From contig OZ038389.1 of the NCBI GenBank assembly GCA_964036045.1, positions 62,758,359-62,822,358 of the forward strand: a stretch of 64,000 bases of DNA, read 5' to 3'. Made by a program: the position numbers and the translations under genes. The notes under the pieces were generated by a model, which saw only the letters and a list, made by a program, of their open reading frames with translations, was not told the DNA's origin and did not search any database. Source of the stretch: Eutreptiella sp. 'Long Island Sound 2002'. Lineage: Eukaryota; Euglenozoa; Euglenophyceae; Eutreptiales; Eutreptiaceae. Below, in pieces: positions 1 to 64,000 of this stretch (positions are counted from its first letter, which is position 1; every line of letters begins with the position of its first letter).

Positions 1-3000
1 CCTGGGTGCAGCATGTGGTGGTGCCAAGCTTCACACAGCTCGAGCACCCGGGACTCTGGTACTAGCAGCTTACCATTCCGGTAGAGCTTGCCATCTTCCT
101 CAGTCAGCCTCTTTGGCCACTTCTGCCCGTCATCAGGGTCGGTCACAGCCCTATACTCGGCCGCAAAGGCCTCAGACTTGGCGTAGTCGTCAGTCCAGTC
201 GTCCTGGAGGCAAGACTCCGGGAAGAGGTGCTTGTCGGACTCAGCTCTCTCAGGGGCGAGTACTCTGACCGCTCTGCTCACCCTCGTTGCGAGGGGGGCA
301 TCCGCAGCCATGACGACGAAGCATTTTGCACCCTCCTCCTCCATCAGGCGCTCCATTTCAATGATCCTCTTGGCTTTAGCGGTCTCAGCCTCATCGCCAT
401 GGGCAGAGATATCCTGCATGCCCTTGCTGGCGGGATAGGCCCACCTACTGAGACAGTCCGCCACGGTGTTATCCTTTCCAGGAATATACACAACCGTGAG
501 GTCGAACTTGGCCAAGGTCTCATGCCATCTTGCCCGTCGGCAGGCGGGACCTGAGGGGGTGTCCACGTGCTCCTTGTGCCACGACTGCAGACTCTGATGG
601 TCGGTGCAGACGGTGACGGGATGGTGGGCTATGTAACCAGCCCATTTCCTGAGTGCCATGACGATGGCATACGCCTCCTTTTCACGGGGCGTCCACGTCC
701 GTCTCTGGCCTTCCGCCAGGACTCGGCTCCAGAATGCCACGGGCACGTGCCTCCTGTCGTCAAGCACTTGCTCCAACACAGCGCCAATGGCGTAGTCGGA
801 AGCGTCGGTGCGCAGGACGAACCCTCGGTCGGGATCCACCAGGTGCAGACCCACTGCGGATAGCAGCGCCTGCTTCATCCCCTCAAAGGCACGGTCGGAC
901 TCAGCTGTCCAGACCAGAGCCTTCTTGGACCCCTTCTTTGTCTCCTCTCGGTTGCCCTTGAGCATGGTCGTCATGGGGGCTGCATACTCGGCATACATTT
1001 TGATATACCCCGAGTAGTAGTTGCAGAACCCCAGATACGCCCGTAGCTCAGAGACCGTCTTGGGCTTTTCCCAGTGCTCGATCGCGGCCACCTTGCCAGG
1101 TATGGGCTTTCGCTGCCCGTTCCCGACTACATGGCCAGCGAAGACCACCTCGCTTACCGCAATGGTGGCCTTGTCACTGCTGCCCGTGAGCTTGTGCCGA
1201 ACCAGAAGGTCGAGCACTCGAGTGACGTCCCTTTCATGTGCCTCCAGGAGCTCCTCGTAGCTCATACTGGGGTCCCCGGACGCGATGATCACGTCGTCCA
1301 CGAAGGGGTCCGCACAGTCACGCACCGGCTCAAGCAGGTTCTCCAGCATCCGCTGAAAAGCCGCATTGCCGTTGGTAACGCCCATGGGCATCACCTTCCA
1401 CTGGAGAGGTCCAAGTGGAGTGCTCATGGCTGTGCAGGCACGGGACTCCTCGGCGAGAGGCATCTGATGATAACCATGTTTCAGGTCAATCACCGTGAAG
1501 ATCCTCCGCCGGTGTTGCTTTTGCAGCATATCCTCAATGAGGGGCAGCGTATAGCTGTCGTGCAGCGTTTGGGCGTTTAGGCCGCGGTAGTCGACCACGA
1601 GCCGCCACTCACCGGCAACCTTCTTGGGGACGACGAAGCACGGAGAGGCCCATTCGGAGTGGCACGGCTCGAGCCAGCCTCTCTGGATGAAGTCACGGAG
1701 GATCTTCTCCATGGCCTCTTTCCTCTCGCCCCTCAGGGCAAACTCCCGGTGCCGGTACACACGGGGGTCCTGCTTCAGTCGTATCTTGGCCTCGCCATAC
1801 GGTCCACGCACCGGTGGCGGAAACACAGGCTTTCCGCTGAAGAAGGTATCACCATACTTCTGCTTCAGCCTGGCCCTCAATGCCTGGATCTTGGGGCAGT
1901 CATCGGACTCCGCCTTGGCTTTTCCGGGCACTTGAACCACGGAGCTTACTTGAGGGGTAGCTACTCCGCTCGCTTTCGGCTCAGGTGGTCTTCCCAGGTG
2001 GCCCAAAGGGCCATCTCTGGTCTTGCCTCGGAATAGATCGCCGTAGGTGGGTGGGTTACCCCCGATTGGCTCGTCCTGGCTGGACAGGTGGTCCAGTACC
2101 CTCCTTACGAAGGTATCTCCATCATAGGAACCAGAGACGATCGAGTCCACTTCCCACCAGGCTTTGTCCTGGCCTTTGCCCTCACGCTGGTTTCCCCAGT
2201 CGTGAAAGGGCTGATCCATATACCCCTGAACCAGATCCCACTCCTCTTCAGTGAGGGGCTCTTCCGATTCCGATTCCTCGATGTCAACAGGGGGAACCGC
2301 AAAGCATTGCCTCCAAGGCTCCGCTATGATGTGGTTGACACACACGAAGTCCGTGGTGTCGGCCTGATCAAGGCCCCCATCCACATAGTGGAATTCCGTT
2401 GGCCATCTCTGGGGTGGCATGGGCTGTCCCTTAGCGTCCTGATAGACACTCTCTCCAGCCGGTAGGACGACCTTGTTTAAGGTCATGTTGGTCAATGAGG
2501 CTACCCAATGTCGGGTACTTTCCTCCTCGGTGCATCCCATAGGAACAACCAGCACTGCCTTGGAGCGGTCCTTGCGAATCTTCGCTATCGCTCTTGGAAT
2601 GTCCCAACGGGGGCAATGGATCCACATCAATCCCTGATGCGGACCCCAGTGCTTCTTCCACGCGGAGTCCTGTGCGCTCCAGTACTTCTCACACACCCGA
2701 AGAAGGGCGGAGGTTCCTGAAGAGAACGCATCCAGGGCCAGATCCGAAGCTCCCAAGTCCGCGACAACTCGGCTCGCCACTTCCAGCCTTACGCCGTACT
2801 CCTGGTTTGCGGGACCAGTTGGCTCAGTGTCCAGCGCGGCCACTTCGAGCTGATTGCGTTCGGGGTGGATCCATTGGCATTCCACATGGTGCTCAGGTGA
2901 CGAAAGCCACGAGAGTTGGTCGTCCTGGTACAGGGTCATGGAGGCCTGGGCCGGGAGAACGCCGGAGTCCGTCTCCATCATGAAGTCGTACCCGACGATC

Positions 3001-3683
3001 ATGTCCCAGTCCATCTCGGCCCCGTAGAAGCGACCGTGCAGGAGGATTTCCTTGCCGAGGTCTGGGCGGCTCAGCTCACGATGGTTCACGAACTGCAGCC
3101 CAATGGCCGCTTCCTTCGTGCCTCCCACCATGTACTGGCCGTTCGCCACCTTCAGCCTGACAGGCTTCCGACTGTCGGTCAGACACTCTGGTGGAAGTAG
3201 GCCAGCCTTGACCAAGCTGACTTGAGCTCCCGTGTCGACCAACACGTCGAAAACCTTTTCCACTTCCCCGCATAGGGCACGGACCTTAAGATGCAACTGC
3301 CGCTCGCGACCGACACGGCGCACGGCGTGCAAACTCAGGATCTCCGGCCGTTCCAGAAGCTCAACAAGCGACTGGTGCAGGTCGTGGACAATGGGCTCAG
3401 GCTGCCCATCTGCAGCATCCAGCTGCGGTCTGGGTGATCCTCCGATACTCTCGGATAGATCCTGTAGTACATCAAACACATTCTTCGTCGCGAAGGACGG
3501 ACGGGTGCAAGGGTTCGTGCCTTCACTTGCCCTCACCCCGCCTCCGCGACTGGGCGCCGGACCGGGCCTTCCGCCCGCGGCAGTCCCCTTGTGCTTATCG
3601 ACTCCCGGCTGGGATGGTTCGGCGATTCCCACGTCACCATCCTGCGACCGCCCTAGGTGGGGCCCTTGGCTGCAGGGGCTCCG
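1..3683 (-). CDS. pol: pol polyprotein of family C (protease, reverse transcriptase, RNase H, integrase N-terminus), partial
   Basis: Encodes the replication enzymes of the element. Reading down from 3683, the aspartic protease motif LVDTGAQVSLV lies near 3240, the reverse transcriptase has EWRLVVDYRGLN (about 1600) and the catalytic FVDD (about 1300), RNase H begins FVLRTDASDYAIGAVLEQ (about 820), and the integrase zinc-binding segment starts at the left edge (HHHMLHP). I noticed no in-frame stop through these segments, so this pol looks better preserved than that of family D. It has no start of its own: it is exactly in frame with gag upstream and separated from it only by the UAG at 3684-3686, so it is probably made as a Gag-Pol readthrough product. 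The integrase catalytic core lies beyond the window. Confidence 0.85.
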
Positions 3684-3686
3684 CTA
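3684..3686 (-). promoter_or_regulatory. gag/pol in-frame UAG (UAG-CGG), probable readthrough site
   Basis: The gag stop is TAG followed by CGG AGC. The base starting the protease GTC codon (3239) is 447 bases, exactly 149 codons, downstream of the T of this stop, with no other stop between, so gag and pol share one frame. This is the arrangement of gammaretrovirus-type readthrough rather than frameshifting. Confidence 0.65.
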
Positions 3687-6228
3687 GGGGGCGTCGGTTG
3701 TGGAAGAGGGGGTGTTCTCCTCGGCCTCAACGTCGTTGACGCCCTTCTTCCTCCTCTCACTACGAGTAGGCTTCTTGTCCTTGTCCTTGTTCTGGTTGTT
3801 CTGGTTGTTCTCCCTGTTCTTGTTGTCCGACCTGGGGACCCAGTTCCTCTTGATCTCCTGGATCTCCTTGGCCAACTCGGTCCCCTGCGACACCAGCTTG
3901 GAGAGCTCGTCCCTGTCCACCTCCACCTTGGCTTCCCGGATACCCGCGGGCGCACGCTTCTTCGACCCGTGCGCCTTCTTGTAAGCGTCCGTGTCGGCCT
4001 TGTAGATGGGGCATGTTCGGTGGTCATGGTTGAAGCCCCGCTTCCTCCCATAACACACGAAACAGCCCTGAGGGTGAGCTCGTATGAACTCCCCAAAGGA
4101 CAGCGGAGGGTCGCCAATACGGCGAGGGTCCCTCTTCTCCTGCTTCCTCCAACCCTGCTGCAGGGGCTTCCAGTTTCCCGGCTTGCTCCCCGCGCTCAGG
4201 TTCTTGGCCACGAAAGCACACACGGCCACTTCGGCGGGCTCATCGTCGTCGTCATCGTCGACGAGAGTCTCATCGCCGCCGGCTCCCGCTGGGTCCATGG
4301 CAGCTTCCCCGCCAGGTCCCTCGCCAACGTAGTTGACGTCGCGGTCGCCGGGCCTCAACCCGCGGGTGTGGTGGAGGTTTCGGTACTCCTTGAGTACTTC
4401 CTCGCCAACCCACTCCAGGATCTCGTCGCAGCTCATCCGTGCCGGGATGGGCTGCAGACGGATGGTCTGGCCGCTCAACTCACACTCGTCAAGGCGCCAC
4501 ATCGCGGTCTTCTGGCGATCGCCCGAGACGGTGATGAGAAGAGCGTTCCGCAGGGAGTGCCGTTTGACATCCCGGGCCACGTTCTTCTTCGCCCAAGCCA
4601 CCACGTTCGAGTGATACTCTTTGGGGAGCATCATCTTGACCGTGTGGTTGGACTTGGCCCTCTTGGATTCCTCCTTGGTGACCCTCTTGATCCATGCTTC
4701 CGGCAGCATGGAGAGCAGGCGAGCCTGCTCGTCACCCTCGTTCCAATCCTCCACGTTGCGGCGGAAGAGGGTGTATTTCCCTCGGAAGTCCCGCCAATCT
4801 CGTAGGCGAATCTCCCGTCCATCATGCTCAAGCTTGATGGACCTCCAGCGCTTGGCAGCCACCTGCGGAGCGTCCACCCGCTCCTGCTCGTTGAGCCACT
4901 TCTTGGCTTCCTTGAGGGTATTGATTCTCCCCTCCTTGGTCGCCACGAAGTATAGCTCGCCGAGCACTTCAGGCAGGCGGTACCTGAACCGTTTGAAGAC
5001 GTATCTCTCCGCATCCGCGGGAGGCAGGTCTTCAGTGACGGTCAGCCCCGAATCGTCCAGCTTCTCCGAGAAGCGGTCGAGGTTGAGAGGGTTGCCATCG
5101 TACATGGGGGGCTTGATGTCCTTCAAGTCTTCCCACACGGCGGCATCCGCGGCCTTAGAGACCATGAATGCCGGCCGCGAGGTCGACCGAGGTTCCCATC
5201 GGCCTCGCCCACGGACTCCCACGGCCGCCACGTCCATCTCCTCCATGGAATCCCTGTGGCTACGCCGTGGTTCCTCCACGTACGCTGAACCAAAATGTTC
5301 ACGCCGTACTCTTTCCATGTACGCATCCTCATCACGGCGCCGGCGGCTGAGTTCAGCGGCCTCCCGTCGTACACCACGCGGCGGGCTGATGTCGAACTCC
5401 TCCAGGTCCAGATCCAAGTCCTCACCTTCACCGACATCCCACTCCACGTCTCCTCTGGGGACCTCATCCCTGAGTCCACCATAACGTCCACCAGCCATTG
5501 GGATTGGCTCCGGGGCTGGTGCGGGGCGCCGGGGGCGTACCGGTGTCCGCGGTGGAGCACAGCGGTTGCGGCACTCCGCGCTGAGCCACTCATCACGCCA
5601 CTCCTCACTGCCACTGCCGGGCGGCACGCGCTCGTTGCGGCGGCCCGCGCTGTGGTGAGAGGGGGCGGTGAGAGAGGGGGCACTGGCGCTGGGGCGACTC
5701 CTGGGGGCTCCGCCAGGGGCCGTGGGGTCTGCCTGGACCTGGTCCGGGTCACCAGCCGTCGTCCGACGAGCCAGACTCCAGGGGTGGGTGGTCGCTGCCG
5801 ACACTCCCACGGGCTTCCAGCGCGTCCAGCCTCTCCTGCAGGCCGCTGACGACGTTGGTCAGCGACTTGGTCTCGGCCCTGGCGATGTCCAGCTCCTTCT
5901 GCGCGCGCGCGGCGACCCTGGAGATGCGAGCCATCTCGCCCTTGCCCGTGTCTACCTCCAGCTCGAGCAACTGGACTCTTCTGCGGAGGTAGACAATCCA
6001 CCGCCAGGTGGTGTCCGGGTCGCCGTCCCCTGGTGGGTCGTCGGGGTCCCCAGGGGGTCCTCCAGGAGGGCCTCCGCCGGGTCCGCCCGGTCCAGGGGGT
6101 CCTCCCCCGCCCGGTGGTCCGCCTCCAGGGGGTCCTGATGGTCCTCCGCCAGGGGGTCCCGGTGGGTCTTCGCCGGGTCGCCTCGGTGGGTCCGAGGATT
6201 GGCGCCTCTTCGTGATGCCGAAATCCAT
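3684..6228 (-). pseudogene. gag: gag of family C, split by a frameshift
   Basis: Gag forms the particle shell. A likely start is the ATG at 6228 (MDFGITKRR). The N-terminal part holds a long Pro/Gly-rich stretch (about 6180-6010), then a coiled-coil segment (about 5960-5780). That frame stops at 5749, while the capsid and nucleocapsid part is open in another frame from 5810 down to 3684. Family D encodes the equivalent regions in a single frame, so a one-base frameshift near 5750-5810 is the simple explanation; a programmed shift is not excluded. Near the C-terminus there is a zinc-knuckle-like CFVC...H...C motif (about 4060), then a basic region rich in Asn and Lys. The frame ends at UAG, directly followed in frame by pol. 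Confidence 0.75.
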
Positions 6229-6750
6229 GTCGTCATCCTCGCCCGTTGAGGCGGGTGCTGCAGCACTGGATTGGGAGTGCGGCTGGTGCTGGTCAGCCGG
6301 TGGTTGTGGAGGTGGTTGACGCGGCCTTGCTGGTCGGCCCATGGGACTCCAGGTCGGCCGATGGGGCTGATGCAGGAGTCCTGGTCTGTGCACCTCTTTC
6401 ACGGTCGCTGCGCGGTCAGGGCGATGCTCTGGACGGCGCTGCGGGCTCCGTGACGAACTCGGCGCTGTCGCTGGGCGGCGCTGCGAGCCGCTGCGCTGCG
6501 CTGCGAGCTGCTGCGCTGCGCTGCGAGCTGCGAGCTGCGAGCTGCTGCGACGCGCTGCTCGGGGTTGGTGGCCCTGAGTGGCACGCGAGGGTTGGGTAAC
6601 CCCGCGGCGGTGAAACGCTTTTGACGCGTTCCCGTGGGGGGCCGGCCACGGGACGCTGCGGGACACGCGCAAGTGAGCAGGCAGGCAAAGCACTACGCTC
6701 ACAGGGGCATCAATGCGCTCATGTCATGTGACAAAGCGTTTCAGAATCCT
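6229..6750 (-). other. leader of family C with a GCTGCG-type simple repeat
   Basis: Non-coding or weakly coding stretch between the gag ATG and the 5' LTR. It contains a low-complexity run of CTGCG and GAGCTG units at 6480-6551. A candidate primer site lies near 6750 (the plus strand ends CCTTGCCA, so the minus strand reads TGGCAAGG), but I could not match it to a specific tRNA and the LTR boundary here is uncertain. Confidence 0.35.
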
Positions 6751-9572
6751 TGCCACTCTGCAAAGAGGGAACAAAAGTATGTACAACAACACATCGGAAT
6801 ATGTACACATGGGGTTAAGACTGGACTGGGGTAAGGGCATTACAGGACAATAGACACTCAGTCCCAACTCATATCCCAATCCCAGGTCCGACCCTTTCAG
6901 TGGCTGATGGGGGCGGGGGCTCAAACACAACCCATACCCTGCTCAGTCCGGACCCTGAAACCCTGCCAATGGGGGAGGTGTCCCGCACAGCCACAGGCGA
7001 GTTTCTGGGAACCAAGGAGCTTCAAGGCCAACCGACAGTGGCTCTCTATGCTCCATTAACGGCAGGTCCCAACTCCTGTCTGAGCCAGAGATATGGCCCC
7101 GCCATTATCACCCAGGAGTTGGTAGCTGAAAATGGGCTGTTTCAGCCCAAACTGATATTAGCTCCAAAATTCCCAAAATTGACCCCTCGTCCGGACCCGC
7201 CAGAGGTAGGGACGAGGCAACTGACCCTATGCCCTTCGAGTACAAAATCCCTGGAGCCCTCACCCAACCTGGTTCCCTCTGAGGTCCCGGCATCAGGGCA
7301 ACACGGATGAGTCAAGTGGGGTCATGATGCCAAAATCACCAAAATTGGCGTCATTCCCACGCGTGGCTTGCCCGGCCAAGGTAAGGCCAATGGCTCACAG
7401 GGTAGGAGGCAGGACCTAGGACTTATATCTGAGTGTACAACTTGAATTTAGGTCTGGGTTCCCTATGGGCTTAGAGAAATGGGGCCGCCAATTGACCACA
7501 CGGAAGGGGGAAATTGGGGTCCCAAAATTGGGTCATTTTGGCTGCTTGAAATGAGCCAAAATTCGGTGTGCTCCCAATAGTATATCTCCACGCCGGCTTG
7601 GAGATCGGATCCGTCATTCCATACGCAATCCACCGGGAGTCCAACGGAGACTCCCATGCCCTTGGCTTCCAAAGATCTCCATGCCACTTGGCGTGGTGAC
7701 GATCCCAATAGGGTCCACAAATGCCAAAATGGCAAAATTGCCCACACTCACTTTGGGCTAGCGCCTTAACGAAGGTTGCTCCGCTTCGCCCACGTGGTGT
7801 GTGAACCATGGGGACCAATGTCCTTATCACCCATGTCATATATGGTCCATTGGTCCAAGCGTCCGGCGTGCACGAAGGTTAGAACATGGTGCACGGCGGG
7901 CAGCAAAAGTGGAAAATTGCTCAAAATGGCCAAAAATGCGCACACTCATGGTTAGGGCAAATGAGGCACATGCCCGACTCGGACCGGAGTGGGCCATAGG
8001 ATTGGTATCAAGTCATATGTGTCCAACATATCTTTTGGGCGTCGCCCAACTCCTCCGGTATTGGGAATGGCAGGGTCGCCAAGTGAGCCCATGATTTGGG
8101 ATAGTCCCAAATCGCCAACATGGCGGCCACGGTATGCCAAGCCTAAGAGGAGTTATCCGCCGGGTCCAAGATATGCTGGGCACCGAGGTATGTACCCTCA
8201 TATCATACTTGGGTCATGATGTCAATTGAACGCGACGTTTAGATACACGGTCGCCACTTGACATCATGACGGGCCAAAAACGGCAAAATTGGCACAAAGA
8301 CACACAAAGGTGCATTGAAAGGTGCACAATTATATTATAATATCTTTGGCTTGGATCGTGCAATCAACTAATCCTTCTACACACAATGACTTGACACCAA
8401 TGACCTTCGATTCCACATATGTGCTCCACTTGGGGCGCCTTGAAAGGTCACGAGCGCTGCTTCCCAAGTGGACACATGAAATTATGGAAAATTGCAAAAC
8501 ACACACCTTGCTCCCAACGCATCGCTTCGGGCTCACCACACAAGCTTCCCTTCACGAAGGTTAGGCTTGCAATTGATCGTAGGGAGTATGGAGAAGAGGC
8601 TTGCACAATATGAGGTCCATTGGCGGGTTTGGCTTGGAGCAATAGACCCGCCAAATGGGCACGCAACACAACACAAGGCACATACTCCATATTGCCCCAA
8701 AAGGTAGCTCCCCCCACGATATGTCATGCCCCTCCAAGGGCATAACTTTGTGTCAATCGCTCATAGGAACTCAAGGAGAGTTTCTATGCAACACCAACAC
8801 TTGCGCGCTACACTCGAAAGTTATCTTAACGCACGCAATGTCATGGCCAAAGAGTTATAACGCAAACTCTACCCTCTTGACCATGATCCACTACACTAGC
8901 GCGCACGTGTGGAAACGCAAGGCATATAAAGCTTCCTAAATTACGTCGGGAGTATTGTGAATACATCCCACGTTTCCTTATGGTCATTCCTCGCAAGCGG
9001 CACGAGATATGACCCTTACAAGTGGCCTCACGAATCAACTTTGTTTTGCCCATATCTCTGAGTCAAATGGAGGGCAAGATAAAAGGAAAGTTGATTCGTG
9101 CATAGGGAAGCACGTAGGTCCACTCGAAGGAGGTAAAATCAAGTGCGGGGATGTCGAAGTCGAAAATCCGATTTCGACATCCTGAAAAATTCGGATTAAG
9201 GTTGCGAGTGTAAGATGTGAAAATTGTGGAAGCGTCCATGCAGTTCCTGAAGGCTTTGGAGCCTTCGTGACGGATTGCGTTAAAATTTCCATTATAAACA
9301 GTTAAACTGGCGGTTACGGTAAAGTCGCGATCCAACCGCCAGCAGTCAAAACAGTGAATATCAGAACGGAAGCGTAAAACTTGACGGAAACAATATGAAA
9401 ATAAAACCCTGTTGATTCCTGATGTTCTGATATACAAATCTCCGCTGGCGGTGCATCGGTTGCCGATGCGGGGCTTTACGGCACGGAACGGAGCGTCAAC
9501 GGGCATGGGGTTAGTGGACCGGAGACCGGTTGTATGCCGTAACCTAGCCATGGGGTTCTGGGTACCGCTTCA
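6751..9572 (-). repeat. 5' LTR of family C
   Basis: A long non-coding stretch. Its part from about 8690 to 9460 resembles the family D LTR (37900-38660): both have the motifs TTTCTATGCAAC, CACTCGAAAGT, GTGGCCTCACGAATCA and AAAATCCGATT in the same order. The right end is set at 9572 (TTCA followed by CTACCC). The left end is approximate because the 3' LTR is outside the window. No coding capacity was recognised. Confidence 0.6.
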
Positions 9573-10555
9573 CTACCCAGGGGCTCCTCGGTACGTTCTT
9601 TAAGAGAACCTGAGGAGTCCCTTAAAGCTTGCTTGCTTGACAAGGGTAGCTGGTCCTCCAGCGTGTTTGCGGACAGCGTATTATAGGTCACACTGAGAAG
9701 GGTATAATACCTGGAGTGTGGCTTGGTTCCTCCGCCGCAAACGCCCTTTCATTTGCCTCTGTTTTACAGGTGGGCAGGTAGGGTGATTGGTGCAGCAGCA
9801 TTTTTTTATGCCCTGCTAAACAAGGGCGCAGATCACACAAACAAGTAACTCCGCCTCTGCCTGTGGCAGAGCAGGGAGTCCGACTTCATCGACATCTGCG
9901 CCGTGCACGCAAGAGCACCTCTTCCCTCCAAGCCCCTGCAGGGGAAACGCGTTGTGGCGTCCCCTGTTAGGCCACAGTTGCTTAGCAGCGCTGTGTTCTC
10001 TTGTCATTTCACAGGAGGGTCGCTAGGACCCACGACACCTTTGCCTTCGCAACGCCCAGGAGAGTGTGCGTGTAGGAGTGGTAGTCCTGTGTGGGGGCTA
10101 GAGCCAGTTGCCCAGTGCTCGCCCACCAGGATGGTGCCACTGTAGGGTGTGTAGGACCTGTAGTGCGTGTGTCACTGTCCCACCCGTTTCCTGCAATTTT
10201 AGCAGGGTTGGTGGGCTGTGGCAGTGGTTAGGTCAGTGTTTTGGCCATATAGCAAAACGGCGTTTTCATGCCTTCATAGCTTTTGGCCACCCCTCCCTGT
10301 AGTAGACAGATAGGTAGGGAAAACAATACCTGGATTAGTACGCTGGGTATTCCCCAAAGGTTTTGCGCCAGCACAGAAATTGGGCGCTTAGGGGAGGGGA
10401 GACCCGGGGCGTACCCCGTGGCATCAATAAGCCAACCCTCCAGGTTTAGCAAGGGCGCAGACTTGGGTATAATTAGGACACCACTTCTGCGGCTTGCTCT
10501 CAGGACCTTAGGACTAGCACACTCACACATACGCTTTGGCAGGTAAGGGTAAGGT
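9573..10555 (-). repeat. 3' non-coding region of family B element B1
   Basis: Lies downstream of pol. It is almost identical to 19434-20414 in B2 and shares shorter blocks with the family E regions at about 59000-59470 and 61750-62250, for example ACGTTCTTTAAGAGAACC and a block around GGCCACAGTTGCTTAGCAGCG. No open frame with recognisable similarity. Its conservation between families without coding sense suggests a cis-acting role. Confidence 0.6.
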
Positions 10556-13500
10556 TCAGTCCCTAGCTTTAGTCTTGGAGGCAAGCGTCTCAGCTAGCCT
10601 CAGCAACTCACCAAGGTTGTTCTGGGACAAGTAGTCAACCAGAACTGAGTTTAGGCGTCCCTCAGGTAGAACAAATGCAGAGAAGGGCTCCCAGGTGGCC
10701 TCTTCGACTCCAAACCCTTCCCAGAGGGTGAGGAAGCGCCAACCCTGGCGATAGCGGTGGCGTAGGACAGACTTCACCAGGTAGAAGCCCTCCTTAGCCA
10801 TCTCCTCGGCGTTCATGTCGGGGAGTTCACCTTCAACTTCCATAGGGCTGGCAGCCCCTTGTAGGTCCAGAGCGGCGATTTCCTGGTCGTTCAGCTCCCA
10901 CTCCTCCCCACAGAGGTCTTCAGGATCATTGTAGCGCTTCAGGTGCTGAGCAGCGCACACCAGGGTCCCCCCTAGACGGGGAGAACACCGCACAGTGATA
11001 CGGTGACCATCCACAGATAGAATCTTGTACGGCCCGAAGTATGGGTCATCGCTGGTAGAGCGTGGCCAGGCGGGTAGTCGACTGTGGTGCACCAGCACCC
11101 AGTCCCCCTCTTGGTAGGTGGCCGGTACTCGGTGCTTGTTCTTCTCGTTCCACTGACGCTCCCTCACTCTCTGGAGCATAGCCTTGGCCTTGTCCACCTT
11201 CGCTTGTTGCTCTTGGACCCATTCACCCACAGAAGAATGGGTGTCCTCTGGATAGGGGGCATGTAGGAACCATGCCGGGCGCCCGAGGAATAGCTCATGG
11301 GGCGAGTAGCCAGTAGCTGAACTCTCTTGGGAGTTCATCATCAAGGATATGACGGGGAGTAGTCTCACCCAGTCTCTGGTGCGTTTGGTTTTGCACCATA
11401 TCCTGACGTTCTCCTTCAGGACACGAATCTGTCGCTCACATAGGGGGTTGCTCGTGTGAGAGTAGGGAATCCCCGTAGACACCTGGACATTGAGGGATCT
11501 CAGGACCCTCTTGTACCAGCCCGTATCTGAGCGTACTCGTACGTCCTCATCGGAGTTGATCTCCTTGGGCGCCCCATAGACACAAAACCACTCCTCCAGG
11601 AGTATCTTGATAGTCTCCTCCCCGGTAATGTGCTTGGTACAGGGGAACACCCTGGTAAACCTGGTCAACCCACAGGTTACCACGAGGGCGAAGTCATAGC
11701 CCCCGAACTTTGGCATCTCCGTGTAGTCCACGTATAGAACACTGTTAGCACAGTGAGGGATGGGCAGGGTCGAGTAGAGACCTCTGTCCCTGATATCCCC
11801 TGGTTTACAGGACCTGCACGGGCACTTGTCCACGATAGGCTGGAGTGTCTTCAGCAGTTCGTCGTCAGTCCACGTAGTGTGGAACCACTGCTTGAACAGC
11901 CTCAGGGTACGGTCAGCACCCACATGACCGCTGGACTCATGGGTCCACTTCAGCAGCGCTGGGACTCGGTCACTAGGCACCACGTTGCAGTCCTCGTGCC
12001 AGAGGTAGCTCTTGTCCCTCTTCCACTGGTCTTGGTTGACCAGGAGGGGTTCAAGGCGTTTCTCCAGGCGCTTGTAGATATCCCCAAACTCCTTCAGGTA
12101 CTCTGATTGTTGGAGTCCATCCAGGGGGCGTATCATGGTCATATTCAGGTCCAGGTGTACGTCCATACGGCTGAACGCCTCCTTAGCCAGCGCTTCAGAT
12201 CGGGCACCAATCAGGGCGTCGAAGTTGTTGCGGCTGATGTAGTCGGCACACTCGTTCTTCACTCCCTGGATATGGTGTACCGTCAGCCGTAGTTCACTGA
12301 GGTAGGTCCACCAGCGCCGTAGCTTGGCCTTCTCAGGTGGGGGACCCTTCTGGAAACTGCGGACCGGTTCTTGGTCGCACAGCCAGACCACAGGGTTACT
12401 CCCCAACAGTCGTGCTTGTGAGGATAGCACCAGCATACCCGCGAGCAGTTCCTGCTCATAGGTGGAGTAGTTCCCCCTGGCCTGGTTCCACTTCCAGTTC
12501 CAGTGGCCCAGAGGTACTAGGACCCACTTGTCGTCAGGGTAGCTGTGCTTGAGGGTTCCATCTCGGTTGAGACCTTCCGTCCCCCATTGGGAAATGGCCG
12601 AGTCGAACTCCTCCTTCTCCAGTGCTTGCCATTGGAACAACGTTCCACCACCGCCCACATTGCTGGCGTCGGTCACCAGGATAATCTCCCCTTGTGCCCT
12701 AGGCACGCCCAGGCACTTAGTGTTGGCTACCTTGTCTTTGAGCTCATCAAACGCTTGTTGCTCTTGTGGGCCCCAGCGCCAAGTAGTACTCTTCTTGATC
12801 AAGTCCGTCAGAACGGCGCTGGTATAGGTGAAGTTCTTGATGTGGCGGCGATAGAAGTTGCATGCCCCAATGAAACTGCGTACATCATGAAGTCCTTTCT
12901 TGGGGACTTCGTGTCGTACCTTGGCATCCATCAGGGGTTTGGCCTTAGAGGCCGCTGGGGTCCACCACCCATAGCCAACGTCGAACCCCAGGTACTGCAT
13001 GGTCTCCTGCATGAACTCACACTTCTCCAGCTTGAGTCGAGTGTGGTTTTCCTGGCAGACCGCAAAGAACTCACCCAAGAGGATTAGGTGATCCTCCTGG
13101 GTATTAGTCCCGAGGCATACATAGTCGATGTGAGCCTCCATCTGGGCACCACGGGATATGAGCTCCTGCGCCTTAGGTCTCCTTCGTAGGATGGACAAGA
13201 TCTTGTTCATCAGCTCTTGGAATAGAGCGGGTGCGTTAGCCACGCCAAACGGCATGACCTTCCACTTGAACACCCTCCCCTGAGGGGTGATGAAGGCCAG
13301 TAGTTCCTGTGCGTTGGGCGTCAGGTCCACTTGCCAGAATCCGCTTCGCTTGTCCATTTTGGTCTTGTAGCGACAGGAGGCTATCTTCTCCAGGGTAGAC
13401 TCCATATTGGGAATGGACCCTGAGTGGTTCAGCGTCTTCTTGTTCAGCTCTCCATAGTCCACTACCAGCCGTTTGGCTGTAGACCCAGGTTTAGCCACCA

Positions 13501-14778
13501 GGAAACAGGGGCTGCAGTGTAGGGGGTAGTCCCCGTCCTTGTACTCCAGGACTAGGCCAGCGTCGATACATTCTTGTATCTGTCGCTCGATCTCGTCGGC
13601 CTGCTCTATAGGAGCTGGATAGGGTCTCCTCCGGATCTTGTGACCCACAAACTCGGGTTTCAGCTTGAGGTCCATCTGTACCAGCTTGTCACATGAGGCT
13701 GGAGGGGGTAGTTCTCCGAACACCTCCAGATAGGTCCTTATAAGCTTCTGTACCCGCGGGTCCAAGACCTTGATCTTGTCCTCCATGTCCTCGTCAGAGT
13801 GTAAGTTGCTGGCCCCCTGAGTAATAGACGTCGGGAGGTGGTCCTCCACCGACTCTTCGCCCGTGGTAGTATCCTTCAGCCCCTGGTAGGCATACAGAAG
13901 GTCTTGTTCAACCATCTCCGGTGGACGATGGCAACATAGGCAAGCTCGAGGGGGTTCACATACACATTCCTCCGAGAGGTCGTCCTCCTCTGGGGTCATC
14001 ACATGGGCGCCCCACACGCTCTTCATGAGCTTAAGATCTACCTCCCTTTGCCAGGTGGTGATCTTCTGTTCGAGGTCCTCCTTCAATTGGGATAGGTCTC
14101 CCATACGTCCTTGCTTCAGTGGCCATGAGCTGCGGGTAGGCTTCGTGTAGCATAGCTTTTTCGCCACCAACTTCCTCTTGGAATCCACATACTCCCTGAG
14201 CCTGGATCGAGGGTCCAGCTCCTCGTCCAGGGGGTCTTCCATCCTCATGGAGAGTAGGGGTTGTAGTGGGGCGACGTACTCGGCGTTCTCCACTTCCTCC
14301 ACGCAGGTCTGCACGAAGAAGGCGTCGTGCTCAGTTTCGTCTTCTGAGTGGATAGAGCTAGGTAGCTCAGATAGTCCACACTCAGAGACTCCATCAGGAA
14401 CAGGTACACGGCAGGGAGAGTTGGGGGCGTTGGTGTCAGTCACGACGTACTCATCTCCTCCGGGTGTAGTCTCTACAGCATCTTGAGGTCGTAGGCGATC
14501 CTTCAAGTCACCCAAGGCGAGTCCATCGCTTTCTCGTTGTATAGTCTGGACCAGAGTCGGGTCCAGGTCCTCCCAGGGGATGGTGGTAAGACTTCCGTCC
14601 ACCACGCTGAGCATACTCCCCCATCCGGGCTTCCCAATAGGCGTCTTGCGTCCCAGAGGCACGTAGATGGCCTCATCAGGCAAACGAACAGAGCTGATAG
14701 TCAGCCTGTCCAGGAGGTTTCGCCAGTACTCGTCGCCCCCATGGGCTCCCCAATCGGGGGAACACAGGACCATAAGTT
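10556..14778 (-). pseudogene. pol: pol of B1: reverse transcriptase, RNase H, integrase, chromodomain; N-terminus separated
   Basis: Long open frame. In order: reverse transcriptase (LVVDYGELNKK near 13470, WKVMPFGVANAPALFQ near 13240), RNase H (ILVTDASNVGGGGTLFQW near 12680), zinc-binding HESSGHVGADRT...CPCRSC (about 11940-11810), integrase D (VDYTEMP), D (NSDEDVR) and E (NPLCERQIR) residues, and a C-terminal chromodomain (FLTLWEGFGVEEATWEP, about 10720). The catalytic motif reads HIDYVCLG near 13115, where B2 has HIDDVCLG, so the second catalytic Asp is lost and this copy should be inactive even if rejoined. The open frame extends to 14857, but the first 28 or so residues come from the retropseudogene inserted at 14780 and are not pol. 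The protease part is at 28735-29449. Confidence 0.85.
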
Positions 14779-14779
14779 T
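14762..14779. repeat. Target site duplication of the retropseudogene, left copy
   Basis: ACACAGGACCATAAGTTT, 18 bp, identical to 17367-17384. It spans the junction between B1 pol (ACACAGGACCAT) and the B2 LTR (AAGTTT), so the retropseudogene arrived after B2. Confidence 0.85.
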
Positions 14780-15720
14780 TTTTAAGACGTCACAAACTTT
14801 ATCAGAGTTCTCACAGGTCGTAGATAAGAGCAGGCTATGTACACAGATGCTGTGCATACTATCTACATGACCTTTTCATACTTGAACTGCGCTGACCGGT
14901 GTTGGAGACCGTGTGTGGGTGTTGGTGTTGATTTGGTGGAGGTGCATGAGTGTTGGTGTGAGTGTAGGTTGTACTTTTGGCTTTCATTAGGCCACTGGTT
15001 CACCAAGGTGGTTCCAGGAAAAATTTATCGAAGTGATAAGATAATAGACTGATAGACTTTGTAGAAAACTGATAGAAGTACCTGGTACTGGTAGGTTAGA
15101 TAACATACAAAGGAGAAGTTTTAGAAATGCCAAAAATTAGAACTGGCATCACCTGCAGAAAGTTGTCTGAAAACGCTGTGGCTGTGACCCCTCTGTTCAC
15201 TACATTTGGAAAACAACCCCGATCTTTCACCCTAGGGGAAAATCAGTGCCGGATCCATACAATGCAGGCAACAAACTAGCAATCAAAAGCAGGCAATGGT
15301 GACATTGCAGTGCAATTGATGCAGTGCAGGGAAGTCATTCTGGAGCAGCCAATATCAGATATACATGAAAAGGAAGAGCTGCAGAAAAGGATGTGAGTGT
15401 CTGTGTTCTGAGCTGTGATGGTGGTAGCATTGTTTGTCGAGTGTGTGTAAAGAGTGTTGACTTAGAGCTGTGGCGTGTGTTGCCGTGATGGAGTGTCTTG
15501 TTGTGAATGTGTTCTGTGAAAGCAGGGTGTGTTTGATCTGGCTCCTACAACATATACAAGTGAAATCTGAGCCAAGGGCAGCAATTCTTGCACCTCTGAG
15601 AGGTGTTTCGGCACCTTTCTTCGCAAAAACAATGCTTTGGTGACCAACTCAAACTTTTCATCAGTAAATCAGAACTTGAATCTGCACATGCATCAGTAAA
15701 CACACTCGTTGTATATATAG

Positions 15721-17323
15721 TTATGATGTAACAAGGTCTTCTGACCAGTAAAAACTGTTGCTGTCGTCAATAGCCTTTAAGTGGCTGTTTGCAATTAGAT
15801 ATTCTGTATAATCCTTCACGTACAAGATCTTTTGGATTTCCATCGTGGTGAGGCGACGAACGTCAGTAAGTTGAACTGCCTCGTTGTTGTTGCTGAGACA
15901 AAATTCACCAATAGCATTTACATACCACGATACTTTATTATCCTCCTTTGGTTGTACGGATAGCTTTGGCGTCGGCATTGTCTCGGTGGTCGTGCTTTGC
16001 GGCATCTGACTTTGATCATCAGCAAGGGAAGTGTTGTTGTTGGTTGGCTTTTCTTTATGACTAGAATTCGAAGCTGTGACTTCCGGCAATGGCTTTACCT
16101 TCCATATATTTGACGGTGAACTCGCTGGTTGGTACTGGTGGACTCGGGGCGCACTTTGAAGCCGTGTTCTGCAATTCGGAGAACCTTTTTTGTACCCAAG
16201 TCGTCGTTCATACTTGGAGGTGCTTGATGGAGACCTTCGACTCGTTGGTTGGTGCTGCTGCTTCGCTGTTGGTAGCGTGCCTTGGTTCTGTGTAGCTTTT
16301 TCGCTCACTTGCGTGCCAGGCAGTGTGCTGACAGGCCCTTTGGTCGTGGTGGTTTGCCTTGCAGCACGGGTCAGCAGGGTGTTAAACACATTTCCGGTGT
16401 CGAACTTTGAGCTCGGCAAGTAGCGTGCTGGTTGCGAGACAAGAGCTGTGTTGTACCCGTTCCCTGACGGCTTCGGCTTTTCACCAGCAACGTGTTGGCG
16501 AAGCGTTGGTGACGGCGTTTCCATTTCCGCTGATTTTTCTGGCGTCGAGTTTGAAATGTATTCATCATTGTCCTTTGGTTGCGACACAAGAGTGGCGCCG
16601 TACCTTTTCTTGGATGGCTTCGGCTTTTGACGAGTATCTTGTTGGCGATGCGTTGGCGAAGGTGTCACGTCGTACGTGCTCCTGAACGGCTTTGGCTTGT
16701 GACCAGCAACTGGTTGGCGATGTGTTGGAGACGGTGTTGCTATCTCCTCTGTTTCCGCTGGCGCTGGGTTTGAGCTACATTCATTATCATCCTCTGGTTG
16801 CGAGACAAAAGCTGTGTCGCACCTGTTCTTTGACGGCTTCGGCTTTTGACCAGCAGCTTGATGGCGGTGTGTTGGTGAAGGCAATACCTTTTTGGCTGAC
16901 TTGGTTGGCGCTGAGTTTGAGGTGGACTCGTCATCGCTGTTTTTGTTCGAGTCATTGACAGGCACTGCAAAGGCATCAAAAGGGGAAGAGCATGGTTGAA
17001 CGGCGGTTGTTGCAGTATTGCAGTTGTCTTGCAGCTTATTATTTGGCGTTGAAAGTGGGCGTGGAAAACGTGACTGTTGTCGCAGGAGGCGTTGAAGTTG
17101 TATTTCTGTTTCCAAAACTTCGAACAGAACCCAGTTTGACCACAGAGTTGTAACCACGACGTTCTGCAGGCTTTGAAGGACAGAAGCGGCAGGCGGCGGT
17201 ACTGTCAGCTTCTGCTGCTCTGCAGGCGTTTTGATCGGTGGATCGTTCAGCATTGATCGCAGGCGGAGCCTGGCCTGGATTTTGCGAAAACACTGCAGCC
17301 AGGTCTGCAGGTTGATCAGGCAT
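15721..17323 (-). pseudogene. Retropseudogene of an unrecognised repeat-containing protein
   Basis: The first reasonable ATG is at 17323 (MPDQPADLAAVFSQ), 16 bases after the spliced-leader relic. Around 17250 the natural-looking sequence passes to another frame, which then stays open for 510 codons (17253-15721, starting MLNDPPIKTP); a frameshift in the copy is likely. Residues of roughly 125-290 of the long frame contain about four imperfect units of some 45 residues with the core PSPTHRQ...KPKPS...VSQP. The protein is rich in Ser, Thr, Pro, Gln and Lys and looks disordered, except for a compact C-terminus (about the last 80 residues, with KVSWYVNAIGEFCL and MEIQKILYVKDYTEYL). I do not recognise the family. 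The intact source gene should exist elsewhere in the genome with introns. Confidence 0.6.
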
Positions 17324-17339
17324 TATAAAATGCTGTCAT

Positions 17340-17366
17340 CGAAAAAAAATAGACACTCAGAAAGTG
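17340..17366 (-). other. Relict euglenid spliced leader
   Basis: The minus strand reads CACTTTCTGAGTG, then TCTATTTTTTTTCG, followed by GATGACAGC. This matches the euglenid trans-spliced leader as I recall it, lacking only its first base. It sits exactly between the target duplication and the reading frame, where the 5' end of a trans-spliced mRNA belongs. Confidence 0.85.
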
Positions 17367-17384
17367 ACACAGGACCATAAGTTT
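17367..17384. repeat. Target site duplication of the retropseudogene, right copy
   Basis: Identical to 14762-14779. The first 12 bases repeat B1 pol sequence and the last 6 are the end of the B2 3' LTR. Confidence 0.85.
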
Positions 17385-18161
17385 ATAGTGTTTTCAGCAC
17401 TGTGTTTTTGCTTCTCCTGCTGCTTGCTGTAGGTGTAGGGTTTTCTGCTGCTTGTTTTGGAAGATGAAAACCTTTGTTTTGCAGAAATAGAGTCAATCCA
17501 GGATAACCCAAGCCAGAAGTGTGCAAAGAGGAGAAGACCAGGATCAAAGCATGAAGGGCTGCAGTGTAAACAGTGAAAGATGATTGGATATTCACAGAAA
17601 CTGCAACTCAGGTCACAAATGAATGCATATTCACAAAGATAGCTGAAATGTTTTTGGAAAAGAGTTAGAAAACTGCCCCATGGTCACTCTCTCTCCATAG
17701 TGCCATCTCAGGAGATGTGCACTCTTTGTTTTGGGTCCCATATGTGCTGAGGTGGCATGGTATGTGGCGATGAGGTCACTGCCATGTCACATGGGATCTT
17801 CCTACTTAGCTAGGCTGACCAGGAATTGAACCCAGGACCTCTCAAAAAGAGGTGCCCAGCCCCCTAGGGTGCATACCACTAGGATAGCTAAGAATTCATG
17901 GAAAAACATAGATAAATTCATAGGCTCTACTTTAGGTATGTCAGTGCTCAGTCAACTCAGGAAAAGATGAATAGCTTCACATTGAAAGGGGATTAAGGGG
18001 TCCACTCCATATCCTGATTGGGTGTTTGGTTCCATAGGTCAAAATGTGTTATCACCAGTTTTGGTGGGACCAATACTAAGATTAAAATGCATGGATGCTC
18101 AGTGCATCTCTAATACAACTAGAGTATGCCTCAAAGCAATGGAAAAGCACTTTTTCTTACT
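17379..18161 (-). repeat. 3' LTR of B2
   Basis: About 783 bp, matching 27953-28734 and 32052-32834. On the minus strand it begins AGTAAGAAAAAGTGC and ends CTATAAACTT. It does not have the usual TG...CA ends, but the start is shared with the family E LTRs. It contains a tRNA-like module at 17805-17892. Confidence 0.85.
17805..17892 (-). other. tRNA-like module inside the B2 3' LTR
   Basis: 88 bases framed by CTTAGCTA and TAGCTAAG, which pair like an acceptor stem. It has an A-box-like CCTAGTGGTATGC and a B-box-like GGTTCAATTCC in the correct order for RNA polymerase III, plus a hairpin CACCTC...GAGAGGT resembling a long variable arm. The anticodon is not clear, so I do not call a functional tRNA. 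Confidence 0.45.
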
Positions 18162-18170
18162 CCCCCCTTG
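18162..18170 (-). other. Polypurine tract of B2
   Basis: The minus strand reads CAAGGGGGG directly upstream of the 3' LTR, which begins AGTAAG. This is the expected primer for plus-strand DNA synthesis and fixes the LTR boundary. Confidence 0.7.
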
Positions 18171-20414
18171 TGCTGTGGTGGCCACCACTGTCGCATTTCA
18201 GGAAAAAGGGAATTTTTCTTGGCCTTTCCTTGGTTTCCACATCTACTTTAAAATACCTACAGTTTCCCTCACACTGAAAAATGAGCGCTCACCATGGCTG
18301 GCGCTCCTTTGCTGCTCTGTTTGTAACATATCCTACAGAAGACTCAGCGCTCATGGCGCTGCCGGGGCTCCTGTGGCTTGGTTGGGTTAGTATGGGAGCA
18401 TGCCAAGACATGTGCATATGCATCCCTCCCTCCAAGACGCAGCGTCGACACAAACCCAACGCAAGACACATTATACACACTCGCATGGGTTCTCGTAAAC
18501 CTGCTGGCGACCTGTGACCTGTCTTAGGGCGAAGGGAGTCGAGAAAGAAATTAATTTGCCCCTTGGTGGGGTCTTGGTTCTGCTCAGTCTCTCCAGGCAC
18601 CTGCGTTTCGGCCCGAACACGGCCTACTCAGCGAGGCTGCGCGTGGGTATCTGCAGAGGCAGGAATGGGAGAATTATGGACGAATCCACGCAAAAACGAA
18701 GCGACGACACCAAAATCCGTCAAATGACGGCGTAGAATTTTTCTGAAGGGAAACACACCTGAGCAGAATCCAATTGTGCATCAGAAGCACATTTTTATAG
18801 AAATTATAGTCATCTCTGGATTTTTTAAATCCAGAAATTCATACGCATAAAATGGCGGCGCGCAGGAGCGGCTCCTAGCAAAGCGCCGGAAAATGGAGAA
18901 ATAATGGAATTATAAACGTAGGTCTCACGTAGTCTTGAAAATGACGAGACACACATTAATAAATAAACATACAGATTCCACCCACACTAATGGAAGCTTC
19001 AAAAATTCAAGAATTCGAAAATGAACGAAAAGACTTCAATGAATCAGGTATAAACTACAGGTATGTTCATCTCGCATGCCGCATACACATTGCTCGTCTC
19101 GTGTCTCCGTGAACGAGCCTTGTAGCAGCGCTAACAAAGATAGAACGCGATAGAGGGATTGATTAGAAAGATTGCAGATGATTAGCGGTCAGATCAGGGT
19201 GATTAGACATACACACAAGTGCATTGCAACGTTCTTCGCGTGCGCCCCTCACTTGCTCTCTCTTCCAGCGGTAGGTAAGGTGAGTAAGCCCAGGCGGAGC
19301 CACCCCCTGGTGGAGTTCGTGATTGAGTGTCAGATGGGCAGGTTTGCCCAAACCCTTCGCGCATACTCGTGCATGCACACACACATTAAAGGGTAGGCCA
19401 CGCGAAGTGCACACGGTAAACCTTGTTTAGGCTACCCAGGGGCTCCTCGGTACGTTCTTTAAGAGAACCTGAGGAGTCCCTTAACGCTTGCTTGCTTGAC
19501 AAGGGTAGCTGGTCTTCCAGCGTGTTTGCGGACAGCGTATTATAGGTCACACTGAGAAGGGTATAATACCTGGAGTGTGGCTTGGTTCCTCCGCCGCAAA
19601 CGCCCTTTCATTTGCCTTTGTTTTACAGGTGGGCAGGTAGGGTGATTGGTGCAGCAGCCTTTTTTTATGCCCTGCTAAACAAGGGCGCAGATCACACAAA
19701 CAAGTAACTCCGCTCCGCCTGTGGCAGAGCAGGGAGTCCGACTTCATCGACATCTGCGCCTTGCACGCGAGAGCACTCCTTCCCTCCAAGCCCTAGCAGG
19801 GGAAGCGCGTTGTGGCGTCCCCTGTTAGGCCACAGTTGCTTAGCAGCGCTGTGTTCTCTTGCCATTTCACAGGAGGGTCGCTAGGACCCACGACGCCTTT
19901 GACTTCGCAACGCCCAGTAGAGTGTGCGTGTAGGAGTGGTAGTCCTGAGTGGGGGCTCGAGCCAGTTGCCCCAGTGCTCGCCCACCAGGATGGTGCCACT
20001 GTAGGGTGTGTAGGACCTGTAGTGCGTGTGTCACTGTCCCACCCGTTTCCTGCAATTTTAGCAGGGTTGGTGGGCTGTGGCAGTGGTTAGGTCAGTGTTT
20101 TGGCCACATAGCAAAACGGCGTTTTCATGCCTTCATAGCTTTTGGCCACCCCTCCCTGTAGTAGACAGATAGGTAGGGAAAACAATACCTGGATTAGTAC
20201 GCTGGGTATTCCCCAAAGGTTTTGCGCCAGCACAGAAATTGGGCGCTTAGGGGAGGGGAGACCCGGGGCGTACCCCGTGGCATCAATAAGCCAACCCTCC
20301 AGGTTTAGCAAGGGCGCAGACTTGGGTATAATTAGGACACCACTTCTGCGGCTTGCTCTCAGGACCTTAGGACTAGCACACTCACACATACGCTTTGGCA
20401 GGTAAGGGTAAGGT
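18171..20414 (-). other. Long non-coding 3' region of B2
   Basis: 2.2 kb between the end of pol and the polypurine tract. The pol-proximal kilobase (19434-20414) is shared with B1 (9573-10555). The rest shows no clear copy in the window and no coding sense; it includes the AT-rich stretch 18730-19060. I see no recognisable gene. Confidence 0.5.
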
Positions 20415-23400
20415 TCAGTCCCTAGCTTTAGTCTTGGAGGCAAGCGTCTCAGCGAGCCTCAGCAACTCACCAAGGTTGTTCTGGGACAAGTAGTCAACCA
20501 GAACTGAGTTTAGGCGTCCCTCAGGTAGAACAAATGCAGAGAAGGGCTCCCAGGTGGCCTCTTCGACTCCAAAAGCTTCCCAGAGGGTGAGGAAGCGCCA
20601 ACCCTGGCGATAGCGGTGGCGTAGGACAGACTTCACCAGGTAGAAGCCCTCCTTAGCCATCTCCTCGGCGTTCATGTCGGGGAGTTCACCTTCAACTTCC
20701 ATAGGGCTGGCGGCCCCTTGTAGGTCCAGAGCGGCGATTTCCTGGTCGTTCAGCTCCCACTCCTCCCCACAGAGGTCTTCAGGATCATGGTAGCGCTTCA
20801 GGTGTTGAGCAGCGCACACCAGGGTCCCCCCTAGCCGGGGAGAACACCGCACGGTGATACGGTGTCCATCCACAGATAGGATCTTGTACGGCCCGAAGTA
20901 TGGGTCATCGCTGGTAGAGCGTGGCCAGGCGGGTAGTCGACTGTGGTGCACCAGCACCCAGTCCCCCTCTTGGTAGGTGGCCGGTACACGGTGCTTGTTC
21001 TTCTTGTTCCACTGACGCTCCCTCACTCTCTGGAGCATAGCCTTGGCCTTGTCCACCTTCGCTTGTTGCTCTTGGACCCATTCACCCACAGAAGAATGGG
21101 TGTCCTCTGGATAGGGGGCATGTAGGAACCATGCCGGGCGCCCCATGAATAGCTCATTTGGCGAGTAGCCAGTAGCAGAACTCTCTTGGGAGTTCATCAT
21201 CAGGGATATGACGGGGAGTAGTCTCACCCAGTCTCTGGTGCGTTCAGTTTTGCACCAAATCCTGACGTTCTCCTTCAGGACACGAATCTGTCGCTCACAT
21301 AGGGGGTTGCTCGTGTGAGAGTAGGGAATCCCCGTAGACACCTGGACATTGAGCGACCTCAGAACCCTCTTGTACCAGCCAGTATCTGAGCGTACTCGTA
21401 CGTCCTCATCGGAGTTGATCTCCTTGGGCGCCCCATAGACACAAAACCACTCCTCCAGGAGTATCTTGATAGTCTCCTCCCCGGTAATGTGCTTGGTACA
21501 TGGGAACACCCTGGTAAACCTGGTCAACCCACAGGTTACCAGGAGGGCGAAGTCATAGCCCCCGAACTTCGGCATCTCCGTGTAGTCCACGTATAGAACA
21601 CTGTTGGCACAGTGTGGGATGGGCAGGGTCGAGTAGAGACCTCTGTCCCTGATATCCCCTGGTTTACAGGACCTGCACGGGCACTTGTCCACGATAGGCT
21701 GGAGTGTCTTCCGCAGTTGGTCGTCAGTCCACGTAGTGTGGAACCACTGCTTGAACAGCCTCAGGGTACGGTCAGCACCCACATGACCGCTGGACTCAGG
21801 GGTCCACTTCAGCATCGCTGGGACTCGGTCACTAGGCACCACAATGCGGTCCTCGTGCCGGAGGTAGCTCTTGTCCCTATTCCACTGGTCCTGGTTGACC
21901 AGGAGGGGTTCAAGGCGTTTCTCCAGGCGCTTGTAGATGTCCCCAAACTCCTTCAGGTACTCTGATTGTTGGAGTTCATCCAGGGGGCGTATCATGGTCA
22001 TGTTCAGGTCCAGGTGTACGTCCATACGGCTGAACGCCTCCTTAGCCAGCGCTTCAGACCGGGCACCAATCAGGGCGTCGAAGTTGTTGCGGCTGATGTA
22101 GTCGGCGCACTCGTTCTTCACTCCCTGGATATGGTGTACCGTCAGCCGTAGTTGACTGAGGTAGGTCCACCAGCGACGTAGCTTGGCCTTCTCAGGTGGG
22201 GGGCCCTTCTGGAAACTGCGGACCGGTTCTTGGTCGCACAGCCAGACCACAGGGTTACTCCCCAACAGTCGTGCTTGTGAGGATAGCACCAGCATACCCG
22301 CGAGCAATTCCTGCTCATAGGTGGAGTAGTTCCCCCTGGCCTGGTTCCACTTCCAGTTCCAGTGGCCCAGAGGTACTAGGACCCACTTGTCGTCAGGGTA
22401 GCTGTGCTTGAGGGTTCCATCTCGGTTGAGACCTTCCGTCCCCCATTGGGAAATGGCGAAGTCGAACTCCTCCTTCTCTAGTGCTTGCCATTGGAACAAC
22501 GTTCCACCACCGCCCACATTGCTGGCGTCGGTCACCAGGAGAATCTCCCCTTGTGCCCTAGGCAGGCCCAAGCACTTAGCGTTGGCTACCTTGTCTTTGA
22601 GCTCGTCAAACGCTTGTTGCTCTTGTGGGCCCCAGCGCCAAGTAGTACTCTTCTTGATCAAGTCCGTCAGAACGGCGCTGGTATAGGTGAAGTTCTTGAT
22701 GTGGCGGCGATAGAAGTTGCACGCCCCAATGAAACTGCGTACATCATGAAGTCCTTTCTTGGGGTCTTCGTGTCGTACCTTGGCATCCATCAGGGGTTTG
22801 GCCTTAGAGGCCGCTGAGGTCCACCACCCATAGCCAACGTCAAACCCCAGGTACTGCATGGTCTCCTGCATGAACTCACACTTCTCCAGCTTGAGTCGAG
22901 TGTGGTTCTCCTGGCAGACCGCAAAGAACTCACCCAAGAGGATTAGGTGATCCTCCTGGGTATTGGTACCGAGGCATACATCGTCGATATGAGCCTCCAT
23001 CTGGGCACCACGGGATATGAGCTCCTGCACCTTAGGTCTCCTTCGTAGGATGGACAAGATCTTGTTCATCAGCTCTTGGAACAGAGCGGGTGCGTTAGCC
23101 ACGCCAAACGGCATGACCTTCCACTTGAATACCCTCCCTTGAGGGGTGATGAAGGCCAGTAGTTCCTGCGCGTTCGGCGTCAGGTCCACTTGCCAGAATC
23201 CACTTCGCTTGTCCATCTTGGTCTTGTAGCGACAGGAGGCTATCTTCTCCAGGGTAGACTCCATATTGGGAATGGACCCTGAGTGGTTCAGCGTCTTCTT
23301 GTTCAGCTCTCCGTAGTCCACTACCAGCCGTTTGGCTGTAGACCCAGGTTTAGCCACCAGGAAACAGGGGCTGCAGTGTAGGGGGTAGTCCCCGTCCTTG

Positions 23401-25346
23401 TACTCCAGGACTAGGCCAGCGTCGATACACTCTTGTATCTGTCGCTCAATCTCGTCGGCCTGCTCTTTAGGAGCTGGATAGGGTCTCCTCCGGATCTTGT
23501 GACCCACGAACTCGGGTTTCAGCTTGAGGTCCATCTGTACCAGCTTGTCGCATGAGGCTGGAGGGGGCAGTTCCCCGAACACCTCCAGGTAGGTCCTTAT
23601 AAGCTTCTGTACCCGCGGGTCCAAGACCTTGATCTTGTCCTCCATGTCCTCGTCAGAGTGTAAGTTGCTTGCCCCCTGAGGAATAGACGTGGGCAGGTGG
23701 TCCTCCACCGACTCTTCGCCCGTGGTAGTATCCTTCAGCCCTTGATAGGCATACAGAAGGTCTTGTTCAACCATCTCCGGTGGACGATGGCAACATAGGC
23801 ACGCCCGAGGGGGTTCACATACACATTCCTCCGAGAGGTCGTCCTCCTCTGGGGTCCTCACATGGGTGCCCCACACGCTCTTCATGAGCTTGAGATCTAC
23901 CTCCCTTTGCCAGGTGGTGATCTTCTGTTCGAGGTCCTCCTTCAATTGGGATAGGTCTCCCATACGTCCTTGCTTCAGTGGCCACGAGCTGCGGGTAGGC
24001 TTCGCGTAGCATAGCTTTTTCGCCACCAACTTCCTCTTGGAATCCACATACTCCCTGAGCCTGGATCGAGGGTCTAGCTCCTCATCCACGGGGTCTTCCA
24101 CCCTCATGGAGAGTAGGGGTTTCAGTGGGGCGACGTACTCGGCGGTCTCCACTTCCTCCAGACAGGTCTGCACGAAGAAGGCGTCGTGCTCAGTTTCGTC
24201 TTCAGAGTGGATAGAGCTAGGTAGCTCAGATAGTCCACACTCAGAGACTCCATCAGGAACAGGTACATGGCAGGGAGAGTTGGGGGCGTTGGTGTCGGTC
24301 ACGACGTACTCATCTCCTCCGGGTGTAGTGTCAACAGCATCTTGAGGTCGTAGGCGATCCTTCAAGTCACCCAAGGCGAGTCCATCGCTTTCTCGCTGTA
24401 TATCCTGGACCAGAGTCGGGTCCAGATCCTCCCAGGGAATGGAGGTAAGACCTCCGTCCACCACGCTTAGCATACTCCCCCATCCGGGCTTCCCAATGGG
24501 CGTCTTGCGTCCCAGAGGCACGTAGATGGCCTCATCAGGTAACCGCACAGAGCTGATAGTCAGCCTGTCAAGGAGGGTTCGCCACCACTCGTTGCCCCCA
24601 TGGGCTCCCCCATCGGGGGAACACAGGACCATACGGGAACGTTCCAAGGCCACCTTGGTCAGCACCTTCCCCAGTTCACTGAACCTGGGGGTCCCGTAGG
24701 CCATCCCGTAAGAGGGCCAGTAAAATTTGTAGCTGCAGTTCTTCCCCTTGCTGCAGTAAACGCCCAGTACATGTTGCTTGTCGCTGGCGAACAACTCCAC
24801 ACTTAGGTCTTCTCGAGAGTAACCCAACTCCTTCAGACCCTGGTCTAGGACTTCCCCCAATAGTTGATAGTCCTCAGTTTTGGAGGCCGCCATCATGTTA
24901 GAGGGCTCCTCCTTCGATAGCCTCAGGTAACTCGAGGTATGTTCCGACTGCTCCAGTGGCACAGACTCTCTGCCACTGCCGTGGTCCACGTAGAGGAGGT
25001 AGGGCGCTTGCAGCGTCAGGGATTGTATCTGGGAGTGCTGCACGAAGAAGTCAGTCCCCAGTACAAAGTCGAAGGCATCAGTGTCCATCACATAGAACCG
25101 ATGGGCGATAGTCCTGGAGCCCATAGGTACCTCGACTTCACAGTCCCCGCAGCTGTGCACCACATGTCCATCCCCCATGCGTATAGCGGCGGTGGTCATG
25201 GTGTTCTTCAGGCTCCCACAAGGTAAAATTTTCTTGGCCACTATCGATATTGTGGCGCCAGTATCCAGTACCCCCAGGTATTCACGTCCCCCTAGTCGGA
25301 TACATACCCAAAACACCAGGTCTTGGGTGCCACCAGAGCGTCCCCG
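20415..25346 (-). CDS. pol: pol polyprotein of B2
   Basis: Open for about 1,640 codons. In order from the N-terminus: aspartic protease (LGVLDTGATISIV, residues about 15-28 counted from the GTG at 25316); a linker rich in acidic residues with a CECEPPRACLCCHRP-like Cys cluster near 23800; reverse transcriptase with FKWKVMPFGVANAPALFQ and intact HIDDVCLG; RNase H (LLVTDASNVGGGGT, later TYEQELLAGML); the zinc-binding H-H-C-C segment; integrase with D, D and E in VDYTEMP, NSDEDVR and NPLCERQ; and a chromodomain (FLTLWEAFGVEEATWEP) near the C-terminus, which in chromoviruses directs insertion to marked chromatin. There is no ATG near the start: the frame is joined to gag through the UGA at 25347-25349, implying expression by readthrough. 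Confidence 0.92.
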   Translation of the reverse strand, partial: RGRSGGTQDLVFWVCIRLGGREYLGVLDTGATISIVAKKILPCGSLKNTMTTAAIRMGDGHVVHSCGDCEVEVPMGSRTIAHRFYVMDTDAFDFVLGTDFFVQHSQIQSLTLQAPYLLYVDHGSGRESVPLEQSEHTSSYLRLSKEEPSNMMAASKTEDYQLLGEVLDQGLKELGYSREDLSVELFASDKQHVLGVYCSKGKNCSYKFYWPSYGMAYGTPRFSELGKVLTKVALERSRMVLCSPDGGAHGGNEWWRTLLDRLTISSVRLPDEAIYVPLGRKTPIGKPGWGSMLSVVDGGLTSIPWEDLDPTLVQDIQRESDGLALGDLKDRLRPQDAVDTTPGGDEYVVTDTNAPNSPCHVPVPDGVSECGLSELPSSIHSEDETEHDAFFVQTCLEEVETAEYVAPLKPLLSMRVEDPVDEELDPRSRLREYVDSKRKLVAKKLCYAKPTRSSWPLKQGRMGDLSQLKEDLEQKITTWQREVDLKLMKSVWGTHVRTPEEDDLSEECVCEPPRACLCCHRPPEMVEQDLLYAYQGLKDTTTGEESVEDHLPTSIPQGASNLHSDEDMEDKIKVLDPRVQKLIRTYLEVFGELPPPASCDKLVQMDLKLKPEFVGHKIRRRPYPAPKEQADEIERQIQECIDAGLVLEYKDGDYPLHCSPCFLVAKPGSTAKRLVVDYGELNKKTLNHSGSIPNMESTLEKIASCRYKTKMDKRSGFWQVDLTPNAQELLAFITPQGRVFKWKVMPFGVANAPALFQELMNKILSILRRRPKVQELISRGAQMEAHIDDVCLGTNTQEDHLILLGEFFAVCQENHTRLKLEKCEFMQETMQYLGFDVGYGWWTSAASKAKPLMDAKVRHEDPKKGLHDVRSFIGACNFYRRHIKNFTYTSAVLTDLIKKSTTWRWGPQEQQAFDELKDKVANAKCLGLPRAQGEILLVTDASNVGGGGTLFQWQALEKEEFDFAISQWGTEGLNRDGTLKHSYPDDKWVLVPLGHWNWKWNQARGNYSTYEQELLAGMLVLSSQARLLGSNPVVWLCDQEPVRSFQKGPPPEKAKLRRWWTYLSQLRLTVHHIQGVKNECADYISRNNFDALIGARSEALAKEAFSRMDVHLDLNMTMIRPLDELQQSEYLKEFGDIYKRLEKRLEPLLVNQDQWNRDKSYLRHEDRIVVPSDRVPAMLKWTPESSGHVGADRTLRLFKQWFHTTWTDDQLRKTLQPIVDKCPCRSCKPGDIRDRGLYSTLPIPHCANSVLYVDYTEMPKFGGYDFALLVTCGLTRFTRVFPCTKHITGEETIKILLEEWFCVYGAPKEINSDEDVRVRSDTGWYKRVLRSLNVQVSTGIPYSHTSNPLCERQIRVLKENVRIWCKTERTRDWVRLLPVISLMMNSQESSATGYSPNELFMGRPAWFLHAPYPEDTHSSVGEWVQEQQAKVDKAKAMLQRVRERQWNKKNKHRVPATYQEGDWVLVHHSRLPAWPRSTSDDPYFGPYKILSVDGHRITVRCSPRLGGTLVCAAQHLKRYHDPEDLCGEEWELNDQEIAALDLQGAASPMEVEGELPDMNAEEMAKEGFYLVKSVLRHRYRQGWRFLTLWEAFGVEEATWEPFSAFVLPEGRLNSVLVDYLSQNNLGELLRLAETLASKTKARD

Positions 25347-25349
25347 TCA
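25347..25349 (-). promoter_or_regulatory. gag/pol in-frame UGA (UGA-CGG), probable readthrough site
   Basis: Gag ends ...GCG GAG TTC TGA CGG GGA. The next ten codons are open and run into pol in the same frame. A stop followed by CGG is a known leaky context for UGA in plant viruses and some cellular genes. The same site, unchanged, is at 29450-29452 in B3. Confidence 0.7.
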
Positions 25350-27848
25350 GAACTCCGCGGGACAGGTCACCTCGAACCCCTTGTTCCGCAATTTGCGGGC
25401 CATCCTCATGAAACGGCTCCTCTTCTTAGCGTTGCCGTCATCACCACCTTCATGCTCACGCTTGGCTCCTTGTTCTTGCTGGGCCTGCGTTTGTGAGCGT
25501 GTGGTAGGTCCAGACTGCTCTCCAGAGGGCTCGGAGTTCCCCCCTGGATTAGGGTTGGGGTTGCCTCCATTCTTGTCCTTGTTCTTGTTGTCGGTCTGGC
25601 GGTTAGCGCCTCCTCCTCGTCCACCTTGACCCTTGTCTTGACCACCTTGACCACGTCCTTTCCACTTGCCCTTGCCGGAGTCGTTGCCTTTGGCCTTGCC
25701 TCCACCTTTGCCTGAGCCTTTGCCAGGATCTTCCCCCTTAAGCTTCGCCGATAGGCGTTGCTTATGGTAGCACTCATCCTCGTAGTGCTTCCGCTTACCG
25801 CAGAATGCACACGTGATGGTGCAGCGGTAATGATCCGGCAGCTTCGCTTTGGCGCCGGTGTTCTTCTCCTGCTGCTTCCCCTGGACAACGAAGCAGTCCC
25901 GCTGCTCGCACTCAGAGGCGTGCTGCAGGTGGCCCTGCTCATCTCTGGCATCACACCGGAATAGCTCCTTCACGTTCTCCATTAGACGGGCGTGGGCGTG
26001 TTTGGGGGTAGTCCCCTGCCCAGGTTGGGACCCTTGGTACCCTTTGCCTCCAGAACCTCCACCACCAGGACGGTAGTTGTTCAAGTGCTGGTCGCTCTCC
26101 TTCTCCAGCGCCATCTCCAGGAGCAGCACGCATAGATCCTCGTAGCGGAGGGATCTAGCCTTGCGCTCAGCCGTCAAACGGCACTCGTCCCAGAGCTCTC
26201 GGGGGAGCTTGGCGCACAACCAGAACAGCAGGTCGTCGCTGCTGTAGGAACCGGGCGTCAGTCGTCCAGCCCAGTGATCCAGGTCAGCCAACAGCTCGGA
26301 GACCCTGCCAGGTTTGGGGTTGTTGGGCAGCACGGGCAGGTTCTGGATCTCGGCCCTGATGGAGAGGTCGGTCTCGTAGGTCGGGTACTGCCTCTCCAGG
26401 GCAACCAACACATCGGCAAAGGTGGCGGAGTTAGTCACGATCTGCCTGACCTGCTTCTCCAGGTACTTGGTCTTGCAGCACTGCAGGAGCAGATCGCACT
26501 TCACTCGCCCACTCGCGTGGGTTTGGCCGGTCAGTCGTAGGAACCGGCCAAAGTTCTCAGCGAACTCGCTGAGGTCCTTGCCTGTGAACTCAGGCAGGTT
26601 GACCACTATCTTGGAGGTGGCAATAGCCTTCGCCTCCTGAGCTCGGCGTCCTTCAGGGCGTCGGGTCTTCTTCTTCTTCTTCTTCTTCTTCTTACCCTTT
26701 GGATCCTCGGGGTACTCAGGGTCCTCGTCATCTGAGGGCGAAGAAGAATCCATCGACGGCGGCTCGTCATCGGAGGGGTCTCCGCCAAGATCACTGGAGC
26801 CATAAGGCTCTACGTCCACCATAGCCCTTAAGGCTGTCAGCCCCAGCTGGTCCAGCTCGGCCCTCGTCGAGTTTGTCACGTGGCTGTAGGGCGGCTGGGC
26901 CGTTCTCGGGACGAATGGACTTCTCGGTATTGCTGCAGGAGTCGGCATCGGTCGGCTCCTCAGGCTCCCCAGGGTATTTGTCAACCCTGCCGCCAGGTGG
27001 TTAGCCTGTACTCGGTGGGGTGACATTCCCACCGTCGTAGGTGACGCATGGGACGGGATCATCAGGGGCTCCAGTTTCTCCCTGATCTCTTGCGTGAGGT
27101 CGCCCACGATTTTTGAAGTGGCTCCTCGGAGCACCTCGTTGATCTCCGACCGCGTCAGGGACCTGTTGGAGGATCTCCCCGATCCTCTACTCCTGCCTCC
27201 AAGAGACTCTGGACCTCTCCTCAACCCACTCAAGGGTGCATACCCAGGTGCATACCCAGGAGCATGCCCAGGAACATCCATATAGGTTCCAGTAGCGTGT
27301 AGTGGATGGGGATAGTCAGCCGCATACCATCGCGGCGCAGAGCTGGAAGCCACCGGCTCACTGGCAGTAGTTGCCTCATGGAGCGCAGTGGTAGGTGGGC
27401 CCATACCATAGGCGGGGTAGTGAGGCATGCCAGTAAGGCCTGTGCCCTCTGCCATAGGCGGGTTGGTTGTGGAAGTGGATGTTGCGGCGGCTGGGAGTGT
27501 GGTTGTTATGGGAGAGGGTGATGCGTGGAGGCCAGTAGCGCTTGGTGCGCCTTCGAAGGTAGGGTCATGCGTCGGGTCTTGCCCTTGTTCCTCTCCTTCG
27601 TCTGCTCCTTCTCCAGCATCCTTCTCGCTCTCGTTCTCTCTCTTCCTCTTCACAAGCTGAGGCTGAGAGACCACTTCTTCCACCGACAGGGCCCCGAAGG
27701 CCGTCTGGAGGCCATCCAGGGAGTCCTCAGCCGCATCCACTGGCCCATGTAAGGGCTCCGCCGAAGGTACAGCGCCAGGTGCCGGCCTTGCCGGTGCCTC
27801 AGGCGCTGGCGCTGTCTTCACGTCGGTGTCCTCCTTTCTTGGATCCAT
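25347..27848 (-). CDS. gag: gag of B2
   Basis: 833 codons from ATG 27848 (MDPRKEDTDV). The N-terminal third is Ala/Pro-rich with repeated PGYAPGYAP motifs. A run of nine Lys follows (about 26690-26670). The capsid-like part is about residues 400-620 (ATSKIVVNLPEFTGKDLSEF and following). The nucleocapsid has a canonical zinc knuckle CAFCGKRKHYEDEC (C-x2-C-x4-H-x4-C, about 25820-25780), then Gly/Lys-rich RNA-binding sequence. It ends with UGA followed by CGG. B3 carries a closely similar gag, interrupted by one stop. Confidence 0.9.
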   Translation of the reverse strand: MDPRKEDTDVKTAPAPEAPARPAPGAVPSAEPLHGPVDAAEDSLDGLQTAFGALSVEEVVSQPQLVKRKRENESEKDAGEGADEGEEQGQDPTHDPTFEGAPSATGLHASPSPITTTLPAAATSTSTTNPPMAEGTGLTGMPHYPAYGMGPPTTALHEATTASEPVASSSAPRWYAADYPHPLHATGTYMDVPGHAPGYAPGYAPLSGLRRGPESLGGRSRGSGRSSNRSLTRSEINEVLRGATSKIVGDLTQEIREKLEPLMIPSHASPTTVGMSPHRVQANHLAAGLTNTLGSLRSRPMPTPAAIPRSPFVPRTAQPPYSHVTNSTRAELDQLGLTALRAMVDVEPYGSSDLGGDPSDDEPPSMDSSSPSDDEDPEYPEDPKGKKKKKKKKKTRRPEGRRAQEAKAIATSKIVVNLPEFTGKDLSEFAENFGRFLRLTGQTHASGRVKCDLLLQCCKTKYLEKQVRQIVTNSATFADVLVALERQYPTYETDLSIRAEIQNLPVLPNNPKPGRVSELLADLDHWAGRLTPGSYSSDDLLFWLCAKLPRELWDECRLTAERKARSLRYEDLCVLLLEMALEKESDQHLNNYRPGGGGSGGKGYQGSQPGQGTTPKHAHARLMENVKELFRCDARDEQGHLQHASECEQRDCFVVQGKQQEKNTGAKAKLPDHYRCTITCAFCGKRKHYEDECYHKQRLSAKLKGEDPGKGSGKGGGKAKGNDSGKGKWKGRGQGGQDKGQGGRGGGANRQTDNKNKDKNGGNPNPNPGGNSEPSGEQSGPTTRSQTQAQQEQGAKREHEGGDDGNAKKRSRFMRMARKLRNKGFEVTCPAEF

Positions 27849-27936
27849 CTTAATCCGCCCTTCTGCTTATGTTTGCCTGTACTCGGAGCACTGGTTGTAC
27901 GGCGCGGGGTCGCTGCCGGTGCACAGAGACAGGCTG

Positions 27937-27949
27937 CCTCTTGCTACCA
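27937..27949 (-). other. Primer binding site of B2 (initiator tRNA-Met type)
   Basis: The minus strand reads TGGTAGCAAGAGG just inside the 5' LTR. It equals the complement of the conserved 3' end of initiator tRNA-Met (TGGTAGCAGAGG) with one extra A. B3 and D have the exact 12-mer. Confidence 0.75.
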
Positions 27950-27952
27950 GAA

Positions 27953-28734
27953 AAGTTTATAGTGTTTTCAGCACTGTGTTTTTGCTTCTCCTGCTGCTTG
28001 CTGTAGGTGTAGGGTTTCCTGCTGCTTGTTTTGGAAGATGAAAACCTTCGTTTTGCAGAAATAGAGTCAATCCAGGATAACCCAAGCCAGAAGTGTGCAA
28101 AGAGGAGAAGACCAGGATCAAAGCATGAAGGGCTGCAGTGTAAACAGTGAAAGATGATTGGATATTCACAGAAACTGCAACTCAGGTCACAAATGAATGC
28201 ATATTCACAAAGATAGCTGAAATGTTTTTGGAAAAGAGTTAGAAAACTGCCCCATGGTCACTCTCTCTCCATAGTGCCATCTCAGGAGATGTGCACTCTT
28301 TGTTTTGGGTCCCATATGTGCTGAGGTGGCATGGTATGTGGCGATGAGGTCACTGCCATGTCACATGGGATCTTCCTACTTAGCTAGGCTGACCAGGAAT
28401 TGAACCCAGGACCTCTCAAAAAGAGGTGCCCAGCCCCCTAGGGTGCATACCACTAGGATAGCTAAGAATTCATGGAAAAACATAGATAAATTCATAGGCT
28501 CTACTTTAGGTATGTCAGTGCTCAGTCAACTCAGGAAAAGATGAATGGCTTCACATTGAAAGGGGATTAAGGGGTCCACTCCATATCCTGATTGGGTGTT
28601 TGGTTCCATAGGTCAAAATGTGTTATCACCAGTTTGGTGGGACCAATACTAAGATTAAAATGCATGGATGCTCAGTGCATCTCTAATACAACTAGAGTAT
28701 GCCTCAAAGCAATGGAAAAGCACTTTTTCTTACT
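27953..28734 (-). repeat. 5' LTR of B2
   Basis: Same sequence as 17379-18161 with scattered substitutions. Its right end abuts the B3 pol fragment (ACGGGAACG...). It should hold the transcription start of the element; I could not identify a TATA-like box with confidence. Confidence 0.85.
28379..28466 (-). other. tRNA-like module inside the B2 5' LTR
   Basis: Same 88-base module as at 17805-17892, with the CTTAGCTA/TAGCTAAG ends and both box-like motifs intact. Confidence 0.45.
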
Positions 28735-29449
28735 TACGGGAACGTTCCAAGGCCACCTTGGTCAGCACCTTCCCCAGTTCACTGAATCTGCCGTTCCCGT
28801 AGGCCATCCCGAAAGAGGGCCAGTAAAATTTGTAGCTGCAGTTCTTCCCCTTACTGCAGTATAGGTCCAGTACATGCTGCTTGTCGCTGGCGAACAGCTC
28901 CACACTTAGGTCTTCTCGAGAGTAACCCAACTCCTTCAGACCTTGGTCTAGGACTTCCCCCAATAGTTGATAGTCCTCAGTTTTGGAGGCCGCCATCATG
29001 TTCGAGGGCTCCTCCTTCGATAGTCTCAGGTAACTCGAGGTATGTTCAGACTGCTCCAGTGGCACAGACTCTCTGCCACTGCCGTGGTCCACGTAGAGGA
29101 GGTAGGGCGCTTGCAGCGTCAGAGATTGTATCTGGGAGTGTTGTACGAAGAAGTCAGTACCCAGTACAAAGTCGAAGGCCTCAGTGTCCATCACATAGAA
29201 CCGATGGGCGATAGTCCTGGAGCCCATAGGTACCTCCACTTCACAGTCCCCGCAGCTGTGCACCACATGTCCATCCCCCATGCGTATAGCGGCGGTGGTC
29301 ATGGTGTTCTTCAGGCTCCCACAAGGTAAAATTTTCTTGGCCACTATAGATATTGTGGCGCCAGTATCCAGTACCCCCAGGTATTCACGTCCCCCTAGTC
29401 GGATACGTACCCAAAACACCAGATCTTGGGTGCCACCAGAGCGTCCCCG
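28735..29449 (-). pseudogene. pol: pol N-terminal fragment (protease) of B3
   Basis: Starts after the in-frame UGA-CGG of gag and carries the protease motif LGVLDTGATISIV. It ends at ...KVALERSR, where B2 is inserted; the first codons of the B2 LTR then give a stop. The continuation of this protein is B1 (10556-14778). Confidence 0.85.
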
Positions 29450-31948
29450 TCAGAACTCCGCGGGACAGGTCACCTCGAACCCCTTGTTCCGCAATTTGCG
29501 GGCCATCCTCATGAAACGGCTCCTCTTCTTAGCGTTGCCGTCATCACCACCTTCATGCTCACGCTTGGCTCCTTGTTCTTGCTGGGCCTGCGTTTGTGAG
29601 CGTGTGGTCGGACCAGATTGCCCTCCAGAGGGCTCGGAGTTCCCCCCTGGATTAGGGTTGGGGTTGCCTCCGTTCTTGTCCTTGTTCTTGTTGTCGGTCT
29701 GGCGGTTAGCGCCTCCTCCTCGTCCACCTTGACCCTTGTCTTGCCCTTGACCACGTCCTTTCGACTTGCCCTTGCCGGAGTCGTTGCTTTTGCCTTTGCC
29801 TCCGGCTTTGCTTGAGCCTTTGCCAGGATCTTGCCCTCTAAGCTTCGCCGATAGGCGTTGCTTATGGTAGCACTCATCCTCGTAGTGCTTCCGCTTACCG
29901 CAGAATGCACACGTGATGGTGCACCGGTAATGATCCGGCAGCTTCGCTTTAGCGCCGGTGTTCTTTTCCTGCTGCTTCCCCTGAACTACGAAGCAGTCTC
30001 GCTGCTCGCAGTCAGAGGCGTGCTGCAGGTGGCCCTGCTCGTCTCTGGCATCACACCAGAATAGCTCCTTCACGTTCTCCATGGTACGGGCGTGGGCGTG
30101 TTTGGGGGTAGTCCCCTGCCCAGGTCGGGACCCTTGGTACCCTTTGCCTCCAGAACCTCCACCACCAGGACGGTAGTTGTTCAGGTGCTGGTCGCTCTCC
30201 TTCTCCAGCGCCATCTCCAGGAGCAGCACGCAGAGATCCTCGTAGTGGAGGGATCTAGCCTTGCGCTCAGCCGTCAAACGGCACTCGTCCCATAGCTCTC
30301 TGGGGAGCTTGGCCACCAACCAGAATAGCAGGTCGTCGCTGCTGTAGGAGCCGGGCGTCAGTCGTCCAGCCCAGTGATCCAGATCAGCCAACAGCTCAGA
30401 TACCCTGCCAGGCTTGGGGTTGTTGGGCAGCACGGGTAGGTTCTGGATCTCGACCCTGATGGAGAGGTCGGTTTCGTAGGTCGGATACTGCCTCTCCAGG
30501 GCAACCAACACATCGGCAAAGGTGGCGGAGTTAGTCACGATCTGCCGGACCTGCTTCTCCAGGTACTTGGTCTTGCAGCACTGCAGGAGCAGGTCGCACT
30601 TCACTCGCCCACTGGCGTGGGTTTGGCCAGTCAGTCGTAGGAACCGCCCAAAGTTCTCAGCGAACTCGCTGAGGTCCTTGCCTGTGAACTCAGGCAGGTT
30701 CACCACGATCTTGGAGGTGGCTATAGCCTTCGCCTCCTGAGCTCGGCGTCCTTCAGGGCGTCGGGTCTTCTTCTTCTTCTTCTTCTTCTTCTTACCCTTT
30801 GGATCCTCGGGGTCCTCCGGGTCATCGTCCTCCGAGGACGAAGAAGAGTCCATCAACGGCGGCTCGTCGTCGGAGGGTTCTCCACCTAGATCACTGGAGC
30901 CACAAGGCTCCACGTCCACCATAGCCCTTAAGGCTGTCAGCCCCAGCCGGTCCAGCTCGGCCCTCGTCGAGTTCGTCACGTGGCTGTAGGGCGGCTGGGC
31001 TGTTCTCGGCACGAAGGGACTTCTCGGAATGGCTGCAGGCGTCGGCATCGGTCTGCTCCTCAGGCTCCCCAGGGTATTTGTCAACCCTGCTGTCAGGTGG
31101 TTAGCCTGTACTCGGTGGGGTGACATTCCCACCGAGATAGGTGACGGTTGGGGCGGGATCATCAGGGGCTCCAGCTTCTCACGGATCTTTTGTGTGAGGT
31201 CGCCCACGATTTTTTAAGTGGCTCCTCGGAGCACCTCGTTGATCTCCGACCGCGTCAGGGACCTGTTGGAGGATCTCCCCGATCCTCTACTCCTGCCTCC
31301 AAGAGACTCTGGTCCTCTCCTCAACCCACTCAGGGGTGCATACCCAGGTGCATACCCAGGAGCATGCCCAGGAACATCCACATAGGTTCCAGTAGCGTGT
31401 AGTGGATGGGGATAATCAGCTGCATACCATCGCGGCGCAGCGCTGGAAGCCACAGGCTCACTGGCAGTAGTTGCCTCATGGAGCGCAGTGGTAGGTGGGC
31501 CCATACCATAGGCGGGGTAGTGAGGCATGCCAGTAAAGCCTGTGCCCTCTGCCATAGGCGGGTTGGTTGTGGAAGTGGATGTTGCGGCGGCTGGGAGTGT
31601 GGTGGTTATGGGAGAGGGTGATGCGTGGAGGCCAGAAGCGCTTGGTGCGCCTTCGAAGGTAGGGATACTCGTCAGGTCTTGCCCTTGTTCCTCTCCTTCG
31701 TCTGCTTCTCCTCCAGCATCCTTCTCGCTCTCGTTCTCTCTCTTCCTCTTCACAGGCTGAGGCTGAGAGACCACTTCTTCCACCGACAGGGCCCCGAAGG
31801 CCGTCTGGAGTCCATCCAGGGAGTCCTCAGCCGCATCCACTGGCCCATGTAAGGGCTCCGCCGAAGGTACAGCGCCAGGTGCCGGCCTTGCCGGTGCCTC
31901 AGGCGCTGGCGCTGTCTTCACGTCAGCGTCCTCCTTTCCTGGATCCAT
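29450..31948 (-). pseudogene. gag: gag of B3 with one internal stop
   Basis: Nearly the same protein as B2 gag, from ATG 31948 (MDPGKEDADV). A TAA at 31214-31216 interrupts it where B2 has TCA (Ser) in RGATSKIVGD, after about 244 codons. The frame is otherwise open to the UGA at 29450. The zinc knuckle CAFCGKRKHYEDEC is intact. A C-to-A change explains the stop. Confidence 0.85.
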
Positions 31949-32036
31949 CTTCTTTCAGCCTTCTGCTTATATTTGCCTGCACTCGGCGCCCTGGATGTAC
32001 GGCACGGGTTTGCTGCCGGTGCGCAGAGACAGGCTG

Positions 32037-32048
32037 CCTCTGCTACCA
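32037..32048 (-). other. Primer binding site of B3
   Basis: The minus strand reads TGGTAGCAGAGG, a perfect 12-base complement to the 3' end of eukaryotic initiator tRNA-Met, three bases from the LTR end. Confidence 0.8.
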
Positions 32049-32051
32049 GAA

Positions 32052-32834
32052 AAGTTTATAGTGTTTTCAGCACTGTGTTTTTGCTTCTCCTGCTGCTTGC
32101 TGTAGGTGTAGGGTTTCCTGCTGCTTGTTTTGGAAGATGAAAACCTTTGTTTTGCAGAAATAGAGTCAATCCAGGATAACCCAAGCCAGAGGTGTGCAAA
32201 GAGGAGAAGATCAGGATCAAAGCATGAAGGGCTGCAGTGTACACAGTGAAAGATGATTGGATATTCACAGAAACTGCAACTCAGGTCACAAATGAATGCA
32301 TATTCACAAAGATAGCTGAAATGTTTTGGGAAAAGAGTTAGAAAACTGCCCCATGGTCACTCTCTCTCCATAGTGCCATCTCAGGAGATGTGCACTCTTT
32401 GTTTTGGGTCCCATATGTGCTGAGGTGGCATGGTATGTGGCGATGAGGTCACTGCCATGTCACATGGGATCTTCCTACTTAGCTAGGCTGACCAGGAATT
32501 GAACCCAGGACCTCTCAAAAAGAGGTGCCCAGCCCCCTAGGGTGCATACCACTAGGATAGCTAAGAATTCATGGAAAAACATAGATAAATTCATAGGCTC
32601 TACTTTAGGTATGTCAGTTCTCAGACAACTCAGGAAAAGATGTTTTACTTCACACTGAAAGGGGATTAAGGGGTTCACTCCATATCCTGATTGGGTGTTT
32701 GGTTCCATAGGTCAAAATGTGTTATCACCAGTTTTGGTGGGACCAATACTAAGATAAAAATGCATGGATGCTCAGTGCATCTCTAATACAACTAGAGTAT
32801 GCCTCAAAGCAATGGAAAAGCACTTTTTCTTACT
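32052..32834 (-). repeat. 5' LTR of B3
   Basis: Third copy of the 783-bp family B LTR. It differs from the B2 pair at more positions than they differ from each other, for example near 32610-32660, consistent with an older insertion. It contains the tRNA-like module at 32478-32565. Confidence 0.8.
32478..32565 (-). other. tRNA-like module inside the B3 5' LTR
   Basis: Third copy of the 88-base module. The stem ends and both box-like motifs are conserved although the LTR around it has diverged. Confidence 0.45.
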
Positions 32835-33411
32835 TGTTAGGGTCAGCAAGCCTCGCAGGAGATGAGTGCCAGTGATGAGTGCCCACCCTGCCTTCGAAGG
32901 CTGGTGCTGGCGTTAGTGAGTGTAGTGTAGTGGTGTCTCCTGTCCCGCGTGCTTTTCCACGTGGGCAGGGGAGTGCGTTAGCTTTTCGCCTTTAGCAAAA
33001 ATGGGCGTTTTGTATGCCCTTAGCACACTTGGCCAACCCTCCCCTCTAGTAGGTAGGGCTTTTGCCGTCTTCCCCCAAGGCTAGGCGTCAGCACAGAGAT
33101 TGGGCGCCATAGGAGTGGTAATAGTACCTAATTAGGACCCTCGGTCCGACGGCAGCAAAGCCTGGTCTCCAGGAGCCACGCCGGGGAGAGAAGTGAGACA
33201 CACACAGACATACGTAGCACACTTGGGGGTCTGGTAAACCCTGTAAGGAAGGGTAGAAGCCCATGGGTCTGGACCAGTCAGGGTTCCTAACTGTGGGCAC
33301 GCTTGTCCCCAAGGAGGGCAGACACACCTTGCTTCATAACACCTTGCTTGTCATTCCCCCCTGGAGTAGTAAGCCACCGTTCTTGGTTGGCTCCCCAAGA
33401 TCATTACATCA
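32835..33411. other. Remnant of a family E 3' region (E0)
   Basis: Matches 59475-59729 plus 62507-62819 of the other family E copies (for example TGGTGTCTCCTGTCCCGCGT and CTTAGCACACTTGGCCA). Non-coding. It is cut on the left by B3 and on the right by the E1 LTR. Confidence 0.6.
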
Positions 33412-34122
33412 AGAAAGATGTGCTTGATTAGTGCCCTAGATATTTTGATGAAATCCTGCAGGTTTTGAAGTTGAAAACCCAAACCAAAGCAGCAAGTAGA
33501 GGAAGAACAGGATGTGGATCGAATCAATGAATAGTTTTGAAATCCAGTGTAACACAAAACGGCTGCAGATAGACCAAGCAGGCTTAAATACAAAGATTCA
33601 ATCACAAATGGATAAAACAAAAGATTTTATGTGAAAACTGGTCTGACTCTACCCTCCAGGTTAGCATCAAGCACTTCATGTGCACTCTTTTGGGTGAAAT
33701 GGAGCTGGTTAGGAATGTGGGGCATAGGAGCTAGGCCAGACACAGATTATGACTTGGCCAAGCAACTGAATTCAGAAACAGTTAAAAGGTAGAACCACCA
33801 TAAGTGGTAGAAACAATTGAGTATAGGGGTCTTGGGGTGGGAGACAACTAGGCTTAACCTCCAAGGCCTTACGCATGAAATGCCTATTCTTTTTTGGTAT
33901 AACCTCCATGAAGGAAGATACCTCCGCTCAGTTGAGTGGTAGGGGTGAGCTTCATGGGGGGCTAGGGTTATAACCCTAGTTACCTTGGCAAAGTGTACTT
34001 AAAGCTTCAAAAGAGTGATAAAAAAACCTTAAGTAAGCCTTGGCATCAACAATAGGGTTTTAAGGGGGGCTTGGCCTGGATCGAGCCCTCCAAGAAAGAC
34101 ATGGCAGTGACTTTTTCTTACT
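33412..34122 (-). repeat. 3' LTR of family E element E1
   Basis: About 711 bp, matching 59730-60438. On the minus strand it begins AGTAAGAAAAAGTCACTGCC, sharing its first bases with the family B LTR, and is preceded there by a polypurine tract (CAAGGGGG, 34123-34130). Left flank ATTACATCA continues at 62820 in E2, which marks the insertion point in E0. Confidence 0.7.
33917..33992 (+). other. tRNA-like module inside the E1 LTR
   Basis: Contains CTCAGTTGAGTGGTAGGGG (A-box-like) followed by GGGTTATAACCC at the T-arm position, bounded by complementary ends. It lies on the opposite strand to the element. The anticodon loop may hold CAT. Probably a decayed tRNA-derived Pol III unit. Confidence 0.35.
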
Positions 34123-34357
34123 CCCCCTTGGAGTACTAGTTGATCAAGCTAGTAGGACCAAGGAAAAAGGCTGAAATATTCCCAAAATTACACCTGAAAA
34201 TGCATTAAACCTACCAAAAACATTCCCATCAGATCAAAGAAGCCTATCACACTGTAGGTACCCTTGAAAAACAGTGTAATGTACCGTGAATGATGTCCCT
34301 TCCATGGGACATTCCTCAAAGGTTGCCAGCGTGCGACGAAAACGTTTGGTAAAAATT

Positions 34358-34432
34358 TGGGGGTAGTGCGGTTTGAACCCAGGACTCCCTCCCTAGAGCA
34401 CACATGCTTGCGCACTAGGGTACAGTCGAACG
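34358..34432 (-). other. tRNA-like sequence in E1
   Basis: The minus strand has CCTAGTGCGCAAGC and then CTGGGTTCAAACC before CGCACTACCCCC, as in a tRNA T-arm and acceptor strand. The copy in E2 (60674-60748) keeps a better match (GGTTCAAATCCCACTACCCC). Too divergent to call a functional tRNA. Confidence 0.35.
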
Positions 34433-35222
34433 CTCTAATGCGGACGGCTATCGCTGCATAAACAGCAATTCAGTACACGTCCTGACCAAGGGCCAGGGCG
34501 GAGCAATACTCCCAATGGAGGACACAAATCTCCAGGAGCTGAAAAAAATGGAAAATGGAACCAACAGGGAGTGAATCCTGTGGTTTAGCGAAAGGTGTAG
34601 GGATTTAAGAAGTCAAATCGCTAAAAATTGACGAAACAACGCGAGAAATCGTCATTTTTACACTAAAACTTAAAGTCGCAGACAAGCGCAACAGAAGCGG
34701 ACTCCAGAAAAAGGGTTGCGTAAGCGTAAACGGCTCTAGAAAAAGAAGGTATGAGCCGTAAATTTTAAAGTTCTAAAAGAAATTTTTGCATAGTTGCGTC
34801 AAAACTTTTATAAACTGTAGGAAAAGTATCGAAAATGAACCCACACCACAGAGCAGGTGGACAACCCACCTCTCAGGTGTGCCAGTGTCATTAGACACGC
34901 ATGCATTGCGTTCGTGTTGGTTGCTTCGTTGAAACGTTAGGGTTGTCACCGCTGTGTTCGTTGGGGGTTAGGGCGCTCCTCTCCTTTGCTCTGCACAGGT
35001 CAAAACAGGAATGAAAGGTGTGCGAAGCAACTGGAGCGCGCAGCGCGCACGTAGGGTTAGAATATGCGCTGTGCTCGCGATGCATGTGCCTAATTTAGGC
35101 ATTTACACGCTATGTCGCTTTCCCTGTGCCACAATTCACCCTTGTTCTCTCTTCACAGGTAAGAAAAGAAAGTCCTTGCTGGTGTTAGTGTTGTCGTAGC
35201 ACTAAAATAGGGTTGCTTAAAA

Positions 35223-35230
35223 CGCTTAGG
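35223..35230. repeat. 8-bp target site duplication of the DNA transposon, left copy
   Basis: CGCTTAGG, repeated at 58724-58731. The uninterrupted family E sequence at 61537-61550 has a single CGCTTAGG at this place. Confidence 0.7.
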
Positions 35231-35266
35231 CTTGTCCTGCGCTGTGCAGTGCGCCACTCTCTCTCC

Positions 35267-35297
35267 CTTAGGCGGCTCAAGTTGCATGGTTAAAATG
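35267..35297 (+). repeat. Subterminal inverted repeat, left
   Basis: CTTAGGCGGCTCAAGTTGCA followed by TGGTTAAAATG. Pairs with 58633-58664 read on the other strand with few differences. It lies 37 bases from the left end of the unit. Confidence 0.7.
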
Positions 35298-35613
35298 CGC
35301 CCAAAACTGCCTCTCCGCGGCACCGCGAAAAAAAAGTTCTTTTGGGGGGACCTAAAACACAAGAACCAAAAATCCTGTGAAAAGCAATTAACTGGTCCAT
35401 TTTCATTTATTTTCAAGAAAACCGACTGCCCGGGAAAATGATTTATTTCTCCAAAAATGAAGTACTTTTTTGGGGAGACCACGACTTTTTGTTTCCTCTA
35501 CCACTTATGCTTTGCAATTTAAACACCCATGAGCTTTCAATCTTTTCGAAAACCAGTTTTTGAAAACCATGTTGCACGCAGCACCACAAGAAGCATTTTT
35601 TGGCACCCTTTCC

Positions 35614-35633
35614 TTGCGCGAGGCCTCGCGCAA
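35614..35633. repeat. Palindrome copy 1
   Basis: TTGCGCGAGGCCTCGCGCAA, a perfect 20-bp palindrome, 133 bases beyond the gene 1 stop codon and 384 bases from the left end of the unit. Confidence 0.9.
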
Positions 35634-35721
35634 ACACCAACACAACAGCAAAATAAAATGCATCACAGAGAAAAATGTGCCGCACGAGGTGACGGCAAAA
35701 AGGTCGTCGAAGAGGAATGCA

Positions 35722-35740
35722 TAGCGCGAGCCCTCGCGCA
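35722..35740. repeat. Palindrome copy 2
   Basis: TAGCGCGAGCCCTCGCGCA, with the two central bases not self-complementary. It starts 26 bases beyond the gene 1 stop codon. Confidence 0.85.
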
Positions 35741-35765
35741 TAATATATCACAACAAACGAAGAAA

Positions 35766-38700
35766 TTACTTTTTCTTCGGAACAGTTTGCATCTTAGAAC
35801 CCAGTGCCTTAGCAACGGACGTCTTACCCTTAGGCGGTGGCTTTGCGGGCTCGCTTCTTGGTTGGGACTGACGGGCTGGCTGCTTGAATGGAGCTCGGGC
35901 CCCGGTTTCCTTGGACCTCGGCTTCGCTGCCACTTTCTTCACTGCCTTGCCCTGGGAGACCTCCGGTTCCTCCTCCTCTTCTTCCTCGCTCTCCTCCTCT
36001 TCATCCCCATCGCTCTCGTCGGATTCTGCACCGGTAACCGACTCTGCTGCCTGAGGCTTAGAAGCAGTCTTCTCCTTCTTGGGGGCTGGTTCCCCACCAG
36101 TAGACTTCCGCTTTGCAGGGGCCAGACCTTTCTCAACAGTCTCTTCCTCCTTCAGCGACAACACCTCAGAACCCAACTTGTCATCGCGAACCCAAAGGCG
36201 AATACCACGGTTTGCCCAGTTGGCCTGCTGGTCCCAATCACCAGACGCGCCGAATACCGACCCTTGTGTCAAGACGTGGTTCAACTGAGTCTGCACTCTG
36301 TTGACCCAATCGGAGAGATTGTCGGTGGTGACACCAAGAAGGTACATGCGGGAATCCGGCTCAATGGACGCAATCTTGCACACCAGATGCGGCTGATGAT
36401 CAATGAACACAAACGCAGGCTTGAAGCCCTTATCCTGCTTCAGGTAATGGAGGTGAGTGTCGAAATACTAAAGAAGGTCCGTACCAGGACCGGCCCCTGC
36501 TGTGCCCCTTCCGCCCGTTACCCCTGCTGACTTGCTCCTGATCAGCGATTGCATTCCTCAAAGTCCAGGGTCCAAAATCCAAAAATATAGAAAATAATAT
36601 CCTCCTTCAACCCTGAACAGCAACCAGATCCCACAAATACAGCAATAACCCAATCCACAATCCAATCCACACTGCGGGCTTCCGTTCAGCGCACGGGCCG
36701 TCCCACGGTGGCGGGCATGTACAAGAATTGCACCAAAGAGGAAAGCCCTGAAATTGGCATATGAACACAAATAAAGCAAAGTCGGGGAAAGAGGTAAACA
36801 TACACAGACTCAGTCATAGACCCCTCATTCCCTGGACTCAAGACCTTCCCTTGACTCATCAACATGATGCCCTGAACCAGGTCAAATAGGATGGCTAAAT
36901 GCCGTGTGTCAAAAGTCACTACACAAACCCCAAAAATGTGTTCACTCCCAAGCCTATAAATCCTAGCCCAATGAGGGGGGTGGCGTGTCATGGCCCAGAA
37001 TGGCACTCAGGACCATGCCCTACCCTGACATATACTTGGTTGGACTTGGAGTCGGATGGGCTATGAGATATGCCCCATGAGTTTGAACTCATGACATGCC
37101 AAAAACTGCCAATTCACACCATATTGGCCATATATCAAATATATGCTCAAAATTGAAGTTACTACTTATCCGAAGGCTCGAAGTATGCATGGAGTCGAAG
37201 TCTAGTATTCATGGAGGATAGAGACCAAAGGTCAATGCCCATGTACATCCCCACTTTACCCTCAAAACCCCTTCGGATATGGGCGCCACGCACTGCCCAA
37301 GTCAGCCCATGATCTTGAGACCAATTCTTGTAATCCTTCGTGCGCCAAGCCAAATGGAGTACGCGATCCGGCATATGGTGGTGTTCAACTCCAAAGCATA
37401 TGCCAACATATGAACAACGTACCATGGTTCGACTCTCCATAGGCTTCTTGCTGTTTGCCGACTAGGTAAGTACACAAAACGCAAAAATGAGCAAAAATTG
37501 AGGTCAAAAACATGAAAATATGTCCGAATACAAAGTTGTCATGATAGTATATCTCTATGCTCACCCATGATATCCGCGCATGGGTCAATATACAAATGAT
37601 TAGAACCATTTGCGAACGATTCCCCCACTTGGATCCCCAATCAGGCGCATGGAGATACCTTCGCCACTCATATCTACATGCCCCATGAAAATGGGAGTGC
37701 ACTCATGGATCTCTTTGCCAAACATACCATGAGCAATACATACGCGGTAGACTTAGTCTAGCGCTTTGAATTCCACAATTGGGACATGGGCAAAGCCCTT
37801 GTCACGTGTGGCTCCCCATCTGTTTGGCCACACCAAGATATATAACACGGGTGTGAGCATATCGAAGCACATACCATGCATATAACACATACCCTCCAAA
37901 AGTGGCTCCCACCATGATATGCCATGCCCCTCCATGGACATATCTTCACGTTAAAAATACGTAGGAACCCAAGGAAAGTTTCTATGCAACCCCAACACTC
38001 ATGCGGTACACTCGAAAGTCGCAATAAAATATTCGGTTGCACGGTCGAAGAGTTATATATCACTTTCTACCCTCTTGACCATTATCCCTTGCTATACCGG
38101 GCATGTGTACACACCAAAGGCGTCTGATGCTTCCTAAATTAAGTTGAGACCAAGGCGGTTCCAACCCAATTCTCGAAATTGATATTCCCCGCCGTGAGCC
38201 GGAGATATGATTCTTCAAAGTGGCCTCACGAATCACTTTTGTTTCGATTATATCTCCAAGAAAGATTAAGGGGATAACAAAAGGAAGGTTGATTCGTGAT
38301 CGGGGAAAAATGTCGGACCACTCGAGATTCATCATATCAAGTGCGGCGATGTCGAGGTCGAAAATCCGATTCTGAAAGTCTCAAAAAATCGGATTAATTT
38401 TGCGAGTGTATAATATGAAAATTGCGGAAGCAACGAACCCTTTACTGATGAAATCTAACCCTTCATCGGGATTTCCGCCAAAATATCTGCAAATAACAGT
38501 TAACCAATCAGTTACCGCAAAATCGGGGGCCAACTGACAGTCGCCGATACACTGACAATCAGAACGAAAGGCTGAAAAATTACGTAACACATTATGATAA
38601 AAAAACCCTGTTGATTCCTGATATTCTGATATATAAATCTCCGCTGGCGGCGCCTCGGTACTGAATATGGCCGCTCATAGCTGTAATGGCCAAACCTATC

Positions 38701-41700
38701 ACACTATCACATCGGGTTAGGTCCGGTGGATGGGAGAGTATGATATCAGCCAATGGCGGCTTGCCGGCACATAGATGCACACCCCAAGTGACCCAAAGAT
38801 GGCCACGGGGGTCCGAACCGGCTTCACCCCCCTTCTCAGAGCGTTGTTAACGCTCCGAAGTGATTGAAGAGAGGATGGGAGGACCCCAATGGGCTTCAAA
38901 CCCCCCCCCATGTCCCAAGGACACATGGAGGCCCCACACACGTCCTAGGCGTCCCCCACGCCCCAAGGGAGGGGTGAGGACACTGATAATCGGTGCCCTA
39001 CGCCATATCCGGTCTCCTCTTGGTCTACAACATGGACCAAGGGGATCAAAGATAGAAAAACGTCGTCAGTCGACCTAAATAAGTATACCACAATGAAATA
39101 TGTATGTGGAGATCGAGTGAAGGCAGTATATGGCCAATCAAGGCCGAAAAATCCCCGGCTGAACGCCCTTCCCCGTCTCCCAAGCAGAGAAACAAACAAA
39201 AATGCCAAGGGGGATCCATTACGGTGCTACTGCAGCCACCAAATGGACCAACACGTCCTTGACATCCAAAGAAATGTTCTTTTTCTTCAGATAGTCCATC
39301 CAGACCGTGGTGTACCTCGGCACAAAGCTGCTCGGATGCTCCCACCAATCCCTGGATACGGCGAATCCCTTCCAACAGACTTTATGAAGCCTTCCCCCAG
39401 GCGTCCCCGGGTCCGGCTTGTCCGCCAGGATCTTCTCCGCGGTGAGGTCGTCGTCCTCACCCTCGTCGTCCGAGTCCACATCGCCGGCCGTGAACTCGAA
39501 GGTGACGGGACGTCCGCTGGGGTCTGGTGCTCGGGGACGAAGCTGGGTATGGTCGCGGTCCAGGATCTTGTTATCCCCCAAACGAACCGCATACACATCC
39601 TGCCCGACCTTCCGCACGATTACCCCCGGCACATACCAAGATGCCTGCCGATGCCTGGACAGGACATCCTTGTGGTGCCGCTCCACCGACACGGTGTCTT
39701 GGAGAGCATACTTCTGGACCTTTCCCTGCTTGAAGTACCTGGCCCTCTTGTCATGCTCGTCCTGAAGTGCCTTGCACACCTTGGCCGCCGTGTCGTCCGC
39801 CTCAGCCATCATAGCGTTCGCATCCCGGGCCACTTTGCCATGGTTCAACCACGGGAGAGTGCGTGACACTCGATCCCGTAGGAAGAGGATGCGATGGGGC
39901 GACAGTCCAGTGGGCCCCGGAAGGTTGTGATACGCTTGGAGTACTCTCCACAGCGAATTATACCAATTCCGGCCCGGTTCGTCGATGTGCAGCTGGCGGA
40001 ACTTCTCGAACATCTGCCGCCCGGCCACCTCAGCTCGGCCATTCGACCGGCTGTGGTACGCCACGGTCTTGGCGTGCCGAATCCCCATGTGCTTGCATAT
40101 CGTCTTGAACCACGTTCCCACAAATTGACTGCCCCGATCGCTGCAGATGACAGCTGGGACATCAAAAATCGTCAGCCAATGCCTGATCATGGCATTAGCG
40201 ACGGTCTTGGCCTGCAGCCCCACTCCATGCTTGTCCTTCTTGTCCTACTTCTTGGACTTCTTGCCAGGAACCGCCACGATATATCCGCTGTGCCTATCCA
40301 CCGCCAGGATGACACAGTCATAGGTCTCTCCTTCCACAGTGACGTCAGGCATGGCGAATACATCCATGGCAACGGACCGCATAAGGGCCTCCGGTATAGC
40401 CGTATACACCGGGTTGCCAGCCGTGGAGTGATTGGGCCTCTTCGTGGCCCGACACACGGCGCAGTCGCTGCAGTACTTGTCCAGGAGGGCGTAGTACCCC
40501 GGTGGGAACTTGAAGCGCCACTCCAGGTCCTGCTGCATCTTGTCCCGACCAGGATGCATGAGCTGGGCGTTATGCCAGTGGTCAATGAGCTCCTCCATTC
40601 GGTTTTCAGGGACCAATAGCTTGTCCTTGAGGAACAATTTGTCTCCATCCTCGGTCAAGCCCTCGGGCCATTCGTCGTCCGACGGGGCGCTCACGGCATT
40701 CCAGTACTTGCTCCAGTGCTCCGATGCCGCATAGTCATCCGACCAGTCCTCTGTGAGCACCGACCTGACTAGCTCTACAGGGGCCACCATCCATTGCTCG
40801 AGGGTTTCCTCTCGAATAGCTTGGACGCGGGCGCCCCGGAACTTGGCCAGGTCCGTACGTTTTGCCATCACCACAAAGCACTTGACCCCCTCTTGCTCCA
40901 TGGCCTTCTCCATCTCGATGATGCGCTTGGCCTCCTCGGTCTCCTCGGCGTCCCCATGGCTGGATATGTCCATCCAAGCCTTGCCCGCGGGGTAGGCCCA
41001 TGGACTGAGGCAATCTGCCACAGTGTTGTCCTTCCCCGGGACATACACGACGCTGAGGTCGAACTTGGCGAACGTCTCGTGCCACCGGGCCCTCCTTGCC
41101 GCCGGTCCCGAGGGGGTGTCGACGTGCGCCTTGTGCCAGCTCTGCAAGGACTGATGGTCCGTACAAACCACCACCGGTTGCAATCCGATGTGGCCAGACC
41201 ACTTCCTGAGCGCACAAACAATGGCGTACGTCTCCTTCTCCCTCGCGGTCCAGGTTCAACGTTGGCCCTCGGCCAGGATCCGGCTCCAAAACGCCACGGG
41301 TACGTGCGACCTGTCGTCCCGGACCTGCTCGAGGACTGCACCTACAGCATAGTCCGAGGCATCCGTTCGTAGCACGAATCCCTTGTCTGGGTCAACCAGG
41401 AACAGCCCCAGCTGCCCCAGGAGTCGCTCCTTCAGGCGGCTGAACGCATCTTCGGCCTCAGGGGTCCAGGCAAGCTTCTTCTTGCTCCCCTTCCGGCCAT
41501 CGAACTTCCCCACCTGCAGCATCTTGTGCAGCGGCCCCGAGAGTTCTGCATACATCCGGACGTAGCCCGAATAGTAATTGCAGAACCCCATGAAGGACCG
41601 GAGTTCCCTGATGGTCTGGGGTCTCTCCCAGTGGTTCAGGGACGCCAGTTTCCCAGGCATGGGACGGCGTTGCCCGTGGCCAACCACGTGACCCGCGAAC

Positions 41701-44700
41701 TCCACTTCCTTCACGAAGAGTGAGGCTTTGGTGGGCTTGCACACCATGTTGTGCTTGTCCAGCTCGCTGAGCATCCGGCGCAGATCCTTCTCATGCGCTT
41801 CAATGAGCTCGTCCTCAGTCATGTTCTCCGTGCCGGACCCGATGATGATGTCATCCACAAAGGGGTCGGCACAGTCCCGGACAGGACCGAGTAGGTCCTC
41901 CATCATGCGCTGGAAAGCGGCGTTGCCATTCTTGGCGCCCAAAGGCACCACTTTTCACTGCATGGGCCCCAGCGGCGTCGACATCGCTGTGCAGGGCCTG
42001 GAGTCCGGGTGTAGCGGCATCTGGTGATCGCCGTGTTTCAGGTCTAACACCGTGAAAATCCGCTTCTTCTGTTGTTTTTGGAGGATGTAGTCGATCAGGG
42101 GAAGCGAGTACGAGTCGTGCTCGGTCTGCTCGTTCAAACCTCTGTAATCCACCAGCAACCTCCACTCGCCCTTCTCCTTCTTGGGCACGATGAAGGCTGG
42201 GCTGGCCCACTCACTGTCGGAGGGTCCGATCCATCCCCGCTCAATGAACTCGGCCAACAGCTTCTTCATGGCCTCGGCCCGATCGCCCTGGAGTTGGTAC
42301 TCCTGATGACGATAGGTCTTGGGCTTCGGCTTCAGCTTGATCCTCGCTGTGCCAAACCTCCCACGATCTGGAGGGTTCTTGTTGGCGACGCCACTGAATA
42401 GCCGCGGATAGGCATTGATCAGCCTCTCCTTCAGCTCGGCGACCTTCGGGTTCTCCTGGGCCCCTTCAGCCGCTTGCTTCGGTATCGATACAACCGACCG
42501 CACTGCGGTATAGGCCTCTTCCGGGTCCGAATTGGACTTCTCCCCGTCCGATATGCCGTCTTCATCGTCGTGGGGTGCACTTCCCACCGATAGTCTTCGG
42601 AAATTTGCGGCGTCGGGCTGGTTACTGTCGCTATCGGCCCCCATTCTTGGAAAATCCCATGTCGGCGGGTCCGACCCAACCGGACCGTCGTATTGGTCCG
42701 CGATGTGATCCATGATTCTCGCCACGAACTCATCCTTCTCGTACTTGCCGGTGACCAACATCTTGTCATCCCACCAATGCGGAGATGTGACCATGGCCCG
42801 CCTCTTCTTGGCTGCCACACGGTCGTGCATCCCCATCCGCATGTAGTTGACGACGTTGTCGATTTCGGCGTGGGACAGGACGTCAATGCCATCAATTGGC
42901 TGATCCGTCCCCTCCCTGGGCTCAAACATGACCTTCATGGGCACCGCCTCCACCCTACGGATGAACGCTTCATCACCCGTGGGCTGGGCTTGTGCCCCAT
43001 CCACCAGGTAAGCCCTGGTGCCCCACGCTTGACCCGGGGAGGGCATTGATACACCCTTGGCGTGGATGAACAACTCCTCTTCTGGCCCGAATGACATCTC
43101 GTTCAGGGTGATGGAGTACAGCATCGACTTGAGACCCTCCAGCGGACATGGGGTGGATCCTATGCCGGTTATGACCAGGATCCCCTTCGCCCTATCCGCG
43201 ACGATCTTCTCCACCGTACGTCTGGTATTGTCCAGGGAGCCATGCCAATACATGGGCCCCCTCTCCTTCAAACCCCAATGCCTGTGCCAGGCTGAGTCTC
43301 CTCGATGCCAATGCCTCCTACACTTCCGCAAAAGTGGGGCATCCCGGGAAGCGAAGACGTCCGTCTCGGGCGCTTCGGCTCCCAGCGTCTGGATCATCCT
43401 GTCATACACCTGCGGCGCCATTCCATACTCCGTGAGCTGAACTCCACGGTCTCCTCTGGACTTGGCACCCACAGCTTGCACCGCTTGGATGATCGGATCC
43501 TCTTCCTCAGCATACCATTGGGATGATCCGCATGCATAGTCCGTGGACAGCCATGTGAGGCATTCATCATTCTCCCGGACCAGCGTTGCACGATGGGGAA
43601 GGGCTCCAATGGCGTTTGCCACCATGAAGTCATACCCCATGATCATATCCCATTCTGTAATGTCGGCCACATAGAAGTTCCCGGATAGAGTGCTTCTCTT
43701 CGCCAGATCAGGGCGGTTCAAGCGCTCATGTTCCCAGAATTCCATACTGATGGTGGCCTCATGGGTTCTGCCACCCATAATCTCTCTGTTGGCGACCTTC
43801 AGGCGGACCGGTCTCCGGCTGGGCTGCAGGGATTCCTCCTTGAACAACCCTCTCCGGACCAGGCTCACCTGGGCACCCGTATCCACCAACACATCCACCA
43901 CCTTCTCCTCTCGTCCGCACCGTACTCGCACTTTCAAGTGCAACTGCCGCTCGTCGCCATGAGGTGTATGGACGACTCTCACGGCATGCAACTCTAGCAC
44001 GTCCGGGTGCATCAGAACTTCAAGGGTATGGTCACGGATGGTGTAGATCTTGGGCTGGTCCTGCCCGTCCACGGGGCTCTCCTTGGTCGCTCCTTCCTTC
44101 TTGCCATGTCCCGTACCCACATGTACCTCCCTTGGCAGGGCGCTCCAGGGGTTGGGAGTGGCGAAACTCAGTGGTTTTGGCTCTTCCAGAGCCTTCTTTG
44201 GCACTCGATGTGCCTTTGCTTTCTCTGAGATTCCACCGATTTTCGGAGGAGAGACCTCCGAGGTCCCACTCCCATGGGGGCTCCTCTAGACTTGACTTCC
44301 CGCAGCCCCTTCCGGCTGCGATCCGCCATGACTTTGTCCACCACGTTGCTGGGCTTTGAGTTCCTCCAACGTCCTCAACATGTCCTCAGCAACCTCCTCG
44401 ATCGACCTCACTCGTCGGTCTTGGCCAGGTCCACCACCATAGCCTCTTCCTCCGCCTTTCCCTTGGCCTTTGCCTTGGCCTTTTCCCCCGTCTCCGCCCT
44501 TCGCCTTCCAATCGGCAATCTGCTGCACCTTGGGCTTCTTCTCGGGGTGGGCGGCGAAGTAGGCCTTCTTGTCCGCCTCATACACCTTGTACTGACGGTG
44601 GTCATGTGCATGGTTGTTTCCCTTGCCATAACAGACCCAGCACCCGTCGTGCTGAGACCTGTACTCCCGGAACGAGAGCGGTGGGTTCCCGATCCTCCTT

Positions 44701-47700
44701 GGCTCTTTGCCCTTCTTGGGTCCCACCCGGCTCCATCTGGACCGATCCTGCCCATGGTCCCTCACGTTGTGCGCCACAAACGCGAAGAAATGGGCCTCCT
44801 CGTGATCCTCCTGGGACCAGTGGTCTTGGCCACTTCCACTACCATCCTCCGCAGAGGTGGCCGTGTCCTCCTGGATCTCCCGATGATGGCGGTCTTCTCG
44901 GTGGCCTCGTTGTCCATGGCCTTGTCGATCCTGCACGTGGGCCTCGTTCTTGGCGTTGAGCTTCAGCTCCACCGTGATGTACTTCACGATCTCGTCCAGG
45001 CTCATGCGGGCGAAGATGACTTGCATCTTCAGCAGCTCTCCGCGCCTCCACTCCATGTTGTTGAGGCGCATTAGCCTTTGCCCCATGGTGTCTCCAAATA
45101 CCTCCACGTACACGGCGTTCTTCAGTCCCAACATCCGGTTGGGCTCGCCCAGGTTCCTCCTGAAGAACTCCATGATACCCGCATGGGTATCCTCCGCCGC
45201 CATGATCCTCACCGCCACACGCTTCTTGGCTCGCTTCTTTTCCTCGTCCTCCACCTTTCTCTTCCAGTGGCCGGGCAGGACGTCCTTCAGCAGGTGACGG
45301 ATCTCGCTGGACTCGTTCCAGTCCTCAAACAGCTTGAGGCTCCGTCGGTACTTCCGCAGATACCGGTTCCACTCCCGGACCCGCAACTCACCGCGGTCCA
45401 GCGGCAGCGGGATGGACCACAAGTCCTCCAGCTTCTGGTTCGGAGCGTCCACCCGCTCCTCATCCTCCAACCACTGGAGGCAGGCCTGCTCCGTACGGAT
45501 CAGTCCTTCCCGGATCTGATCCCGCAGCTCCCCCTTCAAGTCCTGCGCCAGCCGGTGTGGGAATGTCCGGCATACCCACTTGTCCCGCGGCGCTCCCCGC
45601 ATCTCACCGACGACCTCCTCGGCAAAGTCCTCCCAATCCAGGATGAAGTCATCCAGGTTGGAGGGGTTGCCATCGTAGTAGGGGATTTTGATTCCCCTGA
45701 GGTCGTCAATCCTGATGGCGTCTCCGACGTCCCCAGCCACCACTCCACCGAGACGGATACCACCTGTGGCCGGGGGGTGTGAGTACACTCCCCGTACATC
45801 CCTCTCCTCCATGGAGTGCGGTCCAGTTGGGCCTGAACCCATGGGGTTTGGAATGCGGGAAGGACTTGCTCCATCGGCCGTCCATATCCCCGTATTGGGG
45901 TCCTTCGCCCACAGGTTTCCGCCTGGATGACCTCGACAATGTCCGTCGGCGCTTCGCATGGTTCGCCCCTGCATGGTCTGGCTCTGGATCTCCTCTTCCG
46001 CATAAACTGCTTGGGTCGTAGTGATCGGTAGATCCTGGGCGGCATGGGACATCTGTACCGTCAGGCTCCTCGGGTCCGTGGTTACCTGCCCTTCCCGCAT
46101 GGACGCAGCCGGTGCCGTGTGTTCCCCGAGCATTGTGGATTCGCTGAACATGGGAACAAACGGCAGGGCACCCGGGTCAACACGCGGAGGCGCGTAGGGT
46201 GCCTCTGCCGGACCGCCCATGGGTTTATCCATGGCGCTTCGGAGGGTCTTAACCCGCTCCACCAGCTCTGCCGCTGCTGGCTTTGCCGGGAGCTCCGGAC
46301 CCGAGTCGAGGGGCTGTCGCTCCTCTAGCTTTTTCAGGCGTCCCGACATGTCCTCCACTAAGTGGAGGAGGCTGTCCACCACTCGCTGCTGCTTCTGCAG
46401 GGCCAGCTCCAGATTCTCCCGGTACCGGTCCCGTTCCGCTCGCAGCTCCGCCATGTCTCTCTCCGCGGCCGACTGGTCATCCAGGATCCCGGCGACGTCC
46501 TCCTCTAGGCCGTCCTTCGCGTTGTCCAAGCTGTCGAGGCGATGCACCATGGCGTCCATCCCCATCTTTGGGTACTTGCCCATGAGGAATGACACGTGCT
46601 CGCAGTGGCACTCAGCGTGCTTTCCACCTGATCCGGCGCATCCCGCGGTTCCCGGCGCCTCGGACTCCTCCGCCATGGGTGTGTCGCCCATGCTATCCCG
46701 CGTTGGCTCCGTGTGCCGGGCCACCGGCGCCGTTCTGGCTCTGGCGGGCCTCTCCAACGCGTCTGGGTCATGCTCCAGGCTGGGTTCTGGGGCCGTGTTC
46801 GCCCTTGTGGGCGGTCTGGCCGTCTCCTCCGACTTCGAAGGTTGCTCATAGGCCGTCCGATAGCCCTCGGAGTGCCCCTCGGAGTCCCACAGCCTGACCG
46901 GGCTGGGGTCCGTATCCATAGCCCCGGCGTCCCCTGCCGCGGGCTTGGGTGACCCGCGCTTCCGGTAGCGCCGGGCCCGTCCTCCACTGCTGCCTGAATG
47001 GCATGTCTCCTCAGAGTCCTCCGCGGCGGAGCGGAGGTTGCATGCCTTTCGGCAGCGACGCTCACACATGGAGACCAGGTCCTCCATGTCAAGTCCTCCT
47101 CTTCCCGAACGTCGTACTTCTCTTTGGGCTTCAACTTTCGGCGTGGTCTCCACCGAGTCCACAATACGCACCCGGGGCGTACTTGGGCAGGGCTCATAGG
47201 GGCCCAAGTCCCCGGGTCGGCGGTAGGTAGGGGCAGCAGGTACGCCTCTGCTACCATAAAGAAGGTCCCTACCAGGACCGGCCCCTGCTGTGCCCCTTCC
47301 GCCCGTTACCCCTGCTGACTTGCTCCTGATCAGCAATTGCATTCCTCAAAGTCCAGGGTCCAAAATCCAAAAATATAGAAAATAATATCCTCCTTCAACC
47401 CTGAACAGCAACCAGATCCCACAAATACAGCAATAACCCAATCCACAATCCAATCCACACTGCGGGCTTCCGTTCAGCACACCGGTCGTCCCACGGTGGC
47501 GGGCATGTACAAGAATTGCACCAAAGAGGAAAGCCCTGAAATTGGCATATGAACACAAATAAAGCAAAGTTGGGGAAAGAGGTAAACATACACAGACTCA
47601 GTCATAGACCCCTCATTCCCTGGACTCAAGACCTTCCCTTGACTCATCAACATGATGCCCTGAACCAGGTCAAATAGGATGGCTAAATGCCATGTGTCAA

Positions 47701-50700
47701 AAGTCACTACACAAACCCCAAAAATGTGTTCACTCCCAAGCCTATAAATCCTAGCCCAATGAGGGAGGTGGCGTGTCATGGCCTAGAATGGCACTCAGGA
47801 CCATGCCCTACCCTGACATATACTTGGTTGGACTTGGAGTCGAATGGGCTTAGAGATATGCCCCATGAGTTTGAACTCATGACATGCCAAAAACTGCCAA
47901 TTCACACCATATTGGCCATATATCAAATATATGCTCAAAATTGAAGTTACTACTTATCCAAAGGCTCAAAGTATGCATGGAATGGAAGTCTAGTATTCAT
48001 GGAGGATAGAGACCAAAGGTCAATGCCCATGTACATCCCCACTTTACCCTCGAAACCCCTTCAGATATGGGCGCCACGCACTGCCCAAGTCAGCCCATGA
48101 TCTTGAGACCAATTCTTGTAATCCTTCGTGCGCCAAGCCAAATGGAGTACGCAATCCGGCATATGGTGGTGTTCAACTCCAAAGCATATGCCAACATATG
48201 AACAACATACCATGGTTCGACTCTCCATAGGCTTCTTGCTGTTTGCCGACCAGGTAAGTACACAAAACGCAAAAATGAGCAAAAATTGAGGTCAAAAACA
48301 TGAAAATATGTCCGAATACAAAGTTGTCATGATAGTATATTTCTATGCTCACCCATGATATCCGCGCATGGTTCAATATACAAATGATTAGAACCATTTG
48401 CGAACAATACCCCCACTTGGATCCCCAATCGGGCGCATGGAGATACCTTCGCCACTCATATCTACATGCCCCATGAAAATGGGAGTGCACTCATGGATCT
48501 CTTTGCCAAACATACCATGAGCAATACATACGCGGTAGACTTAGTCTAGCGCTTTGAATTCCACAATTGGGACACGGGCAAAGCCCTTGTCACGTGTGGC
48601 TCCCCATCTCCTTGGCCACACGAAGATATATAACATGGGCGTGAGCATATCGAAGCACATACCATGCATATAACACATACCCTCCAAAAGTGGCTCCCTC
48701 CATGATATGCCATGCCCCTCCATGGACATATCTTCACGTTCAAAATACGTAGGAACCCAAGGAAAGTTTCTATGCAACCCCAACACTCATGCGGTACACT
48801 CGAAAGTCGCAATAAAATATTCGGTTGCACGGTCCAAGAGTTGTATATCACTTTCTACCCTCTTGACCATTATCCCTTGCTATACCCGGCATGTGTACAC
48901 ACCAAAGGCGTTTGATGCTTCCTAAATTAAGTTGAGACCAAGGCGGTTCCAACCCAATTCTCGAAATTGATATTCCCTGCCGTGAGCTGGAGATATGATT
49001 CTTCAAAGTGGCCTCACGAATCACTTTTGTTTCGACTATATCTCCAAGAAAAATTAAGGGGATAACAAAAGGAAGGTTGATTCGTGATCGGGGAAAAATG
49101 TCGGACCACTCGAGATTCATCATATCAAGTGCGGCGATGTCGAAGTCGAAAATCCGATTCTGAAAGTCTGAAAAAATCGGATTAAGTTTGCGAGTGTATA
49201 ATATGAAAATTGCGGAAGCAATGAACCCTTTACTGATGAAATCTAACCCTTCATCGGGGTTTCCGCCAAAATATCTGCAAATAACAGTTAACCAATCGGT
49301 TACCGCAAAATCGCGAGCCAACTGACAGTCGCCGATACACTGACAATCAGAACGAAAGGCTGAAAAATTACGTAACACATTGTGATAAAAAAACGCTGTA
49401 GATTCCTGATATTCTGATATATAAATCTCCGCTGGCGGCGCCTCGGTACTGAATATGGCCGCTCATAGCTGTAATGGCCAAACCTATCACACTATCACTT
49501 CGGGTTAGGTCTGGTGGATGGGAGAGTATGATATCAGCCAATGGCGGCTTGCCGGCACATAGATACACACCCCAAGTGACCCAAAGATGGCCACGGGGGT
49601 CCGAACCGGCTTCAATACCACATAACCGTCGTTATCGGAAGGTGACCGCCAAATTCAGCAGGATCCATCTCCGCTACTTGAGTAGGTCCAAACGTCAGAT
49701 AATTCGGAATCTGCAAAGAGGGAGAAGTTATTTCGCGAGGCCTCGCGCAAAGAGCGGACATAATGGGGGAATTATACCTTTCTCTTCCAGCTATCTGGTG
49801 ACGAAATCAGCAACCAGCAAACGTCGAACGTTGTAGGATCCCCTGCAGGCTTCGGTTTGACTGGCCAACTGAAGATGGGAACACGCAACATGTTAGCCAT
49901 GCGCGGCGCGCTGAAACATCGTTGAGACGCCTCTCTGTTTCCGTTTCCAGCACGTCAAACATGTTGTCAACAACAGTTTGAGAGCCGCAGATAAGGGTAT
50001 CGGCATGCGCCATCTCTTCATACCGCCACGCTGGGCACATCATCTCAGGAGCAAGATGTTCAAATATGTCACCGTTGATGACAATCAGGTTCTTGTCAAT
50101 CTCAATGAACCGCCTCGGGGGATCGTGGGCCAAAGCTGCAATTCGGGTCGCCTGAATTGTGATAGTTTGACTTGCCAGTAATGGATCCTGCTGTTCCACT
50201 GTCTTGAAGTCACCAGTAACGCCAGCAGCTGGGGGGACCACACGGCTCTTGGTAGGCTCCTGACCCAGGAGCTTTTGGACGTTGAGGATTTTCAGCGAGG
50301 CGGGTTTGCCTTTCTCTGCCACCTGCCACAGTGGTGCGCGAAGCATGGATTTCCATGCCGGCCATGGACCGCGACTTTTGCCTTCAGACTCACGCCAATA
50401 GCCCCATGTACCAAGAGTCACCTTCAGGGCAGGCCTTCCAAGTGCAGCAACCTCTTTGCGGGTGCGCATGTCCTTGGCTAAAGAACAGAAATGGAGAAAG
50501 TGCAGCGCACCAATGCAGAAACGGAACCCACGTCTCGTCGATGGTACACACCTTTCTCAGGTCGAGCGTACTGGCCGTTGTGCGGGTGGTCCAGATGCAT
50601 TGAGACCCACTGGTCAAGGATGATGTCGTCAAACAAATTCTGCAAGGATTTAAGGGTTGTTTTTTCTTCCTGCATCACTTCTGCCAGTTTCTTGTAGAAG

Positions 50701-53700
50701 TCCGGCAAGAGGATCCCTTCCAGTTTCCTCAGCGCGTTCTTTGTGACTTTCTCCCCTTTGTCGTGGAACTTCTGCAGACCTTTCACAGCTTCCGGACCAG
50801 CATAGTAGGGAAACGTCATGAAATCTTTCCACAATTTATATGTTTTGTCCTGAAAGTGACAACGTTATGCGCGAGGCCTCGCACAACGAAGAGCATCGAA
50901 ACAACGATTAATGAACATACGAATTGACCAGGCTGCTTCAGTTCAGCGGTTGGAACCAGGGCACTCATCTGCACAGCATCCACAATGGCGATCTTGAGAT
51001 TGCTGTACGTGTCAGCCAGGCCTCGCCGCCGCTGATCTTCAACACATCGAATGAGGTTATCTGCTGCCTCATACAGCGGTATTGGCTCAACGTCTTGTGC
51101 GCTTCCTTGTGCTTGTTTCGCAAGCTTTGCACGGAAGGCCCACGGTGTCGTAGGCTTCAGAATATCGGCGATGCATGTAGTATGCCACTGCTGCAGATCC
51201 AGACATGCTGTGCGTCGCTTCTCCCGAATCTTCGCAATCGCTTCCACGCTGTGCTGTCCAGATACACACCAAAAATCGCCATCTGCAAATATGAGACACG
51301 TCTATGCGCGAGGGCTCGCGCAACGAGAAGAGGTTTGAGGTTTGAGGTTTGATTTTGCGGGTACTAGACGCCTTTCGGCCCCGGGGGGCCACCTGGTCGG
51401 GCCAGGTGATATCCTCCCCACCGGGTCCTAGTGGGGGGCCCTCCAAGACGCACCTCCTGCCTGGTGGCGGAGTCCCCCGGGTTCACAGAGCTCGGAGCCC
51501 CGTCCTTCCCCGGCGTCCCCGTTTCGCCACTCCCCGGTCAGTGCATCAATTCGCAGCCGTGGCTGCGGGCGCTTACCCTCTGCGTCGCCCCCCTAATGCG
51601 TGGTCGCCCGGGGCGCCGGCGCCGCCGGGCCCGTGCTACTGGCTTGTCGCCAGTGGGACCCCCTTGGGCTGGCGCGGAGGCTGCCTAGCCTAGGGGTTGG
51701 GGCGTGGCGCTGTGCGCCACTACTGCCTTGGCGGGTGCAGTGTCCCGTCTGTGTGTGCGCGGCGCTCACGGCCGGTTCGGGGGGGCTCGGGCCGGTACCT
51801 GGTGTTGTGTCTCCCCTTCTTCCCCCTTCCCGCCCCGCGTGTTCCGCGCTGCGTGTGGCGGGCTGTCCCTTCCGGGTGTCCCTTATCCTCGCTCGCTGGT
51901 ACGCCATTCCATGCGGTCTGTGCGTTCCGCGCGCTCGGTCCGGTTGCCCTTCTGGTGGTCCCCGCGTGTCTTTTTCGTGTGTGTGCGCTCGCGCTCTCGC
52001 GGTGTCCGCTACCCGCTGGGTGGTGTGGCGCGCGCATCTCGCGTGGTCCCGGCACTGGGCGCTAGTAGGGCCGTTCCATGTGGTCCGTGCCCCTCCGCGT
52101 GTCCTGCCCCGGTCCCGTGCTCCGTCTGGCGTGCTTGGGGGGGGGCGGTCCGGTCCCGGTTCCCCCCTACTTGGCTTGGGGTTGTGGGGGCGGCGGCAGG
52201 GCGTCCCCGGGGGGGTGCCTTCGACCGTTGCGTGGGGCGTTCAGGGTCTTGCGCTCCTCTTCCCCCGACTGCCCGTCCACTGGGTGGGCTGTCGGGGTCT
52301 GCGTTGTGGGCGCGGGCGTGCGGTTATGGGGGTCCCGCTCTGTTCCTGTGGGGGGGGAGAGAGGTGTCGACTTGGTGTCCAGGCGCCGGTCCGCCGGATT
52401 CCCATGACAAGCCCGATGCGCACGGAGCTTCGCTCTGCGGGATGCGTGGGGGGGTTTGGGTGACCGTGGCTGGAGTGGTGCACCAATGTTCCGGTTCATG
52501 GCCCAGCAGAGCACCCCTACCGCGGGCTTACTCTTAGCACAGGGGGAGGGGTTTGCGGGCGCGTTTGTTCTGTGACCCGGGTGCCAGTGTATCTCAGAAG
52601 GCAGCCGCCCCGGAGGTAGCGCACCCGGCGCGCGCCGCGAAGGAGCTGGTTCGAACCCCGTGATCGGTGGTCTCCCACCGATCCCTTCGAATACCGGACG
52701 AGGCCTCCCGTCGACCTGTTCAAGTACAGGTGACGGTGCGCACTGCTGCAGGGGTGGGTGGCTCCCATGTGTTTTGTTTTTCTAGGGTGGGGGGTAAAAC
52801 GAACGAGACCGGTAAAACGAACGAGACCTCCACCCGATCCACCGGTATCAGTGGTGGCGCGAGTTGCTGGAGGGGGGGGTGGTTCCCACATCGCCAACTA
52901 GAGAGCTCTACGTGCAGGGATCCCAGGAGCACCAACGCCTGGGATCGAACCCCCGCACTGGACGATTGAAGACCGACGCTCTCACTACTGGGCCGAGGGA
53001 GTCTCTTACGCGACTTAGGGGTGTCGTCGGCTATGAATCCAGTCCTGAGGGTGGGGCTGTGCGTTGTGAAGCGTGTTGCGCGTGCCGGGAGGCCCCAGTC
53101 CACGTGCACGGGGTCAGGACAGGGGGGGAGGGGGCTGGGTGGGGTGCGGCACCGTCGGATCGCCGACTGACGTGCACAGGGGTAAGAGGCGGACAGTAGC
53201 ACCGCCGGATCGCCGACTGACTGTAGGGCGGGGGGTCGCTCTGCCTCTTTCCGTCCCTCTGCCTTCCCTGGGCAGGCAACAAAGCGGGCGTCACTGGCGT
53301 TGTGCTGTTAATGGGGGGCGTGGCCCCCCATACCACTCCGGTTCGTGCTCACCCGGCTTCTCTGGGTACGATCTGTGCGGCGTCCCGGTGCGCAGGCGTG
53401 GGCCCGCTTGTTCTTCGCGGCCCCATGTGAGCCGGCGGCTGGAGCGGGGGGGCGGGTCACACTCCGGCTCCCCTCTCGGGTGGGGGGGGCCCATCCCCCC
53501 TGCCTCGGGGGGGGTGTCGCGCCGCGGCCTCCCTGCTCTCGTTCCGGGCGGCGGCCTGCGGTACCCCTTTCTGGCTCTCTCCGTGTCGCTGGCGCGCTCC
53601 CTTCCGGCGCGCGCGTGCGGTCGGGGCTGAAGTGCCGCCCCGGGGTGGGGGGGGGTGAGGGGCGGCCCGTGGACCGCTCCCCTGGGGGCCCCAGCTGACC

Positions 53701-55555
53701 TGCATACCCCCCCTCTGTCCCCTCGGAGTGGGCTGTGGTTACGGGAGGGTCATGCGTGGCGCGGCCTCCTCCGTGTTCCGTTGTGCGCGTCGCTCCGGCA
53801 CGCCGGTGTGGGTTCGCGGGAGCAGGTCCAGCCGCCGTTGCCCTTACCGTGTCGCCGTTCCTCCTGTGGGTGGGGGCGCCCCCCCGGCCCTGGGGGGGCG
53901 GAGGGCCGCGCCTGTGGCTCCCCAGCTGGGGTGGGTGCGGGGGGGGGGGGGGGGGGGGCCCCCGCCCGCTCTCGGGCCTGTGTGGGAGGGGGGGGGGGAG
54001 TGGGGGGGGGCCTTTGGCCCCCTGGCGATGCCTCCTGTCGGCCAAGGGGGGGGGGGGGCGGCTTGGCAGTCCTGGCCCCGGGGGCCAGCCATCGGCCAGG
54101 GGGGTCGCGCCCTTCCCCCGCCCCCCTCTACTGAGAGCCGGATTCTCACGCAGTCCCTCTCTGGGGCCCCTCATCCCCCGGCCGTTGTCGCGCGGCGCTG
54201 GCCGGCCGGGGGTGGCCGTGAGGGTTAGCGGTCAGTGGTTAGCGGGTTGCGGGGCAGCAGGTTTCCCCCCGCGCTTGTTGTCTCCGCACTCCCTCCCGCG
54301 GGAGGTGGCGCGCCGCTTTCCCTGGGTAGGCAACAAAGCGGGCGTCACTGGCGTCGTGCTGTCCATGGGGGGTGTGGCCCCCCATACCATTCCGGTTCGC
54401 GCCCACCCGGCTTCTCTGGGCACGATCTGCGCGGCGTCCCGGTGCGCAGGCGTGGGCCCACTTGTTCTTCGCGGCCCCCATTTGAGCCGGCGGCTGGCAC
54501 GGGGGGGCGGGTCACACTCCGGCTCCCCTCTCGGGCGGGGGGGGTCCATCCCCCCTGCCTCGGGGGGTGGGGCCGGGGCCCCCGCGGCTGGCGGGCCGGT
54601 GGGGGGGCGGGGGGGGGGGGGGGTGTCGCGCCGCGGCCTCCCTGCTCTCGTTCCGGGCGGCGGCCTGCGGTACTCCTTTCTGGCTCTCTCCGTGTCGCCG
54701 GCGCGCTCCCTTCCGGCGCGCGCGTGCGGTCGGGACTGAAGTGCCGCCCCGGGGTGGGGGGGGTGAGGGGCGGCCCGTGGACCGCCCCCCTGGGGGCCCC
54801 ATCTGACTTGAAACCCCCCCTCTGTCACCTCGGAGTGGGCTGTGGTTACGGGAGGGTCATGTGGGGCGCGGCCTCCTTCCTGTTCCGTTGTGCGCGTTGC
54901 TCCGGCACGCCGGTGTGGGTTCGCGGGAGCAGGTCCAGCCGCCGTTGCCCTTATCGCGTCGCCGTTCCTCCTGAGGGGGGGGCGCCCCCCTGGCCCTGGG
55001 GGGGCGGAGGGCCGCGCCTGTGGCTCCCCTGCTGTGGTGGGTGCGGGGGGGGGGGGGGTGGGGGGGCCGCCCCCCCGCCCGCCCTCGGGTCTGTGCGGGG
55101 GGGGGGTGGGTTGGGGGGGGCCCTTTGGTCCTTTGGCGATGCCTCTCGTCGGCCGGGGGGGAGGGGCGGGGGCGGCATGGCGGTCCTGGCCCCGAGAAGA
55201 GCGAACAGTCGGTTGGCAACATACTATTATCTTCCCAGAGAACGACGTGTAATGGGCCTGTTGGCGGTGCTGCTTCGAGTGACTCAATACGCTTCTGCAG
55301 TAACTTCGTATCTTTCCGTCTGATCTGTCCCTTTGTCTTCTCCTGGTACATTCTCACGTTGTCCAGCTCAACCTCCACCTGCCTCCCATCCGGCTTCAAG
55401 TGGTCCTCAATGTCAGTACCCAAGGTTAGGCCAGGATCTGGTGTTTCCTTCCTCTTCCGCCCCTTCTTTCGTGTTCCAGCCTCCGATCCTGAGGTCCCAG
55501 GGTCATAGTCGGTATCTTCCCGTTCCTCGGCTGTTTTTTTGGCGGGGCTTGCCAT
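35766..55555 (-). CDS. Gene 1 of the DNA transposon: ParB/DGQHR-like protein, disrupted by a retrotransposon
   Basis: At least six exons: 55555-55225, 51282-50921, 50849-50552, 50477 to about 49961, about 49910-49778, and a last exon split by the family D element into 49710-49615 and 36464-35766. About 810 residues. The start ATG follows ATCGCAGA, a likely trans- or cis-splice acceptor. The N-terminus is basic and acidic. Across the first splice junction the protein reads ...VVLWEDN then NGDFWCVSGQHSVEAI, resembling the GQHR/GERR motif of ParB/Srx or DGQHR proteins, though the Arg after His is Ser. The C-terminus has a long Glu/Asp run followed by a Lys/Pro-rich tail, as in nuclear proteins. 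Exons 4 and 5 are in different frames; a 50-nt intron (49911-49960) or a frameshift would explain this. Function unknown; a DNA- or chromatin-binding accessory protein is my guess. Confidence 0.6.
36465..36468. repeat. 4-bp target duplication of element D, left copy
   Basis: ATAC, repeated at 49615-49618. On the coding strand it is GTAT within the codons TGG TAT of gene 1. Confidence 0.8.
36469..38826 (-). repeat. 3' LTR of element D
   Basis: 2,358 bp, beginning TGAAGCCGGTTCGG and ending TTCTTTA on the minus strand. Scattered single-base differences from the 5' LTR, for example at 36479, 36688 and 37054. Non-coding. Confidence 0.92.
38827..38837 (-). other. Polypurine tract of element D
   Basis: The minus strand reads GAGAAGGGGGG, ending at the first base of the 3' LTR (TGAAGCC). 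Confidence 0.75.
39219..44285 (-). pseudogene. pol: pol polyprotein of element D, three in-frame stops
   Basis: One frame from the gag stop to 39219. Motifs in order: protease LVDTGAQVSLV (about 43890); reverse transcriptase EWRLLVDYRGLNEQ, then ADPFVDDIIIGSG with intact catalytic FVDD (about 41870-41830); RNase H FVLRTDASDYAVGAVLEQ; zinc-binding H-H-C-C (about 40560-40450); integrase D (MDVFAMPD), D (CSDRGSQF) and E (NGRAEVAGRQ); a chromodomain-like tail with KVCWKGFAVSRDWW (about 39370). Stops: TGA at 41955 where family C has Trp; TGA at 41256 where C has Arg; TAG at 40245. The first two are explained by single C:G to T:A changes, and the third may be as well. The element cannot make a full Pol now, although every domain is otherwise open. 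Confidence 0.88.
44286..44288 (-). promoter_or_regulatory. gag/pol in-frame UAG (UAG-AGG), probable readthrough site
   Basis: Gag ends GGA AGT CAA GTC TAG AGG AGC. The pol frame continues without a shift: 84 bases, 28 codons, separate this stop from the GTG codon at 44204. It is at the position equivalent to the UAG of family C. Confidence 0.65.
44286..47342 (-). CDS. gag: gag of element D
   Basis: The open frame begins with an ATG at 47342, inside the 5' LTR, and runs through the primer site; a more conventional start is the ATG at 47087 (MEDLVSMCERRC). N-terminal region low-complexity, then a coiled coil (about 46470-46310, AERDMAELRAERDRYRENLE and following), a capsid-like part (about 45700-45050) and a nucleocapsid with CWVCYGKGNNHAHDH (about 44650). 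The last Cys of the knuckle in family C is replaced here by a Tyr-containing sequence, so metal binding may be altered. It ends in a Gly/Lys-rich stretch. Intact over its whole length despite the broken pol. Confidence 0.85.
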   Translation of the reverse strand: MQLLIRSKSAGVTGGRGTAGAGPGRDLLYGSRGVPAAPTYRRPGDLGPYEPCPSTPRVRIVDSVETTPKVEAQREVRRSGRGGLDMEDLVSMCERRCRKACNLRSAAEDSEETCHSGSSGGRARRYRKRGSPKPAAGDAGAMDTDPSPVRLWDSEGHSEGYRTAYEQPSKSEETARPPTRANTAPEPSLEHDPDALERPARARTAPVARHTEPTRDSMGDTPMAEESEAPGTAGCAGSGGKHAECHCEHVSFLMGKYPKMGMDAMVHRLDSLDNAKDGLEEDVAGILDDQSAAERDMAELRAERDRYRENLELALQKQQRVVDSLLHLVEDMSGRLKKLEERQPLDSGPELPAKPAAAELVERVKTLRSAMDKPMGGPAEAPYAPPRVDPGALPFVPMFSESTMLGEHTAPAASMREGQVTTDPRSLTVQMSHAAQDLPITTTQAVYAEEEIQSQTMQGRTMRSADGHCRGHPGGNLWAKDPNTGIWTADGASPSRIPNPMGSGPTGPHSMEERDVRGVYSHPPATGGIRLGGVVAGDVGDAIRIDDLRGIKIPYYDGNPSNLDDFILDWEDFAEEVVGEMRGAPRDKWVCRTFPHRLAQDLKGELRDQIREGLIRTEQACLQWLEDEERVDAPNQKLEDLWSIPLPLDRGELRVREWNRYLRKYRRSLKLFEDWNESSEIRHLLKDVLPGHWKRKVEDEEKKRAKKRVAVRIMAAEDTHAGIMEFFRRNLGEPNRMLGLKNAVYVEVFGDTMGQRLMRLNNMEWRRGELLKMQVIFARMSLDEIVKYITVELKLNAKNEAHVQDRQGHGQRGHREDRHHREIQEDTATSAEDGSGSGQDHWSQEDHEEAHFFAFVAHNVRDHGQDRSRWSRVGPKKGKEPRRIGNPPLSFREYRSQHDGCWVCYGKGNNHAHDHRQYKVYEADKKAYFAAHPEKKPKVQQIADWKAKGGDGGKGQGKGQGKGGGRGYGGGPGQDRRVRSIEEVAEDMLRTLEELKAQQRGGQSHGGSQPEGAAGSQV
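47245..47256 (-). other. Primer binding site of element D
   Basis: The minus strand reads TGGTAGCAGAGG directly after the 5' LTR, a perfect complement to the 3' end of initiator tRNA-Met. Confidence 0.85.
47257..49614 (-). repeat. 5' LTR of element D
   Basis: 2,358 bp copy of 36469-38826. Its right end (CGGCTTCA) is followed by the ATAC duplication and then gene 1 exon sequence. Confidence 0.92.
49615..49618. repeat. 4-bp target duplication of element D, right copy
   Basis: ATAC, matching 36465-36468. Removing the element and one copy restores an open frame across the junction of gene 1. Confidence 0.8.
49711..49777 (-). other. Gene 1 intron, 67 nt
   Basis: Begins GTATAA and ends TTTGCAG on the minus strand, joining ...WKRK to IPNYLTFG in frame. 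Contains palindrome copy 3, which ends 20-23 nt before the acceptor. Confidence 0.75.
49734..49750. repeat. Palindrome copy 3, intronic
   Basis: CGCGAGGCCTCGCGCAA; the outer base pair on one side has decayed (TTCGCGAGG). Confidence 0.85.
50478..50551 (-). other. Gene 1 intron, 74 nt, without palindrome
   Basis: GTGTGT to CTTTAG on the minus strand, joining ...YARPEK and the following KDMRTRKEV through a split Ala codon. It is the one well-supported intron without the palindrome. Confidence 0.7.
50850..50920 (-). other. Gene 1 intron, 71 nt
   Basis: GTATGT to TTTCAG on the minus strand, joining ...KQPGQF to DKTYKLWKDF in frame. Contains palindrome copy 4. Confidence 0.85.
50868..50885. repeat. 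Palindrome copy 4, intronic
   Basis: TGCGCGAGGCCTCGCACA, one base pair broken, 18 nt upstream of the 3' splice site. Confidence 0.85.
51305..51322. repeat. Palindrome copy 5, intronic
   Basis: TGCGCGAGGGCTCGCGCA, centre pair altered, 22 nt upstream of the 3' splice site. Confidence 0.85.
52576..52665 (+). other. tRNA-like fragment in the GC-rich insert
   Basis: GGTAGCGCACCCGG upstream of GGTTCGAACCCC resembles a tRNA D-arm and T-arm (the B box is near perfect). Stems elsewhere do not close well. Confidence 0.3.
52913..53007 (-). other. tRNA-like sequence in the GC-rich insert
   Basis: The minus strand has CGGCCCAGTAGTGAGAGCG, a loop TCTTCAA (a TTC anticodon if real) and GGGGGTTCGATCCCAGG. 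The T-stem and acceptor stem are imperfect, so this is more likely a tRNA-derived repeat than a gene. Confidence 0.35.
53267..54079 (+). repeat. Tandem duplication unit 1 in the GC-rich insert
   Basis: Starts TTCCCTGGGCAGGCAACAAA and runs to CCTGGCCCC. It recurs at 54324-55193, about 1,057 bases later, with substitutions and length changes in the G runs. Confidence 0.75.
54324..55193 (+). repeat. Tandem duplication unit 2 in the GC-rich insert
   Basis: Starts TTCCCTGGGTAGGCAACAAA. It has an extra GGGGCCGGGGCCCCCGCGG segment near 54570 that is missing in unit 1. Confidence 0.75.
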
Positions 55556-55716
55556 TCTGCGATAAGAAGAAAGCCTGTATTGCAGGAAACGAAACATTGA
55601 AAAGGGTTAAAATCGTCGTCAATAATGCATATGTGAGGCGTTTTTAGCGAATACAAGTACAGTATGGTTGAGAATGCAAAACTGAAGGGGCACGCCACTG
55701 TTTTTGACTGTCAACC

Positions 55717-55736
55717 TTGCGCAAGGCCTCGCGCAA
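55717..55736. repeat. Palindrome copy 6
   Basis: TTGCGCAAGGCCTCGCGCAA, one altered pair, between gene 2 and gene 1. Confidence 0.85.
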
Positions 55737-55772
55737 GGGAGGGGGTGTACTAACCTGTTGTTTAATGCTGTT

Positions 55773-55790
55773 TGTGCGAGGCCTCGCGCA
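55773..55790. repeat. Palindrome copy 7
   Basis: TGTGCGAGGCCTCGCGCA, directly adjoining the gene 2 stop codon at 55791-55793. Confidence 0.85.
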
Positions 55791-58150
55791 TCACTGCATG
55801 TCCTCCAATCTTCTTCGAACGTTTCGCAGCGTGTTGGCCTCTCTCTGTTCCTCCAACACACTGCGTTGAGGGATCAGCTCCGACAGTTTTCGCTTAAAAC
55901 CAGCCTTAAGCGGCCCGTGCTGCATCAGCACCAACAACACAGACACAAGGACTTGTTTGTAGTGGTTAGAACCCTTCGGAATTAGAAGAAATGGTGGAAA
56001 GTTAGGTACACCCCTGCGCGGCCAATGCGCCTGAATTATACAAGTAGGCTCAGCACACCACCCAACCCAAGGCACATATACACGCTCTGCGTTCAAGTAA
56101 GCAGTTAACCGCTGACGCACGGGATTGACAAAGGAATTGGGGATTTTGCAGACGTTCACCCTGTGACCTTCTTTGCGGATAATGATGAGATGATACAGAT
56201 CGTCAACATCTTCAATGGTTACTGCACCTCTGTTTTGGCCCTTCTTTGTCACAAGGCTGGAAAGCAGACTTTCACAAAACTCCTCGGCAAAAGCCTGTCC
56301 AGGCATGGCTGTGTGCCATGCAGTGTGGCACAATGACGCAGTTGCAACAGTGCGTTCGTACTTTAAAAGTGTGTCCCCCATGTTCAAACGGTCTAACAGA
56401 CAAATACCGATCTGCAATCCCTCAGAAGCAAAAACACCCGTGTTGGCCGTCTCCCCGGCCCAATTGCACTGTATAACGAGGTGTCCTAGGTATAGTAACA
56501 TAGGACAGTATTGTGTTAACAGAACCTGCATGGCCTTACACACAGCGTAACGGAGGCAGCCTCGCCGATTTACAGGACGTGCCAGCCCAAGGGAATGACA
56601 TTTTCTGTTGAGGCGGCGTATGTGGGGGCCCATACCCAACAGCAGTGCGCCAACAGTTATCTCCATTGTGATCAGCTTGGGAAAACAGGGGACTCTGTCA
56701 CCGCTGCGCAACAAACCTTTAGGGAAGAAAGTCACAATCGGCCAAAATGAGCGAAATGTTTGTGTAACGCAAAACTTGTACGCGTGCCAGAAACCATACA
56801 ATATAGGGTGTGACCGCAAGAAAAGCCGGACATTCCAACCCGTTGTTTTTTCACCGTACATCATCTTACAAATGCGGTAATGGATCTTCTCATCACATAA
56901 AACAGGCACAACTGGTCGAGTGTGCTGCGCCAAGTCCCTAGTGAATTGCAATAGGTTAAGCAGTGAGACGTTGCCGCTCACCTTTTCTTTGCTTAGACAA
57001 TAGGGTCGCCAATGTGGTCTCTTGGCAGGTACAGGGCGAATAATGTCAAGCGGCGCCTAATGTTTCGTACAACAGGTCGCGTGCTTGTAAATCCTAGATC
57101 ACGCAGGATACGTGCAAACGTTCCCTCGGTGTTCCCCAGGATGGGTGCAACAACAGGAACACGTCGTTCAAGCTCTTCCAGGCTAGGATGACCATGCCAG
57201 TAGGGTGGTGCATCCCTCAGTAGCAAAACAGCCAACGCTGTTGCGTTAAGGCTTTTGTCGTTCTTGTCAGGATTTGTGATAAACTGTTTGTTGTACCAGG
57301 TGTCCATCCATAACACAACCCACTGCTGGTGTATTTTGTTCCATGTAGTCTGTAACCTGACTGCGGCCTTCTCCTTCAGCGAAGGTGCGCTATATCGCGC
57401 CAGACCTGACCTTGCTAAAATGCGATGCTGCGCCCTACTTCCCTCTATCGCAACGACTGACTTCGGTTTTCCCTGGTATGGAACTGCGCGGTGGCGCATC
57501 AGCAAATAAAGGCGCCACGCCTCCTCTATCAAAACACCAACCCATCTCTTGCCTTCTGCCGCAATCGCCTTTTCAACGCTGCAACGCGTCCGTTAATTTT
57601 TGCGGAGACGCAGAAAAAACACAAACAACAATCGGGCTCCCTCGTCTTCCTGTTTTAGCCCTTCCCACAATTCTTCTGCCGTGTGATACGGCGGTTCCTC
57701 TGAGCAGACATCACGGAAAACTGCAGATGCTGCGGCCACTGTCTTCTCAAGGTCCACCTCTTTTCGCAGGGGCATTGTTGCTGTGAAAAATAATTGAGTA
57801 ACTGTATCTGCGTAAAAGTCGCTGTTTCAAAAACTTTCTTGATTTGAAACATCAACCTGTCACACAGTTTTCGCGCGACCAATTATTCTCTGATTCGCTT
57901 GTCGCATGCACCATTTTCGGTTAACTGTAACTATCTGGTGATCCCACATTTGACTGGTTAATCCTGGTTGCGGTAGCCAGTTGCGGCGCGCTACCATCGC
58001 TGCTGGGCAGTGAAGCCAGCGGTGACCACAGTATGAAAACTGGAGATGCGGGCGGGACCTGTGTGGGCGCCCATGCAGCAGCGCCGCATCAAGGGAATGC
58101 ACATGCTGTGTAGTTGGTGTATCTGTTCCATTTTTGGTTTCTTTGAGCGC
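55791..58150 (-). CDS. Gene 2 of the DNA transposon: candidate RNase H-fold transposase
   Basis: Several exons or frame changes. Coding-like segments: about 58150-57870 (with a Cys/His cluster FSYCGHRWLHC), 57775 to about 57605 (EVDLEKTVAAASAVF), about 57590-56995 and 57000-55791. The third segment has WVVLWMDTWYNKQF followed by DKSLNATALAVL; the fourth has VPVLCDEKIHYRICKMMYG and HPILYGFWHAYKFC. Conserved-looking Asp residues after hydrophobic strands, followed by a His-rich stretch, recall RNase H-like transposases and DUF6589-type proteins, but I cannot name a family. Segments three and four overlap in different frames around 57000-57075, so a short intron or a one-base shift lies there. 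Its position beside gene 1 within duplicated target ends makes a transposase the best guess. Confidence 0.5.
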
Positions 58151-58162
58151 TTATGAGATCCA

Positions 58163-58182
58163 TTGCGCGAGGCCTCGCGCAA
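58163..58182. repeat. Palindrome copy 8
   Basis: TTGCGCGAGGCCTCGCGCAA, perfect, just upstream of the first coding-like segment of gene 2 and a possible acceptor (CTCATAAG). Confidence 0.9.
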
Positions 58183-58221
58183 CGATCACCGAAACTTTAA
58201 TGTTTCTCATGCGCCGCTCCA

Positions 58222-58239
58222 TGCGCGAGGCCTCGCGCT
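58222..58239. repeat. Palindrome copy 9
   Basis: TGCGCGAGGCCTCGCGCT, upstream of gene 2. Confidence 0.9.
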
Positions 58240-58447
58240 TGAAACTACAATTTGTTCCGGAACATTTATACTTTTCAAATTTCCTGGGTACACAATTGTT
58301 GAACTTTTTTCGTTAATAGATCCATCTCTATCACTCCATCCTGATAATGGTACAAAGTTACGTGTATAAATACGACAGGGTTCTATTTTCCGACAACCTG
58401 CCTAATGCGTTGTACTGTAGTACATTAATCCGACACAAATGAACGTC

Positions 58448-58469
58448 TTTGCGCGAGGCCTCGCGCAAA
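58448..58469. repeat. Palindrome copy 10
   Basis: TTTGCGCGAGGCCTCGCGCA followed by AA, the longest copy (22-bp perfect palindrome), 254 bases from the right end of the unit. Confidence 0.9.
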
Positions 58470-58632
58470 GAATAGTCCCAAAACAATACTTTTCCCCGTG
58501 TCGCCCATGGGACACGGCATTCTTATAGAAATTTTTATTTCGCTATACTTGTTTGCGACGGTTTAGACGTGTCCATCAAAACAACTATTTTCTTCTGCCT
58601 TTTGAAACCTGTCATTTTCCTACCTTTTCTGT

Positions 58633-58664
58633 CATTTTTGACCATGCATTTTGAGCCGCCTAAG
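58633..58664 (-). repeat. Subterminal inverted repeat, right
   Basis: The plus strand reads CATTTTTGACCATGCATTTT then GAGCCGCCTAAG, the inverse of 35267-35297. It is about 59 bases from the right end, against 37 on the left. Confidence 0.7.
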
Positions 58665-58723
58665 TCTCCTCTTTCTGCAGAAAACAAGACAAGGAAAGCA
58701 TGCATGACACACAGTGCATTAAT

Positions 58724-58731
58724 CGCTTAGG
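58724..58731. repeat. 8-bp target site duplication of the DNA transposon, right copy
   Basis: CGCTTAGG, followed by family E sequence (GTGGTTTATAG) corresponding to CTTGTTTAAAA at 61545. Confidence 0.7.
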
Positions 58732-59729
58732 GTGGTTTATAGTTCGCTGTAGGTTTGTTTAAGCGCGTAGGGTTGTTTAGCGCTCGTGTCTTCCTCGGCA
58801 TTCACATGATGCGTGGTGAGTAAGGTAGATAAGCCCAGGAGGAGCTCACCTCCTGGTTGAGTCACGCTGTGATTGGTTGTGATGCGTTAAATTAGGAGAA
58901 AGAATGAGGAATTGGAAAACCAGTGCATACCTGTGCATGCATACGGCGCATTAAAGGGTAGGCGACGCGAAATGCGCACGGTACAACTCTTGTTTAGGCT
59001 ACCCAGGGACTCCACCCCACGTTCTATAAGAGAAAGGGTGGAGTTCCTTAAGCTTGCTTGCTTGCACCTGGGTTTGAGGACAGTGTATTATAGGGCTACC
59101 TGAGAAGCGTATAACACGTGGAGGTAGTCTTGGTTCCTCAGCCGCAAATCCAGGCCATCTGCCTTTGCTTTACAGGTGGGAAGGTAAGGGCGATTGGTGC
59201 AGTCTCTTTGAGCAGCGCTAAAATATGCTGCGCAGGTCACACAAACAAATAACTGCAACTCAGCCAGGAGTGGTGAGTGCAGTCCGACTTCACCGCCATC
59301 CACGCTGTGCACGCACACTGAGCACTCCTTCCCTCCAAGCCCTGACAGGGAAACGCGTAGTGGCGTCCCTGTTAGGCCACAGTCGCTTAGTGGCGCTGTG
59401 TTCTCTTGCTTTCTCACAGGAGGGTCAGTAGGACCCGTGACTTCTTTGACAGCAACTCCAAGTAGCGTGTGTAGGTGTTAGGGTCAGCAGGCCTGGCAGG
59501 AGTTGAGTGCAAGTGATGAGTGCTCACCCTGCCTTTGAAGGCCTGTGCTGGCGTTAGTGAGTGTAGTGTAGTGGAGTCTCCTGTCCCGCGTGCTTTTCCA
59601 CGTGGACAGGGGAGTGCGTTAGCTTTTCGCCTTTAGCAAAAATGGGCGCTTTGTATGCCCTTAGCACACTTGGCCACCCCCCCCCCTCTAGTAGGTAGGG
59701 CTTTTGCCTTCTTCCCCCAAGGATAGGCG
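58732..59729 (-). other. Non-coding 3' region of E1 (right part)
   Basis: Continues 34123-35230 and parallels 61550-62510 of E2, including GTGAGTAAGGTAG, the block of ACGTTCT-type inverted repeats before AAGCTTGCTTGCTTG, and the GGCCACAGTCGCTTAG block. It is interrupted at 59729 by the E2 LTR. No coding sense. Confidence 0.6.
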
Positions 59730-60438
59730 AGAAAGATGTCCTTGATTAATGCCCTAGATATTTTGATGAAATCCTGCAGGTTTTGAAGTCGAAAACCCAA
59801 ACGGAAGCAGCAAGTAGAGCAAGAACAGGATGTGGATCGAATCAATGATTGGTTTTGGAATCCACTGTACTACAGAAGGGCTGCAGATAGACAATGCAGG
59901 TATAAACACAAAGATTCAATCACAATTGGATAATACAAAAGATTTTGTATGAAAACTGGACTGACTCTGCCCTCCAAGATAGCATTAGGCACTTCATGTG
60001 CACTCTTTTGGGTGAAATGGTGCTGGTTAGGAATGTGGAGCATAGATGTCAGGCCAACACAGAAAATGACTTGGCCAAGCAACTGAATTCAGAAACAGTT
60101 AAAACGTAGGACCACAATAAGTGGTAGAAACAATTGAGTATAGGGGTCTTGGGGTGGGAGACCACTAGGCTTAACCTCCAAGGCCTAAAGCAAGATATGC
60201 GTATTTTATTTCGGTATATCCTCCATGAAGGAAGGTACCTCCGCTCAGTTGAGTGGTAGGGGTGAACTTCATGGGGGACTAGGGTTGCAACCCTAGTAAC
60301 CTTGAGAAAGTGTACCAAAAGCTTCAAAAGAGTGATAAAAATACTTAAGTTAGTCTTAGCATCGACAAAAGGGTTTTAAGGGGGGCTTGGCCCGGATCAA
60401 GTCCTCCAAGAAAGACATGGCAGTGACTTTTTCTTACT
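59730..60438 (-). repeat. 3' LTR of E2
   Basis: About 709 bp, same family as 33412-34122, clearly more divergent from it than the B2 LTRs are from each other. A tRNA-like module lies at 60231-60306 (plus strand; CTCAGTTGAGTGGTAGGGG and GGGTTGCAACCC). Confidence 0.7.
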
Positions 60439-62995
60439 CCCCCCTGGAGTACTAGTTAGCTAAGCTAGTAGGACCAAGGAAAAAGGCTCAAATATTCCCA
60501 AAATTACCTCAGAAAATGCATTAAACTTACCAAAAACATCCTCATCAGTTCATAGTAGCTTATCACACTGTAGGTACCCTTGAAAAACAGTGTAATGTAC
60601 CGTGAATGAGGTCCCTTCGATGGGGCATTCCTCAAAAGTTGCCGGCGTGCGACGAAAACTTTTGGTAAAAATTTTGGGGGTAGTGGGATTTGAACCCAGG
60701 ACTCCCTCCCTAGAGCACATGTGCTTGTCCACTAGGGTACAGTTGACCGCTCTGATTTCGACGGCGATTGCCGTATAAACAGCGTTTTAGTAAACGTCCT
60801 GACCAAGGGCCAGGGTGGAGCAATACTCCCAATGGAGGACACAAACCTCCAGGAGCTGAAGAAAATAGAAAATGTAACCAACAGGGAGTGGTTCCTGAGG
60901 TTTAGCGAAAGGGATAGCGATTTAGCAAGTCAAATCGCTAAAAATTGACGAAATCACGCGAGAAACCGTCATTTTTATACATAACTCAAAGTCGCAGACA
61001 AGCGTAAAGGAAGCGGACTTCAAAAACAAGGTTGCGCAAGCATACATGGCTTTTGAAAAAGAAGGTATGAGCCGTAGTTTTTAAAGTTCTAAAGGAAATT
61101 TTTGCACAGTTGCATCAAAGTTTTTATAAACTTCAGAGAAAAGTATTCAAATTGAACCCACACCACAGAGCAGGTGGACAACCCACCTCTCAGGTATGCC
61201 AGTGTCATCTCACACGCATGCATTGCGTTTGTGTTGGTTGCTTTGTTAAAACGTTAGGGTTGTCAACGCTGTGTTCGTTGGGGGTTCGGGCGCTCATCTC
61301 CTTTGCTCTGCACAGGTCCAATCAGGAATGAAAGGTATGCGATGCGAATGGAGCGCGCAGCGCGCACGCAGGGTTAGAATATGCGCTGTGCTCGTGATGC
61401 ATGTGCCTAATTGAGGCATTCACACGCTGTGACGCTTTCCCTGTACCCCAATTCATCCTTGATTTCTCTTCACAGGTAAGGAAAGAAAGTGTTTGCTCGT
61501 GTGTAGCCGTAGCGTTAAAGTAGGGTTGCTTAGAACGCTTAGGCTTGTTTAAAACTCGCAATAGGGTTGCTTTGCGTTCGCTTCACTTCGGCATTCACAC
61601 GATGCATGGTGAGTAAGGTAGGTTAGCCCAGGAGGAGCTCACCTCCTGGTTGAGTCAGTGGTTATGGTACCGCCTCCCTTCCCTACATGCGTGCACACGA
61701 TGCATTAAAGGGTAGGCCACGCGAAATGCGCACGGTAAACCGTGTTAAGGTTACCCAGGGGCTCCTCGGTACGTTCTTTAAGAGAACCTGAGGAGTCTCT
61801 TAACGCTTGCTTGCTTGACAGGGTGTGTTTGAGGACAGTGTATTAGAGGTCACACTGAGAAGCGTATAATACGTGGAGTGTGGCTTGGTTCCTCAGCCGC
61901 AAACACCCCTTCATTGGCCTCTGTTGTACAGGTGGGAGAGGTTCAGGGTGATTTGTGCACGCAGCAGCTGCCTTCGGCGGCTACCCATTTTTCTGCCCCA
62001 GCTAAACAGGGGCGCTGAGCACACAATCAATTGACTGCGCCTCAGCCAGGAGTGGCGCGGGCAGTTCGACTCCATCGACATCCGCGCTGTGCACGCAACA
62101 AGAGCACCCCTTCCCTCCAAGCCCTAGCAGGGAAACGTGTTGTGACGTCCCTGTTAGGCCACAGTTGCTTAGCAGCGCTGTGTTCTCTTGTCTTCTTCAC
62201 AGGAGGGTCATTAGGACCCGAGACATCATTGACAGCAACACCAAGTAGCGTGTGTAGGGGTTAGGGTCACCAGGCCTGGCAGGGGTTGAGTGCAAGTGAT
62301 GAGTGCGCACCCTGCCTTCCAAGGCCGGTGCTGGCGTTAGTGAGTGTAGTGTAGTGGTGTCTCCTGTCCCGCGTGCTTTTCCACGTGGGCAGGGGAGTGC
62401 GTTAGGTTTTGGCCCTTAGCAAAAATGGGCGCTTTGTATGCCCTTAGCACACTTGGCCACCCCTCCCCTCTAGCAGGTAGGGCTTTTGCCGTCTTCCCCC
62501 AAGGATAGGCGCCAGCACAGAAATAGGAGTGGTAATAGTACCTGATTAGGACCTTCGGTCCGACGTCAGCGAAGCCCGGTCTCCGGGAGCCACGCCGGGG
62601 AGAGAAATGAGACACATACAGACATACGTAGCACACTTAGGGGTATGGTAAACCCTGTAAGGAAGGGTAGAACCCCATGGGTCTGGACCAGTCAGGGGTC
62701 CTAACTGTGGGCTCGCTTGTCCCCAAGGAGGGAAGACACAACTTGCCTCATAACAGCTTGCTTGTCATTCCCCCCTGGTGTAGTAAGCCACCGTTCTTCG
62801 TTGGCTCCTCAAGGTCATTACATCAGGGCAGTCCCCATGCAACACATGGTCAACAAGGCATACACTCGCTGGGTGGCTGCAAACCTGATAAACGGCCACC
62901 TGGTCCAAGCGGGAAATCATAGGCATGGGTCTGCAGGGCACAGACAGGGTCAGACGAGTGCTCACTGCACCTGTCAGTAGACTGACACAGGGAAA
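60439..62995 (-). other. Non-coding 3' region of E2
   Basis: About 2.5 kb with no recognisable coding sequence. It carries a tRNA-like sequence (60674-60748, minus strand, with GGTTCAAATCC) and the blocks shared with E1, E0 and, more distantly, with the 3' region of family B. Confidence 0.5.
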
Positions 62996-64000
62996 TTAGT
63001 TTCGCTTTTTACGCTGGGACATAGTCTCAGCACGGGTTAGGAGCTGCCCCTCGTTGTTCTCAACGAGGTAGGTGCGGAAGATGGGGTTGATACTCCCGTC
63101 TGGTTGTATGAAGGCTGACATAGGTTCCCAGGACGCCTCAGATAACCCATAGCCATCCCACAGGGTTAGGAATTTCCAGCCCTGTCTATACTCGTGGCGA
63201 GCAATACCTGCAACCACGTAGTAACCATCGACTGCCATCTCATCGGCAGTCATCTCTTCGAGTTCGTCTGCCTCCTCTGGACTGGCAGCGTTCTCTAGGT
63301 CTATACGCTCGAACTCACTGTCGCTGAGGCGCCACTCATCCCAAGACAAGTCATCAGGGGAGTGATAGTGCCTCAACTGTTTAGGTGCACACAGCAGTTC
63401 ACCACCTAGACATGGACTGCACCTGACATGGATCCTGGATCCATCTATCCTGATGATAGGATAGGGTCCAAAAAAAGGGTCCTGTAGGCAGTTACGTGGC
63501 CAGGAGGGTAGGCGTGAATGGTGTACCAAAACAAGGTCACCAACCTTGAAGCGGGCAGGTCGCCGTAGGCGGTTTCGTCGGCTCAGTTCACGGTCACGAA
63601 TGTGTCACAGGTTAGTCCCAGCCTGGTTAGCCAGAGACTGCTAGTGTTCCAGCCAATCTCCCACAGGGCTCTTGAAGTCCTCAGGAAAGGGGGTTTTGAA
63701 GAACCAAGCAGGTCGTCCTCCATGGAACAGTTTGTGGGGGGTGAAACCCGTGGAAGAGCTCCGCTGTGAGTTCATGGTCAGCATTGCCCAGGGCAGCAGG
63801 CGTACCCAGTCCTTGGTACGCTCCTGTTTCATCAGGATTCTTAAGTTTTGCTCCACCACACAGTTCTGTCTCTCACAGAGAGGGCTAGACGTGTGGGTAT
63901 GGGGCACACCTGTGGTTACCTCCACGTTGAGGGCATTTAGCACTCGTTTGTACCACCCAGTGTCACTGCGGATGCGTACATCCTCATCAGAGTGCACCCG
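62996..64000 (-). pseudogene. pol: pol C-terminus of E2 (integrase end and chromodomain), decayed
   Basis: Enters the window inside the integrase: HSDEDVRIRSDTGW holds the second catalytic Asp and SPLCERQN the Glu. After the integrase C-terminal domain (VLVHHSRLPSW-type sequence) comes a chromodomain (FLTLWDGYGLSEASWEP, about 63160). Two in-frame stops interrupt it: TAG at 63641-63643, probably from CAG, and TGA at about 63605, probably from CGA. Family B pol is the closest relative in the window. Confidence 0.8.

Follow-up and report, generated by a model that had tools for sequence, protein, structure and literature searches.

The question raised by this locus, which lies in a 64-kb window (the whole stretch of euglenid DNA that was analysed), is what kind of mobile unit carries two genes together with ten copies of a 16-bp palindrome, and what the palindromes are for. 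The mobile element itself is real. Comparison with other genomic copies placed it at 35267-58664, with inverted repeats CTTAG...CTAAG at its termini (left, beginning CTTAGGCGGCTCAAGTTGCATGG, 35267..35295, plus strand; right, 58636..58664, minus strand), and a 5-bp target-site duplication, TCTCC, flanks the window copy on both sides (35262..35266 and 58665..58669). Similarity to the window ended at 58663-58667 in 26 of 29 other copies; L016 and L029 stopped earlier, and L012 at 58672. Because the similarity of the copies stops where the inverted repeat ends, the repeat is terminal. Both ends were present in six of the eight copies completed leftward, and all six of these had perfect 5-bp duplications.

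An earlier note on this DNA had set the ends at 35231 and 58723, with which the ends of the other copies do not coincide, and had taken an 8-bp CGCTTAGG for the element's duplication, which is rejected on the 5-bp duplications of the two-ended copies. The inverted repeat that it had described near both ends was borne out, as were host family-E sequence on both sides, two later insertions and two minus-strand genes. The length without interruptions is 6.37-6.40 kb. In the window the element lies in three pieces, 35267..36468, 49614..51332 and 55194..58664, which are 93.0%, 96.1% and 95.3% identical to positions 1-1216, 1214-2933 and 2925-6397, respectively, of a natural copy, L008.

Gene 1 (55791..57776, minus strand) contains frame breaks and stops in the window copy, and intact forms of 661 aa were found in P0001 and L008. 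Residues D158 and D295 were present in all 23 aligned sequences of the gene 1 family. Of the 17 sequences that have a residue at position 502, 16 show E502, which is likewise acidic. Three conserved acidic residues are the signature of DDE/DDD transposases, and from this conservation we infer that D158, E502 and D295 are probably catalytic and that gene 1 encodes a putative DDE-type transposase, which would cut and paste the element at its inverted repeats. The gene 1 profile matched nothing in the PDB, and no relatives of gene 1 were found in phage records and viral contigs.

Family A comprises the window element and its genomic copies; families B, C and D are related and carry the same palindrome. 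Gene 1 of family B is 46-51% identical to that of A, and gene 2 is 36% identical, the latter value resting on one copy of B (the splice-site search gave no result in L048). The inverted repeats of B differ from those of A, and its noncoding DNA could not be aligned to A by blastn: at E ≤ 1e-3, matches lay only inside gene 1 or contained a palindrome, the longest of the latter covering 77 columns over the intergenic pair. The B copies L047 and L048 have terminal inverted repeats and perfect 5-bp target duplications. Family C has A-type ends, four palindromes and 5-bp target duplications (ACTTA and TCAAA, in L050 and L051). Family D, known from one copy (L138), has B-type ends, three palindromes and the target duplication AAGGA; the last base of its right end differs. 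Gene 1 and gene 2 are absent from both C and D, in which no ORF above 140 aa was found, and each stretch of C or D that matches A or B is at most 76 bp long, mostly ends and palindromes. Terminal inverted repeats and target duplications of fixed length, as in class II elements, were found in all six two-ended A copies, the window copy and the B, C and D copies named above. The earlier idea, a two-gene DNA transposon with palindromes that one of its proteins would recognise, gains support from the structure of the copies, their target duplications, the recurrence of the palindrome in family B, and the short derivatives, which retain inverted repeats and palindromes.

Superfamilies with Pfam transposase models include hAT, MULE, PIF/Harbinger, KDZ and CACTA, and no such model matched gene 1: P0001 gave no Pfam family at E ≤ 10, and no transposase family appeared at E ≤ 1 in the 23 family members. 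CACTA/EnSpm elements have two genes, TnpA-TnpD, and subterminal repeats bound by TnpA. The present element is like them in having two genes, short repeated motifs and non-autonomous derivatives that retain ends and motifs. The CMCT group, to which CACTA belongs with Mirage, Chapaev, Transib and Plavaka, is described as having C(2)C and H(3-4)H between the second D and the last E, termini CA..TG in most cases, and duplications of 2-5 bp (PMC12730594). Here CxxC occurred in 1 of 15 sequences, and 12 of the 15 had H(3-4)H, eight of them at WHAYKH and four elsewhere (three lacked it); the termini are CTTAG..CTAAG and not CA..TG, although the 5-bp duplication does fit. KDZ elements are likewise eukaryotic DNA transposons, often with an extra gene, but Zisupton and Dileera are reported to make 8-bp and Kyakuja 7-bp duplications (PMC12730594), against 5 bp in all two-ended copies, and the element, unlike KDZ, has no Pfam match. 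The earlier label "unclassified" holds against every library and family signature tested, and the element may represent a new superfamily of DNA transposons, found in a euglenid. A dinoflagellate host was rejected, as the search for a spliced leader gave no exact match.

Gene 2 has five exons and encodes 833 aa in an uninterrupted element. Its exons in the window, mapped from L008 by arithmetic, lie on the minus strand at 55225..55555 (exon 1), 50922..51283 (exon 2), 50553..50850 (exon 3), 49778..50478 (exon 4) and 35766..49710 (exon 5). An LTR retrotransposon splits exon 5 into two stretches, roughly 35766-36468 and 49614-49710. No Pfam family scored above cut-off, no recognised DNA-binding domain was found in gene 2, and the homologue search gave two partial relatives among the best 8000 candidates by shared words. 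A search of solved structures with the element proteins returned weak matches (E 0.11 or worse) or none.

The palindrome was found ten times in the window at two or fewer mismatches (expected 0.03; ten reached by 0 of 100 shuffles). The sites are at 35616..35631 in the 3' region; 35724..35739, 3' of gene 2, with centre GCCC; 49733..49748, 50869..50884 and 51306..51321 in gene 2 introns 4, 2 and 1, the last with centre GGGC; 55719..55734 and 55774..55789 between gene 1 and gene 2; 58165..58180 and 58223..58238 upstream of gene 1; and 58451..58466. All ten are inside the element, so that their confinement to this unit stands for the window; genome-wide it does not, as the palindrome is carried by no fewer than two autonomous families and two non-autonomous ones. 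Exact sites numbered 11,014 in the genome, compared with 0 for the reversed-pattern control, and the 34 sites that were read, out of 50 listed, all lay within elements; equal frequency in unrelated host genes, which would have told against the earlier note, was not seen. The palindromes lie outside exons in family A (10/10, L008) and in family B (10/10, L047).

In 28 A copies, divergence was lower in the palindromes, at 32 of 1778 letters, than in the remaining noncoding DNA, at 640 of 22491 (p = 0.008), and at non-CpG letters the counts were 9 of 889 versus 565 of 20314 (p = 6e-4), in a test that included four palindromes and counted related copies as independent. One of the four, an intergenic palindrome, had diverged no less than noncoding DNA (16 of 448 letters). 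The letters next to the palindrome differed by family. Flanks GT...AC were found at 10/10 sites in B and 3/3 in D, and at 0/10 in A and 0/4 in C (Fisher 5e-8 by position, in the fetched copies); among further sites they occurred at 15/16 in B, with the exception in L001, and at 0/10 in A. Flanks in family A are mostly WT...AW. The palindromes of C and D carry the flanks that match their inverted-repeat type.

The best reading, with a probability of roughly two in three, is a DNA transposon of unassigned superfamily in a euglenid, in which the gene 1 product would cut and paste and the palindromes would be putative sites for a protein of the element. That protein would bind them as dyad sites, recognising the two flanking letters as well. 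The reader is more likely to be gene 2 than gene 1, a choice that is a guess. It would mark the DNA of its own family, and correctly tagged elements would be mobilised, stay out of silent chromatin, or both. A fuller version, in which gene 2 of an undescribed superfamily reads the palindrome with its family flanks and thereby controls which elements, gene-less ones included, escape silencing and move, is rather unlikely.

Four rival explanations stand beside this reading. The palindromes may serve transposition only, as accessory sites that pair the ends in the manner of the TnpA subterminal repeats of CACTA, with no role in silencing; this is possible, if on the doubtful side. In its favour, the gene-less families C and D retain palindromes, and the end-proximal palindromes are at similar distances from one end in A, B and C (198, 199 and 208 bp; the right end in L008). 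Against it, introns and the interior hold further palindromes at distances of 1.3-3.5 kb from either end (more than 1.3 kb for five of the ten in A), where end pairing needs none, and such interior positions are unusual for pure transposase sites.

The closest working analogue is VANC/VANDAL of Arabidopsis, from which the element differs in that the transposase of VANDAL21 is Mutator-like. VANC motifs are described from noncoding regions, including introns, in family-specific variants, and motif binding and anti-silencing were demonstrated in Arabidopsis (PMC5735166, PMC10398659). The present palindromes are likewise a short, family-specific motif, found only in the noncoding DNA of the element, introns included, with a second protein as putative reader; the VANDAL21 motif, YAGTATTAY, is no palindrome and expands in tandem, and binding and anti-silencing are shown for VANC and putative here. 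By this analogy gene 2 might be a VANC counterpart that binds palindromes across noncoding DNA and removes or blocks silent chromatin, with the genes of autonomous copies expressed and all tagged copies accessible. The proposal is about as probable as the transposition-only one. It draws on the VANC-like layout (noncoding sites only, in introns and upstream, family variants, an extra protein; PMC5735166, PMC10398659), and on the observation that the palindrome-free intron of gene 2 differs, being intron 3 in A and intron 1 in B, yet the total is ten in both. However, the likeness of gene 2 to VANC is one of layout, gene-less copies would benefit only indirectly, and the tandem repeats into which VANC motifs are reported to expand (PMC5735166) were not seen in these elements.

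It is improbable that the reader is a DNA-binding protein of the host and that the elements captured the palindrome as a promoter or insulator: a fixed host reader would explain an identical core in two families with divergent proteins, but none of the 34 sites read, out of 50 listed, was outside elements, and the flanks co-vary with the element family and not with the host. Least probable is that the palindromes work as hairpins in the transcript, where they would act in splicing, in the formation of 3' ends or in small-RNA escape. In favour of hairpins, a 3' splice site follows three palindromes in A and three in B at a distance of 19-42 nt, and the centres GCCC and GGGC would be tolerable in a hairpin loop while breaking a DNA dyad. 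Against them, A and B each have a palindrome-free intron, not the same one in both, C and D keep palindromes without genes, and the flanks do not always pair (A...A and T...T at two of ten L008 sites).

With the transposon reading, a large and recently active group of euglenid DNA transposons now has defined ends, genes and cis-sites. In one published chromosome-level assembly of E. gracilis, unclassified repeats are given as 32.7% of the genome (PMC11252322). A palindrome whose flanks vary by family, carried by two autonomous families and by two non-autonomous ones, makes transposon kin recognition directly testable with purified proteins. If gene 2 does read such a palindrome code, sequence-specific anti-silencing would have arisen independently of VANC.

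Two smaller observations were made. ParB-parS systems have a 16-bp palindromic site in several copies, as the element has a multi-copy 16-bp palindrome, and by eye the N-terminus of gene 2 is ParB-like (GQIR, GPL, WED, GQH). Kinship with ParB was not supported by the profile tests: run with 80 ParB sequences from bacteria, hhalign and hmmsearch gave scores no better than those of shuffles, a comparison of weak power with two gene 2 sequences. The sequence CGCTTAGG occurs five times in the window versus 1.23 expected (five reached by 1 of 100 shuffles), once in a related host repeat at 61536. That repeat lacks the roughly 90 bp of host DNA by which the two CGCTTAGG copies are separated from the element ends, and the element could therefore have landed in an older small insertion, or a length variant, with CGCTTAGG on either side.

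Of the 1407 first-look candidates from a search of the genome (2.28 Gb, 2205 contigs) with gene 1 DNA of family A, the window's two-gene transposon, 40 were scored as matches, including the window itself, and the remaining 39 showed 95-96% identity. Similarity to the window was lost at 58663-58667, the end of the inverted repeat, in 26 of the 29 other copies fetched; the exceptions were L016 and L029, which end earlier, and L012, which ends at 58672. Both ends were present in six of the eight copies completed leftward (6371-6397 bp end to end), and the left end of the other two, L010 and L013, was not found within the stretch fetched. All six two-ended copies were flanked by perfect duplications (TCATG, ACATG, ATTTA, TACTA, ACAAC and TCGCC). 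Left and right ends alike read CTTAGGCGGCTCAAGTTGCATGGTCAAA, apart from a few changes confined to single copies. Within the window, which spans C12:62758359-62822358, the element occupies 35267-58664, with termini CTTAG...CTAAG and TCTCC at each side. The first base of the duplication was A or T in 27 of 28 right flanks (30 copies, with L016 and L029 lacking a right end), which are not all independent because L008, L010 and L031 share flanks, as do L013, L020 and L025; both trios are probably segmental duplicates. In the second trio, the common flank and duplication (AAAGG) are accompanied by a second end nearby, in inverted or direct order, which suggests duplicated host segments or nested insertions.

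Gene 1 encodes 661 aa and is open in P0001 and in L008, a complete copy, and broken in the window. A Pfam search with it returned no family at E≤10. Relatives with ~30% identity lie on 1.4-9 kb contigs from other sources, and these (e.g. P0153, P0155 and P0159), with other rows of the gene 1 alignment A1, show that the transposase family extends beyond this genome. D158-N159, D295-x-N297, H299 and H331-x-x-K334 were kept in all 23 aligned sequences, and of the 17 rows having a letter at position 502, 16 have E; judged from the alignment, the conserved acidic residues are a DDE-like pattern. The coding sequence of gene 2 (833 aa) is split into five exons by introns of 67-74 nt, GT-AG with the exception of one GC donor in L006. 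Of the six complete copies, two (L007 and L008) have an open gene 2 under this splice model, and in four it is broken.

A second family, B, was represented by P0137, whose identity to P0001 is 51% across residues 60-360 and 46% in A1. Of 8465 candidates from the P0137 search, 68 were scored as matches, and 65 of these had no internal stop. One identical score was common to 48 of the 68, a sign of a recent burst, and L047 and L048 were 99.87% identical over 6.86 kb, so that family B looks extremely young from its sequences. Its ends read CTTAGCCCACGCAAACTGCACC, with duplications TCAAC and AGAGT; the third stretch fetched, L049, matched over 3.3 kb only and held five palindromes. Gene 2 of L047 (881 aa) follows the five-exon plan of family A, with 293 of 817 aligned residues identical; not all of the splice markers were found in L048. 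When A and B were compared by blastn (E≤1e-3), nothing was found beyond matches within gene 1 or including a palindrome.

The window carries ten palindromes, and there are ten corresponding places in five of the six complete A copies and nine in L011. The ten in L008 comprise three upstream of gene 1, a pair between the two genes, one in each of gene 2 introns 1, 2 and 4 (19-23 nt ahead of the 3' splice site) and two downstream; no exon holds any. Family B also has ten, with introns 2, 3 and 4 occupied. The chance of ten of ten falling outside exons under random placement was 6e-6 for A (30% noncoding) and 1e-5 for B (32% noncoding). Across four palindromes in 28 A copies, 32 of 1778 letters departed from the majority, versus 640 of 22491 other noncoding letters (Fisher p = 0.008, optimistic because the copies are related). 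The intergenic palindrome alone ran contrary to this trend (16 of 448 letters). In coding sequence of the same copies, 180 of 6322 CpG letters and 844 of 51498 non-CpG letters were off majority.

The letters flanking the palindrome differed by family. GTGCGCGAG...CTCGCGCAC was read at ten of ten palindromes in both L047 and L048, and at none in L008 or the window; WT...AW flanks were found at 8/10 sites in L008, 4/4 in family C and none in B or D. In further copies, GT...AC flanked 15 of 16 B sites, the exception being one in L001 that differs on one side, and 0 of 10 A sites.

Families C and D lack the genes. Family C (L050 and L051, 93.6% identical; 1710 bp in L050) is bounded by A-type ends and by the duplications ACTTA and TCAAA. 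Its four palindromes carry A-type flanks, and the L050 element contains no ORF longer than 140 aa; its similarity to A is confined to pieces of 76 bp or less, mostly ends and palindromes. Family D is represented by a single 1212-bp copy, L138. Its ends are of the B type apart from a change in the final base on the right, the duplication is AAGGA, and the flanks of its three palindromes are B-type; it holds no ORF longer than 113 aa and nowhere matches B over more than 42 bp. L052 derives from an A-like subfamily (80% identity) with a large internal deletion and six palindromes in the fetched stretch. Retention of ends and palindromes without genes is the behaviour that would be expected of cis-acting sites.

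The genome contains 11,014 exact palindromes, of which the first 50, all within the first 9.5 Mb, group into 15 clusters on contig C1. With at least one stretch read in each, five clusters belonged to A, one to an A-like element, six to B, two to C and one to D. All 34 sites in stretches read fell inside an alignment of at least 100 bp to A, B, C or D, a count that includes the loci defining C and D; the other 16 belong to the same clusters and were assigned by spacing only.

Because the palindrome accompanies either end type, is missing from exons, changes its flanks with the family and survives in gene-less copies, we infer from these sequences that an element protein reads it. The ends of A and B diverge beyond CTTAG and the palindrome core is constant, so two proteins probably do two jobs: the gene 1 protein would act on the ends and the gene 2 protein on the palindrome. 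Gene-less copies fit both end-pairing and a chromatin role. The presence of palindromes in introns and in the middle of the element would favour a chromatin role over end-pairing alone, likened here to that of VANC, the Arabidopsis VANDAL anti-silencing protein, as described in excerpts of PMC5735166 and PMC10398659.

No Pfam, NCBIfam or PDB match was above cut-off, and the family may be listed in Repbase or Dfam. Membership of KDZ (Zisupton, Dileera, Kyakuja) or CMCT (CACTA and others) was rejected on the features of those groups. A text search of 5.39 million papers gave no match to the palindrome or the A end, and the 12-letter core in one paper, in an unrelated bacterial context. No such element appeared among the results of literature searches on 5-bp-duplication transposons and Euglena DNA transposons; in the portions of text searched, Merlin was the sole named DNA transposon reported from Euglena, and an excerpt of PMC12455990 describes transposases as 'distributed in abundance' in E. 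gracilis, with the family not given.

Two later insertions interrupt gene 2 of the window copy, their places determined by arithmetic. An LTR retrotransposon (36469-49613; duplication AATAC by eye) lies in exon 5, with long terminal repeats at 36469-38826 and 47257-49614 that are 97.6% identical. A 3.86-kb GC-rich insertion (51333-55193) lies in intron 1, with the 8-bp GAGAAGAG at its flanks, a middle of ~65-70% GC, GTTTGAG repeats at its start, a long internal repeat and, by eye, a tRNA-like block; ARAGORN found no tRNA. Outside the element, the host DNA that separates the CGCTTAGG copies from the element ends (35223-35266 and 58665-58731; ~90 bp) was missing from the related host repeat near 61536; it may be an older small insertion bearing an 8-bp duplication, or a variant in repeat length.

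A 24-letter Euglena spliced leader had 3283 exact matches in the genome (1601 and 1682 by strand), its reversed control had 0, and the dinoflagellate spliced leader had no exact match. In Euglena, a spliced-leader locus lies near a 5S rRNA gene; at the one locus read here (L144), a 5S rRNA gene was ~0.5 kb away. We regard the host as euglenid and probably a Euglena. The first 100 matches listed, on C1, were scattered, apart from one close pair, and the copies were possibly carried along by retroposition.
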